A stretch of DNA of 64,000 nt from Trebouxia sp. TZW2008 (taxonomy: Eukaryota > Chlorophyta > Trebouxiophyceae > Trebouxiales > Trebouxiaceae): assembly GCA_002118135.1 (NCBI GenBank), contig BDIU01000226.1:62001-126000 (forward strand), read 5' to 3'. Positions 1-64,000 of this stretch are shown here, piece after piece; positions within the stretch are counted from its first letter, which is position 1, and each line of letters begins with the position of its first letter. Under the pieces are notes generated by a model, which saw only the letters and a list, made by a program, of their open reading frames with translations, had not been told where the DNA came from and ran no database searches. The position numbers and the translations under genes are program-made.

Positions 1-2404
1 AAGTTTCCAGGCACCTCTGACAGCTGCTCAGCCTTCATCAACAAAGCTGAACCTGGCAACTGCCATTCATCCTGCATGCATGGCAATGATTGCTAAGCTC
101 AATTTGGATGCACTATGAAAACTGACCCACCTTCAAGGCGCTGGCTACTTTTGACAAGCCTGGACCATGTCATGCATGCATCAAGATTGCTGACGTGGGC
201 ACTCATTAGCTCTGCCGCACGTGACTGAGAATCATTGATGAAGACTGCTGCATGCTATCTCTGTAACAACAGGCATCAAATCTATGCAAGGAAGAGCCAT
301 CGGACAGTTTTGGAAGCAGTCCATGGCATCAGCATCACTGGTGCAGTGCAAGCATCTGTTTTTACAACCTACTGCGGACATGCAGAGGTGAACGGTCAGC
401 TACCTGAGGTCCAGTTCCACATGCGTGAAGGTACTGCAGAACACATAGGGCGTCGCCATCAAAGATCTCCCAACTAGTGGGGTCCCAGGGATCCTCGTAC
501 TGCTGAGGAAACATATTTTTGTGCGGGTCTGACAGAGCAATATGACTCAGCATCAGCTCAAGTGCGCTGCCCAGATCTTGGCGTGAGTAGGTTCCTCCAC
601 ACCATTGAAATGCGTCCTCCAATTGCTCAGAATATGACTCGGCACTGGGTGCTGTGTTGAGTCCTACAAGCACATGAGGGGCAATTCATGATAGCTTTTG
701 TGCTACAAAACTGCAGTACTTATATTGATGACAGTACTTATGATGATAGTAGTTACACATTTTAGCACATGTGCCAGGTGTGTGTGGCCCAAGTCCTGTC
801 TCATGACCCATGCTGCTGACAATCATGTTACTATGCTGAGAACTGTGTGCTGCAGCATAGCATGCGGACACAAACGCACAAACTCCTGAAGACGTCTTGA
901 TTGAGCACTGACAGGTATCATGCCGAGTGCTGATGCATGTGCCCACAAAAACTAGGCATGACTTCAGAAACGTGAGCATGTCATATTTTGACTTTGTGAT
1001 AATCAGCTACAGCACAGACAGTCTGTCTGGCCCTACACTGGGTCTCTAGTAGAATCTGGATGGTGGGCCCCCTGTTGGGTCTCTAAAAGGATGTTGTATG
1101 TAAAATGTAGACTGTATGACTGCATGTGGCAGCATGCAAGCTGGGCAGAGCTACATACTGTAACAGGCATGTAGAAAGTCCTCTGGCGCAGCTAGGGCCA
1201 AGGGGCTGCACTGCAGCACCCGCATTTGCAGCAGGTTGATGAGATAAGCACCGCTGGCTGCAAAGCACATTGCTAGGTCTGGATTGTGAAACCAGATGTG
1301 GTTGTTGTTCAGAGCGTGAAAGCCGGGCTGACCCAATGCTGTCAGGTTCTTGAGTGCCTGCAGCAGGTTGACACCTCTGAAGACCATGTTGTTACTTTTG
1401 CAATCAACTGTGCTGAGCTACGTGCAAGCTTTGACAACTGCAACAGGCAGGAAGCTTCCTAAATGCATCAGCAATGAACGCTTGACTGGACAGTGTTGCG
1501 ATGACCAAGCTTAGAAGCTGAATAAGCTTGCACATGCATGCAAGCAGGAGTTGATTTTACCCTGATCAGCACTTGGGCACCTCTTTTGAGTTCTTTCTGC
1601 TCAAACCATAGGAAGTAGACGAGCTCTAGCAACAACATGGTGTGCTGCAGCATGTAGAAGCGCTGATCGCTGAAACGCCTTGCTGTGCTCTCAGCGTGAC
1701 ACAAATGGAAGTCCAGCTGCACTTGCTGCTTGCCTGCAGTTTTGCACAAAGCCTTCAGTGCCTTGGTGTAAGTGCCTTGATGTCAGTCCTGTGATGTCAG
1801 AGAGAGAGAGAGAATAATTTTACATGCTTTAGCCAGCCAACAAGGCTGATCACATGTGCCACCCTGTGGCAATGACTGTATGTCCATGAAATTCAAGCAG
1901 TCTATGAAATACAGTACATAATGTCACGGCACACAGTGTAAGATGCATTTGTAATGCACATCCAATCACCTGAATCCCACAGTTCGTGCCGTTTTCTTGC
2001 ATGAGGAAAGGTATCAGCAGGCAGCCCGCTGTCTTGCACTTGCGATGCTGATGCGACCAGCTCCTTCCAAGACTCTCCATCGATCCTTCCTGGCATAGGT
2101 TTGATCCCCGCCAAAGACCAGACTGGGTAGTGATGCTCCAGCTGGCAGTGCCAAAGCCTGTAAGGCATGGACCAGTGCTCAATTTCAGTGTAAGGGTACA
2201 GCAAGCTATCCAGCAGGGAGCACGTGGAGGCAAATACCTTTCTTGAGCAAGAAGGCTTCTGAATTGCTTGCAAGTGCACTGAAGGTGCGCCATGGACGTC
2301 GGTGGCAGACAAGTTGCGATTGCTTCAACAGCAGCGTCTGGCAAGTCCATAAGGCGGGGAGCATTACTTGCCCGCCTGGCCGCTTTCCGACTTCTTGTTT
2401 GCAT
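1..2404 (-). CDS. F-box protein, C-terminus beyond the left edge (partial)
   Basis: Multi-exon gene read right to left. From the ATG at 2404, after a basic leader (MQTRSRKAARR), residues about 15-55 form an F-box (LMDLPDAAVEAIATCLPP, then LQCTCKQFRSLLAQE). F-box proteins are substrate receptors of SCF ubiquitin ligases. The conserved continuation (LWHCQLEHHYPVWSL, ESWKELVASAS) lies in another frame from about 2240, with no room for an intron, so there is an apparent 1-base frameshift. Later exons with compatible phases: down to 1970, 1733-1561, about 1340-1164, about 675-407, and one from about 74 to the edge (starting DEWQLPGSALLM). The region after the F-box has no repeats I can name, so the substrate class is unknown. 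The F-box call is strong; exon links below 1.2 kb are inferred. It faces the hydrolase gene across a shared upstream region. Confidence 0.7.
1801..1912 (+). repeat. Dispersed repeat A, copy 1
   Basis: A (GA)n tract runs into a roughly 110-bp unit (acatgctttagccagccaac, then gctgatcacatgtgcca, then tgtccatgaaattca). Two more copies occur at 10419-10550 (same strand) and 46309-46431 (opposite strand). This copy lies in an intron of the F-box gene, at its 5' end as transcribed. Confidence 0.8.
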
Positions 2405-3041
2405 ATTGGGCGAGCCGCGCGAACCTCCGTTCAGCGTTGCACACAACACGGCAAAACACTTCGATTTCACCCAGCTGTCAGCTCATCACGGACGGCGCTG
2501 GAATACACTGTTGTATCTGCGCAGCATCGGAATTCGTCTGCACCGTCAATGGCTTTGCACAGAGGTAGTCCGTCTGATGCATGAATGTCGATCAGGGAGC
2601 CCGTGCGTATGTGAGCTCCAAGGGAAGTTGGCATAGAAGCTGGTTATTATCAGTCATGCATGCATGCCTCTCGTATATATATAGGTGGCCCCAGATGCAG
2701 CTGACAATGGCGCAGACTTTGCACTCGCAAGGAAAAGCTTCGCCCTAGGACACTCAGTTGCAGACGCTGGCGGTACCGGAACACGTCGGATGGATTAAGT
2801 ACTGCCAGGATATTCTGTCGCAGTAAGCATGCCGTTCAACTGCAGTGATGGCCGTTGTGTTTCTGCGCAAGCCTAGGACCGATCCGCGAATCTAAAAGAT
2901 AGACCGTCCTACAGCCTTGCACTCGCTGTATTAGACTGCAAATCCCTGTCAGCAATTTTTATGTCAGCAATTTGTATACCATTCACCATTTGTATGCAGA
3001 GGCGGCGGTCATGTCAAATTGGCATGGGAATGGACCCTCAG
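2405..3041. promoter_or_regulatory. Divergent intergenic region with TATA-like tract
   Basis: Non-coding region between the divergently read F-box gene and hydrolase gene. An AT run (tatatatatag, 2674-2684) sits about 360 bp upstream of the hydrolase ATG and could serve as a TATA box for the plus strand. No open frame here looks coding. Confidence 0.4.
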
Positions 3042-6000
3042 AATGGCAAAGCCACGCTTGTTCTACCAAGAGCTAGCAGCACAGCTACCGCCCCTATGTC
3101 CTGTCCTGCACAAAGATTACGCCCCATCTTCGGTGTCTCTAAATGGCGGCATGCATATGGTGCTGAGCCTAGGTGAGTACAGCTGTTTTGCTGATGATGC
3201 TTCTGACAGATGGTACAGCATGTTGTATGCATGCAATGCCTGCAATCACACTTGCGTCAGGCAGGGGTTTCATGTCAACTTATACCTGGCATTCAATGTG
3301 CCACAGTTGCAGGCTTGACTTTTGAAGCAGGCAATGCTGGGGCCTACGCTTTTGGCACCATGCAGGCTGGGCTGCTGCGTCGTTATCATTGACCTAAGAA
3401 GCATGCATCTTACTGAAATACTGTCAATTACTAAGAGTTGCATGTCTTCTGTCAGTGACATCATCAGCAACGTCACGGAATGACAAAGCTACTGCCATGC
3501 AAGTGTTCACCAACGCTGCCATCAAAGCAGCTGTGACTGCACCCCTCAATGTCCACAAGTCCTTGCTGTCGTACGTGCAGTGGTCAGGAGAGCCTATGTA
3601 AGGGCAAACTACACCCGCCGCCTGGTGTCAACGCCTGAGGGGGGGCAGATTAGCTTGGACTGGTGAGGAGGCTCACTCAAGGAGGATTTAGACCCCACTG
3701 TGCCAGTGCTGCTCTGCTTGCATGCATTCGCAGGTGGGAACAAGTCTTTATGCATACCTTCTTGAACATTGTTGGCCAGCCATTCTCTGCCTGCCTGCAT
3801 TTCCAGGCAGGAGCCTATCTGTTGACGCAGAGTATCTTCACAGTACACATTACTTCTCCAGAAGTTGTAGCATCACAAGCATACATTATTGTTTGCGATA
3901 TTGCATGTTGGCAAGCAGCAGCCAAGTACGCTGCAAGCCCTGCAGCTCAGCTGCTATCATGACTCCAGGACAAGTCATGTTCGCCACTGACCTCTATTGC
4001 CCATTTTGGCTTGCAGATGTCAGAAACATAAACAGGTCTTGACCACAAGCGTGTCGTATGTGATCAGACGCATTAGGGCTGCGCTAATGTCAGCTCTGTG
4101 CTCTGCAGCAACTGATCAACCCTTTCATTTGACTGTTTGGGACCACAGTGCAATTTTGCAGACAATGTTGATTTTTGAGACATGCCAAACGATCCCTGAG
4201 TGACTTTAGAATAGCCTGCTCACGTCTGTGTGGGAGACAGCAATGAGTCATACATGCTATTCATGTGTAAGGAAGCCAAGAAGTTGGGCTGGCACTCTGT
4301 TGCTATGAATGACAGGTATACTCAACATGCCAATGTGCATCTCATGTTCTGTTCAAGCTTTGGAAATGACAATCAGCTGAAGCATGTTGTCTGAGAGAAG
4401 CTCAGTCTACCATGTTTAGTGTGAGGGCTAGGGCTTTGGACACCATGCATTTACGTCTGGAGTTTGTGTGGTGCATGTATGGCTGGTGCCGCTTGCCTGT
4501 ATACAAGCCAGCATTGCATCTGCCTGTGACGCCTGCTGCACTACAACTGCAAGGGTTATGCAGTCAACTTGATGTCTCATTCATAAACAGCCAAGCAGAC
4601 AGACTTGTTTGATTCAGCTTGTGCAATTCATCTTTGGGCATTCAGCTGCACCACATTGCTCACAACTTTGCTGCTCTAGGCCTCAACATAGCACCTACTT
4701 CATGCAGGGGCTGTGGCAATACTCCTTTGACAAACAAACTCCAAGCCCATGCACATAGCCCTTTCAGCAGACGTATATGAGGCTGTACGGTCAATACAGC
4801 AGCATTTCCCTGACGCCCCTGTGTTCCTAGTGGGCTTCTCAATCGCAGCCTACACCATGACTAAGTATCTAGGAGAGGCAGACTCTGGCGTGTGGCCTGA
4901 CGGTCAGTGCATATCTCACATGGCACAAACATGGAGTCTGTTGACTCAGCAAATGCTGTTGGCAGCTATTTGCACCACGTATGCACTTGAAAGAATGGAT
5001 ACAAGACGTCCCTGCTGCTGTTGTCACCGAGCTCATTCTGTTGCTATATCTGATGCTGCAAAGATGGCACCCATTGCCCTCTGTTGCGCTGTATGCAAAT
5101 TTCAAAGCTGAACTGCAGCATCTCAATTTCGTGTCAAGGACTTTTCTGCACCTGTCTCATGCTGGGTGGAACATTGCACCAGGTGCTGTTGCACTGTTTG
5201 TGTCAATGCCAAGACTTTGACTAACAGATACATTAATGTATGCAGATGGCAAGGTGCAGGGTGGTGTCTTGATTGGCAGCGGCTATGACTACTCTGCTGA
5301 GATTGCCAAAATCTCCAGACCAGCCATTCTGCGCATCCTCAACTTTCACTTCATCAACTGCTCATGGTGAGCAGTCTGCTCTTGCTGCTGCTGTTTTATG
5401 TAGAGCCTCAGCCAATTTGAAAGAGCCGATCAAGCAGTTTGCTGACCTTTGGTCACTGCATGCCCTTGGCCCAACCTCTGGTCAGTAAACTCGATCCACA
5501 AGTCTGCAAAGCTCCTCTGTTGTTGGTCACTGCTATGTGTGCTTGTCTCATCTACTGGCTGTTTTATCATCTGGACCAACAGCACTGTCGCAGCCAGGCT
5601 TTGCTGACAGACTGTGCCTATTCTGTTTGTTGGCAACTGGTCATGCCACATCTCCAAGCATAGCCAATTGTAGCTTGTGCTACCAGGCCGCCGCTGTCAC
5701 AACAGGCCTGTTAATTGTCAACAGGGCGACCACATCCACCCAATGGCTACTGGTTTGCCTTTCTTCTCTTGCCCTTTCATGCATTGATGGTTTGTTTCAT
5801 TGCTGCAGGTGGTCTGGGTACTGCAAAAGGTACAAAGAGCAGCTGAGCAAAGACCCCTACATTGATTTGAAGGCAGTCAAGAAAGGTTCACATACATCTG
5901 ATGCAGAAGCTGCCCTCTTCTGCCCTGTGACTCTTCTTCATCTCCTTTGCTGTTTCCTTATGCTTCTGCTATACTGCTGCGTTTTTGCTTTGCTAGAGAC

Positions 6001-6923
6001 AGGTGTCTGTGTGCCTGACACAAACCAGGTGCCTTCTTCTGTGTTGTACTTCCTTCTGCTGGCTGGTGCAGCCTCACCATTGAGCTTGACCTTAATCACA
6101 ATCAACACAACCCTGTTTGTGCTTAGACTAGGGGCTACCCAGACATTCAGGCCTATTATGATGATATCAATGGCCTGACATGGATATCAAAAATCAGGAC
6201 CCTCACTCTGTTCCTGTCAGCAGCTGATGATCCGTTCTTAGGGTGAGCTGTGCCTTTCACACCAATTGCAGCCTTGACTTGGCTGCACGTTTCTGATTTT
6301 AGCTACCTAGGTAATGCATCTTCAGTACAAGCTCACATGTTGCACGTAGCCTGTGTTAATGTTGTCACTAGAAATTGGCAATGCCTTGACATCTGAGCAA
6401 ACTTGGGTGCCATGTGTACAGCACAATTTGCAGTGGGGTTTCTTACAGCTTGGCTCACTGACAATTGCAACAGGACACTGCCTCAATCAGTTCCCACACA
6501 ATGAAGAACTCATCAGCACACGCTCAGTGCATGATGTCATTGACATGCGCCCTTGCTGAGCATACTTTGTCTCAACACCAGCTCGACGCAGTATTGACTT
6601 TTCCGTCACTGACTTAGGCACATTATGGGTGTAGGGAAACAGCTCCTCCAAGACCCTATAAAGAATGCAGCAGCGACCCATACACAGTGTTTGTGCTGAC
6701 AGCACATGGGGGCCATTGCGTGCACCTGCCCTTGGGCTGGTGGGTCACTGGCAAAGCCTGGATGGACAAAGTTGCCATGCAACTCTTTGATGCTGTGCTC
6801 AGTGAATCAAACCTGTGTTCAGCTTCAGAGGCTGCTGGCACTCAGGATGTGCCTGATCAAAGGGGCAACAGCAGCAAAAACAGCATCAGCGGCAACAGCA
6901 GGACCAGCAGCAACACTGTCTGA
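3042..6923 (+). CDS. EMB8/ABHD1-3-type alpha/beta hydrolase, possibly damaged
   Basis: Recognisable exons in family order: 3042-3172 (MAKPRLFYQELAAQ to SLNGGMHMVLSL); 3582-3662 (YTRRLVSTPEGGQISLDW, the conserved lead-in to the fold); about 3667-3790 (PTVPVLLCLHAFAGG, then SLYAYLLEH); about 4693-4890 (RGCGNTPL, then the nucleophile elbow FLVGFSIAAYTMTKYLGE, with Ser in GFS); 5245-5365; 5812-5886 (CKRYKEQLSKDPYIDL); 6132-6240 (GYPDIQAYYDDINGL, then SAADDPF, likely catalytic Asp); about 6670-6923 (LTAHGGHCVHLP, catalytic His). The family contains esterases and lipases acting on lipids. Two oddities: an in-frame TGA at 3664-3666 directly after the conserved DW, and a frame change near 3740. The exon expected between YLLEH and RGCG was not found. 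The catalytic triad survives, so it may be functional with sequence errors, or a young pseudogene. Confidence 0.65.
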
Positions 6924-8732
6924 CTGTGCAGCAGGAGATATAGCAAAGCAATGAAAGCTCACAGGAAAATGCCAGGGTCAAGAAGAACGTTAGCAGATTG
7001 CCAAGTTCATCAACAGGTGCAGTGACCCAGCTGGTGCTTTGCTTTTGGTTTGGTGCTGGGTCAAAAGATGAAGCAACAGCTCCAGCAGCAGCAGTGCTTG
7101 TCGTCGGCTAGCCTGTCAGCCTGATTTGCACAACAGCAGACTGCAAGTGTTGGCTTGAGTCAGGCTGGCATTTGGTATTCTGCAGAGTGCCTTTTTGAGT
7201 ATTGTATCCCTGTTGGCTGGCAGTCTTATCCAGCCACAATGACATCAGACATCAGTTGATCCGGTTTTGAAGTAGGCTGCAGTCAAGAATCAGCTTGCAC
7301 ATGACCAGAGCATGTTTTGCTATGTGATGTAGGATTGGACATCGTTAGGTAGCACTGGGTCTGACATTCTGCCCCATTGTCAGATCGGCCAGTTGTCGTT
7401 TTGCTGGAAACGTGAAAGTTTCAAGATCTGCACAGCTATTGGCTTCCAAGTCTCTGGCAAGTTACAGACTGCAACAAGACCTCATAGGATCATTACATCA
7501 TCATTACATCAAAACCCTTGTTGGATCTTGATGCTTTGCAATCAGAAATTTGTACAGCAAACACACAGCTGTGCAGAGTGGGTTTACATTGCAAGCCAGG
7601 GAATGCCATTCAGTGTCTGGTAACGCTTTGTGACAGAGGGTCTCTTCTTGCTGCAGCTCTAGTTGTTTTGTAGTGTCTTCTTTTGGTAGCTGGCGGTTTT
7701 GCAGCCCCAGCAGTATCAGATCATGCATTTTCGAACTTTGCAGAAAGGCTCGCAATGTAACAGCAGTAGTCATGGCCAGTTTCGTTTCTTGCTTGATAGC
7801 CAGCTTGGCAAGCCATGCATGCATTCCAAGCCTTCTGAGAGGATGATTGGGCGCCCCACTCTACCGTCTCTCGCGTGATCCGCGTACAGCTGTACGAGAA
7901 ACCACGCCCGAGCTAAACAAATGCAGATGTACTAGCAGTAGTATGCAGCAAAGCCCACAAACCGACACGAGCGATGCAATACATGTGTTACAAGACAAAC
8001 CACAGACACAGATAGTGAGTGGTAAAAACGTGTTGCAGACGCTGGCGCTGGCTGAGCGCTGAAATCTGCTTGCTGAGGTCTGTCTGAGCTGAAGCTGAGG
8101 CTGTCAGCCTCTGCGCTGCCGGTCACAAGTGTGAATTGACTCTCACAATGACGCAGTTGCGTGTATACCTGAAGACAGGCATGTACAAATGGTCTTGGTC
8201 GGTAGCAGAGGATAGCAGAGTCGTCAAGATCCAGGCACAGGTCTCTCAGGCACATGCAGACATGCAGGCACTTGTGACCGGCTGCAGCTGGGCTGAACAG
8301 GTGTGAAGGGTAGCTGAGCGACGTCTGCTTGTCATTGCTTGGCGCTGCAACGTACTCTTGTGCTTCAACAAACGCTAGATCTACTGAAGGGCGCCCAGGG
8401 CCATTCTGGGCGCCTGCATGATGGCACAAGCAGTGCTCCAAATGGAGCAAGTCAGCACTGTCTGTGTTCAAGCCAGGCAGCTCTTACAATTTCGCTCAGC
8501 ATGCTGTGTTGAGCATGAGATTGTCATGTGTATGTTTTGCCATACAGCAACTGTTAAAATTCAAACTTGTTTATACCTTTGTAGCATTGAACTTATCAGC
8601 TGCTTGTTGCCATGTGCATGGCGCGCACGAATGCGTCTGGTGCAAGGTTGTTTCCTCAGCAATGCTAAGCACCTAGCATATGAAGCTCAGCACCTCCTTC
8701 AAGCTGTGTTAATTGTCTTGATTGTAGGTTAC
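6924..8732. other. Gene-poor stretch, one weak minus-strand ORF
   Basis: Mostly no convincing coding sequence. The minus strand at 7504-7824 holds an ATG-initiated 106-codon frame (MHAWLAKLAIKQE at its start, hydrophilic middle KEDTTKQLELQQEE) that could be a small gene or exon. It matches no family I know. A longer minus-strand frame at 7932-8471 has no ATG at its upstream end and reads like chance. Confidence 0.3.
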
Positions 8733-9733
8733 ATGGCCGAAAACCCAAGCACCGTTGATGAGGCTATAGCATATGTTTGGGACGTACCAGACACGGCGAT
8801 TGGGCCTGCTGACAAGCAATGCCTTGCTGCTGCATTGGCTGAGAAAGCAGATGCTGTCGCTAGGAGGTACTTTTCTGCCCCAAATCCAGAGCTTTGGGTG
8901 GGCACCTTGCGAAATCTTCTCAAACCAACAGGTACTCTTTCACAGACACAGTCAAGCTCTGGCTGCAACTTCAGATGTTGGGCCTGCTACTAGATCCCAT
9001 GCCCACGCTTTATACACAGCTGTTTGTTGGCATGGTGTTAGCATGATTTGCATGATCCGGTGGCAGTCACAGCCCAAAACAGGTGTGAATGTCATGCATG
9101 GCTCAAGTGGGTGCATATGGCAAGAATCAACTTGTGCATGACATGATGGACTTCAAGTTGCTGCCTTGCTGTCGACAGTGTCCAGACTATGCCCCCAACC
9201 TGGAATACGGCCCCCGTCCAGAGTTGTCACATATGCAGGCTCCAGACAGGCCTGTGGGCTGTGTTTGCAATGCATATGCACTGCCTCCTTTGTGGCTGTT
9301 TGGCAGTTGCACATCAGCATTTTGTACTACAGCATGCTTGGTTCACATTCATGACCGATCAAAATGGTGTTGCAATTTGCCTGTAGCTTTAGGCTCTCCT
9401 TCTGGACTCTGGTGCACAGTGTGTCTGATTGGCACATATAGCTTGCTGTCCTTGTGCACTGCCAGCGACTCCTGTTGCAATAGCTCTGTGCATTTCAAAA
9501 TCAGCAGCTTCATAGAGAGATTTCCTGAGATTGTACACCAGAGCCTGAAAACGATGCCAGGGGAGGTTCGTTTCAAGGGGGACATATGCCTGGGTATCAG
9601 AGGGGATATGAGTTGATTGCTGCAATGCAGCCAGATGCAGGGAATGAGTTACTGGGCGATCTTGATGACTTTGCTGTCAATTCGTGGACAAACGATGAGG
9701 ACAGGAATGCCCTTAACATCCCTGTGTCATGAT
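8728..9733 (+). CDS. Hypothetical protein (fragmentary model)
   Basis: Not recognised. One clear exon runs from an acceptor (gattgtag) at 8727 to a donor at about 8931. It encodes MAENPSTVDEAIAYVWDVP through ALAEKADAVARRYF and PELWVGTLRNLLKP, an acidic helical sequence. A possible second exon near 9505-9570 encodes FPEIVHQSLKTMPGE. A likely last exon at 9634-9733, after a good acceptor (gctgcaatgcag), encodes GNELLGDLDDFAVNSW to a TGA. The acceptor just before the first ATG (8733) suggests an upstream 5' exon. Exons between 8.93 and 9.5 kb are not settled. No catalytic motif or membrane segment is visible. Confidence 0.45.
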
Positions 9734-10690
9734 TGGCTGCTCTGTGCACTTGTTCACAAAACCTCAATTGATGCTCTTGTCAAAACATGATGATACAATT
9801 GGAACAAATGTTTTTGAGGTTGCAATTCATTGTTCCTAAGTCGTCGCTGGTTGTCTTGAATATATATTCCACTGGAGGGGCTGCCATAATGCCTGCAGCT
9901 CATGCTTCCAGAGTGACGTTTCTCAAATTCATCAACCTGTGAACTCCTGTGTTTAAATGTGTATTGGCTCTTAGGAAGTGCGTCGTGAATTATTGCAAAC
10001 GCAGTTTTCGAGATGTTTCACTAGTAATTGCATCGCGCTGTCATTTGTTTTGCTGCACGCCGTTTGGACAATTTCACCAGCATGACATCAGATCTGGACT
10101 GTGCCCCTGCAAGCATAAAGATTCTTCATCAAGATATCAGTGTGTTGAGACAGGTGTAAGGAGGACTATGTCTACATAGGTTGTGCTGACCTGTCTAAGC
10201 TTACTTAAGTAGCCTGTGTTCAAACGCGTCAAAGTCTCATGATCGGTCTTAGTGTGGCCTGCAACTCAGCTTGTCAGTAGGACTCATACAGTTCACAGAT
10301 ACGTTCATGAACAGCTTGCACAAGATCAACCACGGTGGCCATTGCTTCAACTAGTTCACTACCCTGCGAAGAAGGCGATTTTACATCCTTCAGCCAGACA
10401 ACAAGTCTGTCAATGACAGAGAGCGAGAGAGAATAATTTTACATGCTTTAGCCAGCCAACAAGGCTGATCACATGTGCCACACTGTGNNTGTGCCACACT
10501 GTGGCAATGACTATATGTCCATGAAATTCAGGCAGTCTATGACATAGTGAAACATCTCAACAGTGTTACATGTCGTCAACGAAGGTGTTGGCGGTGTCCT
10601 GACACGATATATTGAGCGTGGACCTACGCACTGTACGCATGCAGCGACTCAGACTTGTCCCGTCGACGGGTGGCTGAAAGCAAGTCCAGC
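9734..10690. other. Intergenic region, contains dispersed repeat copy and N gap
   Basis: No supported gene. It holds copy 2 of dispersed repeat A (10419-10550), which includes two undetermined bases at 10488-10489. The last 140 bp are the presumed promoter of the short-chain dehydrogenase gene. Confidence 0.5.
10419..10550 (+). repeat. Dispersed repeat A, copy 2 (with NN gap)
   Basis: Same unit as at 1801, starting at a GA-rich tract and extending to gacatagtgaa, an end shared with copy 3. The 14-mer tgtgccacactgtg stands on both sides of the NN at 10488-10489, whereas copies 1 and 3 have this segment once. Confidence 0.8.
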
Positions 10691-12500
10691 ATGATGCAGA
10701 AGTATCGGAGATTGTCTCAATTGGCCCAGCAGTATGGATGCATGCGGGACTGCATTAGATTGACTAGAGGCGTGTCTTCTGCTCGTGACAATTCTGTGGA
10801 GGCCACAATCAAAGACGGCATATCAAAAGTCGCAAACGCGTTCGAGAACGCCTTGTCGCCTGGTGGCGCATGGTCGACGGACAAAATACCAGATCTGTCA
10901 GGCAAAACGTATTTGATCACTGGCGCCAATTCAGGCATAGGGTATCAGGCTGCCCAGAAGCTTGCGAAACGCAACGCCAACATCACTATAGCTAGCAGAA
11001 ATCAAGCAAGCGGCCAAAGGTGCTGATAACAGTATAAAGTATGGGGCTGCACTCTGCTATCAGACTACCTGCGTATGCAGCCAACACTCCCTTGATTGCA
11101 GAGCAGTCAACGAGCTTCAGAAGGCTGCACCTGGGTCTCGAATTCAGTTCAGCCATTTGGATCTTGAGTCATTCAGGTTTGCCTGTAATCTGCAGACGCC
11201 CCTGTTGTATTGACAGCAGCGCTTTGTTATGGCAAGAGAGCAGATCGGCTGACGGGTACAATTTCAGCGTGCAGATCCATACAGCAGTTTGCTGACAATT
11301 TCCTTGATCAAAATAAGAAGCTTGATTGCCTTATCAACAATGCTGCTGTATTCATGCCACAGCACAGAAAAACGCCAGAGGGATTTGAGGTGAGGGCAGC
11401 CATCTACTGCTACTATCTGACCTACATGATGAATGTCATCAGCTCACCATAGTCTTTGACATGTTCAGGCCACATTAGGCATCAACTACTTTGGGCCGTT
11501 TTTCCTGACACACCTGCTGATGGACAGGCTGAAAGCTAGTGCACCATCTCGCCTGGTGTTTGTGGTTTCTAGTCTGGAAACCGTTGGGGACATCAAATGG
11601 GATGATCTCAAGTAAGCGTGACTGCAGTCATCAGTCATAGCATAACTGCTGCATCATGACTCACGGGCTACTTTTGTACGTCCAAGTGACTCACATTGTT
11701 TTGGTTGCAGGGGTGAAAATGCCTCTGGCAGTGACATGCAAGCATATGGCACATCAAAGCTGATGACAATAATGTCAAACAGCGAGATTGTGCGCCGACT
11801 GCAAGGCTCTGGGGTGGATTCCTTTCTTTGTCAACCAGGCATGACATCCACCCCAGTGTACAAGAAAACAGACAAGAGCCAGGTCATGGCTAATGTGCTT
11901 GACGCTGCTCAGAAAGTCATGGGACAGACTGAAGAGCGAGGCGCTGTGCCCACGCTATATGCAGCAACTGCCCCAGAACTATCAGGTGTGACTTTGGCAC
12001 AATCAGAGGCTGCCAATATTGCCTCTCACATGATCTGCGCAATACAAGCAATCCTGCCAGTGCTGTAAGCAGTTGCAGATCGCAAGGCTTCGTGCCAAAA
12101 CAGATTGCCAAGCTGACGCATGACATGGGCAAGAAGCACTGGCCTGATTCACACTGGGATGTATGTCTGTCTGCTGTGTCTGTCTGTCTCATGCCGGGAT
12201 TCACTTTATGCGTGTCTGTTATGTGCTTCTTGAGGGGTGCTTGGTAGCATGTAAGCTGATTGTATATGCATGAGAGACTCACTTTTGGCCAACTGTGGTG
12301 TCCATGCAGGCAAAAGCGGGACTTATGTTGGCCCATACTATGTTGGACCCCTGGTCAGCAACCTGTTCAATACAGGGACACAGCAGCCTTTGAACAGATG
12401 GGCACAGGACCCTGCTGCGTGTACACGGATGTATGAGGAGACTGTGCGCATTGTGCATGAAGCCAACTCCTCCCAGACTGCAGCAAGCCCAAGTCTGTGA
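10691..12500 (+). CDS. Short-chain dehydrogenase/reductase (retinol-dehydrogenase / POR-like SDR)
   Basis: Intact classical SDR. Exons with matching phases: 10691-11016, 11102-11176, 11275-11389, 11469-about 11610, about 11711-11985, 12310-12500. After about 65 residues comes the Rossmann motif TGANSGIG that binds NAD(P)H, then ASRNQ, the conserved Asp in HLDLESF, the NNAA motif (LINNAAVFMP), SSLE with a catalytic Ser, and the active-site pair YGTSK (Tyr, Lys). The C-terminal part carries YVGPYYVGPL. Substrate is not predictable; sisters act on retinoids, chlorophyll precursors and lipids. The N-terminus (MMQKYRRLSQLAQQ) is not a clear transit peptide. The start chosen is the first ATG of the exon. 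The neighbour at 40864 (POR) is in the same superfamily but not a close copy. Confidence 0.85.
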
Positions 12501-13236
12501 CAGAATGTCACCAATGTTATGACCAAAGGCCGCCAGTGTAACATCAGCCAACATAGGTCATCAATGTAACGTAGCCACATGGGACCCATGTGGCTATAGA
12601 GCCAGGTGCTTGCTATCAAATGCCAGCACTGCTTGTTTCTAGCTTGTGCACTTTGTGCTTTGCGCCTGTTGTTCCACATGCATACTGTCAGCGAACAGTG
12701 GTGCAAACAAATATGTGTTGGAATGATTTGCATCAGTATCGACAAGTGTACACAGTTCAATATGCGTGCTTTGAATGCAAATGGCAATTTGCATGTATAA
12801 TTAGGTGTGTGTGGTGTTACAGATACTCTCATGCACAAATGACCTCTCAGTCTCAAGCGGCATTCAGCCGAATGCACTACAGCATTGACTGCAAGCATCC
12901 ACACGTCGGCTCTGGTGCATCAGTCAGCCGCTCTCCCACCGAAGAACTGTTGTTTGTGACCAGCATGAGCAGTGCACTGCATGCACAGTTGCATGCACTT
13001 GAAACATTGCTCGCATGCATAAGCAACGGTCAATCATCCAGAACGAGACATTTGTGCAGACCAAACGCACGGCACTACCCTCTATCGCCAGACAGCGAAA
13101 GCCCTTCTGACTCTGCACGGCATGTGATAGGCGCGATTGCTTGTTGTTGTGGCACACTGCAGCCCTGATCAGTGATCGTTACGTGTCTTGAGGCGTACAA
13201 GCGCGTTTCGCTCGGCATTTCTGCAAAAACAGCGAC
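12501..13236. other. Intergenic region
   Basis: Between the SDR stop and the S28 peptidase ATG. A 192-codon plus-strand frame at 12590-13168 is Cys/His-rich with no family resemblance and is treated as chance. Nothing else is recognised. Confidence 0.5.
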
Positions 13237-16200
13237 ATGCGGGGAGATACAGGATGCAAAAGACGTGTCTTGTGTCTCCGATGTTTGCTGCAATCCGTCA
13301 TCCTGCTATCCGCTGTCACGCATGCCAGGGTGCAGACACCTCCCATGGGTCCGTGGCAAACAATGACCCAGCCAACTACAAATCAGCACACCTCCAGGCA
13401 CTTACTTGACATGTGCAAAAAACACTGGCGTGATACGACCTTGGACCACTTTTCATGGGTGAGCAAGACAAGTGGTCAGCAGTCTCCATGCAGTGCAACT
13501 TAGCTTCCAGGCAACAGTCTGCACAACACTCTGCAGGCACCACCTCCAGACGGCAAAAGAACTTACAGGCAAAGATACTATGTATGTGACCAGCACTGGC
13601 AAGGCAAAGCTGACAGTGATCCGAAAAAGGGACCAATCTTCTTCTATCTTGGCAATGAAGCAGATGTCACATTGTAAGCCAAATCTGATGCATTTCATGT
13701 GCAGCTCTTCTCCTTCTTCTTGACCTTTCCCAGACACTTCTGCTCAGAGAGACACATTCCTCACATGTCAACAGGTATCTCAACAACACGGGCCTCATGT
13801 GGGAGTCAGCAAAAGACTTTGGAGCGCTTGCGTTGTTTGCCGAGCACCGCTACTATGGCGAATCCAAGCCTTACACTGGCAAAGAGCTGAAGCAAAACAT
13901 GCAGTACCTCACAGCAGAGCAAGCTATGGCTGACTATGCTGAGCTGCTGACAGAGCTCAAGTCAGAACTGCAGGCAGAGCAGAGCCCTGTCATTGGCTTT
14001 GGTGGTTCCTATGGTGGAATGTTGGCAGCTTGGATGCGTATGAAGTACCCTCACATCCTGGACGGTGCTATTGCTGCCTCTGCTCCAATCTGGTGCGCCA
14101 ACTTTGCCTTGCCTGATACTGACTGCACCAAGCTTGAGGCAGATATCAAGAACATGCTTAATTGTTTGGCATACATCTCCAAGAAACGTCTGGTTTTCAT
14201 CTCACAGGAATGTCTGAACTCAGATCTCAAAGAAAGATGCAGACTTCAGACCTGTTCATTGGAAATTGGACGTGAACCAACCCCTTGTAGGGCAACGTTG
14301 AAGTTCTGATGTGTTTGTGGCAGCTATGCAGACATGCCAGGCTGGCAGGCATAGCCACAATGATGAGCAACTCATCAGAGTTCTTGTGTCAATCAGCAAG
14401 TCAGGCACTGGCGCTGAATGCTGCTCTGCTTGGCTTGATTACTCTGGTTTGCAGCGACTGTCTGTCAGAACTTACAGTGCAGCATTGCGCATGTTAGATG
14501 ATGTCAAATGTGTCCACAATACTTTGACCAAAACAGGTATTTTGTCAATGTCTTGGCCTTGCAGGGCGTTTCCAGGCGAGGACCCTCCTGTTGACAGTGG
14601 GGCTTTTGCAAAGATTGTGACCAGGGATGCCACTCCAGCTGGCGGTGCTGCATCAGCATGTGCAGGTCAGCCAACATTTTGTGACCAGAGTCAGCCATTT
14701 TGACGTATGATGTCCAGCTCAAATCTAGGCAGGTTGCTGTGTTGTGCATCACCTATACATATATAGATTGGTGGCTGTCTCATTTCTTCCGTATTACTTG
14801 CTGTCGACATCCCTGCAAAAATAACAGCATGCTCTGCTACATGCAGCACACTTGCATGCCGTGCAAATGACGTATCTTAGGGCATGGACAGCTGCAATGC
14901 GCAGCGCTCTGACAATACATCATGCTCTTGATGTGAGTCCTGCATCTGGCAGGATTGGCACACTTGTGTTGACTACATGTCACACTTTGACATGGGCAGC
15001 CTGATTACAGTAACCTCTTGATATGACCACTGCATTGCTCACCAAGAAAACTGTCTTTACATCAAACTGTCCTTACTCAGAAGTACCACTGTAGTCAGAA
15101 TGCAGTGCTTGGTTCCCAGTTGCATTGTCCTTGCATTGAAATTGCCCTTACATTAAGTGTCCTGATATCAAGAAATCTGAGGAGGTAGTAACACATCGTT
15201 GGGTCTATGTGAGCAAAGGGTGCAAACATGCTCCCTTCCGTGTATGCAAAATTCAAAGGCTATGGTAGACTGCAGAAGCAAAAAGCCGTGCTACCAAACT
15301 CTTAGCACGCCTATGATATGGAACAAGTACATGGATGTGTCAGTCTGGCTCTTGATGCAACTGTGTGGAAGCACAGGCAACGTGAGAAATGCCTGGAAGC
15401 TGTTGAAGGAATGGGGCAGCAATGATGAGGGCAGAGACCAGATCAGGGAAGCCCTGCAGCTGTGTCCTGCCGCTGATCTGGCGAAAGATGATGACGCAGA
15501 CAATCTGGCTCAGTGGGCGCAGAATGCATTTGACTATATGGTAATAACAACTCTTGTGAGTTATATCTGAGTGGACGTTGGCTAGTATAAGCTTAAGCAA
15601 CATAACTCTGTCTTGTAACTGCTGCTACACGCTGCATAAAGAGTTCATGTCTGGGTAGACTCCGCTGACAGCACCTCAGCTATGTTGGCACATGTGCTGC
15701 TTGGTGTACGTGCTGCTCGATGTCAATACACGCTGACACCTTTTCTACTGTTCATGTGAAACAGGGGCAGTCACATGAACGTGGACTCACAAGCTGCCAG
15801 ACATGAAGAATGTCAGAATGGGCATGTGTCAAATACATGATTGCGATCAAAGGAGTGGTGTTGCAACGGGAGAACTCTCATACCCTTCAGACTACATGTT
15901 GAATGGCATGGGCACTCTACCAGCCTAGAACACATAGAATAGGAACATTTCCAAGCCTTCAAGAGTTGTTTTGCACAGGCCATGGGAGACTTCCCGTACC
16001 CATCAGACTACATGTTGAATGGCATGGGCACCTTACCAGCCTACCCGATGCAAGCAGCCTGCCAGCCGCTGAGTCAGCAGGGCTTGTCCGGCCAGGCCCT
16101 CCTGGAAGGGCTTCGTCAAGCAATTGGCACCTTTTACAACTTCTCCGGCCATCTACCTTGCTACAACTACACTGAGGGTCCTAATCCTGAAGGCGATGAA

Positions 16201-18012
16201 GACAGCAACTTCTGGGACTATCAAGCCTGCACTGAAATGGTCATGCCTTTCAGCAGGAATGGCAGTAAGTCAACAGCCCTGCATTCAGTAGGAATAGCAG
16301 TGAGTTGACTGCTTTGCCCTAATCAGGAATGGCAGTAAGTCAACAACTCTGCATTGTTCAAGAATGGCAGTAAGTCCATAATTCTGCATTGATCACAAAT
16401 GGCAATGACTCAACAGCTCTGCATTGATCAGGAATGGCAGTGACTCAACAGCTCTGCATTGATCAGGGATGGCAGTAAGTCAACAGCTCTGCTTTGATCA
16501 GAAATGGCAGTGACTAAACAGCTCTGCATTGATCAGGGACGGCAGTCACCCAACGGCTCTGCATTGATCAGGAATGGAAATAAGTCAACAGCTCTGCATT
16601 GATCAGAAATGGCAGTAAGTCAACAGCTCTGCATTGATCAGAAATGGCAGTGACTCAACACCTCTGCATTCCCTGTAAGGGCACCGCTACATCAGCTCAA
16701 GACCAACACACAAGATTTTTATCTTGCTTGTAGCTTGACTTAGCTTACTTCTGCACTGCACTGCTTGTGCTCATCATTTGTTTTATGTGTCGCTGTGCTC
16801 GCCAATGAGACTAGTGATGTAGTACATGTGCTGAGTGTGGGTGGCACAAGCCCTTATACTGCGCTTGTCTTAGCTGAATGGAAGACGTCCATCAGAGTCG
16901 CAATGGAAAAGGGCATGGCTGAATGCTTGATGCATGATTGCTACATGGCTTAGCATGCACATTGCATGACAGAAGAAGTCTTGTATGCAGAAGATGACAT
17001 GTTCTGGAAACAGCCTTGGGACTTCAAAGCCTTTGCAAAAGAGTGCAAGAAATGGTGGGGTGTCACACCTCGCCCCTACTGGGCTCAAGTCAGGTCTGCT
17101 CCTGTCTCTATACTGCTGTTGTATGTCTCTTAAAAATGAGTGGACATAGCTTGTCAGCCTGCCATAGTGTGAATTGTCTGATGCTACTGGGGCAACAAGG
17201 CTTCTATGGCAGCCTGTGATCCCATACACAGGTCACTGACTACAGCCTTGCACAATCATTCTGCAGCAAATTGATGACCACATACAACCTTGCTGCTGTT
17301 GTGACTTTGGCTGTCAATGGTTGTGCTATCACATGGACAACTGGCAACTGGTTCACTGCATTGATGTCTATGGTGCTTAGATGACAAAGTGATGATGTCA
17401 ATCATGCCTTGCAAGAGTTGTGCTTGTTCAACAACACTATACACATCAATGCAACCTCATCATCAACTACCTTGTTGGGTTGCAGCTGGGGTGGTCGCAA
17501 GATAGGCACTGCCAGCAATATTGTCTTCAGCAACGGACTGTTGGATCCCTGGCATGGCTTTGGAGTTTTGCAGAACATTTCAGACTCTGTTGTGGCTGTC
17601 ATCATCCCGGAAGGCGCGCATCATCTTGATGTAAGTCTTGTCTAAACCTTGCTGACTTTTTACTTGCATGAAGCTGATCCAAGCTCTCCCTCATTACTAG
17701 TGTAAAAGGTCACTCTGCCTGTCAGGCACACTTCATTACATGATGATTTGCTGGATGCTGTGTCAGCGTGCTCCGGCGACACATTGTGTGCGCAGTTGTT
17801 TGCTTCAACTTGATGAGCTCCTGTGCATGCTTGTGTAGTTGCTGTGCTGGCCCTCCTTGGCTGCTCTGAGTTGATGCTTTCTGGTGCAGCTGATGTTCTC
17901 AAATTCACTGGATCCCCCCTCTGTCACAGAGGCTCGCAACCTAGAGCGGCAGTACATACGGCAATGGGTAGATCAAGCAAACAAGGCATCTGACAGAATG
18001 GCTTTGCAGTGA
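13237..18012 (+). CDS. S28 serine carboxypeptidase (lysosomal Pro-X carboxypeptidase type)
   Basis: Starts with a signal peptide (hydrophobic [20 protein letters not shown]), then LDHFSW, a family hallmark. Exons: 13237-about 13460; about 13535-13674; about 13775-14092 ([11 protein letters not shown] upstream, [11 protein letters not shown], and the nucleophile [13 protein letters not shown]); about 14563-14664 ([13 protein letters not shown]); about 15380-15540; 15979-16264 ([23 protein letters not shown]); about 16988-17092 ([12 protein letters not shown]); about 17487-17630 ([10 protein letters not shown] with catalytic Asp, [10 protein letters not shown] with catalytic His); 17890-18012. 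The triad is complete. The enzyme cleaves a C-terminal residue after proline in the vacuole, lysosome or secretory route. Introns hold a decayed copy of an exon start (about 15868-15930) and a 12-unit minisatellite made from a splice donor. Confidence 0.88.
15055..15150 (+). repeat. Dispersed repeat B, copy 1 (S28 gene intron)
   Basis: Shares aactgtccttactcagaag, gtagtcagaatgcagtg and gttgcattgtcctt with two other intronic segments at 20980-21070 and 47101-47205, all on the plus strand. No coding capacity. Confidence 0.7.
15863..15930 (+). repeat. Decayed duplicate of a downstream exon start
   Basis: The stretch from ggagaactctcatacccttc to accagcctag repeats the start of the real exon at 15979-16045 (cttcccgtacccatcagact onward) with a few substitutions. 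The copy hits an in-frame TAG where the real exon reads TAC. It lies about 110 bp upstream, within the intron. Confidence 0.8.
16254..16676 (+). repeat. 12-unit, 35-bp minisatellite carrying a splice donor
   Basis: Tandem units of about 35 bp (aggaatggcagtaagtcaac, then agctctgcattgatc). The first unit straddles the exon-intron boundary: aggaatggca is the last coding sequence (FSRNG) and gtaagt is the donor. Units 3, 4, 7 and 11 keep gcagtaagt; others have gtgact, gtgagt or a lost site. Confidence 0.9.
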
Positions 18013-18829
18013 CATTCTGGAATTCCAGATATGCCAGGAATCGGATCTTGTATGCTGTCCAGCTAATGCTTACATGGCATTGCATTCGCTTGATCTTTTG
18101 AGCCCCAGCTTGAACCTTTTGATGCAGTGTGCTGTCTGGCTTGCAATTGAAGATAAGCCTTATCTTTCCTTAGGACAGCAAGAACTAGCAAGGCCTGGCT
18201 CTGAATCAGACCTCTGACCAACTGCAGCTTGGCGCTAGCGCTGAAGCTGTTTCACGAAGCTATCACAGCTATCTGTCAACATTACATCTGTTATCATATG
18301 TAGTCAATTTGCACTTAATTATAATTATTAGCGGAACAATGTTGATGACTTCATGTATATGGCAGCAGCGAGCTGTTGTTTGCGTTGCTCCATGCATTTC
18401 TGCATTTCATGATGCAGTGCACTACCAAAATGGTGGAATTATGGAAAAATTTGCGGCTTCGGCTGAACACGAGCACCCATGAGTGCAGTACATGCATGCC
18501 ACAGTCAAACGCCCTGCTAGCTCATTCTCAACGGCCCTAAGTGAGATTCCTGTCGAGTAAAGTTTAAGCCACAGGAGTGCGGGATTTTGCCGTGCTTTGC
18601 ATGCTGCTCCGATCGCTGATCAACCTCTTCTGAGCTATTCAGGCGCACTCTAAATGCATGGAGGCCCTACTGTGCTGCTGAGCGGTGGGCCTAGCCACTC
18701 CTGCAGTCACCCTTTTGGTGTCAACAAGCTGTGTTAACAACAGGACATGTGCATAGGCAATTTCAGCGCTAGCAACCTCGTCACGCATCGCGCGGAGAGC
18801 ACGTGCAGGCATCCAGACACCCTCATAAC
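18013..18829. other. Intergenic region / KEA promoter
   Basis: No supported gene. An AT-rich patch (taattataattattagcgg, about 18317-18335) is the only notable feature. The minus-strand frame near 18639-18866 overlaps the KEA start and is not supported. Confidence 0.4.
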
Positions 18830-21800
18830 ATGCCCGCAGCGTTGCTGACCTCCTTCGCGCCTGCAAGACCGTTTACAGCTGTTCAACCGACTTTCCAGCG
18901 CAGACTCGTTGTCCGTGCCAGCTCACATCAGCTGCATCGTGACAATGCAGCTTACAATTCTGCTGCAAAATGCAAGCAGTTTGCAGTGTCCAGTCGAAAA
19001 GCACAGCGCAAGATGTCAAGGGTCAGGCAAGTTCAGACAAGGGCAGGAAGTGACCCTTTGGTGCCGCTTGGGCTCGACTTTCTCACCTTTCTGGCAGCAA
19101 CAGTCCTGGTCATACCACTGTTCAAGTCTGTCAAGGCTTCACCAGTGCTGGGCTTCTTGTTTTCTGGACTCTTGCTGGGGCAACTTGGGTAAGGCTTCAT
19201 GGCTGAGTGCAATGTAAACAACCTTTGTCGCGGCCAGAGAATTCAATACCTTCCTGTTGTCATGCAGTCTTTTCCGCAATATAGAAGACATTCAGAAACT
19301 CAGTGAGCTTGGTGTTCTGTTTTTGCTGTTTGAGATGGGTCTTGAACTCAGCTTGGACAGGCTGAAGGTGAGTGCATGACAATGTCATGCTTTGGCATTC
19401 CTCAGCTTGATTGGCATATTCCTGTATGGCATGCAATTTTGATCACACATCTTGCCCAGGCACATACATAGCATGCAGAGTGTTTGAGGACACTTGTTTG
19501 CTCCAGCACATACCTAGCTGAGCCTGCTGAGCTTGTCTAGCATGTGTTTTGAATGAATGAGTGAATGAGGTTAACAGAATATGCTGGGTTGCACGCTGAA
19601 GGTCCAGTGTACATGCCATTCATGCCACATCGTTGTCACTTGCATTGCTTGTGCAGGCTCTGGCTAAGTTTGCATTTGGGCTTGGCTCAATGCAAATGGT
19701 GTTGTGCACACTAGCATTCACCTGTTTTGCCCTGCCAGTGGGGAACGGCATAGGAACACAGATCCTGGTCAAGATCTTCCACGCGCCTGTCAGCCTGGCC
19801 GCCATTCGCACAGTGGACGAGGCAGTGGTGATAGGTGCAGCCTTGTCACTCTCCTCCTCAGCCTTTGTGCTGCAGCTGCTATCAGAAACTGGTCAGCTGG
19901 GCTCGAAATTTGGGTCAGCTACACTTGGCATTCTGCTCTTACAGGTAATCAGCTTTGGCCAAAAACCAATTGTCCAGAGTCTGCTTTGTATGTTCTTAGG
20001 GATGCAAGCAAGTCACCTGCTACTGCTCTCAGCGCCAGCCACACAAAAGCCTATCTATAGAACATGACACTGTTGTATGTGCGGCATTCTTTCAGGCGTT
20101 CAGACTTCTTGAAAGTTTGTTAGTGTTTGCAGCAGCAGCAATGCATATCATGGCAATGAAGCTAGCTTACCACATGTGAATGCACGTGACTGACATGCAC
20201 AACCTTTGATCACTCCAGTACAAGTTCTGTCACTGCAGGACATAGCTGTGGTACCATTCCTGGTGCTGTTGCCATTTGTGGAAAAGAATGACCTGGCTGG
20301 AGAGAGCACACTAAGCCTAGTGTATGAGCTTGGCCCAACAGCGTTGAAGACACTAGGCAGTCTGGCTGCCTTGTTGTTTGTTGGGCGGCTGGTCATGCGG
20401 CGCCTGTTTGAGCTGGTTGCAGAGTCACGCAGCGACGAAACCTTCATCTCATTGTGTCTGTTGACAGTCACTGGAGCCGGCCTTCTGACACAGAAGCTCG
20501 GCCTGAGCGATACTCTAGGTATGCACTCCACACTGCTGTGGGGCTATCATGATAGTATGATGGCATAGATTCTGAGCTTGACAGCTTGAATGACAATTGC
20601 CGCAGCATGTCATGGTGATTGCCTTCTATACCTGACAGCATGTATGCCAGTCAACATAGCATGGCAGATTCAAGTGCCCAAGTCAGTCTTTGGGTTTCCC
20701 AAGTGCTTGCTCCAGCTACTCAGCTGACGCTGCCCCTCGCACAGATTAGTCTAGGACATACCAGCATTTATGCTGCTTTGAACATCAGCTCATGGATGAG
20801 CGCAGCTCACGGTTTGACGTGCTGATTGGCTTGCTTGCATGCAGGGGCTTTCTCAGCAGGAGTGTTGCTAGCTGAGACAAACTACAGAACTCAGGTACAG
20901 CAGCTGCTGCTGCTGCTGCATCTCTGGCTGCATACACTCATTAAACTTTGTAATGACTGTGTTGGCTCCCAACAGACATGTCCTTATATCAAACTGTCCT
21001 TACTCAGAGCTTTCACTGCAGTCAGAACGCAGCAATTGAATACCAATTGCATTGTCCTCACATCAGGACAGAGTAATGCAAAAGTTGACACCATGGTCAT
21101 AAGTATAGGCCCGACGACAATTGCTTGACTGGCTTTCTTTTTGCATCACCCTATTGTAGACACTTCAGCTGATTTGCTGAAGTACAGACATACAAGTCCT
21201 CTTTCCAGCCAGTTTGCATCTGTTCAACAGTGATTTGTGTCATTGAACTGCCAAGCACAATGAACAAAATGATGAACGTCAGAATAGCTAGTAGAACCCT
21301 TGACCTCCGATTTTCAAACCGTTGCTCTACCACTGCAGGTTGAAGCTGACATACGCCCCTTCAGAGGCATCCTGCTGGGTCTCTTCTTCGTCACAACTGG
21401 CAGCAGTCTGGACTTGGGCCTGCTGTTTCAGCAGTGGCCTATTGTGTTGGCCCTCACGGGCGGTCTGATTGCTGTCAAAGTGGGCATCATTGGCAGCGTG
21501 GCACCCTTATTTGGCTTGAACAAGTGAGTGCCCATCATCCTGTTTCAGTGGCCTATTGTGTTGGCCCTCACAGGCGGTCTGACTGCTATCGACTGCTGTC
21601 AAAGTTGGCATCATTGGCAGCGTGGCATCCCTCTTTGGCCTGAACAAGTGAGTTTATTTATCTCATGGCCAAGCAGCTGAGGCTTTATAGTCTGTCTCGT
21701 TCATTGCTCCACACATGCACCTGATGTGCAGTACCTCAAGGCTTGCTTACACATTTTCAGCGCAAGCCTGCTTGCGCTTTGTCTTGAATTCAGAGCTAGA

Positions 21801-24672
21801 GTGACGGCAGTCAGCATGTGCTAGAATAATAATGCAAACCTTCTTTCCAACAATGCCTATGTGGAGGAGACATTGTTGGTAAGAACAGTTGCATGCCATG
21901 GCCGTACCTTCAGCGCAGAGTTATCCACAGAACGTCAAGGATGGTCAGAGGCGTCACAAGTCACAGGCAATTGACCACATGATAGCGCTGCGCATCAGCA
22001 GCAGCTCAGCAGTCTGTGCAGCACAGCTCTATTTGATCTCAGCTCAAGCTAGGCACAGTTGTACCGACCCAACAGGTGGGGTGCACAGCCAGTTGTATTG
22101 GACATCACAGATTGCCATCAGACATTGTTGAGCATGTGACTGAAGTTGTGGGCATGCAGGGGGGAGTCAGTGCGCACTGCCTTCATGTTGGCACAGGGCG
22201 GCGAGTTTGCCTTTGTGCTGCTCAGCCTTGCATCTGAGCTGAAGGTGCTGCCTGTGGAGCTGAACAAGCTGTTGATCATTGTGGTGGTGATCAGTATGGC
22301 CCTTACACCGGGCCTTGCCTCTGTGGGCAAGTACCTGGCAGAGAAGGCAGATGAAGCTGATGAGGCTTCCTCAGGTCAGCTTGCTGCACTTCAGCATTGT
22401 TATGCTGTATCGTGTGCGTTTTCATTGTGGGTACTTGCTGAACAAGCTGCTGATCATTGTGATGGTGATCAGCATGGCCCTTACACCGGGCCTGGCCTCT
22501 GTGGGCAAATATCTAGCAGAGAAGGCAGACAAAGCTGATGAGGCTTCGTCAGGTTTGCCTGCTGCATCATCGTCTATGCTTGCTAGCATGTTCAGAGTCT
22601 TTGTTGCAGCCTGATGAGCATGCTCTGATGAAACTCCTGTCATTGGGTAGGTTGCATCAGCAGCAGCTACATTTGCACTTCTTGGTCTTATTGCTTGCTG
22701 GGGGTCATTCAGGACCCTTGCTCCTCAAACGCACCATATTGACTGCTGCTATTATCAGCTAGTGACTGCTACAATTCAGACAATGGACACAGCACACACA
22801 GGCTGTATGCTGCAGCAATGACCAAAAAGTCAGCTGATGGTGGTTCGCCCTTGCTTGGAGAACCGCGTTTGCAAAACTGGCTGCATCACAGGACACCATT
22901 CAACATCACATGATTGTGTATGTACAATGTGGACTTTTGCTGGTGTAGGGCAAGACCCAGCAAGCATAGGCGCAGGGGCACGTGACATGCGGCCTGTGGT
23001 CATCTGTGGCTTTGGGGAGCTGGGCCAGTCAGTGGTGAACATGCTGGAGAGCCCCCTATCTCAGACTCTGGAGCGGGGCCAGGTGCCTTATGTGGCTTTT
23101 GACCTGCAGCCAGCACGCATCAAGGCTGCCAGGGCTGCTGGCTTTAACGTATTGTATGGGTGAGTGCTGCTTCTCTATCCACAATGGCAGTGATATGCAT
23201 TGCAATGACGCTTTTGATCCGGGCTCAAGGCGACATAAGAGGCTGGGGCTGCATCTGCTGCTTCCGCATGCATGCAGAGCCTCAATATGTGTGACAGTGT
23301 CCACAGCAAGGTAACAAAGGCTTATGCACTCATACACAAAGTGTGTGGGTGACGTGCTGTGTCATGCAGCACCCTTCAGACATGTCCAGACATGTTTGAG
23401 CAAGCGTCAGCTGTCAGCACCTGGCTTCATCATGTTTTGCGGTCTGCTGTTGAGACAAGCAGTCAGATCTGATGCATGTCATGCATTACCCAGGTGGGCT
23501 GCAAGGCCAGGGTGAGAGTCAGCACCTTGAGGAGCGAGCAAGATACAATGAGTATTTGTGCTGTGCATGCAGGGATGCATCGAGGGTCTCGGTCTTGCAC
23601 GCTGCTGGAATTGAGCAACCTAGAGCGCTTGCTGTGGTTTACACAGCCAGGGGTCGGCTGGTGTCCACAGTGCATGCTTTAAGGGAGGCTTACCCCAATG
23701 TGAGCCCTTCACCCTGCCTTTGCATCTGCAGTCGCACATGCAGCATCTCTGTTATTGTGTGCTGCACAATGCAGCACTCAGTAGCGCAGTGCGGTGCGCT
23801 TCAGCCACCGCCGTAGGTCAAGGCATTACGTGCTGCTGTACGGCAAGCTACCCTTTAGATACATTTTCATTCTCAAGCAATGCCTCAAAGCAGCTGAAGA
23901 TGTACCTGGTGCATGACATGATCAGATACATCAAAAGCTGCAGCTTCAGGTACGTGTCGCAGCAATGCTGTTGAGCCTGCTTTGATAAGTCGGGCAAGGC
24001 GTAGTGTCCACTAAACGTTGCCTGTTGCAGGTGCCTATTTATGTGCGTGCCCTGGACTTGCGGCATGCTGGAGAGCTAAAAGCAGCAGGCGCAGATTTTG
24101 TGACAGCTTCCACAACAGAAGCTGGCATGGCTTTGGGCAGCCGCATGCTGCAGGAACTGGGCGGCAGAGAAAACGACATCGCTGGCCTGACGAGAGCCTT
24201 GCGCAAGCAGCTCGACGCCAGATCACATGAGATGATGCAGATCCTCAGAAACGAGCTGCCAGCACCAGCCATCACGGTGTCTGAAGAAGACGAGGTGTTT
24301 GTCTTTGACCAAGGCGCAGTCAGTAAGGCTGATTTACCCACACAGGCGGCTTTGGCCACACCACAGAAGAGCACGATAGCACCTAGAGGTCAGGAAACTG
24401 CAGCCGCCATGGGTTTGCAAGAAGCGCCTGCTGATCAGCCTGTCGTGGTCACTAAGCAGCCTCATGAGGAGAGAGCGACTGCAAGCAAGATGTCACCTGA
24501 AGCTGAAGCAAACAGCAACCACAACAACGGGCCGCTGACTGATGAGCAGCTGCGGGTGAAGTACAGGGATGGGTCTGACTCATGCCCTATTGATGACAGC
24601 AAGGAGAAGGAGACAGATAAGGAAAAGGAGAAATCACATGCTGGCGCTAAAGCTGCTGATGACAAGCAATAA
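18830..24672 (+). CDS. KEA-type K+/H+ antiporter, plastid-targeted (CPA2 + RCK/KTN domain)
   Basis: Residues about 1-60 are Ser/Arg/Ala-rich, as in plastid transit peptides (MPAALLTSFAPARPF). Ten exons with consistent phases: 18830-19188, 19268-19368, 19657-19944, 20239-20518, 20845-20894, 21339-21523, 22160-22374, 22949-23160, 23573-23699, 24031-24672. They encode a CPA2 membrane domain (VLGFLFSGLLLGQLG; FLLFEMGLELSLDRL; the Na+/H+ exchanger helix TVDEAVVIGAALSLSSSAF; AGVLLAETNYRTQ; ADIRPFRGILLGLFFVTTG) and then an RCK/TrkA-N nucleotide-binding domain (VVICGFGELGQSVVNML, AFDLQP, YVRALDLRHAGELKAAGA). The tail is hydrophilic and charged. KEA proteins exchange K+ for H+ at the plastid envelope or thylakoid; I cannot choose between KEA1/2 and KEA3. 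Two exons are followed by partial tandem copies of their own 3' ends. Confidence 0.9.
20980..21070 (+). repeat. Dispersed repeat B, copy 2 (KEA gene intron)
   Basis: Contains aactgtccttactcagagc, gcagtcagaacgcag and attgcattgtcctcacatca. The ends (tgtccttatatc and acatcaggaca) are loosely inverted, hinting at a small mobile element, but this is weak. Confidence 0.7.
21421..21655 (+). repeat. Tandem copy of KEA exon 6 end plus donor
   Basis: The exon end 21424-21523 (from ctgtttcagtggcctattgt to the donor caa/gtgagt) recurs at 21541-21655 with the donor again intact. The copy has a 10-base insertion (around gactgctatcgactgctgtc) that breaks its frame, so it cannot substitute as coding sequence. 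Confidence 0.9.
22254..22560 (+). repeat. Tandem copy of KEA exon 7 end plus donor
   Basis: 22259-22376 and 22438-22556 are near-identical; both encode LNKLLIIV(V/M)VISMALTPG through the ADEASSG region and end at cag/gt. The copy keeps an open frame, but the sequence before it is not the exon's own upstream half, so only the 3' part of the exon and its donor were copied. Confidence 0.9.
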
Positions 24673-25248
24673 GCTGACTGTGATGTTTTGCAGGAAAGTA
24701 CAGTCGTACATAACTGGCAATATTTATTCTTTGACATTTGGCCGTGTATCACTTCTGTGGGGTGCCACTTGCTGAGGGTTTTTGCAATGTCTGCTGTCCT
24801 TGCAGCATATGCTGCAATATTCGAGCAGTTGTTTGAGTGACATGCACATCTGCTCATGATCGTGCCATCAGCAGTAAGTTTTTTCCAATTGGCTTCCTGT
24901 CTATACTTTTACTTTGGCATGCTGAATGACTTGACATTTTCTGCCACCGTTCTGTTTCTGAGCGTTGTGATTTGAGCACAGCAAATATTGCTGTTGGCCA
25001 GCAAACTGTTGGTAAGTGTAAGCTGTATAGCATATCAGCTTGTATCAGAAACAGCTGATGCGCTAGTGCACAGCAGCAAGGAGCTGAGCATTCATGTATG
25101 CATGAACCCAACTAACTCATCACCCTGCTGTAGACATACCTACTCCTGCATACTCCACAACCACTGCAGAGACCGTCTGACCAAACTACAACTCAACAAC
25201 ACTATGACATGCAACTACTGTAGCACATCAAGGTGATTAGTCTGCATA
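24673..25248. other. Convergent intergenic region
   Basis: Between the 3' ends of KEA (+) and the SUN gene (-). It should hold both 3' UTRs. No gene is recognised. Confidence 0.5.
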
Positions 25249-28200
25249 CTAAGCAGCAGCAGGTATAACCCTAAACACAACAGGCATGAGCCAAACAATC
25301 CCTATAGCAGCAATCAGGAAGATGGGGATCCAGAGAATCCAAGTCAGCTGACCCAAAGCAGGAGCAGTCAGTACCACGACGCCCAGCCAAGCAATGATAG
25401 CCAGCAGAACAATGGCAGTCACCCGGTGTTGCACTTGATGCATTGCCCGCTGCATTTGCTCAAGTTGAACAAGCACAGCCCTTATGTCAACCTCAACATC
25501 TGACAATGTAGCCACAGCAGTATTGCTGTCATCCTTCAGTGGTTGCTTAGCCCGCTGCATCAAGTCCAGATCAGCTTGTAGACCCTTCACAGCTTGATCC
25601 AAAGCGCTTAACTCAGCTGTTGTCCTCTCGATGTATAGTGAGAGATTGCGTTGTAACTCTGCTAGCTGACGAGGTGTTTGCTTCTGTTGCAGCTTCAAGG
25701 ATTTGATCTCCTGTATGAGCATGTCGTAAATCGTACCGCCATGCCTGGCTTTTGCGCTGCCAGCACTGTTATGAGGAAGCAATACGTCATCAGCAAGATT
25801 CTCAGCCTTTGCATCAGTTTTGGGCTCTGAGAATCTGGCTGGTGCGGCCTGTAGGAGGCCCTCTATCTCTTTGTCAATTGCTTGCCGCCGCTCCTTGGCA
25901 GCATCTGCTGTGCCTTGAGCTGATTGTGGCACATCTTGACTTGCAGCGTTTTGCTGAGCATCATCTGGCAACACACCGGCCACCAGACATCAGCAATGTG
26001 CTTGTTGTGATGTGCAGCAGACTGCAACATGCTCAATGCCTTTGATTATCTGTGCTGGATGTGCTGTGCTGTACAAGATCTGCCAAAACTCATCTCCAAC
26101 AAGTGCAAGGCATGAAGCAGTGCATGCCTTTTGTTTGTTATACAGAAGGGATCATTGAATGCAGACTCATACATGCGTTCTGGCCACTATAAATGACCGA
26201 TGTGTGACTTGTCAGGAGGGCGCAGCATTGATGCTTGTCATCAGGCATGGCTATGTACATATCAGAGGCGACAGACCAGGAAGGTAGCTGACCTGTTTGC
26301 TGATCCTGTTTGGCTGGCAGCACAGCTGATTGCTGCAGCTCTGACTTGTCGTTCAATGCATCCAAACCAGCTGCTGCAGAAGCTGCTTTTGCGGCAGCAT
26401 CAGCCTTCTGACCATCACCCTTGCCAGTATCAGCCTTTGTTTGTTCCCTCGTCAACCCAGATGGGTCAGACTGTTCTGCTGTCTTGACTGCTGCATGCTG
26501 CAGTGTGACATTCTCCACAGCAACAGCAGCAGCAGCAGCAGCAGTAGCAGCTTCGGCAGCAGCTTGAGCAACATTTGACTGCTTGGCATCAGCAGCAGCA
26601 GTGTCACTTGTGAGCAGGTCTTCGCTGCTCAATTGGTCTTCTAAGTCTTCGGCAGCGCTCTTGCCAAAGACCAGAACGTCATTGAGGGCACAGATGGGCT
26701 CGCTGCCGTGATGAGAGAGAAAGTGGAACTGGAGGTACTTCTGCCAGGCAGGCTCTGCCACTTCAAAGGTCTGCAGCAACACAGATGATGTCGCTGTACC
26801 AAAGACAGCTGTGTCTACACAAGGACAGCTTTGTCTATACTGTGCAGAGGGGCACTGTGTAGGTTTACGTAAAGCCCATGTTGTTTCCAAAAATTTCTGT
26901 ATCTAAGGCAGACAGTTTGAGTTGCTTGTTGACTGCATTCTGGGATGTTGACCAGCTCAGCCAGACTGACAGGACATAAGGAAGGCCAACAAGGAAAAGA
27001 GGAGGGCAACCTTGCCTTCGTTTTTCTTTGCTGGCCTGATTCATGTTCTGCAAGTCAATTGACCTGGCTGACAGCTAGCAGGTTGCAGTCAGCCAACTGT
27101 TCGACACATCCATGCAGGGTCTTGCGTATGCAGAGGTGTGCAGGGCCTTTGTCGCAAAACTCCAAGGATTCAATTGCTTGAACGCGGGGTCGGCCATCAA
27201 GAGTTTGATCCAGATCGACTCAGATCCCTATGCTGAACAGAAGGGTGATGACAGCAGCTTGCAAGATGCACTGAACATGCTGCACGAAATGGTTTGCCAG
27301 TCAAATCCACACATCTTGAGCTGCAGCAAATGTTCACCATCAGGCAGGAGCGTGACAATTGTGCGGTCCAAGCCATTGACAGGGTCAGGCTCAATCCTCG
27401 GTAACTCAAGTGTACCTGTGTGCCTTTCACTTTGGCAGCAGTGTATTTGCCAAGCAGCTGCCAGCCTGTGGTGTTGAGGGTCTTGCTGTAGTCCCCCCCT
27501 TGGGCTCGGGGGTGGGACTGCCTACCCCTCACCTCAAACTCCTTCACCCTGCTGGAGTATAGTTCATACTGGGACAGCTGAAATGCATCAACCTTTGCTA
27601 CCTGCAACATGAGTTATGCCAATATTGAGACAGCTAAAATGCAATCGCTGTGCTACCTGCAGTGCCAAACATGCGACATGATTGAGGCTTTTGTGGCTGA
27701 TGACAGGAACACACCCACACAAGTGCCTTTTGAGATGCAGCAAAGGGCAACAACACGGCTGATCGTTGTGTCTTGGGGAGCTCACAATGGAATTGACTTC
27801 TGCTTGTAGGAGCCATTGAGAATCTATTTGGCTGTAGTATCGGCACAATCAATGGCAAAATGACCAGCCTGGCATGATTGCTGATAAGTAAGCTCACAGT
27901 TGCTCTAAATGATGCATGCAGCTCACTCACATGTCAGGCACGAGAAACTTACAGCAACTCTCCTGTATGCATGCCCGGCAAACGTTTATCAATAGATCAA
28001 TCAAACAGAAATTACTGTCTGGGGCAGGGAGCCAGATGTAACTCATAATTAAGAGTCATGACATGTCTGTTCCCAACATCATGATAGCGTGCCTGGGAGA
28101 CATTGTGTACCTGAGACAGCTCTATAATGAACCACTGATCAGCCTTGCATTCGTTCTTCATAAAGGTATCACTGTCAGTATCCAAAATAGCAGATGCCTT

Positions 28201-29025
28201 CTTGGCCTCCTTGTTACTGGCAACAATTTTGGCCCCATCCTTCGACAGAGCAAAGTTGTGCCGCTCCTCCTCCAGCAGGTCATCTCTGCTGTACTGCTGC
28301 TGCTGTTGCTGCTGCTCCTGCTGTGTTGAAGCTTTCCCAGTGATTATGTTTGGGGAAAGGCCAATGTCTGTGATGTCGGCAGGCATGCATTTGGCAGATT
28401 CTGCAGGGAATGATATCCTGATGGCTCACAACAGTGGTCATGATGCAAATGGTCAGGGGAAAGTGGATGCCAAGCAATACATTGCACAGAAGGCTTCTGA
28501 GTAGCACAAATGATGCGCTGTCCAGCATCACATGAAGACTTCAAGCATATTGGCGTTTTGAACTCGCTCTCTCATGACATCCACAGCTTCAAGCACTTTT
28601 GTATTTGCAACAGACTGTGAATGCAAGCGACAGACAGCACATTGCGCACCTGTTGTAGACGGGCCAGCCGACTCAGCCAACTCTGGCTCACTGACAGGAC
28701 ACACATCAGCAGCAGCTGATCGATAAGGGTCCAAGAGAGTGGGTTCTGAGCACACTGGCAGGGTTTCACACTGTGGCTGCAATGATGTCGCAGAACACGT
28801 GAATTTGCCCACATCTTTGGACTTTAGTGAGCTGGCTTTGCCAGGATTTTGTTCTGCTGTGTGCTGAGAGGAACCCTCCTGGTTATGACATGAGGAGTGA
28901 CCGTGCTGTAAATGGCTGTGATTGCTTGTTTGTGCATTTGCAGTAAGCAGCAAGTGTGCTGTTGCTGTCAGGACAAACAGACGCAGAATCAAAGCAGCTT
29001 TATGCCCTCTCCAGCCCTGCAGCAT
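25249..29025 (-). CDS. Mid-SUN domain membrane protein (SUN3/4/5, SLP1/SUCO type)
   Basis: Starts at ATG 29025 with a signal peptide (LILRLFVLTATAHLLLTANA). Exons: 29025-about 28535; about 28410-28111; about 27600-27412; about 26771-26297; about 25968-25249. A spacer with a short Gln run leads into the SUN domain, split over three exons: NFALSKDGAKIVASNKEAKK, ILDTDSDTFMKNECKADQWF, then YELYSSRVKEFEVRG and GWQLLGKYTAAKVKGTQ, then WQKYLQFHFLSHHGSEPICA. An Ala/Gln-rich linker, a coiled coil (about 80 residues, starting TIYDMLIQEIKSLK) and two C-terminal membrane helices follow (IVLLAIIAWLGVVVLTAPAL; WILWIPIFLIAAIGIVWLMP). Central placement of the SUN domain with C-terminal helices marks the mid-SUN class of the ER and nuclear envelope, as opposed to C-terminal SUN proteins of LINC complexes. 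It shares its upstream region with the SRPBCC gene. Confidence 0.85.
26519..26551. repeat. CAG trinucleotide run in SUN-gene linker
   Basis: A run of cag units on the plus strand; read on the minus (coding) strand it gives an Ala/Val stretch (EAATAAAAAAVAVE) in the linker after the SUN domain. A second trinucleotide tract at about 28286-28322 encodes a Gln run in the N-terminal spacer. Confidence 0.7.
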
Positions 29026-29353
29026 CAGTCAGCAGCCGGCGACATCAACAGCTGCCACATGCCGATGACCGCTGTGCAGGGCCAGTCGCTGCCAGGAAGG
29101 ACATGGTCACCCCGCCCTAGGCGGTATTATGCTGTGCTTGCGCAACAGCACGTCGCTCAACTTCGGCGCGCATGCGTTATGACTGGCATGCGTTATAGTG
29201 GCCGTTACAATTGCCTCCAACTTGGCGCGACCCGTGAACAAATCTTGAGGCTATCGACAGAGCGTGAGCGCACGTGGCTGTATTGCTCCTTGGCTATTGT
29301 CTGTAGTGTTTGCGCAAGAACAGCTGACTCACAAGCTTCATTGTCGCTCAGCC
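29026..29353. promoter_or_regulatory. Bidirectional promoter region, SUN gene / SRPBCC gene
   Basis: 328 bp between two head-to-head start codons. It contains a direct repeat (catgcgttatgactgg and catgcgttatagtgg, about 29170-29203) that could be a paired regulatory site. Confidence 0.45.
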
Positions 29354-30539
29354 ATGCAGGTCGGACGCTCAGCATATTGTCAGTCTGCAAATGTCCTGCC
29401 CGCAAGGCGGTTGACTGCTCAGTCTGTCCGCACACCCTTGCTTTCAAAAGCGGTTCAGCTGTCTGCGCGTCAGCCCGTCAGACGTACGAAACGTCCTCAT
29501 GTGCTCAAAATGCAAGCCAGTTCCGTCGAGAAGTCCGTCGACACTGAAGTAGACACGGACAACAAGTTCAAATTTACCAACTCAGTTTCAGAAAACTCTT
29601 TCGAGGTCAGAGGCGATATCGAGAAAATCTTTCAGTATGCTGCTGACTTTTCCCATATTGACAAGTGGGACTCAGGTACGTTGCGTCAAACCCAGATACA
29701 CAGTGGGGAAGGGGTCTACTGTGTTCAACATGCTTACCTGGCCTTTGTCATGCAGGCACCACTGATGCCAAACTGCGTGAAAGCAGCAAAAGGCCTGCTC
29801 TGAAGGTTGGGGACACAGTGTCATTGATGACTGTGCTGTACGGGGTGAAGTCTTCTACAGTGTAAGGGACTGCTGCGCGTTGTGCTGCATTCAAGTCACG
29901 TGCCACCAGCATCATGCTGCCGTGCATACTTATCCAATGTCACTGCGTGCAGTTGCAATCATTGCTTGAGAGGCTCAGGAACTGTATCCTTAAATCAGGC
30001 AGTGTTTTGAACGAGTTTTGTTTGAACGAGTTTTGAACTGCATATAGGCTCAAGATATAGCAATTACAATTGTCATCAACCAAGCATCCGATGCAGGTAT
30101 CAGTTGTTGGAGATGGAACGGCCAAACAAAGTAGTTTTCTTTGGCGTATCAAGATTCCATGAGAGCACAGACACAGTCACTTTTGAACGCAAACCAGGTC
30201 ACAAGGATGTCGTCCAAGTGAACTACACAACAGATATTGAGCTCATTAGATGGTACAGGTATGCATCCTCAGCAATCATGCCAGAACTTGCACATCACAT
30301 CTCTTGCCTGGCAGTGACAATAACACATGTTGCTGAGTGGACTTGTGGTGTGATGCTGGTGGTAGCAGGCATGTTTGAGACAGATAAGTGTGCCTCTTTG
30401 CTGCAGGTTATTTCAACCCCTTTTAGGTTTTGTGATGGCTAATTTGGCCAAGGAAGCTGTGGAGGGCATGCAGCAAAAGTTGCAGCAGCTGCAGGAACAA
30501 GGAAAGTTTGCTCCTGAACAGACGGCAGCTGCACAATGA
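29354..30539 (+). CDS. Plastid SRPBCC (START/polyketide-cyclase-like) protein
   Basis: Four exons with matching phases: 29354-29675, 29756-29861, 30096-30258, 30407-30539. The first 55 residues are basic and Ser/Ala-rich with almost no acids (MQVGRSAYCQSANVLPARRL), a plastid transit peptide. The mature part follows the SRPBCC pattern: ENSFEVRGDIEKIFQYAADF, then HIDKWDSG, VGDTVSLMTVLYG, KVVFFGVSRFHESTDTVTFE, VNYTTDIEL and a C-terminal amphipathic helix (LAKEAVEGMQQKLQQLQEQ). This fold binds hydrophobic ligands such as lipids, quinones or pigments; no catalytic residue can be assigned. An upstream in-frame stretch also reads open, but the ATG at 29354 gives the best transit peptide. Confidence 0.8.
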
Positions 30540-31216
30540 GTGTATGGAGAGGCAGCATGGCAAAGCCTCCTTGCAGTGGCTTTGAATTTGAGGTTACCTG
30601 CTTGTATGAACGCAATGCAAGCGGTGCAGACTGCGACAATCAAGGTGCTACTGCCAGGAGCTCAGCGTGCAGCTGCTTTTTGCAGCACCAGGTAGCATGA
30701 GGTTGTAGAGGATACTGACTTCTCTGACTCACATGTGTATTTTTCTGGTTACATCATCCTCGTTCAAAGAGGCTCCAGTCTTCCCATCATTTAATTGATG
30801 TCAGCTGTCTCTGCCTGGACAGGCAGCACGTGCGGGGTGTGTTACAGACGTCTGTCATTGTGGTCTGTTATACATCAGTCGAAGGCTGCACACAGCTCCC
30901 AGACAACTATGTCCCTAGGCCTTTTTGACACACTTTTCTGTTGAACCTGCTAGCTTGTGACTTTGCTTGCAGATGTACATCATGTAGCTCAATTGCTGTG
31001 GGTGACTCCATCAGCTCCTGTAAATCAGCTGGCCCCACGCAAGCGCTTTAACAGCAAAATCTCACGAAGTGTCTATCAAGAAGGTGGAGAATTGTACGGT
31101 TTACAAGTCTGAAGTCACCCATCATGCCAAGTAATGCCAGGTTAGTCATTGCCGGCGACAACTACATTCTATTGCTCAGATCAGTGATCGGGCGCTGACT
31201 CTGTACATCGCGGAGC
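30540..31216. other. Intergenic region / HDH promoter
   Basis: No gene recognised between the SRPBCC stop and the histidinol dehydrogenase ATG. It should contain the 3' UTR of the former and the promoter of the latter. Confidence 0.5.
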
Positions 31217-33579
31217 ATGTACGCTCTTTCCGGCCGTCCTACATTGCCATCGTCTGCGTTGCACGGAGGCCGCTTCCTTGAATTGCCTACCCTTGAAGGG
31301 TGCTTTCTTGCATCAAGAAGACCAAAGACGGCAAAGCGCCAACGGTGTTCTTCTCCGGTCATGGTCAAGGCACAGCAGGTCGCCACTGCTCCAATGCAGC
31401 TCAAGATTTACAGTGGGCAAGATCTGAAAGAGAGTGATTTGCACCGAGCACTGGCACGGCCTCGCATAGACTTCGAGTCAATCTTACAGACGGTACTGAC
31501 CCCGGTTCAAGTAGAACAGATCGTCTCGAGATGCCTCTGCTGATGGCTACGCTTGCATGCAGGTTCAACCTATTGTTCAGGAAGTCAAGAACAAGGGTGA
31601 TGCTGCTGTGAAGCAGTACACAGAAAAGTTTGACCGGGTCCAGCTTGACACAGTATGCTGCCCAATTAACGTAAGTCTTGCAGATACATGTAGTTATTGG
31701 GCTGGAGCCCTGCATGGCCTCAAATCACTTCAGATGCTGACACTTCTGATTCTTTTGTTTAGGACTTCCCTGACCCACAGCTCCCTGAGGAGACAGTGGC
31801 TGCTTTCCAGACTGCCTTTGACAATATCTCCTCCTTTCACCACGCCCAGCAGAGGAAGCCGCTGAGTGTTGAGACCATGCCAGGCGTCACATGCAGGCGC
31901 TTGACTCGCCCAATAGGTGCGCAAGCATTGCCTTGAATGCTGTCTTAATGCCAGTGTTGGTTGGGACTCACATGGCTGGTTGGGTGTGGGTCACCCAGAT
32001 ATGAGGGTCTTTCTGCAACACCAGCCCACACCAGAGTCATACTGACGTCATGCAAATATTGACATTCAGAATACACAAGCATTAGCATTGCTGATGGCAA
32101 GTTGGGGATGCTGCAGGGGCAGTTGGAATCTATGTGCCAGGGGGGACTGCAGTGCTGCCATCGAGTGCGTTGATGCTGTCAGTACCAGCAGGCATTGCAG
32201 GCTGCAAGACCATTGTGCTTGCCACCCCTCCAAGACCAGATGGGACCATCACTCCAGAAGTGCTGTGGTGCGCAAAGCGTGCTGGTGTCACCCACGTACT
32301 GAAGGCTGGCGGTGCTCAGGCTGTTGCAGCCATGGCATGGGGCACAGAAACTTGCCCCAAGGCAAGCCTTCAATCTGCAGAGCAGACTTTTGCACCACTC
32401 AGGACTGTCATGCCACTGTGCATGCATCCACAAATGCACCAGCTGCATGCAGTGCAGACATGACAATCTCTGCTTCAAAAGGCTGTTGTCCCTTCTGACT
32501 GTAGTAAATTCAAATGAATGTCTTCACTTTGACATTAGTGCTGTTCAACGGCATGTCTGACAGTCACTCTATCCCATACGTGCAGGTGCACAAAATCCTC
32601 GGTCCAGGCAACCAGTATGTGACGGCTGCCAAGATGGCGCTGCAGAACAGTGAGGCTATGATCTCCATGGACATGCCTGCTGGCCCTTCTGAGGTGCTGG
32701 TCATTGCAGATGCTGCAGCCCCTCCAGCCCATGTGGCAGCAGACCTGCTTTCACAAGCAGAGCATGGCCCAGACAGCCAGGTGTGACATGAACTGTTACA
32801 TTCTTGCTGTAGCCATGCCTGACATTGCGGCAATTGTTTCATGTTGATCTAGCTTCATCATACAGACCTCAAAGGGGTCATTGTTTCATACTGGTCACCA
32901 TGCAGGCTTGAAGTGACTGGCTTGTGTAGCTTGCATACGCAGACATCAGAATTGAAGTAGTGGCTGCGACCCCTAGTTCTCTGCACTGTACAGCGTTTTG
33001 TACACATATAGTCTTGCCATAGAGCTGATTGCGTTTCACAGCAACTTCTGCACTGCGTGGAGCATTCAATTTGGTGTGCAGGTAGTGCTGTTGGCCCTTC
33101 CCGGCGTAAACCTTGATGAGGTTGAGAGGGAGGTTTCAGAGCAATGTGCAGCATTGCCAAGATCAGATGTGGCTGCTCAAGCACTTTCCCACAGTTGCAT
33201 TGTGTCAGTGAGTGGGCGAGATGAGGCCATCAGAACGAGCAACCTATATGCTCCTGAGCATTTAATAGTGAATGTTGAAGACGCAGAAGACTGGTTGCCC
33301 GAGCTAGATAATGCAGGATCTGTCTTCCTGGGCAGATGGACACCTGAAAGCGTTGGTGACTACGCTAGTGGCACGAACCATGTGCTGCCCACATACGGCT
33401 ATGCCAGGATGTATAGTGGGGTGTCACTGGAGTCTTTCCAGAAAGGCATGACTGTCCAAACATTGAGTCAAGAGGGCTTGAAAGGGCTAGGTCCAGTTGT
33501 TGCACACATGGCAGACCTGGAAGGCTTGACAGCTCACCAGAGGGCTGTCACAATGCGGTTGCACGCCTTGAAACAGTGA
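31217..33579 (+). CDS. Histidinol dehydrogenase, plastid form
   Basis: Catalyses the last two oxidations of histidine synthesis, L-histidinol to L-histidine, using NAD+ and Zn2+. Exons: 31217-about 31494, about 31563-31670, about 31763-31916, about 32116-32361, 32586-32780, 33082-33579. The first about 50 residues form a transit peptide ([18 protein letters not shown]). Family blocks in order: [88 protein letters not shown] (with conserved Gln and His), [30 protein letters not shown] (with catalytic Glu), [15 protein letters not shown]. Full length for the family. The intron after CPK begins GC (aag/gcaagc), not GT. Confidence 0.93.
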
Positions 33580-34400
33580 TGTTGCTTGACCTTGCATGTC
33601 ATGGTGCAGGGTGTTTGAGCCTTTACCTGCTCATCTACCAGGCTGTTGTTGATCACTGTTCCTGCCATTGCACTTTCTACAGACTGCTTCTCGAACAATT
33701 TAGTCAACAGTATATCGATCAATTGGCAGCCACTTCTCGTTTGCCACCCCTTGACCCTCAAGTCAGTTATGCCGTACTGCTTGCTGTCAGCATGCTTGAC
33801 ATCTCTGTTTTGTTGAGTAGCAAGGCACCATATGCTCCTTGTAGTGTTGCCATAACAAGCTCAGGTGTTCTGTGCACTGCTGTTGTACAGGCTTGACTTC
33901 GTCAGAACTTCAAACACTTTACATCGTCAAACCAACTTGCAACGACTGCTGAATCCTATGTTTCTGTGTTGGAATACCCGCAGCTTAAAGGCAGCGTTTT
34001 CGGATGCAGCCTTTCCATCGATATCGCTTTCCTGTTGCATCAATGGGAGCCATATCATGCCTGATCATGAGCTGGAGAACAGAAGTCTTAAGTGTGACAG
34101 TACAAGTAATTCCTTTTGAGCCTCAAGTCAAGAGGCCTTCACTGTACCCTAGGGAGTAAGGACAAGGTGTATTTTGACTACGATTGCTTGCTGCTTGCAA
34201 CACGCACTAGACAAAAAAATAAGTGTCCAGTCTGTAAGCTGTCCCTGCTTCAGCAATCACACAATTTGTGCTCTCCATTGCTGACAGCCGCACAACAGGC
34301 TGCAGCATCTACCATCCACCATCCCTTGCTGGGGGAACAAACTTGTGTCAAAACCGTGCTGTTTCCGAAATAGCATGAACCTGCTTGATTTGCAGTGCAG
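33580..34400. other. Convergent intergenic region
   Basis: Lies between the 3' ends of histidinol dehydrogenase (+) and the small membrane-protein gene (-). No coding signal is recognised; short frames here lack codon or family support. Confidence 0.5.
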
Positions 34401-35460
34401 TCATGGCTTGTCCCCTTTCTGAAGTAGCAGCAGGCTGTACACCAGACAGGGTACAGTGATGATTGATAGCGCTATGATGGCCGATGGTTCAAAAGGTGTG
34501 CTGCTTGCTAAGCTGCCAAACTTGACCAGTGCAGCCCCTGCAGATGCAAGACATGCTTGCATGTAAGCAACCAGTCGTGCATGCCGTGGCAAGCATTTGC
34601 CAAACTTTGCAGATGCCACGGCAAGCCATTGGCAAACCAGCAGGCTGACCTATTGCAGAAACAACAAAGATCTTGACCAGATAGCCACCCTCACTCCTGG
34701 CAGCAAGTTGCAGGGCATCTTTTACTGACTGCTTTGACAGCTGTGGCTGATTGTCAGCACCTGCAAAGAAGCTACTCTGTTGCAAATTGGACACTGGTCA
34801 TGGCCAGCAGGCCTGGACCATGATTGAAGATCATGAACAGATGCTGAAAGGCACGATGCAGTAAGGTCAATAATTGAATTCGTCCTGTCACACGAAAATT
34901 ATATATGCTATATATGCCCAGACAGTCAAGTCAGTCAAAGTCAGCCAAACTCTCTGACATAGAGCCACAATTTTGGCTGACTCAGTGCTCTAATTTCATT
35001 CTTGAATGCTGCGATTAGTGTCACAGGCATTTCTATACTAAATCGTTTGCAGTCACATCTCGCAAATGCTGGACTCAGCATGTGACAGTGTACACTGCTA
35101 TTCATGGGCAAATGCAAGCAAAGAAGGGGTTCAACACACCTTTCTGACACCTGCACAGCAATGACCTTGCCTGCCTGCTTTTGCTGGTGCTAGCACCTGT
35201 ATGCGTCAACGTGTGCTCAGCTGGCAAGAGAGTAAAGCTTTCCGCGCAGTTGAGCGGACAGACAACAGCTCAATACCTGCACCAGGCTTCGAGAGCCCTG
35301 GCCGAAGCTGTCGCAAAGCTCGATAACCGTGCAGTCTGATACATGCGCATTTGGCTAAATCTGTGGTCCGGCCTTGCGGAAGGATGAATCTGCCGTGGCA
35401 CGTCGAGCTTCGTATGGCCGACATGGCCATCTTGGGTTGCAATTGAGCTGAAGTGATCAT
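34401..35460 (-). CDS. Small plastid membrane protein of unknown function
   Basis: Three exons whose phases fit exactly: 35460-35211, 34793-34650, 34537-34401, giving 176 residues. Residues 1-83 are basic with no clear acids (ILPQGRTTDLAKCACIRLHG), a plastid transit peptide. The mature part has a short acidic lead, an amphipathic stretch (SVKDALQLAARSEGGYLVK), then two membrane helices: IFVVSAIGAALVKFGSLA and SAIIALSIITVPCLVYSLLL. It ends in a charged tail (QKGDKP). I cannot name the family. Intron 2 contains a direct repeat of about 24 bp (catgccgtggcaagcatttg / gatgccacggcaagccattg). The gene is head-to-head with XRCC3. Confidence 0.65.
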
Positions 35461-35817
35461 GCGGTGCGTGCAATGCTACAGCAGGCTGAGCGACGTGTCG
35501 TCGCGCGCCTGCGCGCGGCGATTACTCGCTTGCTTTGGGTCGATCTGGGCATCAGCGGGCAGGCCAGCTCGGCTTTTGACCGAGCCATTTGGAAAGTCAA
35601 AATGGGCGATAGCAGGTGGCAGCATGCACCCGTGAGCGCAACGCCTGTGACTTCGCTTGCAATTCTTGAGCCATTTCACAGCCTGCACAAACAATGTGCC
35701 AGGTAGCTTGTGGCAGACGCCAACACTGACTGCACGCAGACTGTTGAGCATCTTTCAGATCAGCTTGCCTAACGCGAGAGGGGCTGCGCTGTCATAGATG
35801 CCAGTACATTCAGGTCA
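35461..35817. promoter_or_regulatory. Bidirectional promoter region, plastid protein / XRCC3
   Basis: 357 bp between divergent start codons. An 80-codon plus-strand frame (35464-35706) is open but does not resemble XRCC3, whose recognised N-terminus begins at 35818; it is treated as 5' leader. Confidence 0.4.
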
Positions 35818-37718
35818 ATGCAGCCTCGGAAGTTGGCGAGCATTGCCTCTGCAAAATGCACGTCGGGATGTCGCTTGCTGGATAGACTTCTTCGCGGCGG
35901 AATCGCTTGTGGCAACATAACTGAACTCGTAGGTCAGGGGAAACAGGGTGCAGACACTGCGCAAAAATGTGGCCTGTGCCCGGCTTGCAGCGACTTAGTA
36001 GAGCACATTGCATGACGAGCTGTGTGCTATATCCTGCAGGTGAAGCATCTGCTGGCAAAACTCAGGCCTGCCTGCAGTTGCTGGTGACCTGTCAGTGGCC
36101 AGTAGATAAAGGAGGTTTGTATGGCAAAGCCATGTAAGGTGTGCAGACAACACAACATGCTTGTATGGGCTGCTATGATGATTAAACAGCTTGAGCCTTG
36201 CAGGTACATGTACACTGAAGGCGACCCATCTCTGAAAAGACTTATGACCATCATGTCTGCCAGGTAAAAGAACACTACTTTAGCTTAAATAACATGTTTA
36301 GGCATGCACAAGTGAAAAAAGGTGAAGTGACAGTGCGTCGGGCCAGCACAGAATCTTTGTACAGGTGTGCAGCTCAACAGCAAGCGGCTGCCGTGACGAC
36401 TGAGTTCGCTGCATTTTCTGTGAGTCTGTCTGAATGCAAGTCTTGTTGTCCGCTCAGTCACAGTGCAGCACTTTTACAGCAAGACTCAACTTACAAATAA
36501 CATCTGTTTCTGGCAGTGCATATCAAGCCAGCCTTGACAACGTGTATTGGGAACGGGACATTGTGGATGGGGAAGACCTATATGGGAGACTGCAAGCAGC
36601 AGAGATCATTATGAAGCAGCAGCAGAGTCCGCCGCTACGTCTGCTCATCATAGATTCTGTCGCTCACCTGTTCCGCGATGTTGGAGATGACTGCGATGGA
36701 AGAGCATATGTTCAGCGCACAGGCCTTCTGTTCCGCCTGTCTGCTCTGCTGAGGCGTTATGCAGACATGTATCAGCTGGCGGTAGTCGTGACAAACCAGG
36801 TCAGACTCAGCCCCAAACAGCTGCTTTATTTGTACATACAATGACAGCATGCAGCAGTCATGCTTGCACTTGACAAGCACGTTGAGCTGCACAATCTATT
36901 GAAAATTCTGGAGAACAAAACCGTCTATGCCGTTAGGCATCATAACGGGAGCCTCTGTCTAAAGAGGCAGCCCGAGAAATGCTGGACAAGTGCAAGCATA
37001 GCTGCTGCATGCTGCCATTGTATGCACAACTTCATCAGCTGTTGCATGGGCATATAGCTCAGATTTTGATCTCTACTGCGCCGTTCCCATTTGCCTCGCT
37101 GTCACCCTTATCTGAGAATTTGCTATGCAGGTTTCAGATGCTTTCACAGAAGCTGACATCACATCTAGCAAGCAAGCCCCAGCCTGCAAGCATACTGCAG
37201 GATTGAGGCTGCTTTCAAGCGGCAGGGAAGTTGTCCCAGCTTTAGGCTTTGCATGGGCTAACTGTGTCAACACACGTCTGTTCCTGTCAAGGACCAAACT
37301 GACCATTCCAAACACTTTCAGTCAGAGTGCTGAGCAAAGCAGATCTGTCCACACACCTGTGAGCTTGCCTGTGAGATACTTGCAAGTTGTGTTCAGTCCT
37401 TGTTTGCCCCAGGACACATGCTTATATGTTGTTGGCCAATTTGGCTTGTATGGCATTGATCGTGCAAGCATCGACATGACTGCTCAGCAGCCATCTGAGG
37501 TATTACAGAGACCACTGCAATCGCTCACTGGACAAGCAGACTCGGATGAACGCAAAGCACTAGGGGAAGTAGCAGTCAAGGCGCCACGAATTTCGAATGC
37601 TGAGACTGAAAACAGCTTGCATGGTGCATGTGAATTGCTTGCAGCAAGTGCTTTTGGTGAACAATTCAGTAGCCAGTCAGGAAGCAAGCTAGCAACTGGA
37701 GTCTTTGCCCCCATGTAA
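35818..37718 (+). CDS. XRCC3: DNA repair protein XRCC3 (RAD51 paralog)
   Basis: RecA-fold ATPase that works with RAD51C in homologous recombination and crossover resolution. Starts MQPRKLASIASAKCTSGCRL, then LDRLLRGGIACGNITELV. Exons: 35818-35932; about 36040-36118, with Walker A GEASAGKT, then QACLQLLVTCQWP and KGGL; about 36205-36263 (YMYTEGDPSLKRL); about 36517-36798 (YWERDIVDGEDLYGRLQAAE; Walker B region LRLLIIDSVAHLF; AVVVTNQ); about 37132-37718 (VVPALGFAWANCVNTRLFLS, YLQVVFSPCLP, VVGQFGLYGI). The order and spacing match plant XRCC3. The tail beyond the RecA core, about 85 residues, has no known domain. Small gaps between exons, especially around 36.3-36.5 kb, may hide another short exon. 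Confidence 0.85.
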
Positions 37719-38161
37719 ATGACTGCAACTACAAGCCGGCCCAAGGCAAGCATTTGCACACGGAGCACTTTTCATGTGCTTCAAAATGGAGCGGCAATGA
37801 TGTAGTCTAGCATGCAGCAGGGAAAAGCTGTTAGCTTGACAACAGTTGAAATGTGTCCAATCAATTTCTTTTGCCTGAAGCTCTTCATCTGTGACTTGCT
37901 TTGTGGTCTTGATGTTGCATGGCCACGGATTTTATGCAACACTGAAATGACAAGTGCTACAGGTAGCTGAGCCAATGTATGCTATCTGCCATACATACAC
38001 TGTACACGAGTCAGATACTACTTCAGGGTTGGTCACATGCAACACAGTATTGCATGACAGGATGTAACAGAACAATAGGCATGTACAAAGCCTAAACAGT
38101 GTTCTGGGAATGTATTCAGGATACACCCTTGCCGTCGTGGTCAAGGAATGCCCACTGTACT
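37719..38161. other. Convergent intergenic region
   Basis: Between XRCC3 (+) and beta-ureidopropionase (-) 3' ends. No gene is seen; presumed 3' UTRs. Confidence 0.5.
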
Positions 38162-40264
38162 TTACTGTGCCTCCTTGATGACCTGCGGTTGAAAGTTTGG
38201 CTTGACATACTCCTGAAGCAGCTGTGCATACAGCTCATATCTGGCTGTCATTTGGAAGCCCCACTGGTCACGCACCTATACACAGAGTCACACCATGTTG
38301 CTACTTGCATCACTGTCAAAGCTGTTATTACTGATCGGCTTGCAATGTAGAACTTGCGGCAATGAAGCACATCTTATGTTGAAGCATGCGCACCTGGCGA
38401 CACAGATTTAGGTCCAACTCGGCAATCATTAGCCCATCCTTGTATCTTGAGAGGCCTGGAGTGCGGCTGCCATCAGGTGCTGCAACATAACTGCTGCCAT
38501 AAAAGTGGCCAAAAGCCTGCAAAACAGCAATGTCTGTTGACCAGCATTCTACCCATCCTATTGCTGCAGAGTACAATCTGTGTACTATTGGCCAGCAAGC
38601 TTTTTATGATCAGACAGCAAGTCATGCATGAGAATCTTCCATATGTATCAATCAGCTGGTGCAAATTGCTGGTGCACAACTACTTGTCATCCACATATAT
38701 TGAGTCATGATGCTTTCATGTTTTACCATTTTCAACATGTTGCAGCCGACATGTTACATGCGTTGATGACAAGTACCTTATGCGCTGCCTGTCCGTCACC
38801 AGAAGTGAAGTCATTTGGGAACACCTCTGTGCCAACACGGTTGATTGCTGCTGTATAGTAGCTATTTGCAATGGCTGCATTGCGGGCTTCTATCCCCCAC
38901 AGGGGTTCACTAAGGGAGCCCACTGTGGCTGAGGGGTTGAACACAATCTCAGCTCCATTCAGGCCAAAAGCTTGCCAATTCATGGGATGATGCCGCCCAT
39001 AACAGATGTTAACTGCTATTCTGCCATATACTGTGTCAAAGACTGGGTGGCCCGTGTTGCCTTCTAAGTAGTATGTGGACTCATTGAAGTCTCCCACTCT
39101 GGGTATGTGGTTCTGCAGGCAATGTCAACCCCGTCGCAAGCACACTGGTTACATGCTTTAGCTTTCGTTGCAATCAAGGAGTCATGTAGCAGCATTGAGA
39201 TTGTAGTCACACAGAGAGCTGCAGTCGCTGTCACGGTTGCGCAGAAACAGTATGCAAGATGTCGGGTCAGAAGTGTGGGTCCATGCATCTATATAATCAG
39301 TAGACAGCTGACTGAGATTACCTTGCGTTGTTTGCCGATCACAATTCCCATGTGACCAATGACAACTGCAGTGTTCCAGATAGTTTCTCCATGGGGCTCG
39401 TCACGCTCTAATACTGGGTTGATGATGACCATATTGTATTTCTGGGCATATGTCTGCAGCATTCTGGTGGATGGGCCATTTTCTGCAGATTCTGCAAATT
39501 CTAGCCATTCCCTTTCTCGTGTGCAAAAAGCAAACGGCATGGTCCATGCTTCTTGCAGGCAAAGAACCTGCACTCCTGCCCTGCCAGCTGCATCTATCAG
39601 CTTTTCTACTGCTGTGTACAGAGCCTGCATGACAAGTCACTATTGACATGCAGCATGAGGTTTTTCTCTAAGCTGAGCCTAAGCCCTCTGAGCCTAGCTC
39701 AAGCTTAGAAGTGTGTTCTCAAAGAACGGCCATAAGCTGCAACAAGGTTGAAGCAGCTGATTGTATCACCTGAGTTTGCTCAGCATAGGGCGCTGTTGTA
39801 GGTGCTTTGATGCTGTTCTGTATCAGCCCAATTTTGACACGCCTAGGCTTTCTGTTCTGTTCTTGCCGAGCTTTGAACCTGTAAGCTTGCAAGTCGAATC
39901 CAAGTTGGGTTGCTTCGTCCTTGGCTTCTTGATTGATTGAGATAGCTTGTACTGGGCCACCTCGGTTTGCTCCATACAGAACCCTCTTGACTTCTACAAG
40001 CTTGTCTTCAGGGATGTACTCCTGCAAGGTACCGCTTTTTCGGATGTGCATAGGCGTACGGGGCTACATCAAACAAGGGCCTGCCCGGTCCACATGCAGT
40101 GTCGTGGAAGTGTGTCTCGTCTCAAGAAAACGCATAATTTCGGGGCTGAAGCTGTTTGAGCCGTGCAAGGTTACCTGTAGAAGCGCTTCGATAGATTCAA
40201 AGCCGGCTAGAGAGCCTTCTGCTTGCAATTCAGATGAAGGGTCGCCGTTCGCCGTGCCCGGCAT
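38162..40264 (-). CDS. PYD3: Beta-ureidopropionase (plant PYD3 type)
   Basis: Nitrilase-superfamily enzyme hydrolysing N-carbamoyl-beta-alanine to beta-alanine, CO2 and NH3, the last step of pyrimidine breakdown. Six exons read right to left: 40264-about 40150, about 40025-39770, about 39627-39322, about 39113-38777, about 38520-38392, 38278-38162. Motifs: [43 protein letters not shown], carrying the catalytic Glu; [19 protein letters not shown], which follows the catalytic Lys; [15 protein letters not shown] with the catalytic Cys; [55 protein letters not shown]. Triad complete, full length. The N-terminal about 50 residues ([20 protein letters not shown]) are longer than the fold needs. Shares an upstream region of 599 bp with POR. 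Confidence 0.92.
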
Positions 40265-40863
40265 TGCCGCGTTCGGTGGCTCGTTCCGACGCAGTCAAAG
40301 CCGATCAGAGCAAAAGTCGGTTTTGGGACTGCTAGCAGCTCATGTCTCAAGCACAAACACAGCCGATGTTGTATTGCAGCACCGCTGCACGCACTATACG
40401 GTTTGACTCGCGCTCAGGCTGTCGAGGATCGCAGCGTCGATTGCGGAGTGTCAAAGAGTGCAGTTTGATCATAACCGACCTTTAGTAAGGTGTGTCATGT
40501 ATGACTAAGTCTGCGTACCTCTTCATCGCCATATCTGGACTTTATCCTGCAGTTGCAGAGCCGCATGTTGCACACAGTTGCAACGCCTACTTGCCAAGAG
40601 CATCGATCTCGGGACATCGAGCATCTTCGAGGCGGATCTCAAAAGTCACAGCTGATCGAAGTCGCTCGCGCCATCCAGGTACGCTAGATCTGCGCTTTGC
40701 TCTGTACACTGCAGCAACGAAGCTCTCGAAGCTGCTTTGGCCTTGCCTGAATGTCTTGCTCGATTGCGTCTCAATGTCCTGCCCAAGATCTCGCTTCGCC
40801 TGAGGCTGTTATGACAGCTGTGCTGTGTGTTTCACAGGCTACTTACTTTTCAGACTTTTGACT
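40265..40863. promoter_or_regulatory. Divergent promoter region, PYD3 / POR
   Basis: Lies between start codons on opposite strands. It presumably contains the light- and development-responsive promoter of POR, but I cannot point to a defined element. An open frame at 40492-40803 has no family support. Confidence 0.4.
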
Positions 40864-42072
40864 ATGCAAAGCCTCAACCTTCAGCGGCCAACAGCCACTC
40901 CTCATAGCTTGGGATGTGGACGACGGCAGCTTGGTCAAGCCAGACTGCAAGCTGTCAGCAACAGCAGATCACAGCAGCAGCAGAAGCAGCTCAGATCAGC
41001 AGGCAAAGCCCAGAAACACTCCTGCAAGCAGCAGCAGCGAACTGTCGCAAAAGCCACCAGCACCTTGGAAGCACCAACAGCCTCCAAAGCTGCAGCTCAA
41101 TCCACCGTCAACAAGCCCACAGTGATCATCACTGGTGCATCATCAGGCCTTGGACTGGCAGCTGCTAAGCAGCTAGCTCAGAGCGGGGACTGGCATGTAG
41201 TCATGGCATGCCGAGACTTCTCCAAAGCCGAGTCTGCAGCGCGCAACTCAGGCATGCCCAAGGGCAGCTATACAGTCATGCACCTAGACCTTGCTTCCCT
41301 GGAAAGCGTCAGGCAGTTTGTGGGCAACTTCAGAGCAAGCGGCATCCCTCTGGACGTGCTTGTATGCAACGCAGCAACTTACCTACCCACAGCCAAAGAG
41401 CCGACTTTCACAGCTGATGGGTTCGAGCTCAGCACAGCATGCAACCACTTGGGCCACTTCCTGCTCACCAACCTACTGCTGGAAGACCTGAAGGACAAGA
41501 AGAAGAGCAAAGCCGCTGAGGCCAGTCCCAGAATCATCATTGTGGGGTCGATCACCGGCAACACCAACACAGTTGCCGGCAATGTGCCACCAAAGGCAAA
41601 CCTAGGAGACCTGAGGGGCCTTGCAACCACCCTTAATGGCGTTCAGTCACCCATGATTGATGGCGGAAAGTTTGACGGCGCCAAAGCTTACAAGGATAGC
41701 AAAGTGTGCAACATGCTGACCGTACGTGAGGGCCACCGCCGCTACCATGACTCAACAGGCGTCACGTTTGCGTCGCTGTACCCAGGATGCATTGCAGACA
41801 CCGGTCTGTTCAGAAACCATGTCAAGCTGTTCAGAACCTTGTTTCCACCTTTCCAGAAGTACATCACCAAGGGGTATGTTTCACAAGAAGATGCTGGCAG
41901 GAGGTTGGCACAGGTTGTGTCTGACCCCAAGCTTGATCAGTCTGGTGTTTACTGGAGCTGGAACAACCAGTCTGAGTCTTTTGAGAATGAGGTTTCAGAG
42001 GAAGTTGGTGATGGCGTCAAGGGTCAGAAGCTATGGGACCTGAGTGAGAAGCTTGTTGGCCTTGTCCACTAA
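40864..42072 (+). CDS. POR: Light-dependent NADPH:protochlorophyllide oxidoreductase
   Basis: Reduces the C17-C18 double bond of protochlorophyllide in chlorophyll synthesis, using NADPH and light, on plastid membranes. Single exon of 402 codons from the ATG at 40864. Residues 1-about 80 are Gln/Ser/Lys-rich ([19 protein letters not shown]), a transit peptide. The SDR core follows: [18 protein letters not shown] (dinucleotide fold), [77 protein letters not shown], active-site [29 protein letters not shown]. All key residues are present. The surrounding genes average six or more exons, so the absence of introns is notable. The ATG used is the first one giving a sensible transit peptide. Confidence 0.95.
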
Positions 42073-42282
42073 TAGTTCAATGTAGCCTGTGCTGTACTGG
42101 TCCTCTGACAGTCGTCATGTTGGTTGGTTTGTGATACTTTGCCCATGTTGGTAGTGCATGCAGTGTTTGACGAGTTTGTTAGCTAGTGTAGCCAGTCGCT
42201 CAGCACATCAGATACAGTGTCAGTGACTTTCCCTCAGGTGGTGCTGATGCCCAAAATGTAACTATGAAATTATGACTGGAAT
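42073..42282. terminator. POR 3' untranslated region (presumed)
   Basis: Non-coding stretch after the POR stop, before the converging hypothetical gene. No polyadenylation signal can be assigned with certainty. Confidence 0.3.
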
Positions 42283-42923
42283 TCAACTGAATGCATCAGA
42301 TTTTGACTGGTAGTCACTTGCCATGCATTTGCCTTTTCCATTACCATTTGCAGCTGCCGCATTGTACGATGGGTCAGCAGTAGTGGAGAGGTGGCTTGAC
42401 ATGTTGTCAGCGGCGTCTGTTGAGGGCACACTTGTGACGGGTAAACAAGAAGGGGGACTGCTTACCAGACATGTCATTGACCTCACACAGAGAAAACTTT
42501 ATCATTGCTGTGTGAGTTCAATGACGTGTTTGGTAAGAAATCCTCTTTGTTGCTTACTCTCCTCACAAATGTGCCCTCAACAGAGACTGCTGACGACATG
42601 CTGCACTATCGCCCAACATAAAAAGAATCAACACATGTGAGCACTTGCACAAGATGGTGGCATACTGTATGGCCATGTCATTGTACGCACTGGCAGCGTG
42701 GCGAGGCATACTGCCCACCAATGTCAGCAAAGCAGTACAAGACCCTGGGTTGAACATGGCAAGCATCAGTGCTTGAGTTAATGAACCCCTGGCAAGCATC
42801 AGTGCTGGACTTGATGAAGCTCTGGGGTTGGCATAGGTGTAACGCAAGCACTGCTGACGAGGTGTAACTGTAGCGAGTCTCTGTTGGATCGTCCGATCTT
42901 TGCGCCTCAGCTTCATCAGACAT
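42283..42923 (-). CDS. Small hypothetical gene (tentative)
   Basis: Not recognised. First exon from the ATG at 42923 encodes MSDEAEAQRSDDPTETRY and SYTSSAVLAL. The last exon encodes TDAADNMSSHLSTTADPSYN, then a Gly/Asn/Lys-rich end (NGNGKGK) and a stop at 42283-42285. The middle is unresolved: it contains a 40-bp direct repeat (gttcattaactcaagcactg / cttcatcaagtccagcactg, minus strand) and one arm of the inverted repeat described at 42405. Start codons of this gene and NPC1 are only 71 bp apart, head to head. It could equally be a non-coding transcript. Confidence 0.35.
42405..42598. repeat. Long imperfect inverted repeat (hairpin-forming)
   Basis: The arm at about 42405-42490 (gtctgttgagggcacacttg to gacctcacacag) is matched by the reverse complement of the arm at 42508-42598 (ctgtgtgagttcaatgacgt to gtgccctcaacagagac). 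Arms are about 85 bp with roughly 70-75% identity by eye, spacer about 17 bp. Each arm contains a gtaag and a ccctcaacag, so it may be an inverted copy of a small exon-intron segment. Confidence 0.75.
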
Positions 42924-42994
42924 ATCTGCAACACGCGCAGAACATGAGACCACCCTCGTGTCTACAGCGCGCAGGACATTGCTCTGAATCGAGC

Positions 42995-45900
42995 ATGATG
43001 CACCCGTTTATCCTCACTGCACTGGTGATCCTCTCTCTGCACCAAACCGTGCTGCCTGTGTGCAAGTGATGAGTCGTCGTCTTGCACATTCTCGCGATTG
43101 AGAGGCGACTGCGCCCAACATCGATGCTCATAGTGCTATCAAGCATATCATGTGCGTTAACATGTGCTGCTGTCAGGTGACATACCTAGCGTGTCAAGCT
43201 TCAGCTTCCTGGAAAGACCAGGCACAGCTCGGCAAGTAAGTCCGCGAAGTTTTGTTTGCTGATGTAGGCAACTCTTTCGAGTCATACCGGTCAGTCAAGT
43301 CGTCCTGTCTGATCATCAGCAATGCTGCTTTGTAGGGACAGTTGGCTCACCGCCCAGCACACAAAGGGTGTCTGTGCTCTGTATGGCGTATGTGGACATC
43401 GAACAGACAAATCAGGTCTTGACTGCCCAAAAAATGAACCAGGTTCAACACTGGGCGGTCAAGCACTGCAAAAGCTGCAAGACACTTGTCCCCAACTTCT
43501 AGCTGAGTACGGGCCAGATGGACAGTACTGCTGTACAGAAGAGCAAATAGACACACTCAGCCATCAGGTGGCATCACTTGACATCACTTCCTTGTCATTT
43601 GTGGGTTGACAACCTTCCAGATTGCCTGTTTACTTCATTTGTGCTGATGCAATGACAATGGCCATTGACGACACATCAGACTGCGACTCCGATGCATTGT
43701 GCCAATGCGCTGACAATGGGCATTGACAACCATCTAGACCGCACTTTCTTCTCAGTGTATGCCAATGCACTGACATCAGGCATTGACAGCCATGCAGACT
43801 GCATCTTCACCTCATTAAGCTAAAGCACTGACAAGAATCATTGACAAACATCCAGACTGTGCTTTCACGGCATTTCGCCAAGTCATTGACAATCATCCAG
43901 ACTGCATTTTCACTTCATTGTGCTGAGACACTGACAATGCTGCGTCATGCAGATCCAGCAAGCCAGCACATTGCTGATTGGATGCCCAGCATGCGATCAC
44001 AATTTCAAGCACTTCTTCTGTACGCTGACATGCCATCCTGATCAGTCAACCTTTGTCAACGTGACTGATGTCCAGAAGGCAGCCGATACTAACAAGACAG
44101 CTGTCAAAGAGGTACTGATTGCACTACTCTTATATTTTGGTTTGCACTTGATCAGCTCTTGTGTCTTAGCAGTGCCAACCATGCTGATGCTCATGGCAAG
44201 CTGCACTGCTTTACATATTAGTACCTGTTGAGATTTGAGCAGTGCATTGTGCGATGACGCTGCGGGCAAGTCTGCTGTTATGCAGGCATCATACTATGTG
44301 GCAGATGCTTTCGGCACCACCTTCTACAACTCCTGCAAGGTGCGTGTGTTGGCAATCCTGCACACAATGTCATGCTGCAGTATCCATTCCGCAGCCGATG
44401 AACAAGTGCAGCTGCATTGCAAGTATCTTGTTAGCAGATGAAGGAGCACAGCCGCTTTGCAAGCATTGCTACAGCCGCCAACGTGCAGAATCAATAACAG
44501 CACATCAGCACCAGAAATATCCTTGCCAGCTGCTGCACTGTGGTCAGCATTGCTTCGCTGGGCACTAGATCAGTCAGGCCATACTGAGCCCTGTCATGAG
44601 GACTGCTTTGTCATGAATGCTTGGAAACTGTAGTCAGGGCTACCTGAAACTTGTCAGCAGGGTTGCTTTGTCATGACATGGTGGTCAGAGCAATCTGCAT
44701 ACTGTGACCACTCGCTGTGTAGGATGTGGTGTACGGCCTGTTGAACATCAAAGCAATGCAGCTTGTCGGCAGTGGTGCCAAGAACTTTCAGCAATGGTTT
44801 GACTTCCTGGGCCTGATCAAGGACAAGCAACCGTTTGGTCAGGGAGCACCATACCAGATGGATTTTCCTGGAGAGCAGAACACACCATTAGGCATGACGG
44901 CCATGAATGAGAGCATACCAACATGCTGGGACTCAGCTTTCAAGTGTTCCTGTGGGGACTGTCCTGATGCCCCCACATGCGTACCAGTGAGTATGACATG
45001 GACCTTGTTGCTGGGTTCCAGATCCTTCCCAACAAGCGTGACTGATGAATTAGTATATCCATATCAGTTGCCTGCCTGCTCATGTAGTCCGGTTTGATAC
45101 CTAAGCATGCCTGTCTGGAACTGCGCTGGTGCCTGTGTCAGTTTTGCATGTGTTGTCTGTGCTCAAGTCCACTAGCATGTTCATGCCAGAGCTGTCGCAA
45201 GCTCAGATCGCAAAACGTCTGCAGGCTACCCTCAGCAGGTCTAGTGTCTCAGCTGTTAATGCTCCAGGCAAGGAGCTGCTTGCTGCACCCGTTACTCCAT
45301 CCCTTGGACCATTGGAACACATGCTGTGTAGCTTCAGCATCTCAGTTGGCGCATACAAACAGCCATTTTTGGACAGAGCTATCTCCAGGCATTGTGTACC
45401 ATCACTGACCCTCACTATTGCTGCTGCAGCCCCCTCCCCCGCCCCCTCCAGAGCCCTACGGCTGCACAGCCCTAGGGCTGGGCCCAAACAGCCTCTCCTG
45501 CCTGGACCTCTCCCTGTTGACCCTTTACCTCCTCTTCCTGGCAGGCTTGATATGGGCTGCCATACATTGGAGAGTGCTGGCACGCAAATCCAATCCAAGT
45601 CAGGCAGCTGCAAGGTATGGTAGCCACTCCTTTCATGCTTTAGACACAAAAGACGTGCAGCTCAGCAGAAATGAAGTCACATGCAGCTCAGTGAGAGTTA
45701 CACCTTTTTTCATCTCTGTTGATAGTTGTTTGTTTGTTGTTGGTGCTTGTCTGCTTGTGCAGCAGGTTTGTTATTCTTGTTTTATTGGACAGATTTTAAG
45801 GAGAGCCATTTCTGTTGGGACTGAAGTCTTCTGTGGGAAACACAGGCTTGAGAGCACCCCCCTATTGGCTGGGCAGGAGGATGTGAATGGCAATGGCGAG

Positions 45901-48900
45901 CAGCGGCCGCAACCATCGTATTCAGCCCTGGAGCAATGGCTCAGACCCAGGTTTTATCAGCTGGTAAGTAACGACAATCGTGATATGCTCATGGCATAGA
46001 TGCAGACTGTGTTGATCTCAGCTGCTACTGATCATTTTGGGCAGCACAGACGCACACAGCCATCATATCCTGCGCTCAAGCAATTGCTATGGCCCAGCTT
46101 CTACAGGCTGGTAAGTGACAGCAAACTGTTGAGCGTATGGCACAGATGTGTCTTATATACTTATACTGGCTGCTACTGATTGTTTTGGGCAACACATGAG
46201 CACACAGCCATGGAATTCTGTGCTGGAGCAATGACTAAGGCCCAGATTCTGCCCCATGATACATGACGGCAGGTAATTGTGCTGAGCTCATGGCACAGAT
46301 GTGACTTGTTTCACTATGTCATAGACTGCATGCCTGAATTTCATGGAGATATAGTCATTGCCATGGTGTGGCACATGTGATCAGCCTTGTTGGCTGGCTA
46401 AAGCATGTAAAATTGCTCTCTCTCTCTCTCTTCATTGGTATTGACTGCTACTGACCGGTTGGGGCAACGCAGATGCAGGTCGCCATTGTACTCTATGCTG
46501 GAACAATGGCTCAGGACAAGGTTCTATCAGTTGGAAAATTCATGAAGTAGTCCTGTCAAGTCCATAATAATGTCAATTCGATTTTGAAAGACTTTGTGTT
46601 GCAGAATAACAATGACAGTCCACTGGCGCAAATAGCACAACCTGCACGTACAAGATATGAAACCATGCAACTGAATTAGCAAGTTTGCTCAGAGGAATGC
46701 GCCTCTGAGGTGCTCAAAGATGCAGCCAATGCCAATGCCTGAAACAACTCAACAGCTGCGAATGCTCAGTTTCTAGCACTGGAGCTGGCTACCTCTTTTG
46801 AGCAGCATAGATGCAAATTCCTCTGCCCAAATAGCTTGCTTGTGCAGCTGCGTCCATCTATCGTGACTGCAAAGCTTGCGTATTTTCTCATCCAGAACAC
46901 AATCCTTGTATCCAACCCACATGCATACTGCACAACTGTCAGCAAGCCTACACTCTCACTCTCTGATACAGCTGCTGCATCACAAGGCATGCAGAGGTGG
47001 CTTCCTGTAGCAAATTTGCTTCACTTGTAGGGCTCCCAATGCACCTGTGCCATCACTTCTCTTTCAACAACTGCTTTGGTTATCAAGAGAATCGTCCATG
47101 CATTGATTTGTCCTTACTCAGAGGGAACGACTGCAGTCAGAATGCAGTGATTGGTTCCAAATTGCCTTGTTCTTACATCAGGAGCGTCCTTACATCGATT
47201 GTCAGTACAAACAGAAGTTACTGTTCCTCTGGCAGCAACATCGCAGTGTTAGTCAGCGCATGTCACTGCAGGGAGTGGTGTGTGGTGAGCAGCCATATAA
47301 GGTGCTCACTGTATGTGTGCTGGTGATTGGGCTCTGCTGCCTGGGGCTTCTACGCTTTGATGTGGAGACAGATCCACAGCGGCTGTGGGTGGGCTCAGGC
47401 TCCCTCGCAGCCAGAGAAAAGGCACAGTATGAGGTACAGTGTCATTGCTTGCCTGTTGCCACCTGCTATACCTCATGCACACGTCACTGTGAGTGAGACA
47501 TGTGGCACATACTGCACCTCAAACGCCTCATGCACATGTTATGGTGGGTGACATATGTGGGACACACTACACCTCAACTAGTGCCGATTGTGTCACACAG
47601 GACATACCCATGGCTTGCTGACAAAAGTCTGACAGAGGGAATGTCAGGCATAGCCAGAGTTGAGATGCGTGTGTGCTGGTATTTGCTTTGCCAAGCTGGC
47701 TCTTGTCGCCTGCCTCTAAACGCAGTGGCATGGCAGCCTGGCAGTCTGGCAGATTGCCCTCGCAGTTGTGTCAGTACTTGCATTGATGCTGCTAGAGCCT
47801 TATACCCTTGCTGCTACAATCTGTAGACTGTCCTGCCAATGCCACTGCAAATTGCCCACTGCACTGACCGCTCCATCAAGTCCGCACTTTCCTGTTGACA
47901 CTGGTGGGACATGAATGCAGGCCTCCTTTGGTGCTTTCACCACTTTCTTCATTGTCACCGTTTGTGAAGTGTGCTTGCAGGCATCTTTTGGTGCTTTCTG
48001 GCGCATAGAGCAGCTGCTGATCACCACCACGCCAGACACACAGCCCTCCACCAAGAAGACTGCCTCAGGCCTGCCCCCAATCATCACCTCAGACCGCGTA
48101 CACGACCACATCAGGTGGCTGTTTGACGTCCAAGCTGAAGTGGACGCCCTCTCAGTCCCTTACACGGATTCAGCCACAGGCCAAACAGCCAATGCGACCC
48201 TGGAAAGCATCTGTTTCAAGCCTTTAGGGGGTGCCTGTGCAACCGAAAGTGTATTACAGTATTGGCAGATGGACCCTAAGCTCTATCCCAGGCCATCTCC
48301 TGACTTCTGTTTTGGGCATTGGTCGAGCGCTTGTAGGAGCGCTTTTGAGTCCCCCATTGACCCCCACACCGTCCTTGGGGGGTTCCCTACTGACAACACC
48401 TTCAGGAGCATTGCTGAGGATGCCACCAGCTTTGTTGTGACCTATCCTGTGGACTCTTCACCAGCAAACCGGTTAGTCTTCAGTCACAGTCATGTCATTT
48501 TCATGTCATTGTTCCAAAAGACGTTGTATGACTATAAGATGCATTTGAATTCTGTATGACAGATGCAACCTCTGCATGTGGTTCAGCAGACAAACAGCTC
48601 AACTGCATGCTGCATAGATTCAGGAATCAGTTGTCACGGGCATCCTCGTGCGTTTCTCCTAGCGCTTGTTGGCTTCAGCATTGGCCAGCAGCCAGGAGAC
48701 ATACATGTGCTGAGCAGTTTTTATCATGCTCATGCCTATACCTTGCATAGTGGGTTTGGCAGAGCAGCATAGCCAAGAGTATAGCATTCACAAGGAGCCG
48801 CAAGGTTGTCAGTGCTATTGCACCATGCGCCCAAAGCATTACTCTCAACCTTACACCAAGGTCATGAAGGCTACATACAGTCCATGTGTGGCTTACAAAC

Positions 48901-51900
48901 CCCCTGCTGAACAGTCACAGCCAACATGGTCTATGCAGCATCACTGTCTTTGCTGTGCAGATATTACATCAAAGCAGTTTTTAAATGACCGGTGTTGATC
49001 TTGCTTGCAGGGATGCAGCGCTTGCATGGGAAGCAGCTTTCCTGCATCTGGCACAGACAATACTCACAGACATGGCGTCCAAAGCCAACCTGAAGCTGAG
49101 CTTCTCCTCAGAGCGCTCAGTGCAAGATGAGCTAGCTCGAGAAACCACCTCGGACTCAGTCACAGTCGCCGTATCCTACTTAGTCATGCTGCTATACATT
49201 GCCCTTGCGCTGGGTGCGCTACCGGCGGGCTCTTCTTCTTGGGCTGTGCTGGTGCATAGTAGGGTGGGGGTGGGGCTGACTGGGGTACTGATTGTGGGGT
49301 TGTCTGTGTTGGCTGCATTGGGGCTGTGCAGCCTGTTTGGCATGTGGGCTACTCTTATCATTCTGGAGGTGGGCACCTTTCTTCCGCAGGACAGTTTTGC
49401 AATAGCTGTGCAACACCATGACCACATGAAATTAAACTTTTGAACACAATGCATGTGGGCCACTCTTATCATTCTGAAGGTGGGCATCTTTCTTCCTTGA
49501 GACATGTTTCCAATAGCTGTGCAACATGATGACCACATGAAGATGAGATTGTTGAACAAGACGCTTGCAGCAATTTTATCGTTTTGGAGGTGGGCACATA
49601 CATATTCAAGACATGTTGTTGATAGCTCTGTTACACTTTATGAACAATGCAATCATTTCAACCTTGTTGAGAGTGCAAATTGTGCCCCTTGTGAGAGCTC
49701 AGCTTTCCAAGGTTTGCATGGCGACACAAGTATTGTTTTCGTCATGCTGCTGTCAACTCTGGATTCTGCAATACCCTGCAAAGTTGTTCATGCCTGCGCG
49801 CAGAGAGGTGATTTAATGTCATCAACTGCTTTGACTAAACTAGCGAGGACCCACGTGTTGTCTGGAGCAATGTTTGCAAAGTTGAGTGTCCCTCAGGTGG
49901 AGCTATCTGCAGCGTGTGATGCTTGCAATGCATTGGTCAGTCTGTTCAATGTAACTAAGAAAGTTCTCTTCAGTGCAGGTCATCCCATTCTTGGTGTTGG
50001 CAGTGGGTGTGGACAATATGTTCATCCTGGCACATGCACTACAGCAGCAGGAGCCTGATCAGCCCATCCCAGAAAGGCTGGGGAGGGCTCTAGCAGCAGC
50101 AGGGCCCTCTATCACATTAGCAGCAGCCTGTGAAGCCCTGGCTTTTGGCCTTGGAGGATTGACTAGCATGCCTGCTGTGCGCAACTTCTCCCTGTGTGCG
50201 GCTGTAGCGGTGCTGCTAGACTACGCCCTGCAGATGACTGCTTTTGCAGCACGCTTGGCTTTGGACTGTCAGCGTGTGCAATCTGGTGCTGTGGACTGTG
50301 TTCCCTGCATTCAGCTTAGCTCAGAGAAGCTGCAGTCAGCCACAACAGCTATACCAGATGGCACAGATGTGCCTGGCTCTAAAACCATGCCTGGCTCCGA
50401 GACCATGTCACGCCGCATAGATGTAGCTTTGTCTCAGATGCCTAGCGCTGAGTCAGCACCTCTGGAGCCATCAGTCATCTCAAATGCAGATCCTGCTGAC
50501 TTGTCACCGCCAGACTTGCATCCGCCTTACAATGGCACAGACGAGTCAGAGCGCCAGTCACTGTTCAAGACAATTGGGCAGTCACTCACAGGCAGACTGA
50601 ATGGCAATGCAACACATGGGAAGTCATCAGGGGGGCGAGTGAGGGGTGCAAGGGGGGTCAGGGGGGTGACCCCAGCCCTGCACTGGTACATGGAGCAAGT
50701 CCATGCACCTGTGCTTGCACAGCCACTGGTGCAGTTGGTGGTGTTGGGTGTCTTTGTGGGCCTGTTCCTGCTGTCCTTGGCGGCCATACCGCATGTCTCA
50801 AGGTCCGCTCTTGCTGTACACGAGTTGCAGACATATGCTGCACTTGTCTTCTGCTGCCAAGATCATTGCATAGCATCTGCATGCTGATGCTTGTGACAAC
50901 CAGCATAAGTTGCACAGGGCAAATCCAACAAGCAGCTCTGCGCTTTTGTTGTCCATTAAAAAGCTCTGCATTGCTTGTATCTGTCTCTTGCATCCAATCC
51001 CATGCATGCACTGGCAGTGCCATGCTGCTTGTTCGAGGTGCATCTGCCAAAGCAATGCAGGTTTGCTGATATGACAGTGTCGTCTGTCTGCAACAGCACA
51101 CCTGCTGTCTGCTCTACACTCACAAGTGCGTTTTGCAATGCTTGTCATTGGCAGCTCACAATGCTTTGAAATAATATGTCTCAGCAAGCAGCTGCACCAT
51201 GTCTAAGTGGTCTCAACAGCTCACTGCTCAGTCTGATTGCTTCAGGGGCTTAGAGCAGCAAGTTGCCCTACCAAGGGATTCATACCTGCAAGACTACTTT
51301 GCAGACCTGTATGGGCTGCTGCGCGTTGGGCCGCCCTTATATTTTGTGGTGCCTGACATTCACATGGACCCAGACCAGCCTGACATAAATACAATCTGTT
51401 CTGTGGGAGGCTGCAATGATGATTCATTCATCAATGAGGTGCAGTCTCATGGCTTTGTGGGCTTGTCACTGTACATCTGGCATTTCTGACATGCACATAG
51501 AGCCAAACCAGCCTGACATCAATACAATCTGTTCTATGGGATTGTGCAATGATGTGTCATGCATCAATGGGGTGCAGCTTCATGGCTCTTTGGCGTTAAT
51601 GAATCTGTGGATATCTCAAGTTTGCGCGGTTTTACATGCTACTTCAGTTGTGACTGTATTGCTTGTTGCATTCATGGCTCTGTATCCCTGTGACTTTACT
51701 GTATTTTGCCAGTCTTGACGTGCTATTTCAGCTGTGGCATCACTGCATTGTTGCCAAGGCCAAAAGATGGTGCCAGCACATAGTTGAGCCCAGTTAGCAG
51801 AGGCGATCACAGACAGCCCAAGTCAGCAAAAACTGTAGTTGATCATTGTGTGTTGATGTTCACATGCTAGTGCTGCACGCTTGTAGGTGTCTGCTGCTGC

Positions 51901-54630
51901 CCAAGACTTAGGCCGCACCTTCATAGCTAACCCAGCAGCCAGATGGCTGGATGGCTTCCTATCCTGGATCAGTTCTGGGCTGCTCTACTGTTGTAGAGAG
52001 CATCCTGCTGGCAGCCAGTGCCCCTCCTCCTGACCAATCCTCTTGCAATGCATATTTTGTACCCAGACACCTTGCACTGGTACTGAATCTTTCAGTGCTT
52101 GTGCTGCATGGTTGCAGGTGTCTGCTGCTGCCAGAGACCCAGGCCGCACATTCATAGCGAACCCAGCAGCCAGCTGGCTGGATGACTTCCTGTCCTGGAT
52201 CAGTCCTGGGCTGCCCCACTGCTGCAGGGAGCACTCTGATGGCAGCCAATGCCCCCCGCCTGATCAGTTCCCCTGCAACACATCAGCCTCTGCCTGCGCT
52301 GATTGCACCACCTGCTTCTCCACTGGCTCTGGCCCAGACCCACATCACCTGTTGCCAAACAACCGCCCCACCTTGTCTCAGGTAAGCAGCCACTATGCTT
52401 TCATGCATAGATTCTGATTGGTTCCCTCTGGCGGCCAGCAGTGTCCCCACACCTGACCAATTTCCTTGCAATACATCAGCTTCCGCCTGTGCTGACTGCA
52501 CCACATGCTTCTCTGCTGGCTCTTGACCAGACCCACATCACCTGTTGCCAAACAACCGCTCCACATTGTCACAGGTGGGCAGCTGTCATGCTTTCATGCT
52601 TGCACTTGTAGCAGTATCACAGTGATGCAGTCAATGCGCGTCGCTTGATTTCTTCCCCTACAATACATCAGCCTCTGCCTGCGCTGATTGCGTCACCTGC
52701 TTCTCCACTAGGTCTGGGCCAGACCCGCATCACCTGTTGCTAAACAACAGGCCAACCTTGTCTCAGGTGGGCAGACTTAAACGTAGCCTCCATGCCAACT
52801 ATCAAACTTTATGTGTGCTGATGTCTAGGAGCATCACATGCCTGCAAAGGCTTGCTTTTGTGGCCCACTGGGAAACAGGCGGTTTGGCAATGTGCGCCTG
52901 CTAATGGGCCATGTTGATTGTGCAACATGCAAAACGCTTTACCAATGATATGACCTGTATATGCTTACATTCAACGCATTGAATTCCACATTCACAGGAG
53001 CAGCTGCAGCGCTGGACTTTCCATGATGTCAGCATCAAGGTCACTCTGTGCCTGGCTGCAGTATCATACCTTTTGAACTGTGTAGCCGCCAGCATCTTGT
53101 GCAGACTTTGAGGCAACTCTCTTTGCAGAAGCCTATAAGCAGTATCATTCTTGCTCGGGCTACAAGGCATATAGGGTCGCTTGCCCTAGTGCTGCAACAC
53201 CATTTCCCGTAAGGTGCATACTGCCTTGCTGCAGGTGCAGGAGAAGCTGCCTTGGTTTCTGAAGGCTGTGCCATCAGCAGAGTGTGCCAAGGGAGGGGTC
53301 GGGGGCTACAATGATGCCCTGCAAATGGACTCAGCTGACTTCACAGGCATAGCAGGCCTTACTGATGGCAAAGTCGCAGCGTCTAGCTTCAGGACGTATT
53401 ATGTGCCCTTGAACACACAGCAGGACTTCATCAATGCATACCAGGTGAGACGCTTCTGACTTGTGAACGCTTGTTTCATGCCCATTTGCTTGGGAAAAAC
53501 GACACCTTCACATGCTGGACTCGACAATTGTATGCCGACATGCAGCAAGCTAGCTGGCAGTGTCTTTGCCAAATGCCTAGCCTTTGTGTCTTGTGCATGG
53601 GGACCATCGCTATGCGATCTTGTGTACAAGTATATTTACAGTGGTGCAGAGAATGCAGACTTTGTCATTGTCATGCAGGCTGTCCGTGACTTCACAGAGG
53701 CTGTAAACAAGAAGCTGGGAATCAACATGTACCCCTATTCAATCTTCCACATCTTCTTCGAGCAGTATCTGTACGTGGTGAAGAACAGCATATGGCTCTT
53801 GGGAGGAGCCCTTTTGGGTGTCTTTGCAGTCTGCTGCCTCTTCACATCAAGTGTCTGGGCCAGCAGTATCATTCTGCTTGTAGTGGGCATGATTCTGATT
53901 GACCTACTAGGCGTCATGTACTTGTGGGACATTCAGCTGAATGCGGTGTCTGTGGTCAATTTGACCATGGCATTGGGCATTGCTGTTGAGTTCTGTGCGC
54001 ATATTGTGCACGCTTTCTTGGTGACTGCTGGGAGCAGGCTACAGCGCATGCAGGCAGCCTTGCAGGACATGGGTGCTTCTGTTCTCAGTGGCATCACCAT
54101 CACCAAGTTTGTAGGTACGCCAATTTGCTGTTCATGCTGCTCACTGCATTCAGCAAAACTTGGTAGACACAAAACTGCCGCATGCATCTTTCTCCGCGGC
54201 ATCACCATCACCAAGTTTGTAGGTGAGCTGATCTGCTAGTAGGCAGGCTGTTGAGCTATGCTGCTCACTGCATTCAGCGAGTTGACACAAGATCGCTGCA
54301 TGCATCGTTCCTGTCTTCTGCATGTGCCTGCAGTTCCTTCGACCAAAGTTGCTATAACAGGCGTCATTGTACGTGGCTGCTTGCTGCAATGCATTGCTGT
54401 TGTGGCTTGGATTGGCATTCTGTAAGCTGTGACATGAAGTCCGCTGATTATATTGACCTGCAGGGGTCTTGGTCCTGGCTTTTGCAAGGACTCAGATCTT
54501 CGAGGTGTACTTCTTCAGAGCGTATTTTGGTCTTGTCTTGCTGGGAGCCAGTCATGCCTTGGTGCTGCTGCCTGTTTTGTTGGCCTTGGTTGGGCCTCCA
54601 CAGCGGCAGCATGTGGTGCAGCTTGCTTGA
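42995..54630 (+). CDS. NPC1-like sterol transporter (Niemann-Pick C1 / RND family)
   Basis: Moves sterols from lysosome/vacuole lumen to membrane. Signal-peptide exon 42995-about 43067 (MMHPFILTALVILSLHQTV). N-terminal Cys-rich domain: about 43340-43567 (GVCALYGVCGHR, YCCTEEQIDTL), 43951-44111 (IGCPACDHNFKHFFCTLTCH), 44285-44339, 44723-44987 (FKCSCGDCPDAPTC), 45428-45616 (Pro run, then a membrane helix). Then about 45853-45963; about 47275-47433 (LLRFDVETDPQRLWV); 47984-48471 (SFGAFWRIEQLLITTTP); 49010-49370 (start of sterol-sensing domain); about 49978-50802 (VLAVGVDNMFILAHALQ, SITLAAACEALAFGLGG); about 51247-51436; 52117-52380; 53235-53443; about 53679-54110 (MTALGIAVEF-like MALGIAVEFCAHI); 54463-54630 (FARTQIFEVYFF). 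Full domain order of NPC1. Introns carry at least seven clusters of splice-junction duplicates. Confidence 0.88.
43608..43940 (+). repeat. ~60-bp tandem repeats in NPC1 intron 2
   Basis: Five units start with cattgac at 43663, 43721, 43781, 43839 and 43883, each followed by a variant of catccagactgcattttcac. The array ends immediately before the acceptor of the next exon (catgcag at 43944-43950). Confidence 0.8.
44570..44720 (+). repeat. Imperfect tandem repeat in NPC1 intron 4
   Basis: Two to three degenerate units of about 50-70 bp sharing ctttgtcatga and gtggtcag/gtagtcag, directly upstream of the acceptor at 44722. Not derived from the adjacent exon as far as I can see. Confidence 0.55.
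45890..46545 (+). repeat. Four copies of an NPC1 exon end plus donor
   Basis: The true exon end (gagcaatggctcagacccag, then gttttatcagctg/gtaagt, 45930-45968) recurs near 46040-46117, 46190-46278 and 46460-46540 at about 150-bp spacing. Each later copy has stops or lost donors, and similarity falls with distance. Dispersed repeat A is inserted between the third and fourth. Confidence 0.85.
46309..46431 (-). repeat. Dispersed repeat A, copy 3, inside the NPC1 gene
   Basis: Reverse complement of the unit at 10419, ending in the (CT)n tract that corresponds to the (GA)n start. It sits within an array of exon-end duplicates. The spacing between flanking array units is about 270 bp rather than about 150, the difference being the length of the repeat, so it looks like an insertion into the array. 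Confidence 0.8.
47101..47205 (+). repeat. Dispersed repeat B, copy 3 (NPC1 gene, beside an exon)
   Basis: Contains ttgtccttactcagaggg, gcagtcagaatgcagtgat and ttgttcttacatcagga. It ends just upstream of the NPC1 exon encoding VETDPQRLWVGSGS. Confidence 0.7.
47485..47590 (+). repeat. Imperfect tandem repeat in NPC1 intron
   Basis: Two units of about 60 bp: gtgagtgagacatgtggcac, then atactgcacctcaa, and again ggtgggtgacatatgtggga, then cacactacacctcaa. Each starts with a donor-like gtgagtg/gtgggtg. Confidence 0.6.
47909..48012 (+). repeat. Duplicated acceptor and exon start in NPC1
   Basis: Gaatgcaggcctcctttggtgctttc (47914-47939) recurs as the real exon start at about 47976-48002 (cttgcaggcatcttttggtg onward). 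The upstream copy retains an AG acceptor, so two competing 3' splice sites lie about 63 bp apart. Confidence 0.8.
49329..49600 (+). repeat. Three copies of NPC1 exon end plus donor
   Basis: The exon end with donor (tgtgggctactcttatcatt, then ctggag/gtgggc, 49342-49376) recurs at about 49453 and 49570 with about 115-bp period. Intron sequence is copied too (caatagctgtgcaacaccat, then gaccacatgaa). The nearest copy is much the closer match. Confidence 0.85.
51352..51585 (+). repeat. Duplicated NPC1 exon end
   Basis: The segment gacattcacatggacccaga through gaggtgcagtctcatggctt (51356-51457) is repeated at 51488-51583 (gacatgcacatagagccaaa onward) with substitutions; both can be read as DxHxxPxQPDINTICS. 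Confidence 0.85.
51885..52245 (+). repeat. Upstream decayed copy of an NPC1 exon with its acceptor
   Basis: 51888-52045 copies 52117-52272 (both start tag or cag/gtgtctgctgctgcc, then the reading RTFIANPAA and WLDxFLSWIS). The upstream copy runs into a TGA after a small indel at about 52027. Confidence 0.85.
52295..52775 (+). repeat. Three copies of an NPC1 exon end plus donor
   Basis: The exon end (cccacatcacctgttgccaa through ttgtctcag/gtaagc, to 52385) recurs at about 52455-52580 and 52660-52772. Each copy keeps cag/gtgggc as donor. The second has a stop (tcttgacc), while the third keeps the exon's original codon spacing in its last part. Confidence 0.85.
54083..54235 (+). repeat. Duplicated NPC1 exon end plus donor
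   Basis: The sequence ggcatcaccatcaccaagtt, then tgtaggt, appears at 54090-54117 and again at 54198-54225. Flanking intron sequence is shared as well (tgctgctcactgcattcagc at 54136 and 54259). Confidence 0.85.
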
Positions 54631-55491
54631 AGCCTTGAGGGCTCTTGTTGTGTCTCCTGACAGATTCCCAAGTCGTCTTAGCATGTACAACAGCAGATCT
54701 CTGCAGCAGGGTGTTCATTTGATTGCTTGTATGCTCAACCTCCAGCCATCAATTTTGCCACATGCAGATGGCTTTCAAGCACACAAATGGACAAAAACGA
54801 CAGAAGACAAAGTGTCTGCATGCAAGCACAGCATCTGCTCATCGATGGGCTTAATCATTATGCAACTCAATGACGTCAGCTGTGCCTGCATGCAAAGCAA
54901 GGTGCAGAACCTGCAGCTGAGAATTGCGTTTCTGCTGCCAGAACGTTAGCCAACATGTCAGTTGCGTGTCTGGCTTTGAGGCCACTCAGCATGACAAATG
55001 ATGCCTTTGCTTGTGCAGTAATGCAGGCATACGTGAAAGTGACTTGAGACGGTGAACGCACACACGGCTCAGATGCACCCCGAAATTTTGAGTCTCTGCC
55101 GCGAGTGTCCAGCGACTGCAGGCCCGAGCTTCAGCGACCGAACCTCCCACGACCAGACTTCTGCATATTTGGTACATCCAAGTAGACCATAGGGTCACAC
55201 ACGGTAGCTTGCGTTATTGGCGGTGTCTCGTAGGTCCCCCTTCTTGGGGTTTCGTTTGGGCAGCTCGAGTGTAGGACTTGTTCTTTGTTCTGGCTCACGG
55301 ACGCCTGCTCCCCTCCTGTATCTCGTGACGCATGCTTTGTGCAAACTGAATGCCATAGCTACACGACACCACGCAGAGGTCGTCTGCAACTACTGGGCTG
55401 ATCAGCAGAACTGTACCGTCTACAGCCACTTCTGACAGCTTGCTTCAGCCCATGGCACGTTAACTCCAGGCGTTCATTGGCCTCAACTCTG
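54631..55491. other. Intergenic region between NPC1 and SET gene
   Basis: Contains the NPC1 3' UTR and SET-gene promoter. The frames here have no recognised product. Confidence 0.5.
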
Positions 55492-58455
55492 ATGCCAAAG
55501 CGAGCAAATGCGAAAGGCATCCTGTGTCGTCCTCCAGCCTATGAGGAGCTGCACTGTAATTACTATTTGGGACGCAGCAAAGTCAGGGTCTTGCCCAGCG
55601 AAGCATTGGTTTGCGAATGTAATCCTTGCAGCCAGACAGGTTCAGGCTGTGGGGCCAGCTGCCAGAACAGGCTGTTGAATCAAGAATGTCATCCTCAATT
55701 TTGCCCATGTGGTCAAGGTTGCCAGAACCAGCGAATACAGCAGCGTCAGTGTGTCAAGACAAGGTAACATTGCTCAAATAGAGCCCTCCCATCTACTGAC
55801 AGCCTGCAGTATGAGATCTGCAACTCTGCCTTTCCAGTTGACATACTATCTGCTGTTGCAGTCTTCAGCATATGGGCAGTAAACAGTGGGGACTGGTGGC
55901 AGCACAAGCCATTTCAGCTGGCAGCTTTGTCATGGAGTACATAGGTAGAGCTCACAGCAGGCTTTCGGCATCTCTGCCTTGACTATGCCATTTGCTGGGA
56001 GCCATGCATGCATGAATGTCAACATAACATTGCAGGTGAGGTCATTCCTGCAGCTGAAGCAGCAGAGCGCAGTGCTGCCTATAATGCTGAGGAGGAAAAG
56101 CACACATACTTCATGCATTTGAGGTGAGTCTATTCTATGATGCAGTGCTGCAATTGCAGGCTCATGCCACAGCACTCATCTGCCGGAAGACAGAATGCAT
56201 CACGTGTTCTTGACAGCTCGACCTGCTAGGTCGCTGTGCTAATGTTTAGCTCAAGCAAAAGCCAACATGTGTTGATGCTAGAGACTTTGCACTCGCTGAT
56301 GCTCGTTTACAACTGCAGTCAGCATGAGGTGATAGATGCAAAGTTCAAAGGGAACAGAGCACGCTTCATCAACCATTCCTGCCAGCCCAACTGCGAGACA
56401 CAGAAGTGGATAGTGGATGGAGAAGTCTGTGTCTGCATCTTTGCCCTACGCAACATATCACCAGGAGAAGAGCTGACATATGACTATCATCTGCAATGTG
56501 GAGGAGGCAAGCGGGTCAGGTAATGCTGCTGCTGCCTGCAATGACAATCAAACACTTGTTCACACTCTATACTGTGAAATCTGTTGGCAGCAGCAGTTGC
56601 CATATGCAGTTCAGAGTGCCTTGGGATCGTTAGGGCTTAGTAAGTTTAGACCAGATTAGCTGAGGGCATGAGAGCTGTGATGGTCTGGCCTGTTTTGACA
56701 AGACTTGCTGTAACAACGATCATAGCAACTATACATGCCAGTACATGTGCTAGCTGTGTGTGACACAAGTCAGGCTGTTGTGACCATGACGGTAGTGACA
56801 TGTAATGCAAATGGTACACTTGCAAGATATTCTTTTGTTCATACAGGTGTCTTTGTGGAGCTCCTGAATGCCGGGGATATCTTGAGGCTGACTGTGCTGA
56901 TCACAGATGTGCTAGCACTGCTCAAGATGTGCTGCTTAAAGGCCCAGGCCTGGCAGGTTTTGCTGCTGAGAGCGTGCTGCTGGTACGCATGCACATCACG
57001 CCTTGGAATGAGAAGATGAAACCGCTGCTTGCAGCCTGTTTGGATCAGCTGTTGGCAATGGATGCAAGCTCTGCACTCAAACAGACATGTTTTGGCATTG
57101 AAAACATCTTGACAGGCCTTGCCTGATCGCACTGAACGTTGCATTTGCATCATGCGCAAAAAGATGCTCTAGAAGGTCGCACTCTTCATTTGGCACCTAA
57201 GCCATTGCCTTTGACACTGCAGGCGCAGCCACAGCAAGGTGCTGCATACGGGTCAGCAGCAATCAAGTCTGCTACACCTCGCCCAGCACTGGCACATCAA
57301 GTAGCATCTGGCAGACAGCAGGTGCATGCTGCTCAGCAAGCCACCACACCTCGGCAGAAAAGCAGTCACCGCCACAGTCCAGATTCTTCTGCAACTCTTA
57401 CAGGCTCAGGCCGCTGCTCAGATGCCAGTGACCTGACGTCAAGCCACCCCTCAGACCTGCGTAAACATCAGCACAAGCGCATCAAGCTTGCAAATGCACA
57501 GCCTGCAGCACAGCAGCCAGAGGCTATACATCATGCCTCCGCACAGTGCCCTCCAGACCCAAATTTGGCTCAGCTTGATGGCCTGGATTTACAGCCCGCT
57601 CAACTGATGCAACGGCAGGCTGTGAGTGGTGACCACCCAGCTCAGCAAAGACATTCAGCAGCAGAGGATCAGATCCAGGGCTGTCACGTCCTGTTCCAGC
57701 CTACTTTGTCGCCACCAGGAGCCAGAACGCGGCAAGGCAGTGTTGTCCAACCTGTTGCCGTCCCAGCTGCGCCAAATATTCAGCAAGCGCCAGCTTATGT
57801 CCAATGCACTATTGCTGGCTTGACACCTGCCCAGCAGTCAATAAAGGATAGGGAGGAGCAGCAGCTTTCACAGCGTCTCAGGCATCAGCAAAACATGTAC
57901 ACAGCAGGATACCAAGTGGATCAGCTTGGTGCAGTGCAAGTGCCAGCTGGCCCATATAGACGCGTCATTTCCATGAAGCAGGTGTTTGCGCAGAGATGGC
58001 AGGTTGAAGCTTCAGCTGCGCAAGTAGCTGATGACGCAATCCCCATGCAGCAGCTTCTGTTGGATGGTGCTGTTCAGCTAGAGAAGGCCCCGGGCCAAGG
58101 AGCAGCAAATCTTATAGAAACCATGTCGCCAGACGTTTCCATGCAAGGCCCATTGAATTCTGAGCAGCCAACTGCATCTCGAGGAACCAGCAAGCTGCCC
58201 ATCAGGCTTTCAAACCTGAAGAATGCAATGCGCAAGGCAGAGCTGGGCTGTCCAGAAGTGTCGTCTTCTACGTCCAGTGGCATGATTGGTTCAGGTGTCA
58301 GGGACGACAGGCACATTGTCTGGCAAGTGGGGCAGCTGTGCAATACCCCTCGCCTCAATGATGCTTGGGTAGAGTACTATGTTGATAGGTTCAATGTAGA
58401 CTTTGACAGTTCATACTGGTCCATGCTGGAGCTTCTGTCTGCTGATGCGTGTTGA
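55492..58455 (+). CDS. AWS-SET-post-SET histone lysine methyltransferase (ASH1/SETD2 class)
   Basis: Probably methylates histone H3, most likely Lys36, judging by class. Exons: 55492-55763, about 55861-55945, about 56038-56124, about 56319-56520, about 56847-56990, about 57223-58455. The AWS Cys-rich motif comes first (CECNPCSQTGSGCGASCQNR, NQECHPQFCPCG), then SET: WGLVAAQAISAGSFVMEYIG, YFMHL, IDAKFKGNRARFINHSCQPN, CETQKW, GEELTYDY (Tyr), and post-SET CLCGAPECRGYL. All cofactor and zinc residues expected are visible. The about 400-residue C-terminal part is Gln/Ala/Ser/Pro-rich low complexity with no named domain. The exon link from about 56990 to 57223 is inferred. An alternative reading through 57126 would end the protein at a TGA soon after the SET region. 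Confidence 0.85.
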
Positions 58456-58741
58456 GTGTGCATTCATATCAGCACTGTTTTGTACACTTTGTGCCATAGC
58501 ATCTGTACTGTTCACTGCCTTGCCAGTTGTGATCACCAGCCATTCATAAAACCTTAGAATAAGTGGAACCCTTTGAATAAATGATTAAGATGGGCCAGAA
58601 TGTCACAGGACTTAATAGACTAATAGCCTGCTATTCAGGAATAAGTTTTGTCCAGTCCAACACTGTTACCCTTTTTCCCAGTAGCATGTACTGATCATTC
58701 GGTTCACACAGAAGTAGTGTTGATGTGCTTAACTAAAGGCT
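58456..58741. other. Convergent intergenic region
   Basis: Short 3' region shared by the SET gene and the next minus-strand gene; nothing coding is seen. Confidence 0.5.
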
Positions 58742-61316
58742 TCATGCAGTGACACCTTTTGCATCCTGCCGTAATGAAGGCATGTAATGATGAAGCACCT
58801 CTGAGCCAGTCCATTTTCTGAAGCGCTTACGAGGTTGAATGAGTGCCTGACACCTGACCTGCTGGGGGTTACCATCATTCTGCGGACCTCTCTCTGGGAA
58901 TGCAACCTTGGAAGCAACAGATGTATTGTCAATTGCAGATTTGCTTTCAGCCTTGGCACCATCTGCATTTGATGATGAGGGTACAGGGCTCTTTAAGCCT
59001 TCAAGGATCTGATTGCCATTGTCTTGCACATCTTGAGGCCTGCTGCGCTTTTGCCTGCCAAGAAGAGAGACCTGCTGCCTGGCAAGTTCAAACTGCCCTG
59101 CTTTCTGCGCTGTGCAGACGCTGGGCTGTCCCTGCAAAGGATCTCTGTATAGCGATGACAGGCATGGAGCCATGCTTGCCAGCCTTGAGGCGAGAGCTGC
59201 TGCAAGCATATCATGATCTTGGCTGGATGTGCCGGCAGGCGACTGTGCCGCTGTCTGCTCAGGCTGCTGCGTGACATGTGTTTCCTGCACATGCAATGCT
59301 GCTGGATCCTGGCCATCTGAGTACACCTGGCTTTGCAGCTCAGCCTGTCCTGGTTTTGCAGCAGATTGCAGTGACACCTGATGAGCCTTGGCACATGGCA
59401 CTGCAGGTGTCCAGACCTGATGCTGTGCTGAGCTCTTTGGACTCAACAGCTCAGCTGCTTTCTGCAAGTTCCTCAACTGATCAGCTGTTAGCTGCTCTGG
59501 TCTGATCTGCAGCATGTCTGCTTTTGAAAGATGCGTATGTCCCTCTGCTGTGTTTGCAGGTCTTGCTAGCTGATGCAGCTGGTGTCTGGCATCTGATGCA
59601 GATGTCCGAAAGCTTGAGCCCGCTGTTGAGCTATGTTGGGGAATGGACTGCTCATTGACTTTCCCAGGGGCCCATCTAAGCATACCAGCCAACCTGCCAA
59701 GTGGTGTCAAGAACCCACCAAGCCCTCGGCTATGCGTGCTGGCAGTGTCTTTCTGAGCAGATGCATTCTCAGCAACTTTGGTGGTTTGTACAAAACCTGT
59801 CTTGCTGGCTGCCTGAGGATGCGCTGGCACCAACTCAGAGTGACTCTGGGTCACTTGGGCACCTGCCCACAGCATGTAAGCACTTTGTGCAATGATGTAC
59901 TCTATTTGCTGCAGAAACAGCAGTGGGCTAGCAATGGAGTCACCTGGTTGAACGGGAGTGCTGGCCTCTTTGAATGCTGCATCATCTGAATCAGACATGT
60001 CCAGCTGCTGGGTGAGATTCAGTTGCAATGATGGAATTGCCTCTGGTGAGCCAAGCTCGTTTGTATGCGCCCCTTGCTGTGCTAGCTCACTCCTGCAGTT
60101 CAATGACATGACAAGGTCGTATAGCAGCTTGAGATGTCTCACCCAGCATATGAAATCAGGCAAGGAGTGCAGGTCCAGACAGGCATACTAAGCTTACAAT
60201 GTTACTGTTGCTTTTGGACTGCTGCTCCAGTCAGTCCAGCCAAATTCGTCTGCAGGAAGGAAACAGGCTGCTTGTGGCTGATGAGATGCTGCAGCTAATT
60301 GCGTCTGCCCAGTTGGTGGCTCAATAGCAACCGCTGCGGTTGTGCCAAGCTTGTCAGGTGGCGTGCAGCTTTCAGCACCGTCTTGCTCGCCAGAGTCGCG
60401 CTCAGCTGCATCGTCTTGTCCGTTGTCCGCATCCCAACCTGCAATGCGGTTCCCCTTCAAGGCCTCGATGCTGCAAAACGTTGCTCACAAACACAAGATC
60501 GGCATGCAACACCTGATAGCCTGTCCAACATGTCAGCCTGAGATAGGGGAATGACGCAAAGTCTAGCGTCTACGACCCCCATTGGCTTAGTGGGCGTTCG
60601 ATCCAGAGCAAACACAACTTGGCATGCAAAGTTGCGTGGCACAGAGCAGTCTTTGCCTCGATCATGCCCAGACTGAGGAGCATGCCATGCTGTGCATGCT
60701 GTGCATCATGCTGCTTGCAAAATGGCCTTGGTATGCTCAGGGTCACCTGCAAACGTGACAGAGCTTGGTGAGTCTCGGTCACCACTCCCGTCAAGGCTGG
60801 GGCTAAGAGGTGGAGCTGATGCGCCATTTGCTTGATCTGAAGCTTGAGCATCATGCTGAAGGTGCGACTGAGCAGGTGTTTGCCCTGGCCACAACCGTAT
60901 GCTTGCCAGTGGGCTCTGTACAGATATGCAAGGCTGCTGCTGAATGCAAAGGTTCAGGCTGCTGGGGCTTGTTGCTTGTGCTTGCTTGCTCATACTGCTT
61001 GCAGGCTGTTCTGGGCCGCTTTCCCTTCGTGGCGAGGCATTTTGCAGATCTTCTTGACTGACAGCAAACTCTTTGTCAAACAGGGCATATTCCTCATCAC
61101 CTGCGTTTGGCATGCAGCTCAAATGCAGCCAACTTTTTGAGCTCAAACGCAGATGCTGCAGACAGCAGGATATGGGACTAAGAAATGCGGATGCCATGGC
61201 CCAATGGCATGATGGGATGCATAGCATGACCCTGTGGGAGCACCAGTACTTGGCAGCTCTGACCACAGTGCAGCCAATCTGGCCTGGCGCGTCTTGCTTT
61301 GCAGAAGAGCGGACAT
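58742..61316 (-). CDS. Low-complexity protein of unknown function
   Basis: Read right to left. Exon 1 (61316-about 61260) starts MSALLQSKTRQARLAALWSE and joins, in phase, to an exon at about 61112-60750 (DEEYALFDKEFAVSQEDLQN, then a Ser/Gln/Pro-rich stretch). An acidic block follows at about 60475-60195 (WDADNGQDDAAERDSGEQDG, FGWTDWSSSP). The largest exon, about 60175-58742, has 470 codons: a leucine-rich start (FICWVRHLKLLYDLVMSLN), a disordered Gln/Ala/Ser-rich middle, and a basic end (QPRKRFRKWTGSE). Composition suggests a nuclear scaffold or transcription-related protein, but no domain is recognised. Intron positions between 60.75 and 60.17 kb are uncertain. Confidence 0.6.
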
Positions 61317-62167
61317 AACGATTTCAGCTTCAGCTAGTAGTGCAAAGTCGAAAACCAGCGCTTTTCAACGACTTGAGCCTCGATCGGTCAGGCTGAGTTG
61401 CAGCGCACACAGCCCACCTACCGGCATGTGCTGGATCCAAGACTTGGACTGTAAGCGCATCACAGCAGGCGCGATAGCAATCAACCTGGTTTTGAACTGC
61501 AGGGTGGCCTCAGCATCCCACCGCTTCACACCTCATGCCGCCTTTCGAATTCGATAACGAAAGTCGCCGGACCGCAGCTCATTGCGGGGCTTGAGGTTTG
61601 CTCGAGCTCTTTGACGAGCTGGCTTGGAGTCTTGCCAGCCTCAGGTCGCTTTCTACACATCTGATAGCTTGCAAGAGCATCAGGCAATTGCACCTATAGG
61701 TAGCTGATGTCAAGGAGCTCACTGTCTGAGCGCAGGAGCTGAACAAGACGTTTGAGGCAATTGCACGCAACATTGCATAATGCATGTACTTCTCATAATC
61801 ACACATGCATGTTCACTTGAACAAAGTCCCTGCCTGGTGATGCAATCAGGCCTGCCGTACAAAGCTAAGCTCTCAAAGGATCATGTGCCACTGCTGTCTG
61901 CTCACAGCACTGAATCAAATGGCAGCGTGCAGAACGCAATCACAGAACAAGCAGGAGCTCTATCAGACTCAAACCAAAAGCTGCTCCTCAGAAAAACAGC
62001 ATAGGTACTGCCTATATAGGCATGCTGCTCTTTGCATGAGCTCAACCAGAAGACTCAAGATGGACAAAAAAACAACTGACAACTGACACCTGCCGACTTT
62101 TCTTCTTGCAAGCTCCAGCTAACACTGATCATGAACTCAGATACATTTTTGTACAGCAAACACTTCC
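61317..62167. other. Unassigned region between two minus-strand genes
   Basis: Short open frames occur on both strands (61579-61806 minus; 61780-62003 plus, Ser/Lys-rich with LPYKAKLSKDHVPLL). Neither has family or splice support strong enough to call. It should hold a promoter on the left and a 3' UTR on the right. Confidence 0.3.
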
Positions 62168-64000
62168 TTAGTCAGACATGTCTGTCACATCACTGCCTGC
62201 GTCTGATGTGTCTGACTCAAAGTCAGAATCCTGAACATACGCTGTGCCAATAGTTCGCTCATTGGCAGCAACATTGGCAGCAAGTAAGGATGGAGTAGCA
62301 TTTGAGGTACTAAGCAGCGCCTTGCGCTCCTTGCACAGCTTGTCCCTGATGGCTTTTGCTGTATCTGCCTCATAGTTGCAGATCTGTTCCAAAGGCACTT
62401 GCGCCATTGCATCAGCAGAACCGTCAGAGGTCCAGAATACCTGCTGCATTGCGGAAATGCCTCTTTGCACACTATCTTGCAATGACACTGCAGCAGCCTT
62501 GCGCGGGCTATGTCTGCTCTGTAACCAGTCAAAGATTTTGGGCTGTAACTCTCCCCAGACCCCGTGGAGCAAGAGATGTGACCCACTGCCCTGACAGCAG
62601 TCATCCAGAGACTCCTGCCAGGTTGTGCTGCATTCCACTGCAGCACTGCTGTCACTGCACAGCGCTGCCTTAAGCTCCTTGATGCACTTGCCAAGCTCAG
62701 ACACTGATGATGCCTGTCTAACGGTCTTTCGCCAGCCGTTTCGCTTGCCTTTCCAGTGTTTGCGCACTGCTGTCCATGGTACAGAATCCTCAACCTCAAC
62801 AAGTTGCTTTTGCACAGTTTCCAACACTTCATGCCGCTGCAGATTGCCAGGTAGACTGGCGGCACTTGCGGGCCTGCTGAAGCCAGAACTAGGCAAGGCA
62901 ATGTCTGAGAAGATGCCATTTGTCAATGTTGGCATGCTGAGTCCTCCGTTATTAGGCCTTGCACTGGTACTTGGAAGAGCTGCACAAAAGCATCTAGGAT
63001 CAATTGATGACCAGCAAGTATGCAGGCACAGCTCTAGCCAAAACATGCATGATGAATTCACTAAAGCAGTTGAGGACCTGAGCGCTCCACTGTTGTTAGG
63101 CCTTGCACTTGCATTTGGAAGTGGTGCACGACACCATCAAGGATCACTTGACATCCAGCAAGCATGCAGCAGCAGCTCTAGCCAAAAGGTGCATGGATCG
63201 AGTTCACTGTAGCAGTTGAGGACCTCTGTGCTGAAATTGCCTGATCACAGCCTGATAAAAAACTTGCTTTGCAAATGGCTAATGATTGTTTGTACATGGA
63301 CAGGTAGAAGTGAGCTTGAGCTTTACCTAAAGACATTGGATGCGAGGTTTCCAGGAAGATGTCTCCTTCCAACCCAAAGCCATCCAGATCATTGGGAAGT
63401 TCTGGAAAGTCCATCAGAGCAGCTGCACTAGAAGTTGGCTGCTGCTGTAGCATGCCGCTTGAGGAAGGATGTGCAGGGTCTGATTGCACCACTCGTCCAG
63501 GCTCTATATGAGCCAGATAGCGCTGCTGTACTTGCTCATTGAGCCTAAGTGCTGGAATGAACAGATTTACCCAGCCATTGGTCAGAACCTGAGTCACTTG
63601 TCCTTCTTTGCCTACAACACCTTGGTTCATCTTACGGCTAGCACTTGTCACAAGGACCCTGCACACAATGCCCTGTGTCACAGAACTGCAGAAACCTTGT
63701 GTTTCCATCATGTCCCTTAATGTGAATGATGCCTTTCCGCAATCAGGCCAAGTGAGTCTGTCCGCAGCTGAGGATGATGTGAGACACCTTGTGTTTGCGC
63801 AAGAGATGTCAGCATCATGAACAGGTGTATGACTGTCACCTGTCGCCTTCTTTGAAGTCTCGCCCACCAAAGTGAGTGTGACTTGGTGAGGTGCCTGTGT
63901 TTGGAGTGTCCGAGGCAAAGACTGCCTGCATTTACATAATGTGTGCTTAGATATGATTATTTGCAGCAATGCCAGGCGGTGAATGCACTCTGTTGCTGCC
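62168..64000 (-). CDS. C-terminal part of a large hypothetical protein (5' end beyond right edge)
   Basis: Two exons joined in phase: about 63929-63328 and about 62986-62168. The first encodes LRDMMETQGFCSSVTQGIVC, GKEGQVTQVLTNGWVNLFIP and DFPELPNDLDGFGLEGD. The second encodes QKQLVEVEDSVPWTAVRKHW, then KRNGWRKTVRQASSV and WQESLDDCC. It ends in an acidic Ser/Asp tail (DFESDTSDAGSDVTDMSD). The Trp-rich helical section loosely recalls the WHIM/DDT region of plant chromatin remodeller partners, but I would not name it. The acceptor of the last exon lies in a tandemly duplicated segment. Confidence 0.55.
62942..63240 (-). repeat. Tandem copy of an exon start and its upstream intron
   Basis: Two units of about 145 bp: 62957-63097 and 63098-63240 (each starts ttaggccttgcact on the plus strand and runs to gcagttgaggacctg/ct). 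On the coding minus strand the downstream unit has the working acceptor gtgcag/ctcttcc; the upstream unit reads gtgcaccacttcc and has lost it. Confidence 0.85.

Follow-up and report, generated by a model that had tools for sequence, protein, structure and literature searches.

The Trebouxia window analysed here, a single stretch of 64 kb, carries genes for an S28 peptidase, a KEA-type antiporter and NPC1 together with a further gene at its right edge, and introns of all four contain copies of the neighbouring exon's end or start (Table 1). Twelve such sites had been listed by the sequence-only reading. A copy of the adjacent exon edge is present at 12/12 of them, and self-comparison of the window recovered 11 as significant direct repeats. 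At the twelfth, 47909-47939, the match covers 23 bp, of which 21 are identical, and lies 60 bp upstream of a second acceptor; it scored 36 against a best of 25 in 20 shuffles. It is therefore confirmed that the pattern in the window is real. While the sites held, their exact edges did not, the true ones differing by a few to about 85 bp (e.g. the copy placed at 54198-54225 actually extends over 54183-54310). The window also holds a local repeat that is wholly intronic (43606-43939) and was absent from the earlier list.

A gene finder trained on this DNA puts exon ends or starts at the listed copies. Moreover, proteins of relatives align without insertion relative to the model across eight copy-bearing junctions (15540/15979, 16264, 21523, 45963, 49368, 51438/52118, 52381 and 54114), a check that covered junctions of the window. 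Within the second KEA-type copy the gene finder called 22520-22552 as exon, a segment missing from relatives, and at the 23-bp site it took both acceptors, the segment being present once in relatives.

Table 1. Local copies in the window (window coordinates; offsets in bp).
Feature	Position	Strand	Counterpart, offset and identity	Basis and remarks
S28 peptidase, acceptor-side copy of start of exon 15979-16264	15868..15927	+	15984-16043; copy 116 bp upstream; 88%	Self-comparison; relatives' proteins without insert at junction
S28 peptidase, exon end and donor in array of twelve 35-bp units	16254..16673	+		Junction protein-validated; used junction 16264/16265 in first unit, GT lost in at least one later unit
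KEA-type antiporter, donor-side copy	21540..21653	+	Exon end 21423-21529; offset 117; 83%; almost abutting	Junction 21523 protein-validated
KEA-type antiporter, donor-side copy	22437..22566	+	Exon end 22259-22388; offset 178; 90%	Self-comparison; relatives' proteins
Wholly intronic tandem repeat, no exon link	43606..43939	+	Offset 117	Self-comparison
NPC1, several donor-side copies of exon end 45963	46057..46537	+	Offsets 147, 295, 570; 69-83%	Junction protein-validated
23-bp acceptor-side copy (TGCAG and exon start)	47916..47938	+	47976-47998, 60 bp downstream	
NPC1, donor-side copy of exon end 49368	49451..49630	+	Tandem; offset 111; 77%	Junction protein-validated
NPC1, donor-side copy of exon end 51438	51486..51593	+	Offset 133; 84%	Junction protein-validated
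NPC1, acceptor-side copy of start of exon 52118-52381	51865..52048	+	52096-52278; offset 231; 84%	Junction 51438/52118 protein-validated
NPC1, donor-side copies of exon end 52381	52445..52774	+	Offsets 193, 386; 76-85%	Junction protein-validated
NPC1, donor-side copy of exon end 54114	54183..54310	+	Offset 109; 71%	Junction protein-validated
Right-edge gene, acceptor-side copy	63086..63225	-	62942-63079, spanning boundary of predicted exon 62197-62979; offset 144; 81%	Junction from gene finder only

Local duplications in a sample of the genome

A sample of 288 kb from the 68.5-Mb Trebouxia genome was screened in 22 pieces, chosen non-randomly by contig number, with exon models from a self-trained gene finder run without RNA. 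Matches below 30 bp and low-period repeats (identity >0.65 at shifts 1-7) were excluded before counting. This yielded 95 clusters of local direct repeats against 0 in the shuffle control, a single order-1 Markov resample of the same 288 kb, and chance similarity is rejected on that account, as the sequence-only reading had held from frequency. Inverted local pairs numbered only 19, grouped into 6 places. Offsets were below 300 bp in 93/95 clusters (median 144 bp, 98% within 60-260 bp). The counts thus demonstrate copies that are local, same-strand and of a given size range. By class, 52 of 93 clusters linked exon to intron (24 on the donor side, 28 on the acceptor side), 17 had exon called in both copies, 16 were intron only, 6 exon only and 2 intergenic, and an exon-intron pair was present in 78 of 429 predicted introns (~18%).

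That the pattern would extend across the genome had been a surmise; it was borne out by a linked or part-exonic pair in 21 of the 22 pieces. The first sample set held 55 such pairs in 228 kb, and six pieces fetched later, when the pattern had already been seen, held 14 in 60 kb. With 69 such pairs in the 288 kb, linked and part-exonic together, the density comes to ~24 recognisable pairs per 100 kb and seems unusual, an impression drawn from the one genome run through the pipeline. Linked pairs align at 69-95% identity; assembly duplication is rejected on this ground, the copies being probably not an assembly artefact.

Reading frames were tested in 50 of the 52 linked copies, two having too little exon. 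These contained 10 stops in 1028 codons and a frameshifting indel in 18/50, and either defect occurred in 25/50. Frame breaks are therefore common, but they affect half of the copies and not most, as had been claimed. Within exon copies there were 29 indel events to 512 mismatches. Mismatch by codon position was 12.7/10.2/24.7%, a third-position excess of 2.1- to 2.3-fold over the other positions, which is above expectation for a purely neutral copy and counts against that assumption. In L020 2866-2925 nearly all differences lie at third positions (1/0/10). Offsets were divisible by three in 5/6 exon-only, 18/52 linked and 6/16 intron-only clusters; an in-frame tendency inside exons is shown, as are the broken frames of the copies. 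The splice dinucleotide was kept in 37 of 45 readable copies against 29.6 expected from overall identity, bearing out the suggestion that copies supply spare splice sites. Introns with local duplicates were also longer than others (median 520 bp, n = 89, vs 291.5 bp, n = 340), as expected if duplication lengthens introns, but long introns also offer more room.

Placement relative to splice junctions

Where exons are ~136 bp and introns 327 bp long, the medians for predicted genes of the sample, random short tandem duplications are often expected to cross a junction. The proposal that the process acts at junctions was examined with exon-blind detection, which uses intron sequence alone. Junction-crossing units made up 19/52 against 30.7% in simulations (p = 0.37). 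Looser or longer-match versions gave p = 0.02-0.05 overall (longer-match variants, 16/36 vs 26%, p = 0.02; 13/31 vs 24%, p = 0.03), so some bias toward junctions is possible, if modest. Nor is duplication confined to junctions, since duplicates exist inside exons, and these, mostly in frame, fit together with the linked pairs an untargeted process filtered by selection. The sequence-only interpretation is thus partly supported: the copies proved real, frequent and widespread, but a dedicated junction process did not emerge from the main test, duplicates also lying within introns and exons.

The visible linked share, 52/68, exceeds that of neutral simulations (46%, and 49 and 51%), whose exon rate (0.3), age range and indel share were the analyst's choice. 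Random placement as the whole explanation is weakened by the lowest of these values. Only when exon copies decayed four times more slowly than introns did a simulation agree within error (67%, p = 0.12). The visible junction excess is in part due to exons preserving one copy, the exon part remaining recognisable longer because one of its two copies is under selection.

On balance, frequent short tandem duplication that is largely or wholly blind to exon-intron structure probably accounts for these data. Such duplications would arise often, mostly at offsets of 60-260 bp (median 144 bp). Units within introns or across one splice junction would be nearly neutral, since the outer junction can still be spliced to give the original exon; they would persist and decay, the intron gaining one unit length each time, whereas exon-internal units would survive mainly in frame. 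In a junction-crossing unit the exon part would stay recognisable after the intron part had drifted, and old events would come to resemble isolated exon-edge copies with splice sites because the exon part is constrained in one copy. We infer that duplication is untargeted and that tandem pairs, once decayed, give the spaced ones. Staggered-break repair or replication slippage may be the source; slippage, template switching and break repair are indistinguishable from the present data.

Of the linked pairs, 16/52 abut or overlap, and in 36/52 a spacer of at least 20 bp lies between the copies without obvious counterpart. Against this reading, the rest of the unit is unrecognisable in those 36 though identity in the exon copy often reaches 80-95%. 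The exon-side aligned block includes intron bases in 44/52 linked pairs and is wholly exonic in 8. An indel-rich neutral simulation matched the spaced share (68%) and missed the linked share, and indels are scarce within exon copies, both points against the reading. Abutting pairs comprised 16 linked and 11 intron-only cases, against a simulated 386 to 506 (p = 0.12).

Targeted duplication, in which an exon edge and its splice site are copied into the intron (e.g. through boundary breaks, boundary R-loops or a template switch at a splice motif), would explain the high linked share and the excess in some exon-blind variants. It would also explain why the copied block stops within 28 bp of the junction in 29/36 spaced pairs while its exon-side end varies. 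However, in untargeted simulations, too, 73-92% of spaced pairs have blocks with at most 28 bp of intron (31/36 observed), and the exonic share of the unit in the 16 abutting linked pairs is compatible with a uniform distribution (KS p = 0.21). With the main exon-blind test and a process that reaches into exons (5/6 in frame) also against it, we consider targeting unlikely, if still credible.

The spacers could instead reflect two processes, plain tandem duplication and a templated insertion of an exon edge 20-185 bp away (e.g. of polymerase-theta type). Their frequency and the sharp block ends speak for this, as does an unlike spacer even in the 95% identical pair L019 1061-1135. Yet offsets in spaced pairs resemble those in abutting ones (medians 155 vs 131.5, p = 0.08), as do exonic shares (p = 0.30), and templated insertion should leave local inverted copies as well, of which there are few. 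Moreover, spacers of spaced linked pairs show faint homology to the flank predicted by tandem duplication (8/35 at p<0.05 vs 1/35 for a control flank). Since half of the significant spacers hold further local copies, separate insertion is kept as a rival; without the 8 spacers holding such a copy the result is weak (4/27 vs 1/27, p = 0.06). A comparison of 45 spacers with the 288-kb sample gave only further local copies or weak short matches. We regard two processes as rather improbable.

About as improbable, or slightly more so, is gene conversion from the exon, which would keep copies alike and make them older than they appear while the rest of the unit drifted. Spaced and abutting pairs are indeed alike in size and exonic share with the intron part nearly unrecognisable in the former, and simulations with slowed copy decay match the linked share best. 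However, frequent intron indels might serve equally, and identical stretches are not clearly clustered (mean longest run 18.2 vs 16.9 in shuffles, sd 0.7), so that this test of copies against shuffles found no conversion tracts.

It is highly improbable that the copies are functional alternative exons, cassette or mutually exclusive. The third-position bias, with a few copies such as that in L020 differing almost only there, and the retained splice dinucleotides would suit them. Of the 50 tested copies, though, 25 are broken and the other 25 are not, and exon-side second splice sites are at background (donor-like 2/23, controls 9%; acceptor-like 0/13, controls 13%). The copied segments in the window are missing from relatives' proteins. 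Cassette exons as a general answer are rejected on these three grounds. Dispersed repeats or introners are likewise rejected as the source, two copy-bearing introns matching only themselves and their local copy in a search of the 68.5-Mb genome that skipped very common words.

Related systems and significance

A review that cites Hellsten et al. 2011 describes a model in which introns are gained by tandem genomic duplication (PMC3443670). In that model duplicated splice signals let the extra DNA be removed, a likeness to our copies, but it requires an exonic AGGT segment, whereas units here usually span an existing junction. Donor and acceptor surroundings were alike in 13/342 introns (at least 110 bp, score 20) against 0.0 expected, at least one of the 13 ending at a probably over-predicted exon.

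The closest known kind among those compared is internal tandem gene duplication crossing exon-intron boundaries, in which duplication of part of a gene leaves extra or new intron sequence. The present case shares nearby copies in the same orientation (95 direct clusters vs 19 inverted pairs) and units holding both exon and intron (52/93), and differs in affecting ~18% of predicted introns in one algal genome. In potato RdRp an intron was gained through tandem duplication across the intron 1/exon 2 boundary (PMC4974935); there too a single unit holds an intron end and an exon start, but a new intron arose, whereas the cases examined here mostly look like an existing intron lengthened. Fill-in of staggered Cas9 breaks by Pol alpha-primase/CST gives small tandem duplications in mouse and human cells, likewise short and direct, and without need of repeats or homology (PMC8355091). 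Direct repeats near splice sites have been described as pairs of 4-30 bp near both intron borders (PMC11782384); they resemble our copies in their position at intron borders, but what recurs within the intron here is a stretch of exon edge, mostly 30-140 bp long. Introners also add sequence to introns, but form dispersed families (PMC9860276), whereas no element recurring at many loci was found for the two copy-bearing introns compared with the genome.

Among the matches listed from the open-licence literature, judged by title and start of abstract, none reported the pattern in Trebouxia, and in the Trebouxia genome papers that were word-searched 'tandem' occurred 0 times and 'intron' at most once. 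As a practical caution, at least two copies were taken for exons by the gene finder, and the same may happen with other predictors.

The growth and origin of introns are debated, in part because traceable cases are few. At ~24 pairs per 100 kb a small algal genome would offer duplications of widely varying age as a natural series, from which one could measure how fast introns lengthen, how spare splice sites decay and what fraction turns into new introns. Several strains of the genus have been sequenced (PMC11523091). A tentative and unlikely prospect is that a lineage-specific process of small duplication, still active and with a two- to threefold bias to junctions, is the main builder of Trebouxia introns. 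If true, introns would grow from their edges, a spare splice site being supplied ready-made at each step, and every stage between an exon-edge copy and a new intron could be read in one genome.

Local direct repeats and the predicted genes that carry them

The sequence-only reading had listed 12 window sites where introns of the S28 peptidase, KEA-type antiporter, NPC1 and right-edge genes contain copies of the neighbouring exon's edge, and all 12 bear such copies. Its view that the pattern exceeds coincidence is borne out in 288 kb (the window plus sampled genome pieces, labelled L): local direct repeats formed 95 clusters, against none in one order-1 shuffle. Local inverted repeats were few (19 pairs, grouped into 6 places). 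Class counts cover the 93 clusters with an offset (distance between copies) below 300 bp: 52 link an exonic to an intronic copy, 17 have exon predicted in each copy, and the rest are intron-only (16), exon-only (6) or intergenic (2). Offsets had a median of 144 bp (5th-95th percentile 72-238). At least one linked or part-exonic pair was found in 78/429 predicted introns (18%) and in 21 of 22 pieces. On average, a recognisable pair occurred roughly every 4 kb, and the six pieces obtained after the pattern was noticed (14 pairs in 60 kb) showed the same density as those obtained earlier (55 in 228 kb).

Exons and introns were predicted by a simple hidden Markov gene finder, self-trained on this DNA alone, which returned 43 genes and 429 introns in the 288 kb (median exon 136 bp, median intron 327 bp) and learned the acceptor TGCAG|G. 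GC donors were frequent in its output (71/429 introns; window and L003-L025; gene finder only). At 8 copy-bearing window junctions, relatives' proteins align across without insertion.

The genome (68.5 Mb in 527 contigs, 64 kb of it in the window; GC 0.47-0.54 in 2-kb windows) agrees with the 63-74 Mb and 49.6-51% GC given for published Trebouxia genomes in excerpts of PMC11523091 and PMC12712428. By sequence similarity, the window proteins also indicate Trebouxia. Matches of the KEA-type antiporter include a metagenome protein (90% identity), Trebouxia sp. C0009 (86%) and record Astpho2 (76%; read as Asterochloris); NPC1 shares 76% with a protein from Trebouxia sp. C0004, and the S28 peptidase 85% with a Trebouxia sp. 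C0006 protein, covering 81% of length. The gene names are backed by Pfam domains (Na_H_Exchanger and TrkA_N; Peptidase_S28; sterol-sensing and NPC1).

Two dispersed families also occur, one with at least 41 genome matches (~140 bp; 40 of 449 candidates scored) and one with at least 40 (~120 bp; 40 of 1238 candidates scored).

Coordinates of predicted exons and repeats in the window and sampled pieces
Location	Feature	Unit	Identity	Remarks
window 22520-22552	predicted exon within copy			absent from compared relatives; weakly conserved region; probably over-predicted
window 47921-47968	predicted exon within copy			absent from compared relatives; probably over-predicted
window 36816-36879 / 36980-37043	inverted repeat	64 bp	84%	in predicted intron; one of the six places
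window 10375-10560, 1794-1911, 46307-46437	dispersed repeat	~140 bp		either strand; predicted introns
window 15020-15140, 20965-21058, 47067-47183	second dispersed family	~120 bp
L019:2261-3100	array	122 bp (predicted exon 99 bp + intron 23 bp)	~91%	either repeated exon or recent array miscalled as exons
L013:5595-7844	tandem repeat	~201 bp	~69%	2.2 kb of intron
L009:7116-7752	repeat filling 434-bp predicted intron	~179 bp	74%	reaches into both flanking exons; candidate for intron origin by tandem duplication of coding sequence

Spaced pairs and decay of the copies

Copies abut or overlap in 16/52 linked pairs. The other 36 have a spacer of at least 20 bp with no obvious counterpart on the opposite side, and in 29 of them the similar block stops within 28 bp of the junction. 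At first sight, these spaced pairs would suggest a separate mechanism of insertion. When each spacer was compared sensitively with the flank predicted by the tandem unit, faint homology appeared in 8/35 at p<0.05, against 1/35 for the control flank (Wilcoxon p = 0.015); a cruder earlier test gave p = 0.14, and removal of eight spacers with further local copies left 4/27 against 1/27 (p = 0.06). Simulated random tandem duplication with frequent indels gave 68% spaced pairs (observed 69%) and blocks stopping near the junction, although indels within exon copies are rarer than this simulation assumes. We infer that spaced pairs are decayed tandem pairs.

Decay was tested in 50 of the 52 linked copies, the other two having too little exon. 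Mismatch between copy and exon was 12.7, 10.2 and 24.7% at codon positions 1, 2 and 3, and 10 stops occurred in 1028 codons, which fits a decaying copy next to a constrained exon. Most copies had been described as frame-broken; half are (25/50). The third-position excess (2.1-fold in spaced and 2.3-fold in abutting pairs) exceeds what we expected if copies were neutral. Of 45 copies, 37 retain the splice dinucleotide where overall identity predicts 29.6, a mild excess for which alignment selection could be an alternative source. The copies do not look like cassette exons, since no second splice site above background was found at their exon-side end.

Junction share compared with untargeted duplication

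A junction-directed process had been proposed. As seen, 52/68 pairs are linked against 46% or 49-51% simulated, a highly significant difference in a comparison that favours exon-containing pairs; the simulated share reaches 67% when exon copies decay at a quarter rate (p = 0.12 against 52/68). With exons masked and repeats detected from the remaining sequence, 52 of 54 clusters were intronic, and 19/52 extended into exon, where 31% would be expected (p = 0.37). Inclusion of any exon contact raised this to 23/52 (p = 0.049), while longer matches gave 16/36 against 26% expected (at least 60 bp, p = 0.02) and 13/31 against 24% (at least 80 bp, p = 0.03). Abutting units alone comprised 16 linked and 11 intron-only cases (43% linked in simulation, p = 0.12). 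Taken together, the three comparisons put the junction share close to the untargeted level, though a modest bias towards junctions would still fit. Untargeted origin is indicated most clearly by the exon-only duplicates, which are mostly in frame: offsets are divisible by three in 5/6 of them (a small number), 18/52 linked and 6/16 intron-only clusters.

Possible origin and known cases

Copies in the same orientation with offsets of 60-260 bp fit short tandem duplication as the source. The route may be replication slippage or the repair of staggered breaks by fill-in and end joining, which produces short tandem duplications according to passages of PMC8355091. Donor surroundings resemble acceptor surroundings in 13/342 introns; these are candidate new introns, a status unproven because over-predicted exons leave an identical sign. 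Duplications crossing exon-intron boundaries, as here, are already known: papers citing Gao and Lynch 2009 attribute them to that study, and PMC4974935 describes the case of potato RdRp. The kind of event is not new; its density, about one pair per 4 kb and 18% of predicted introns in the one genome counted, may be.
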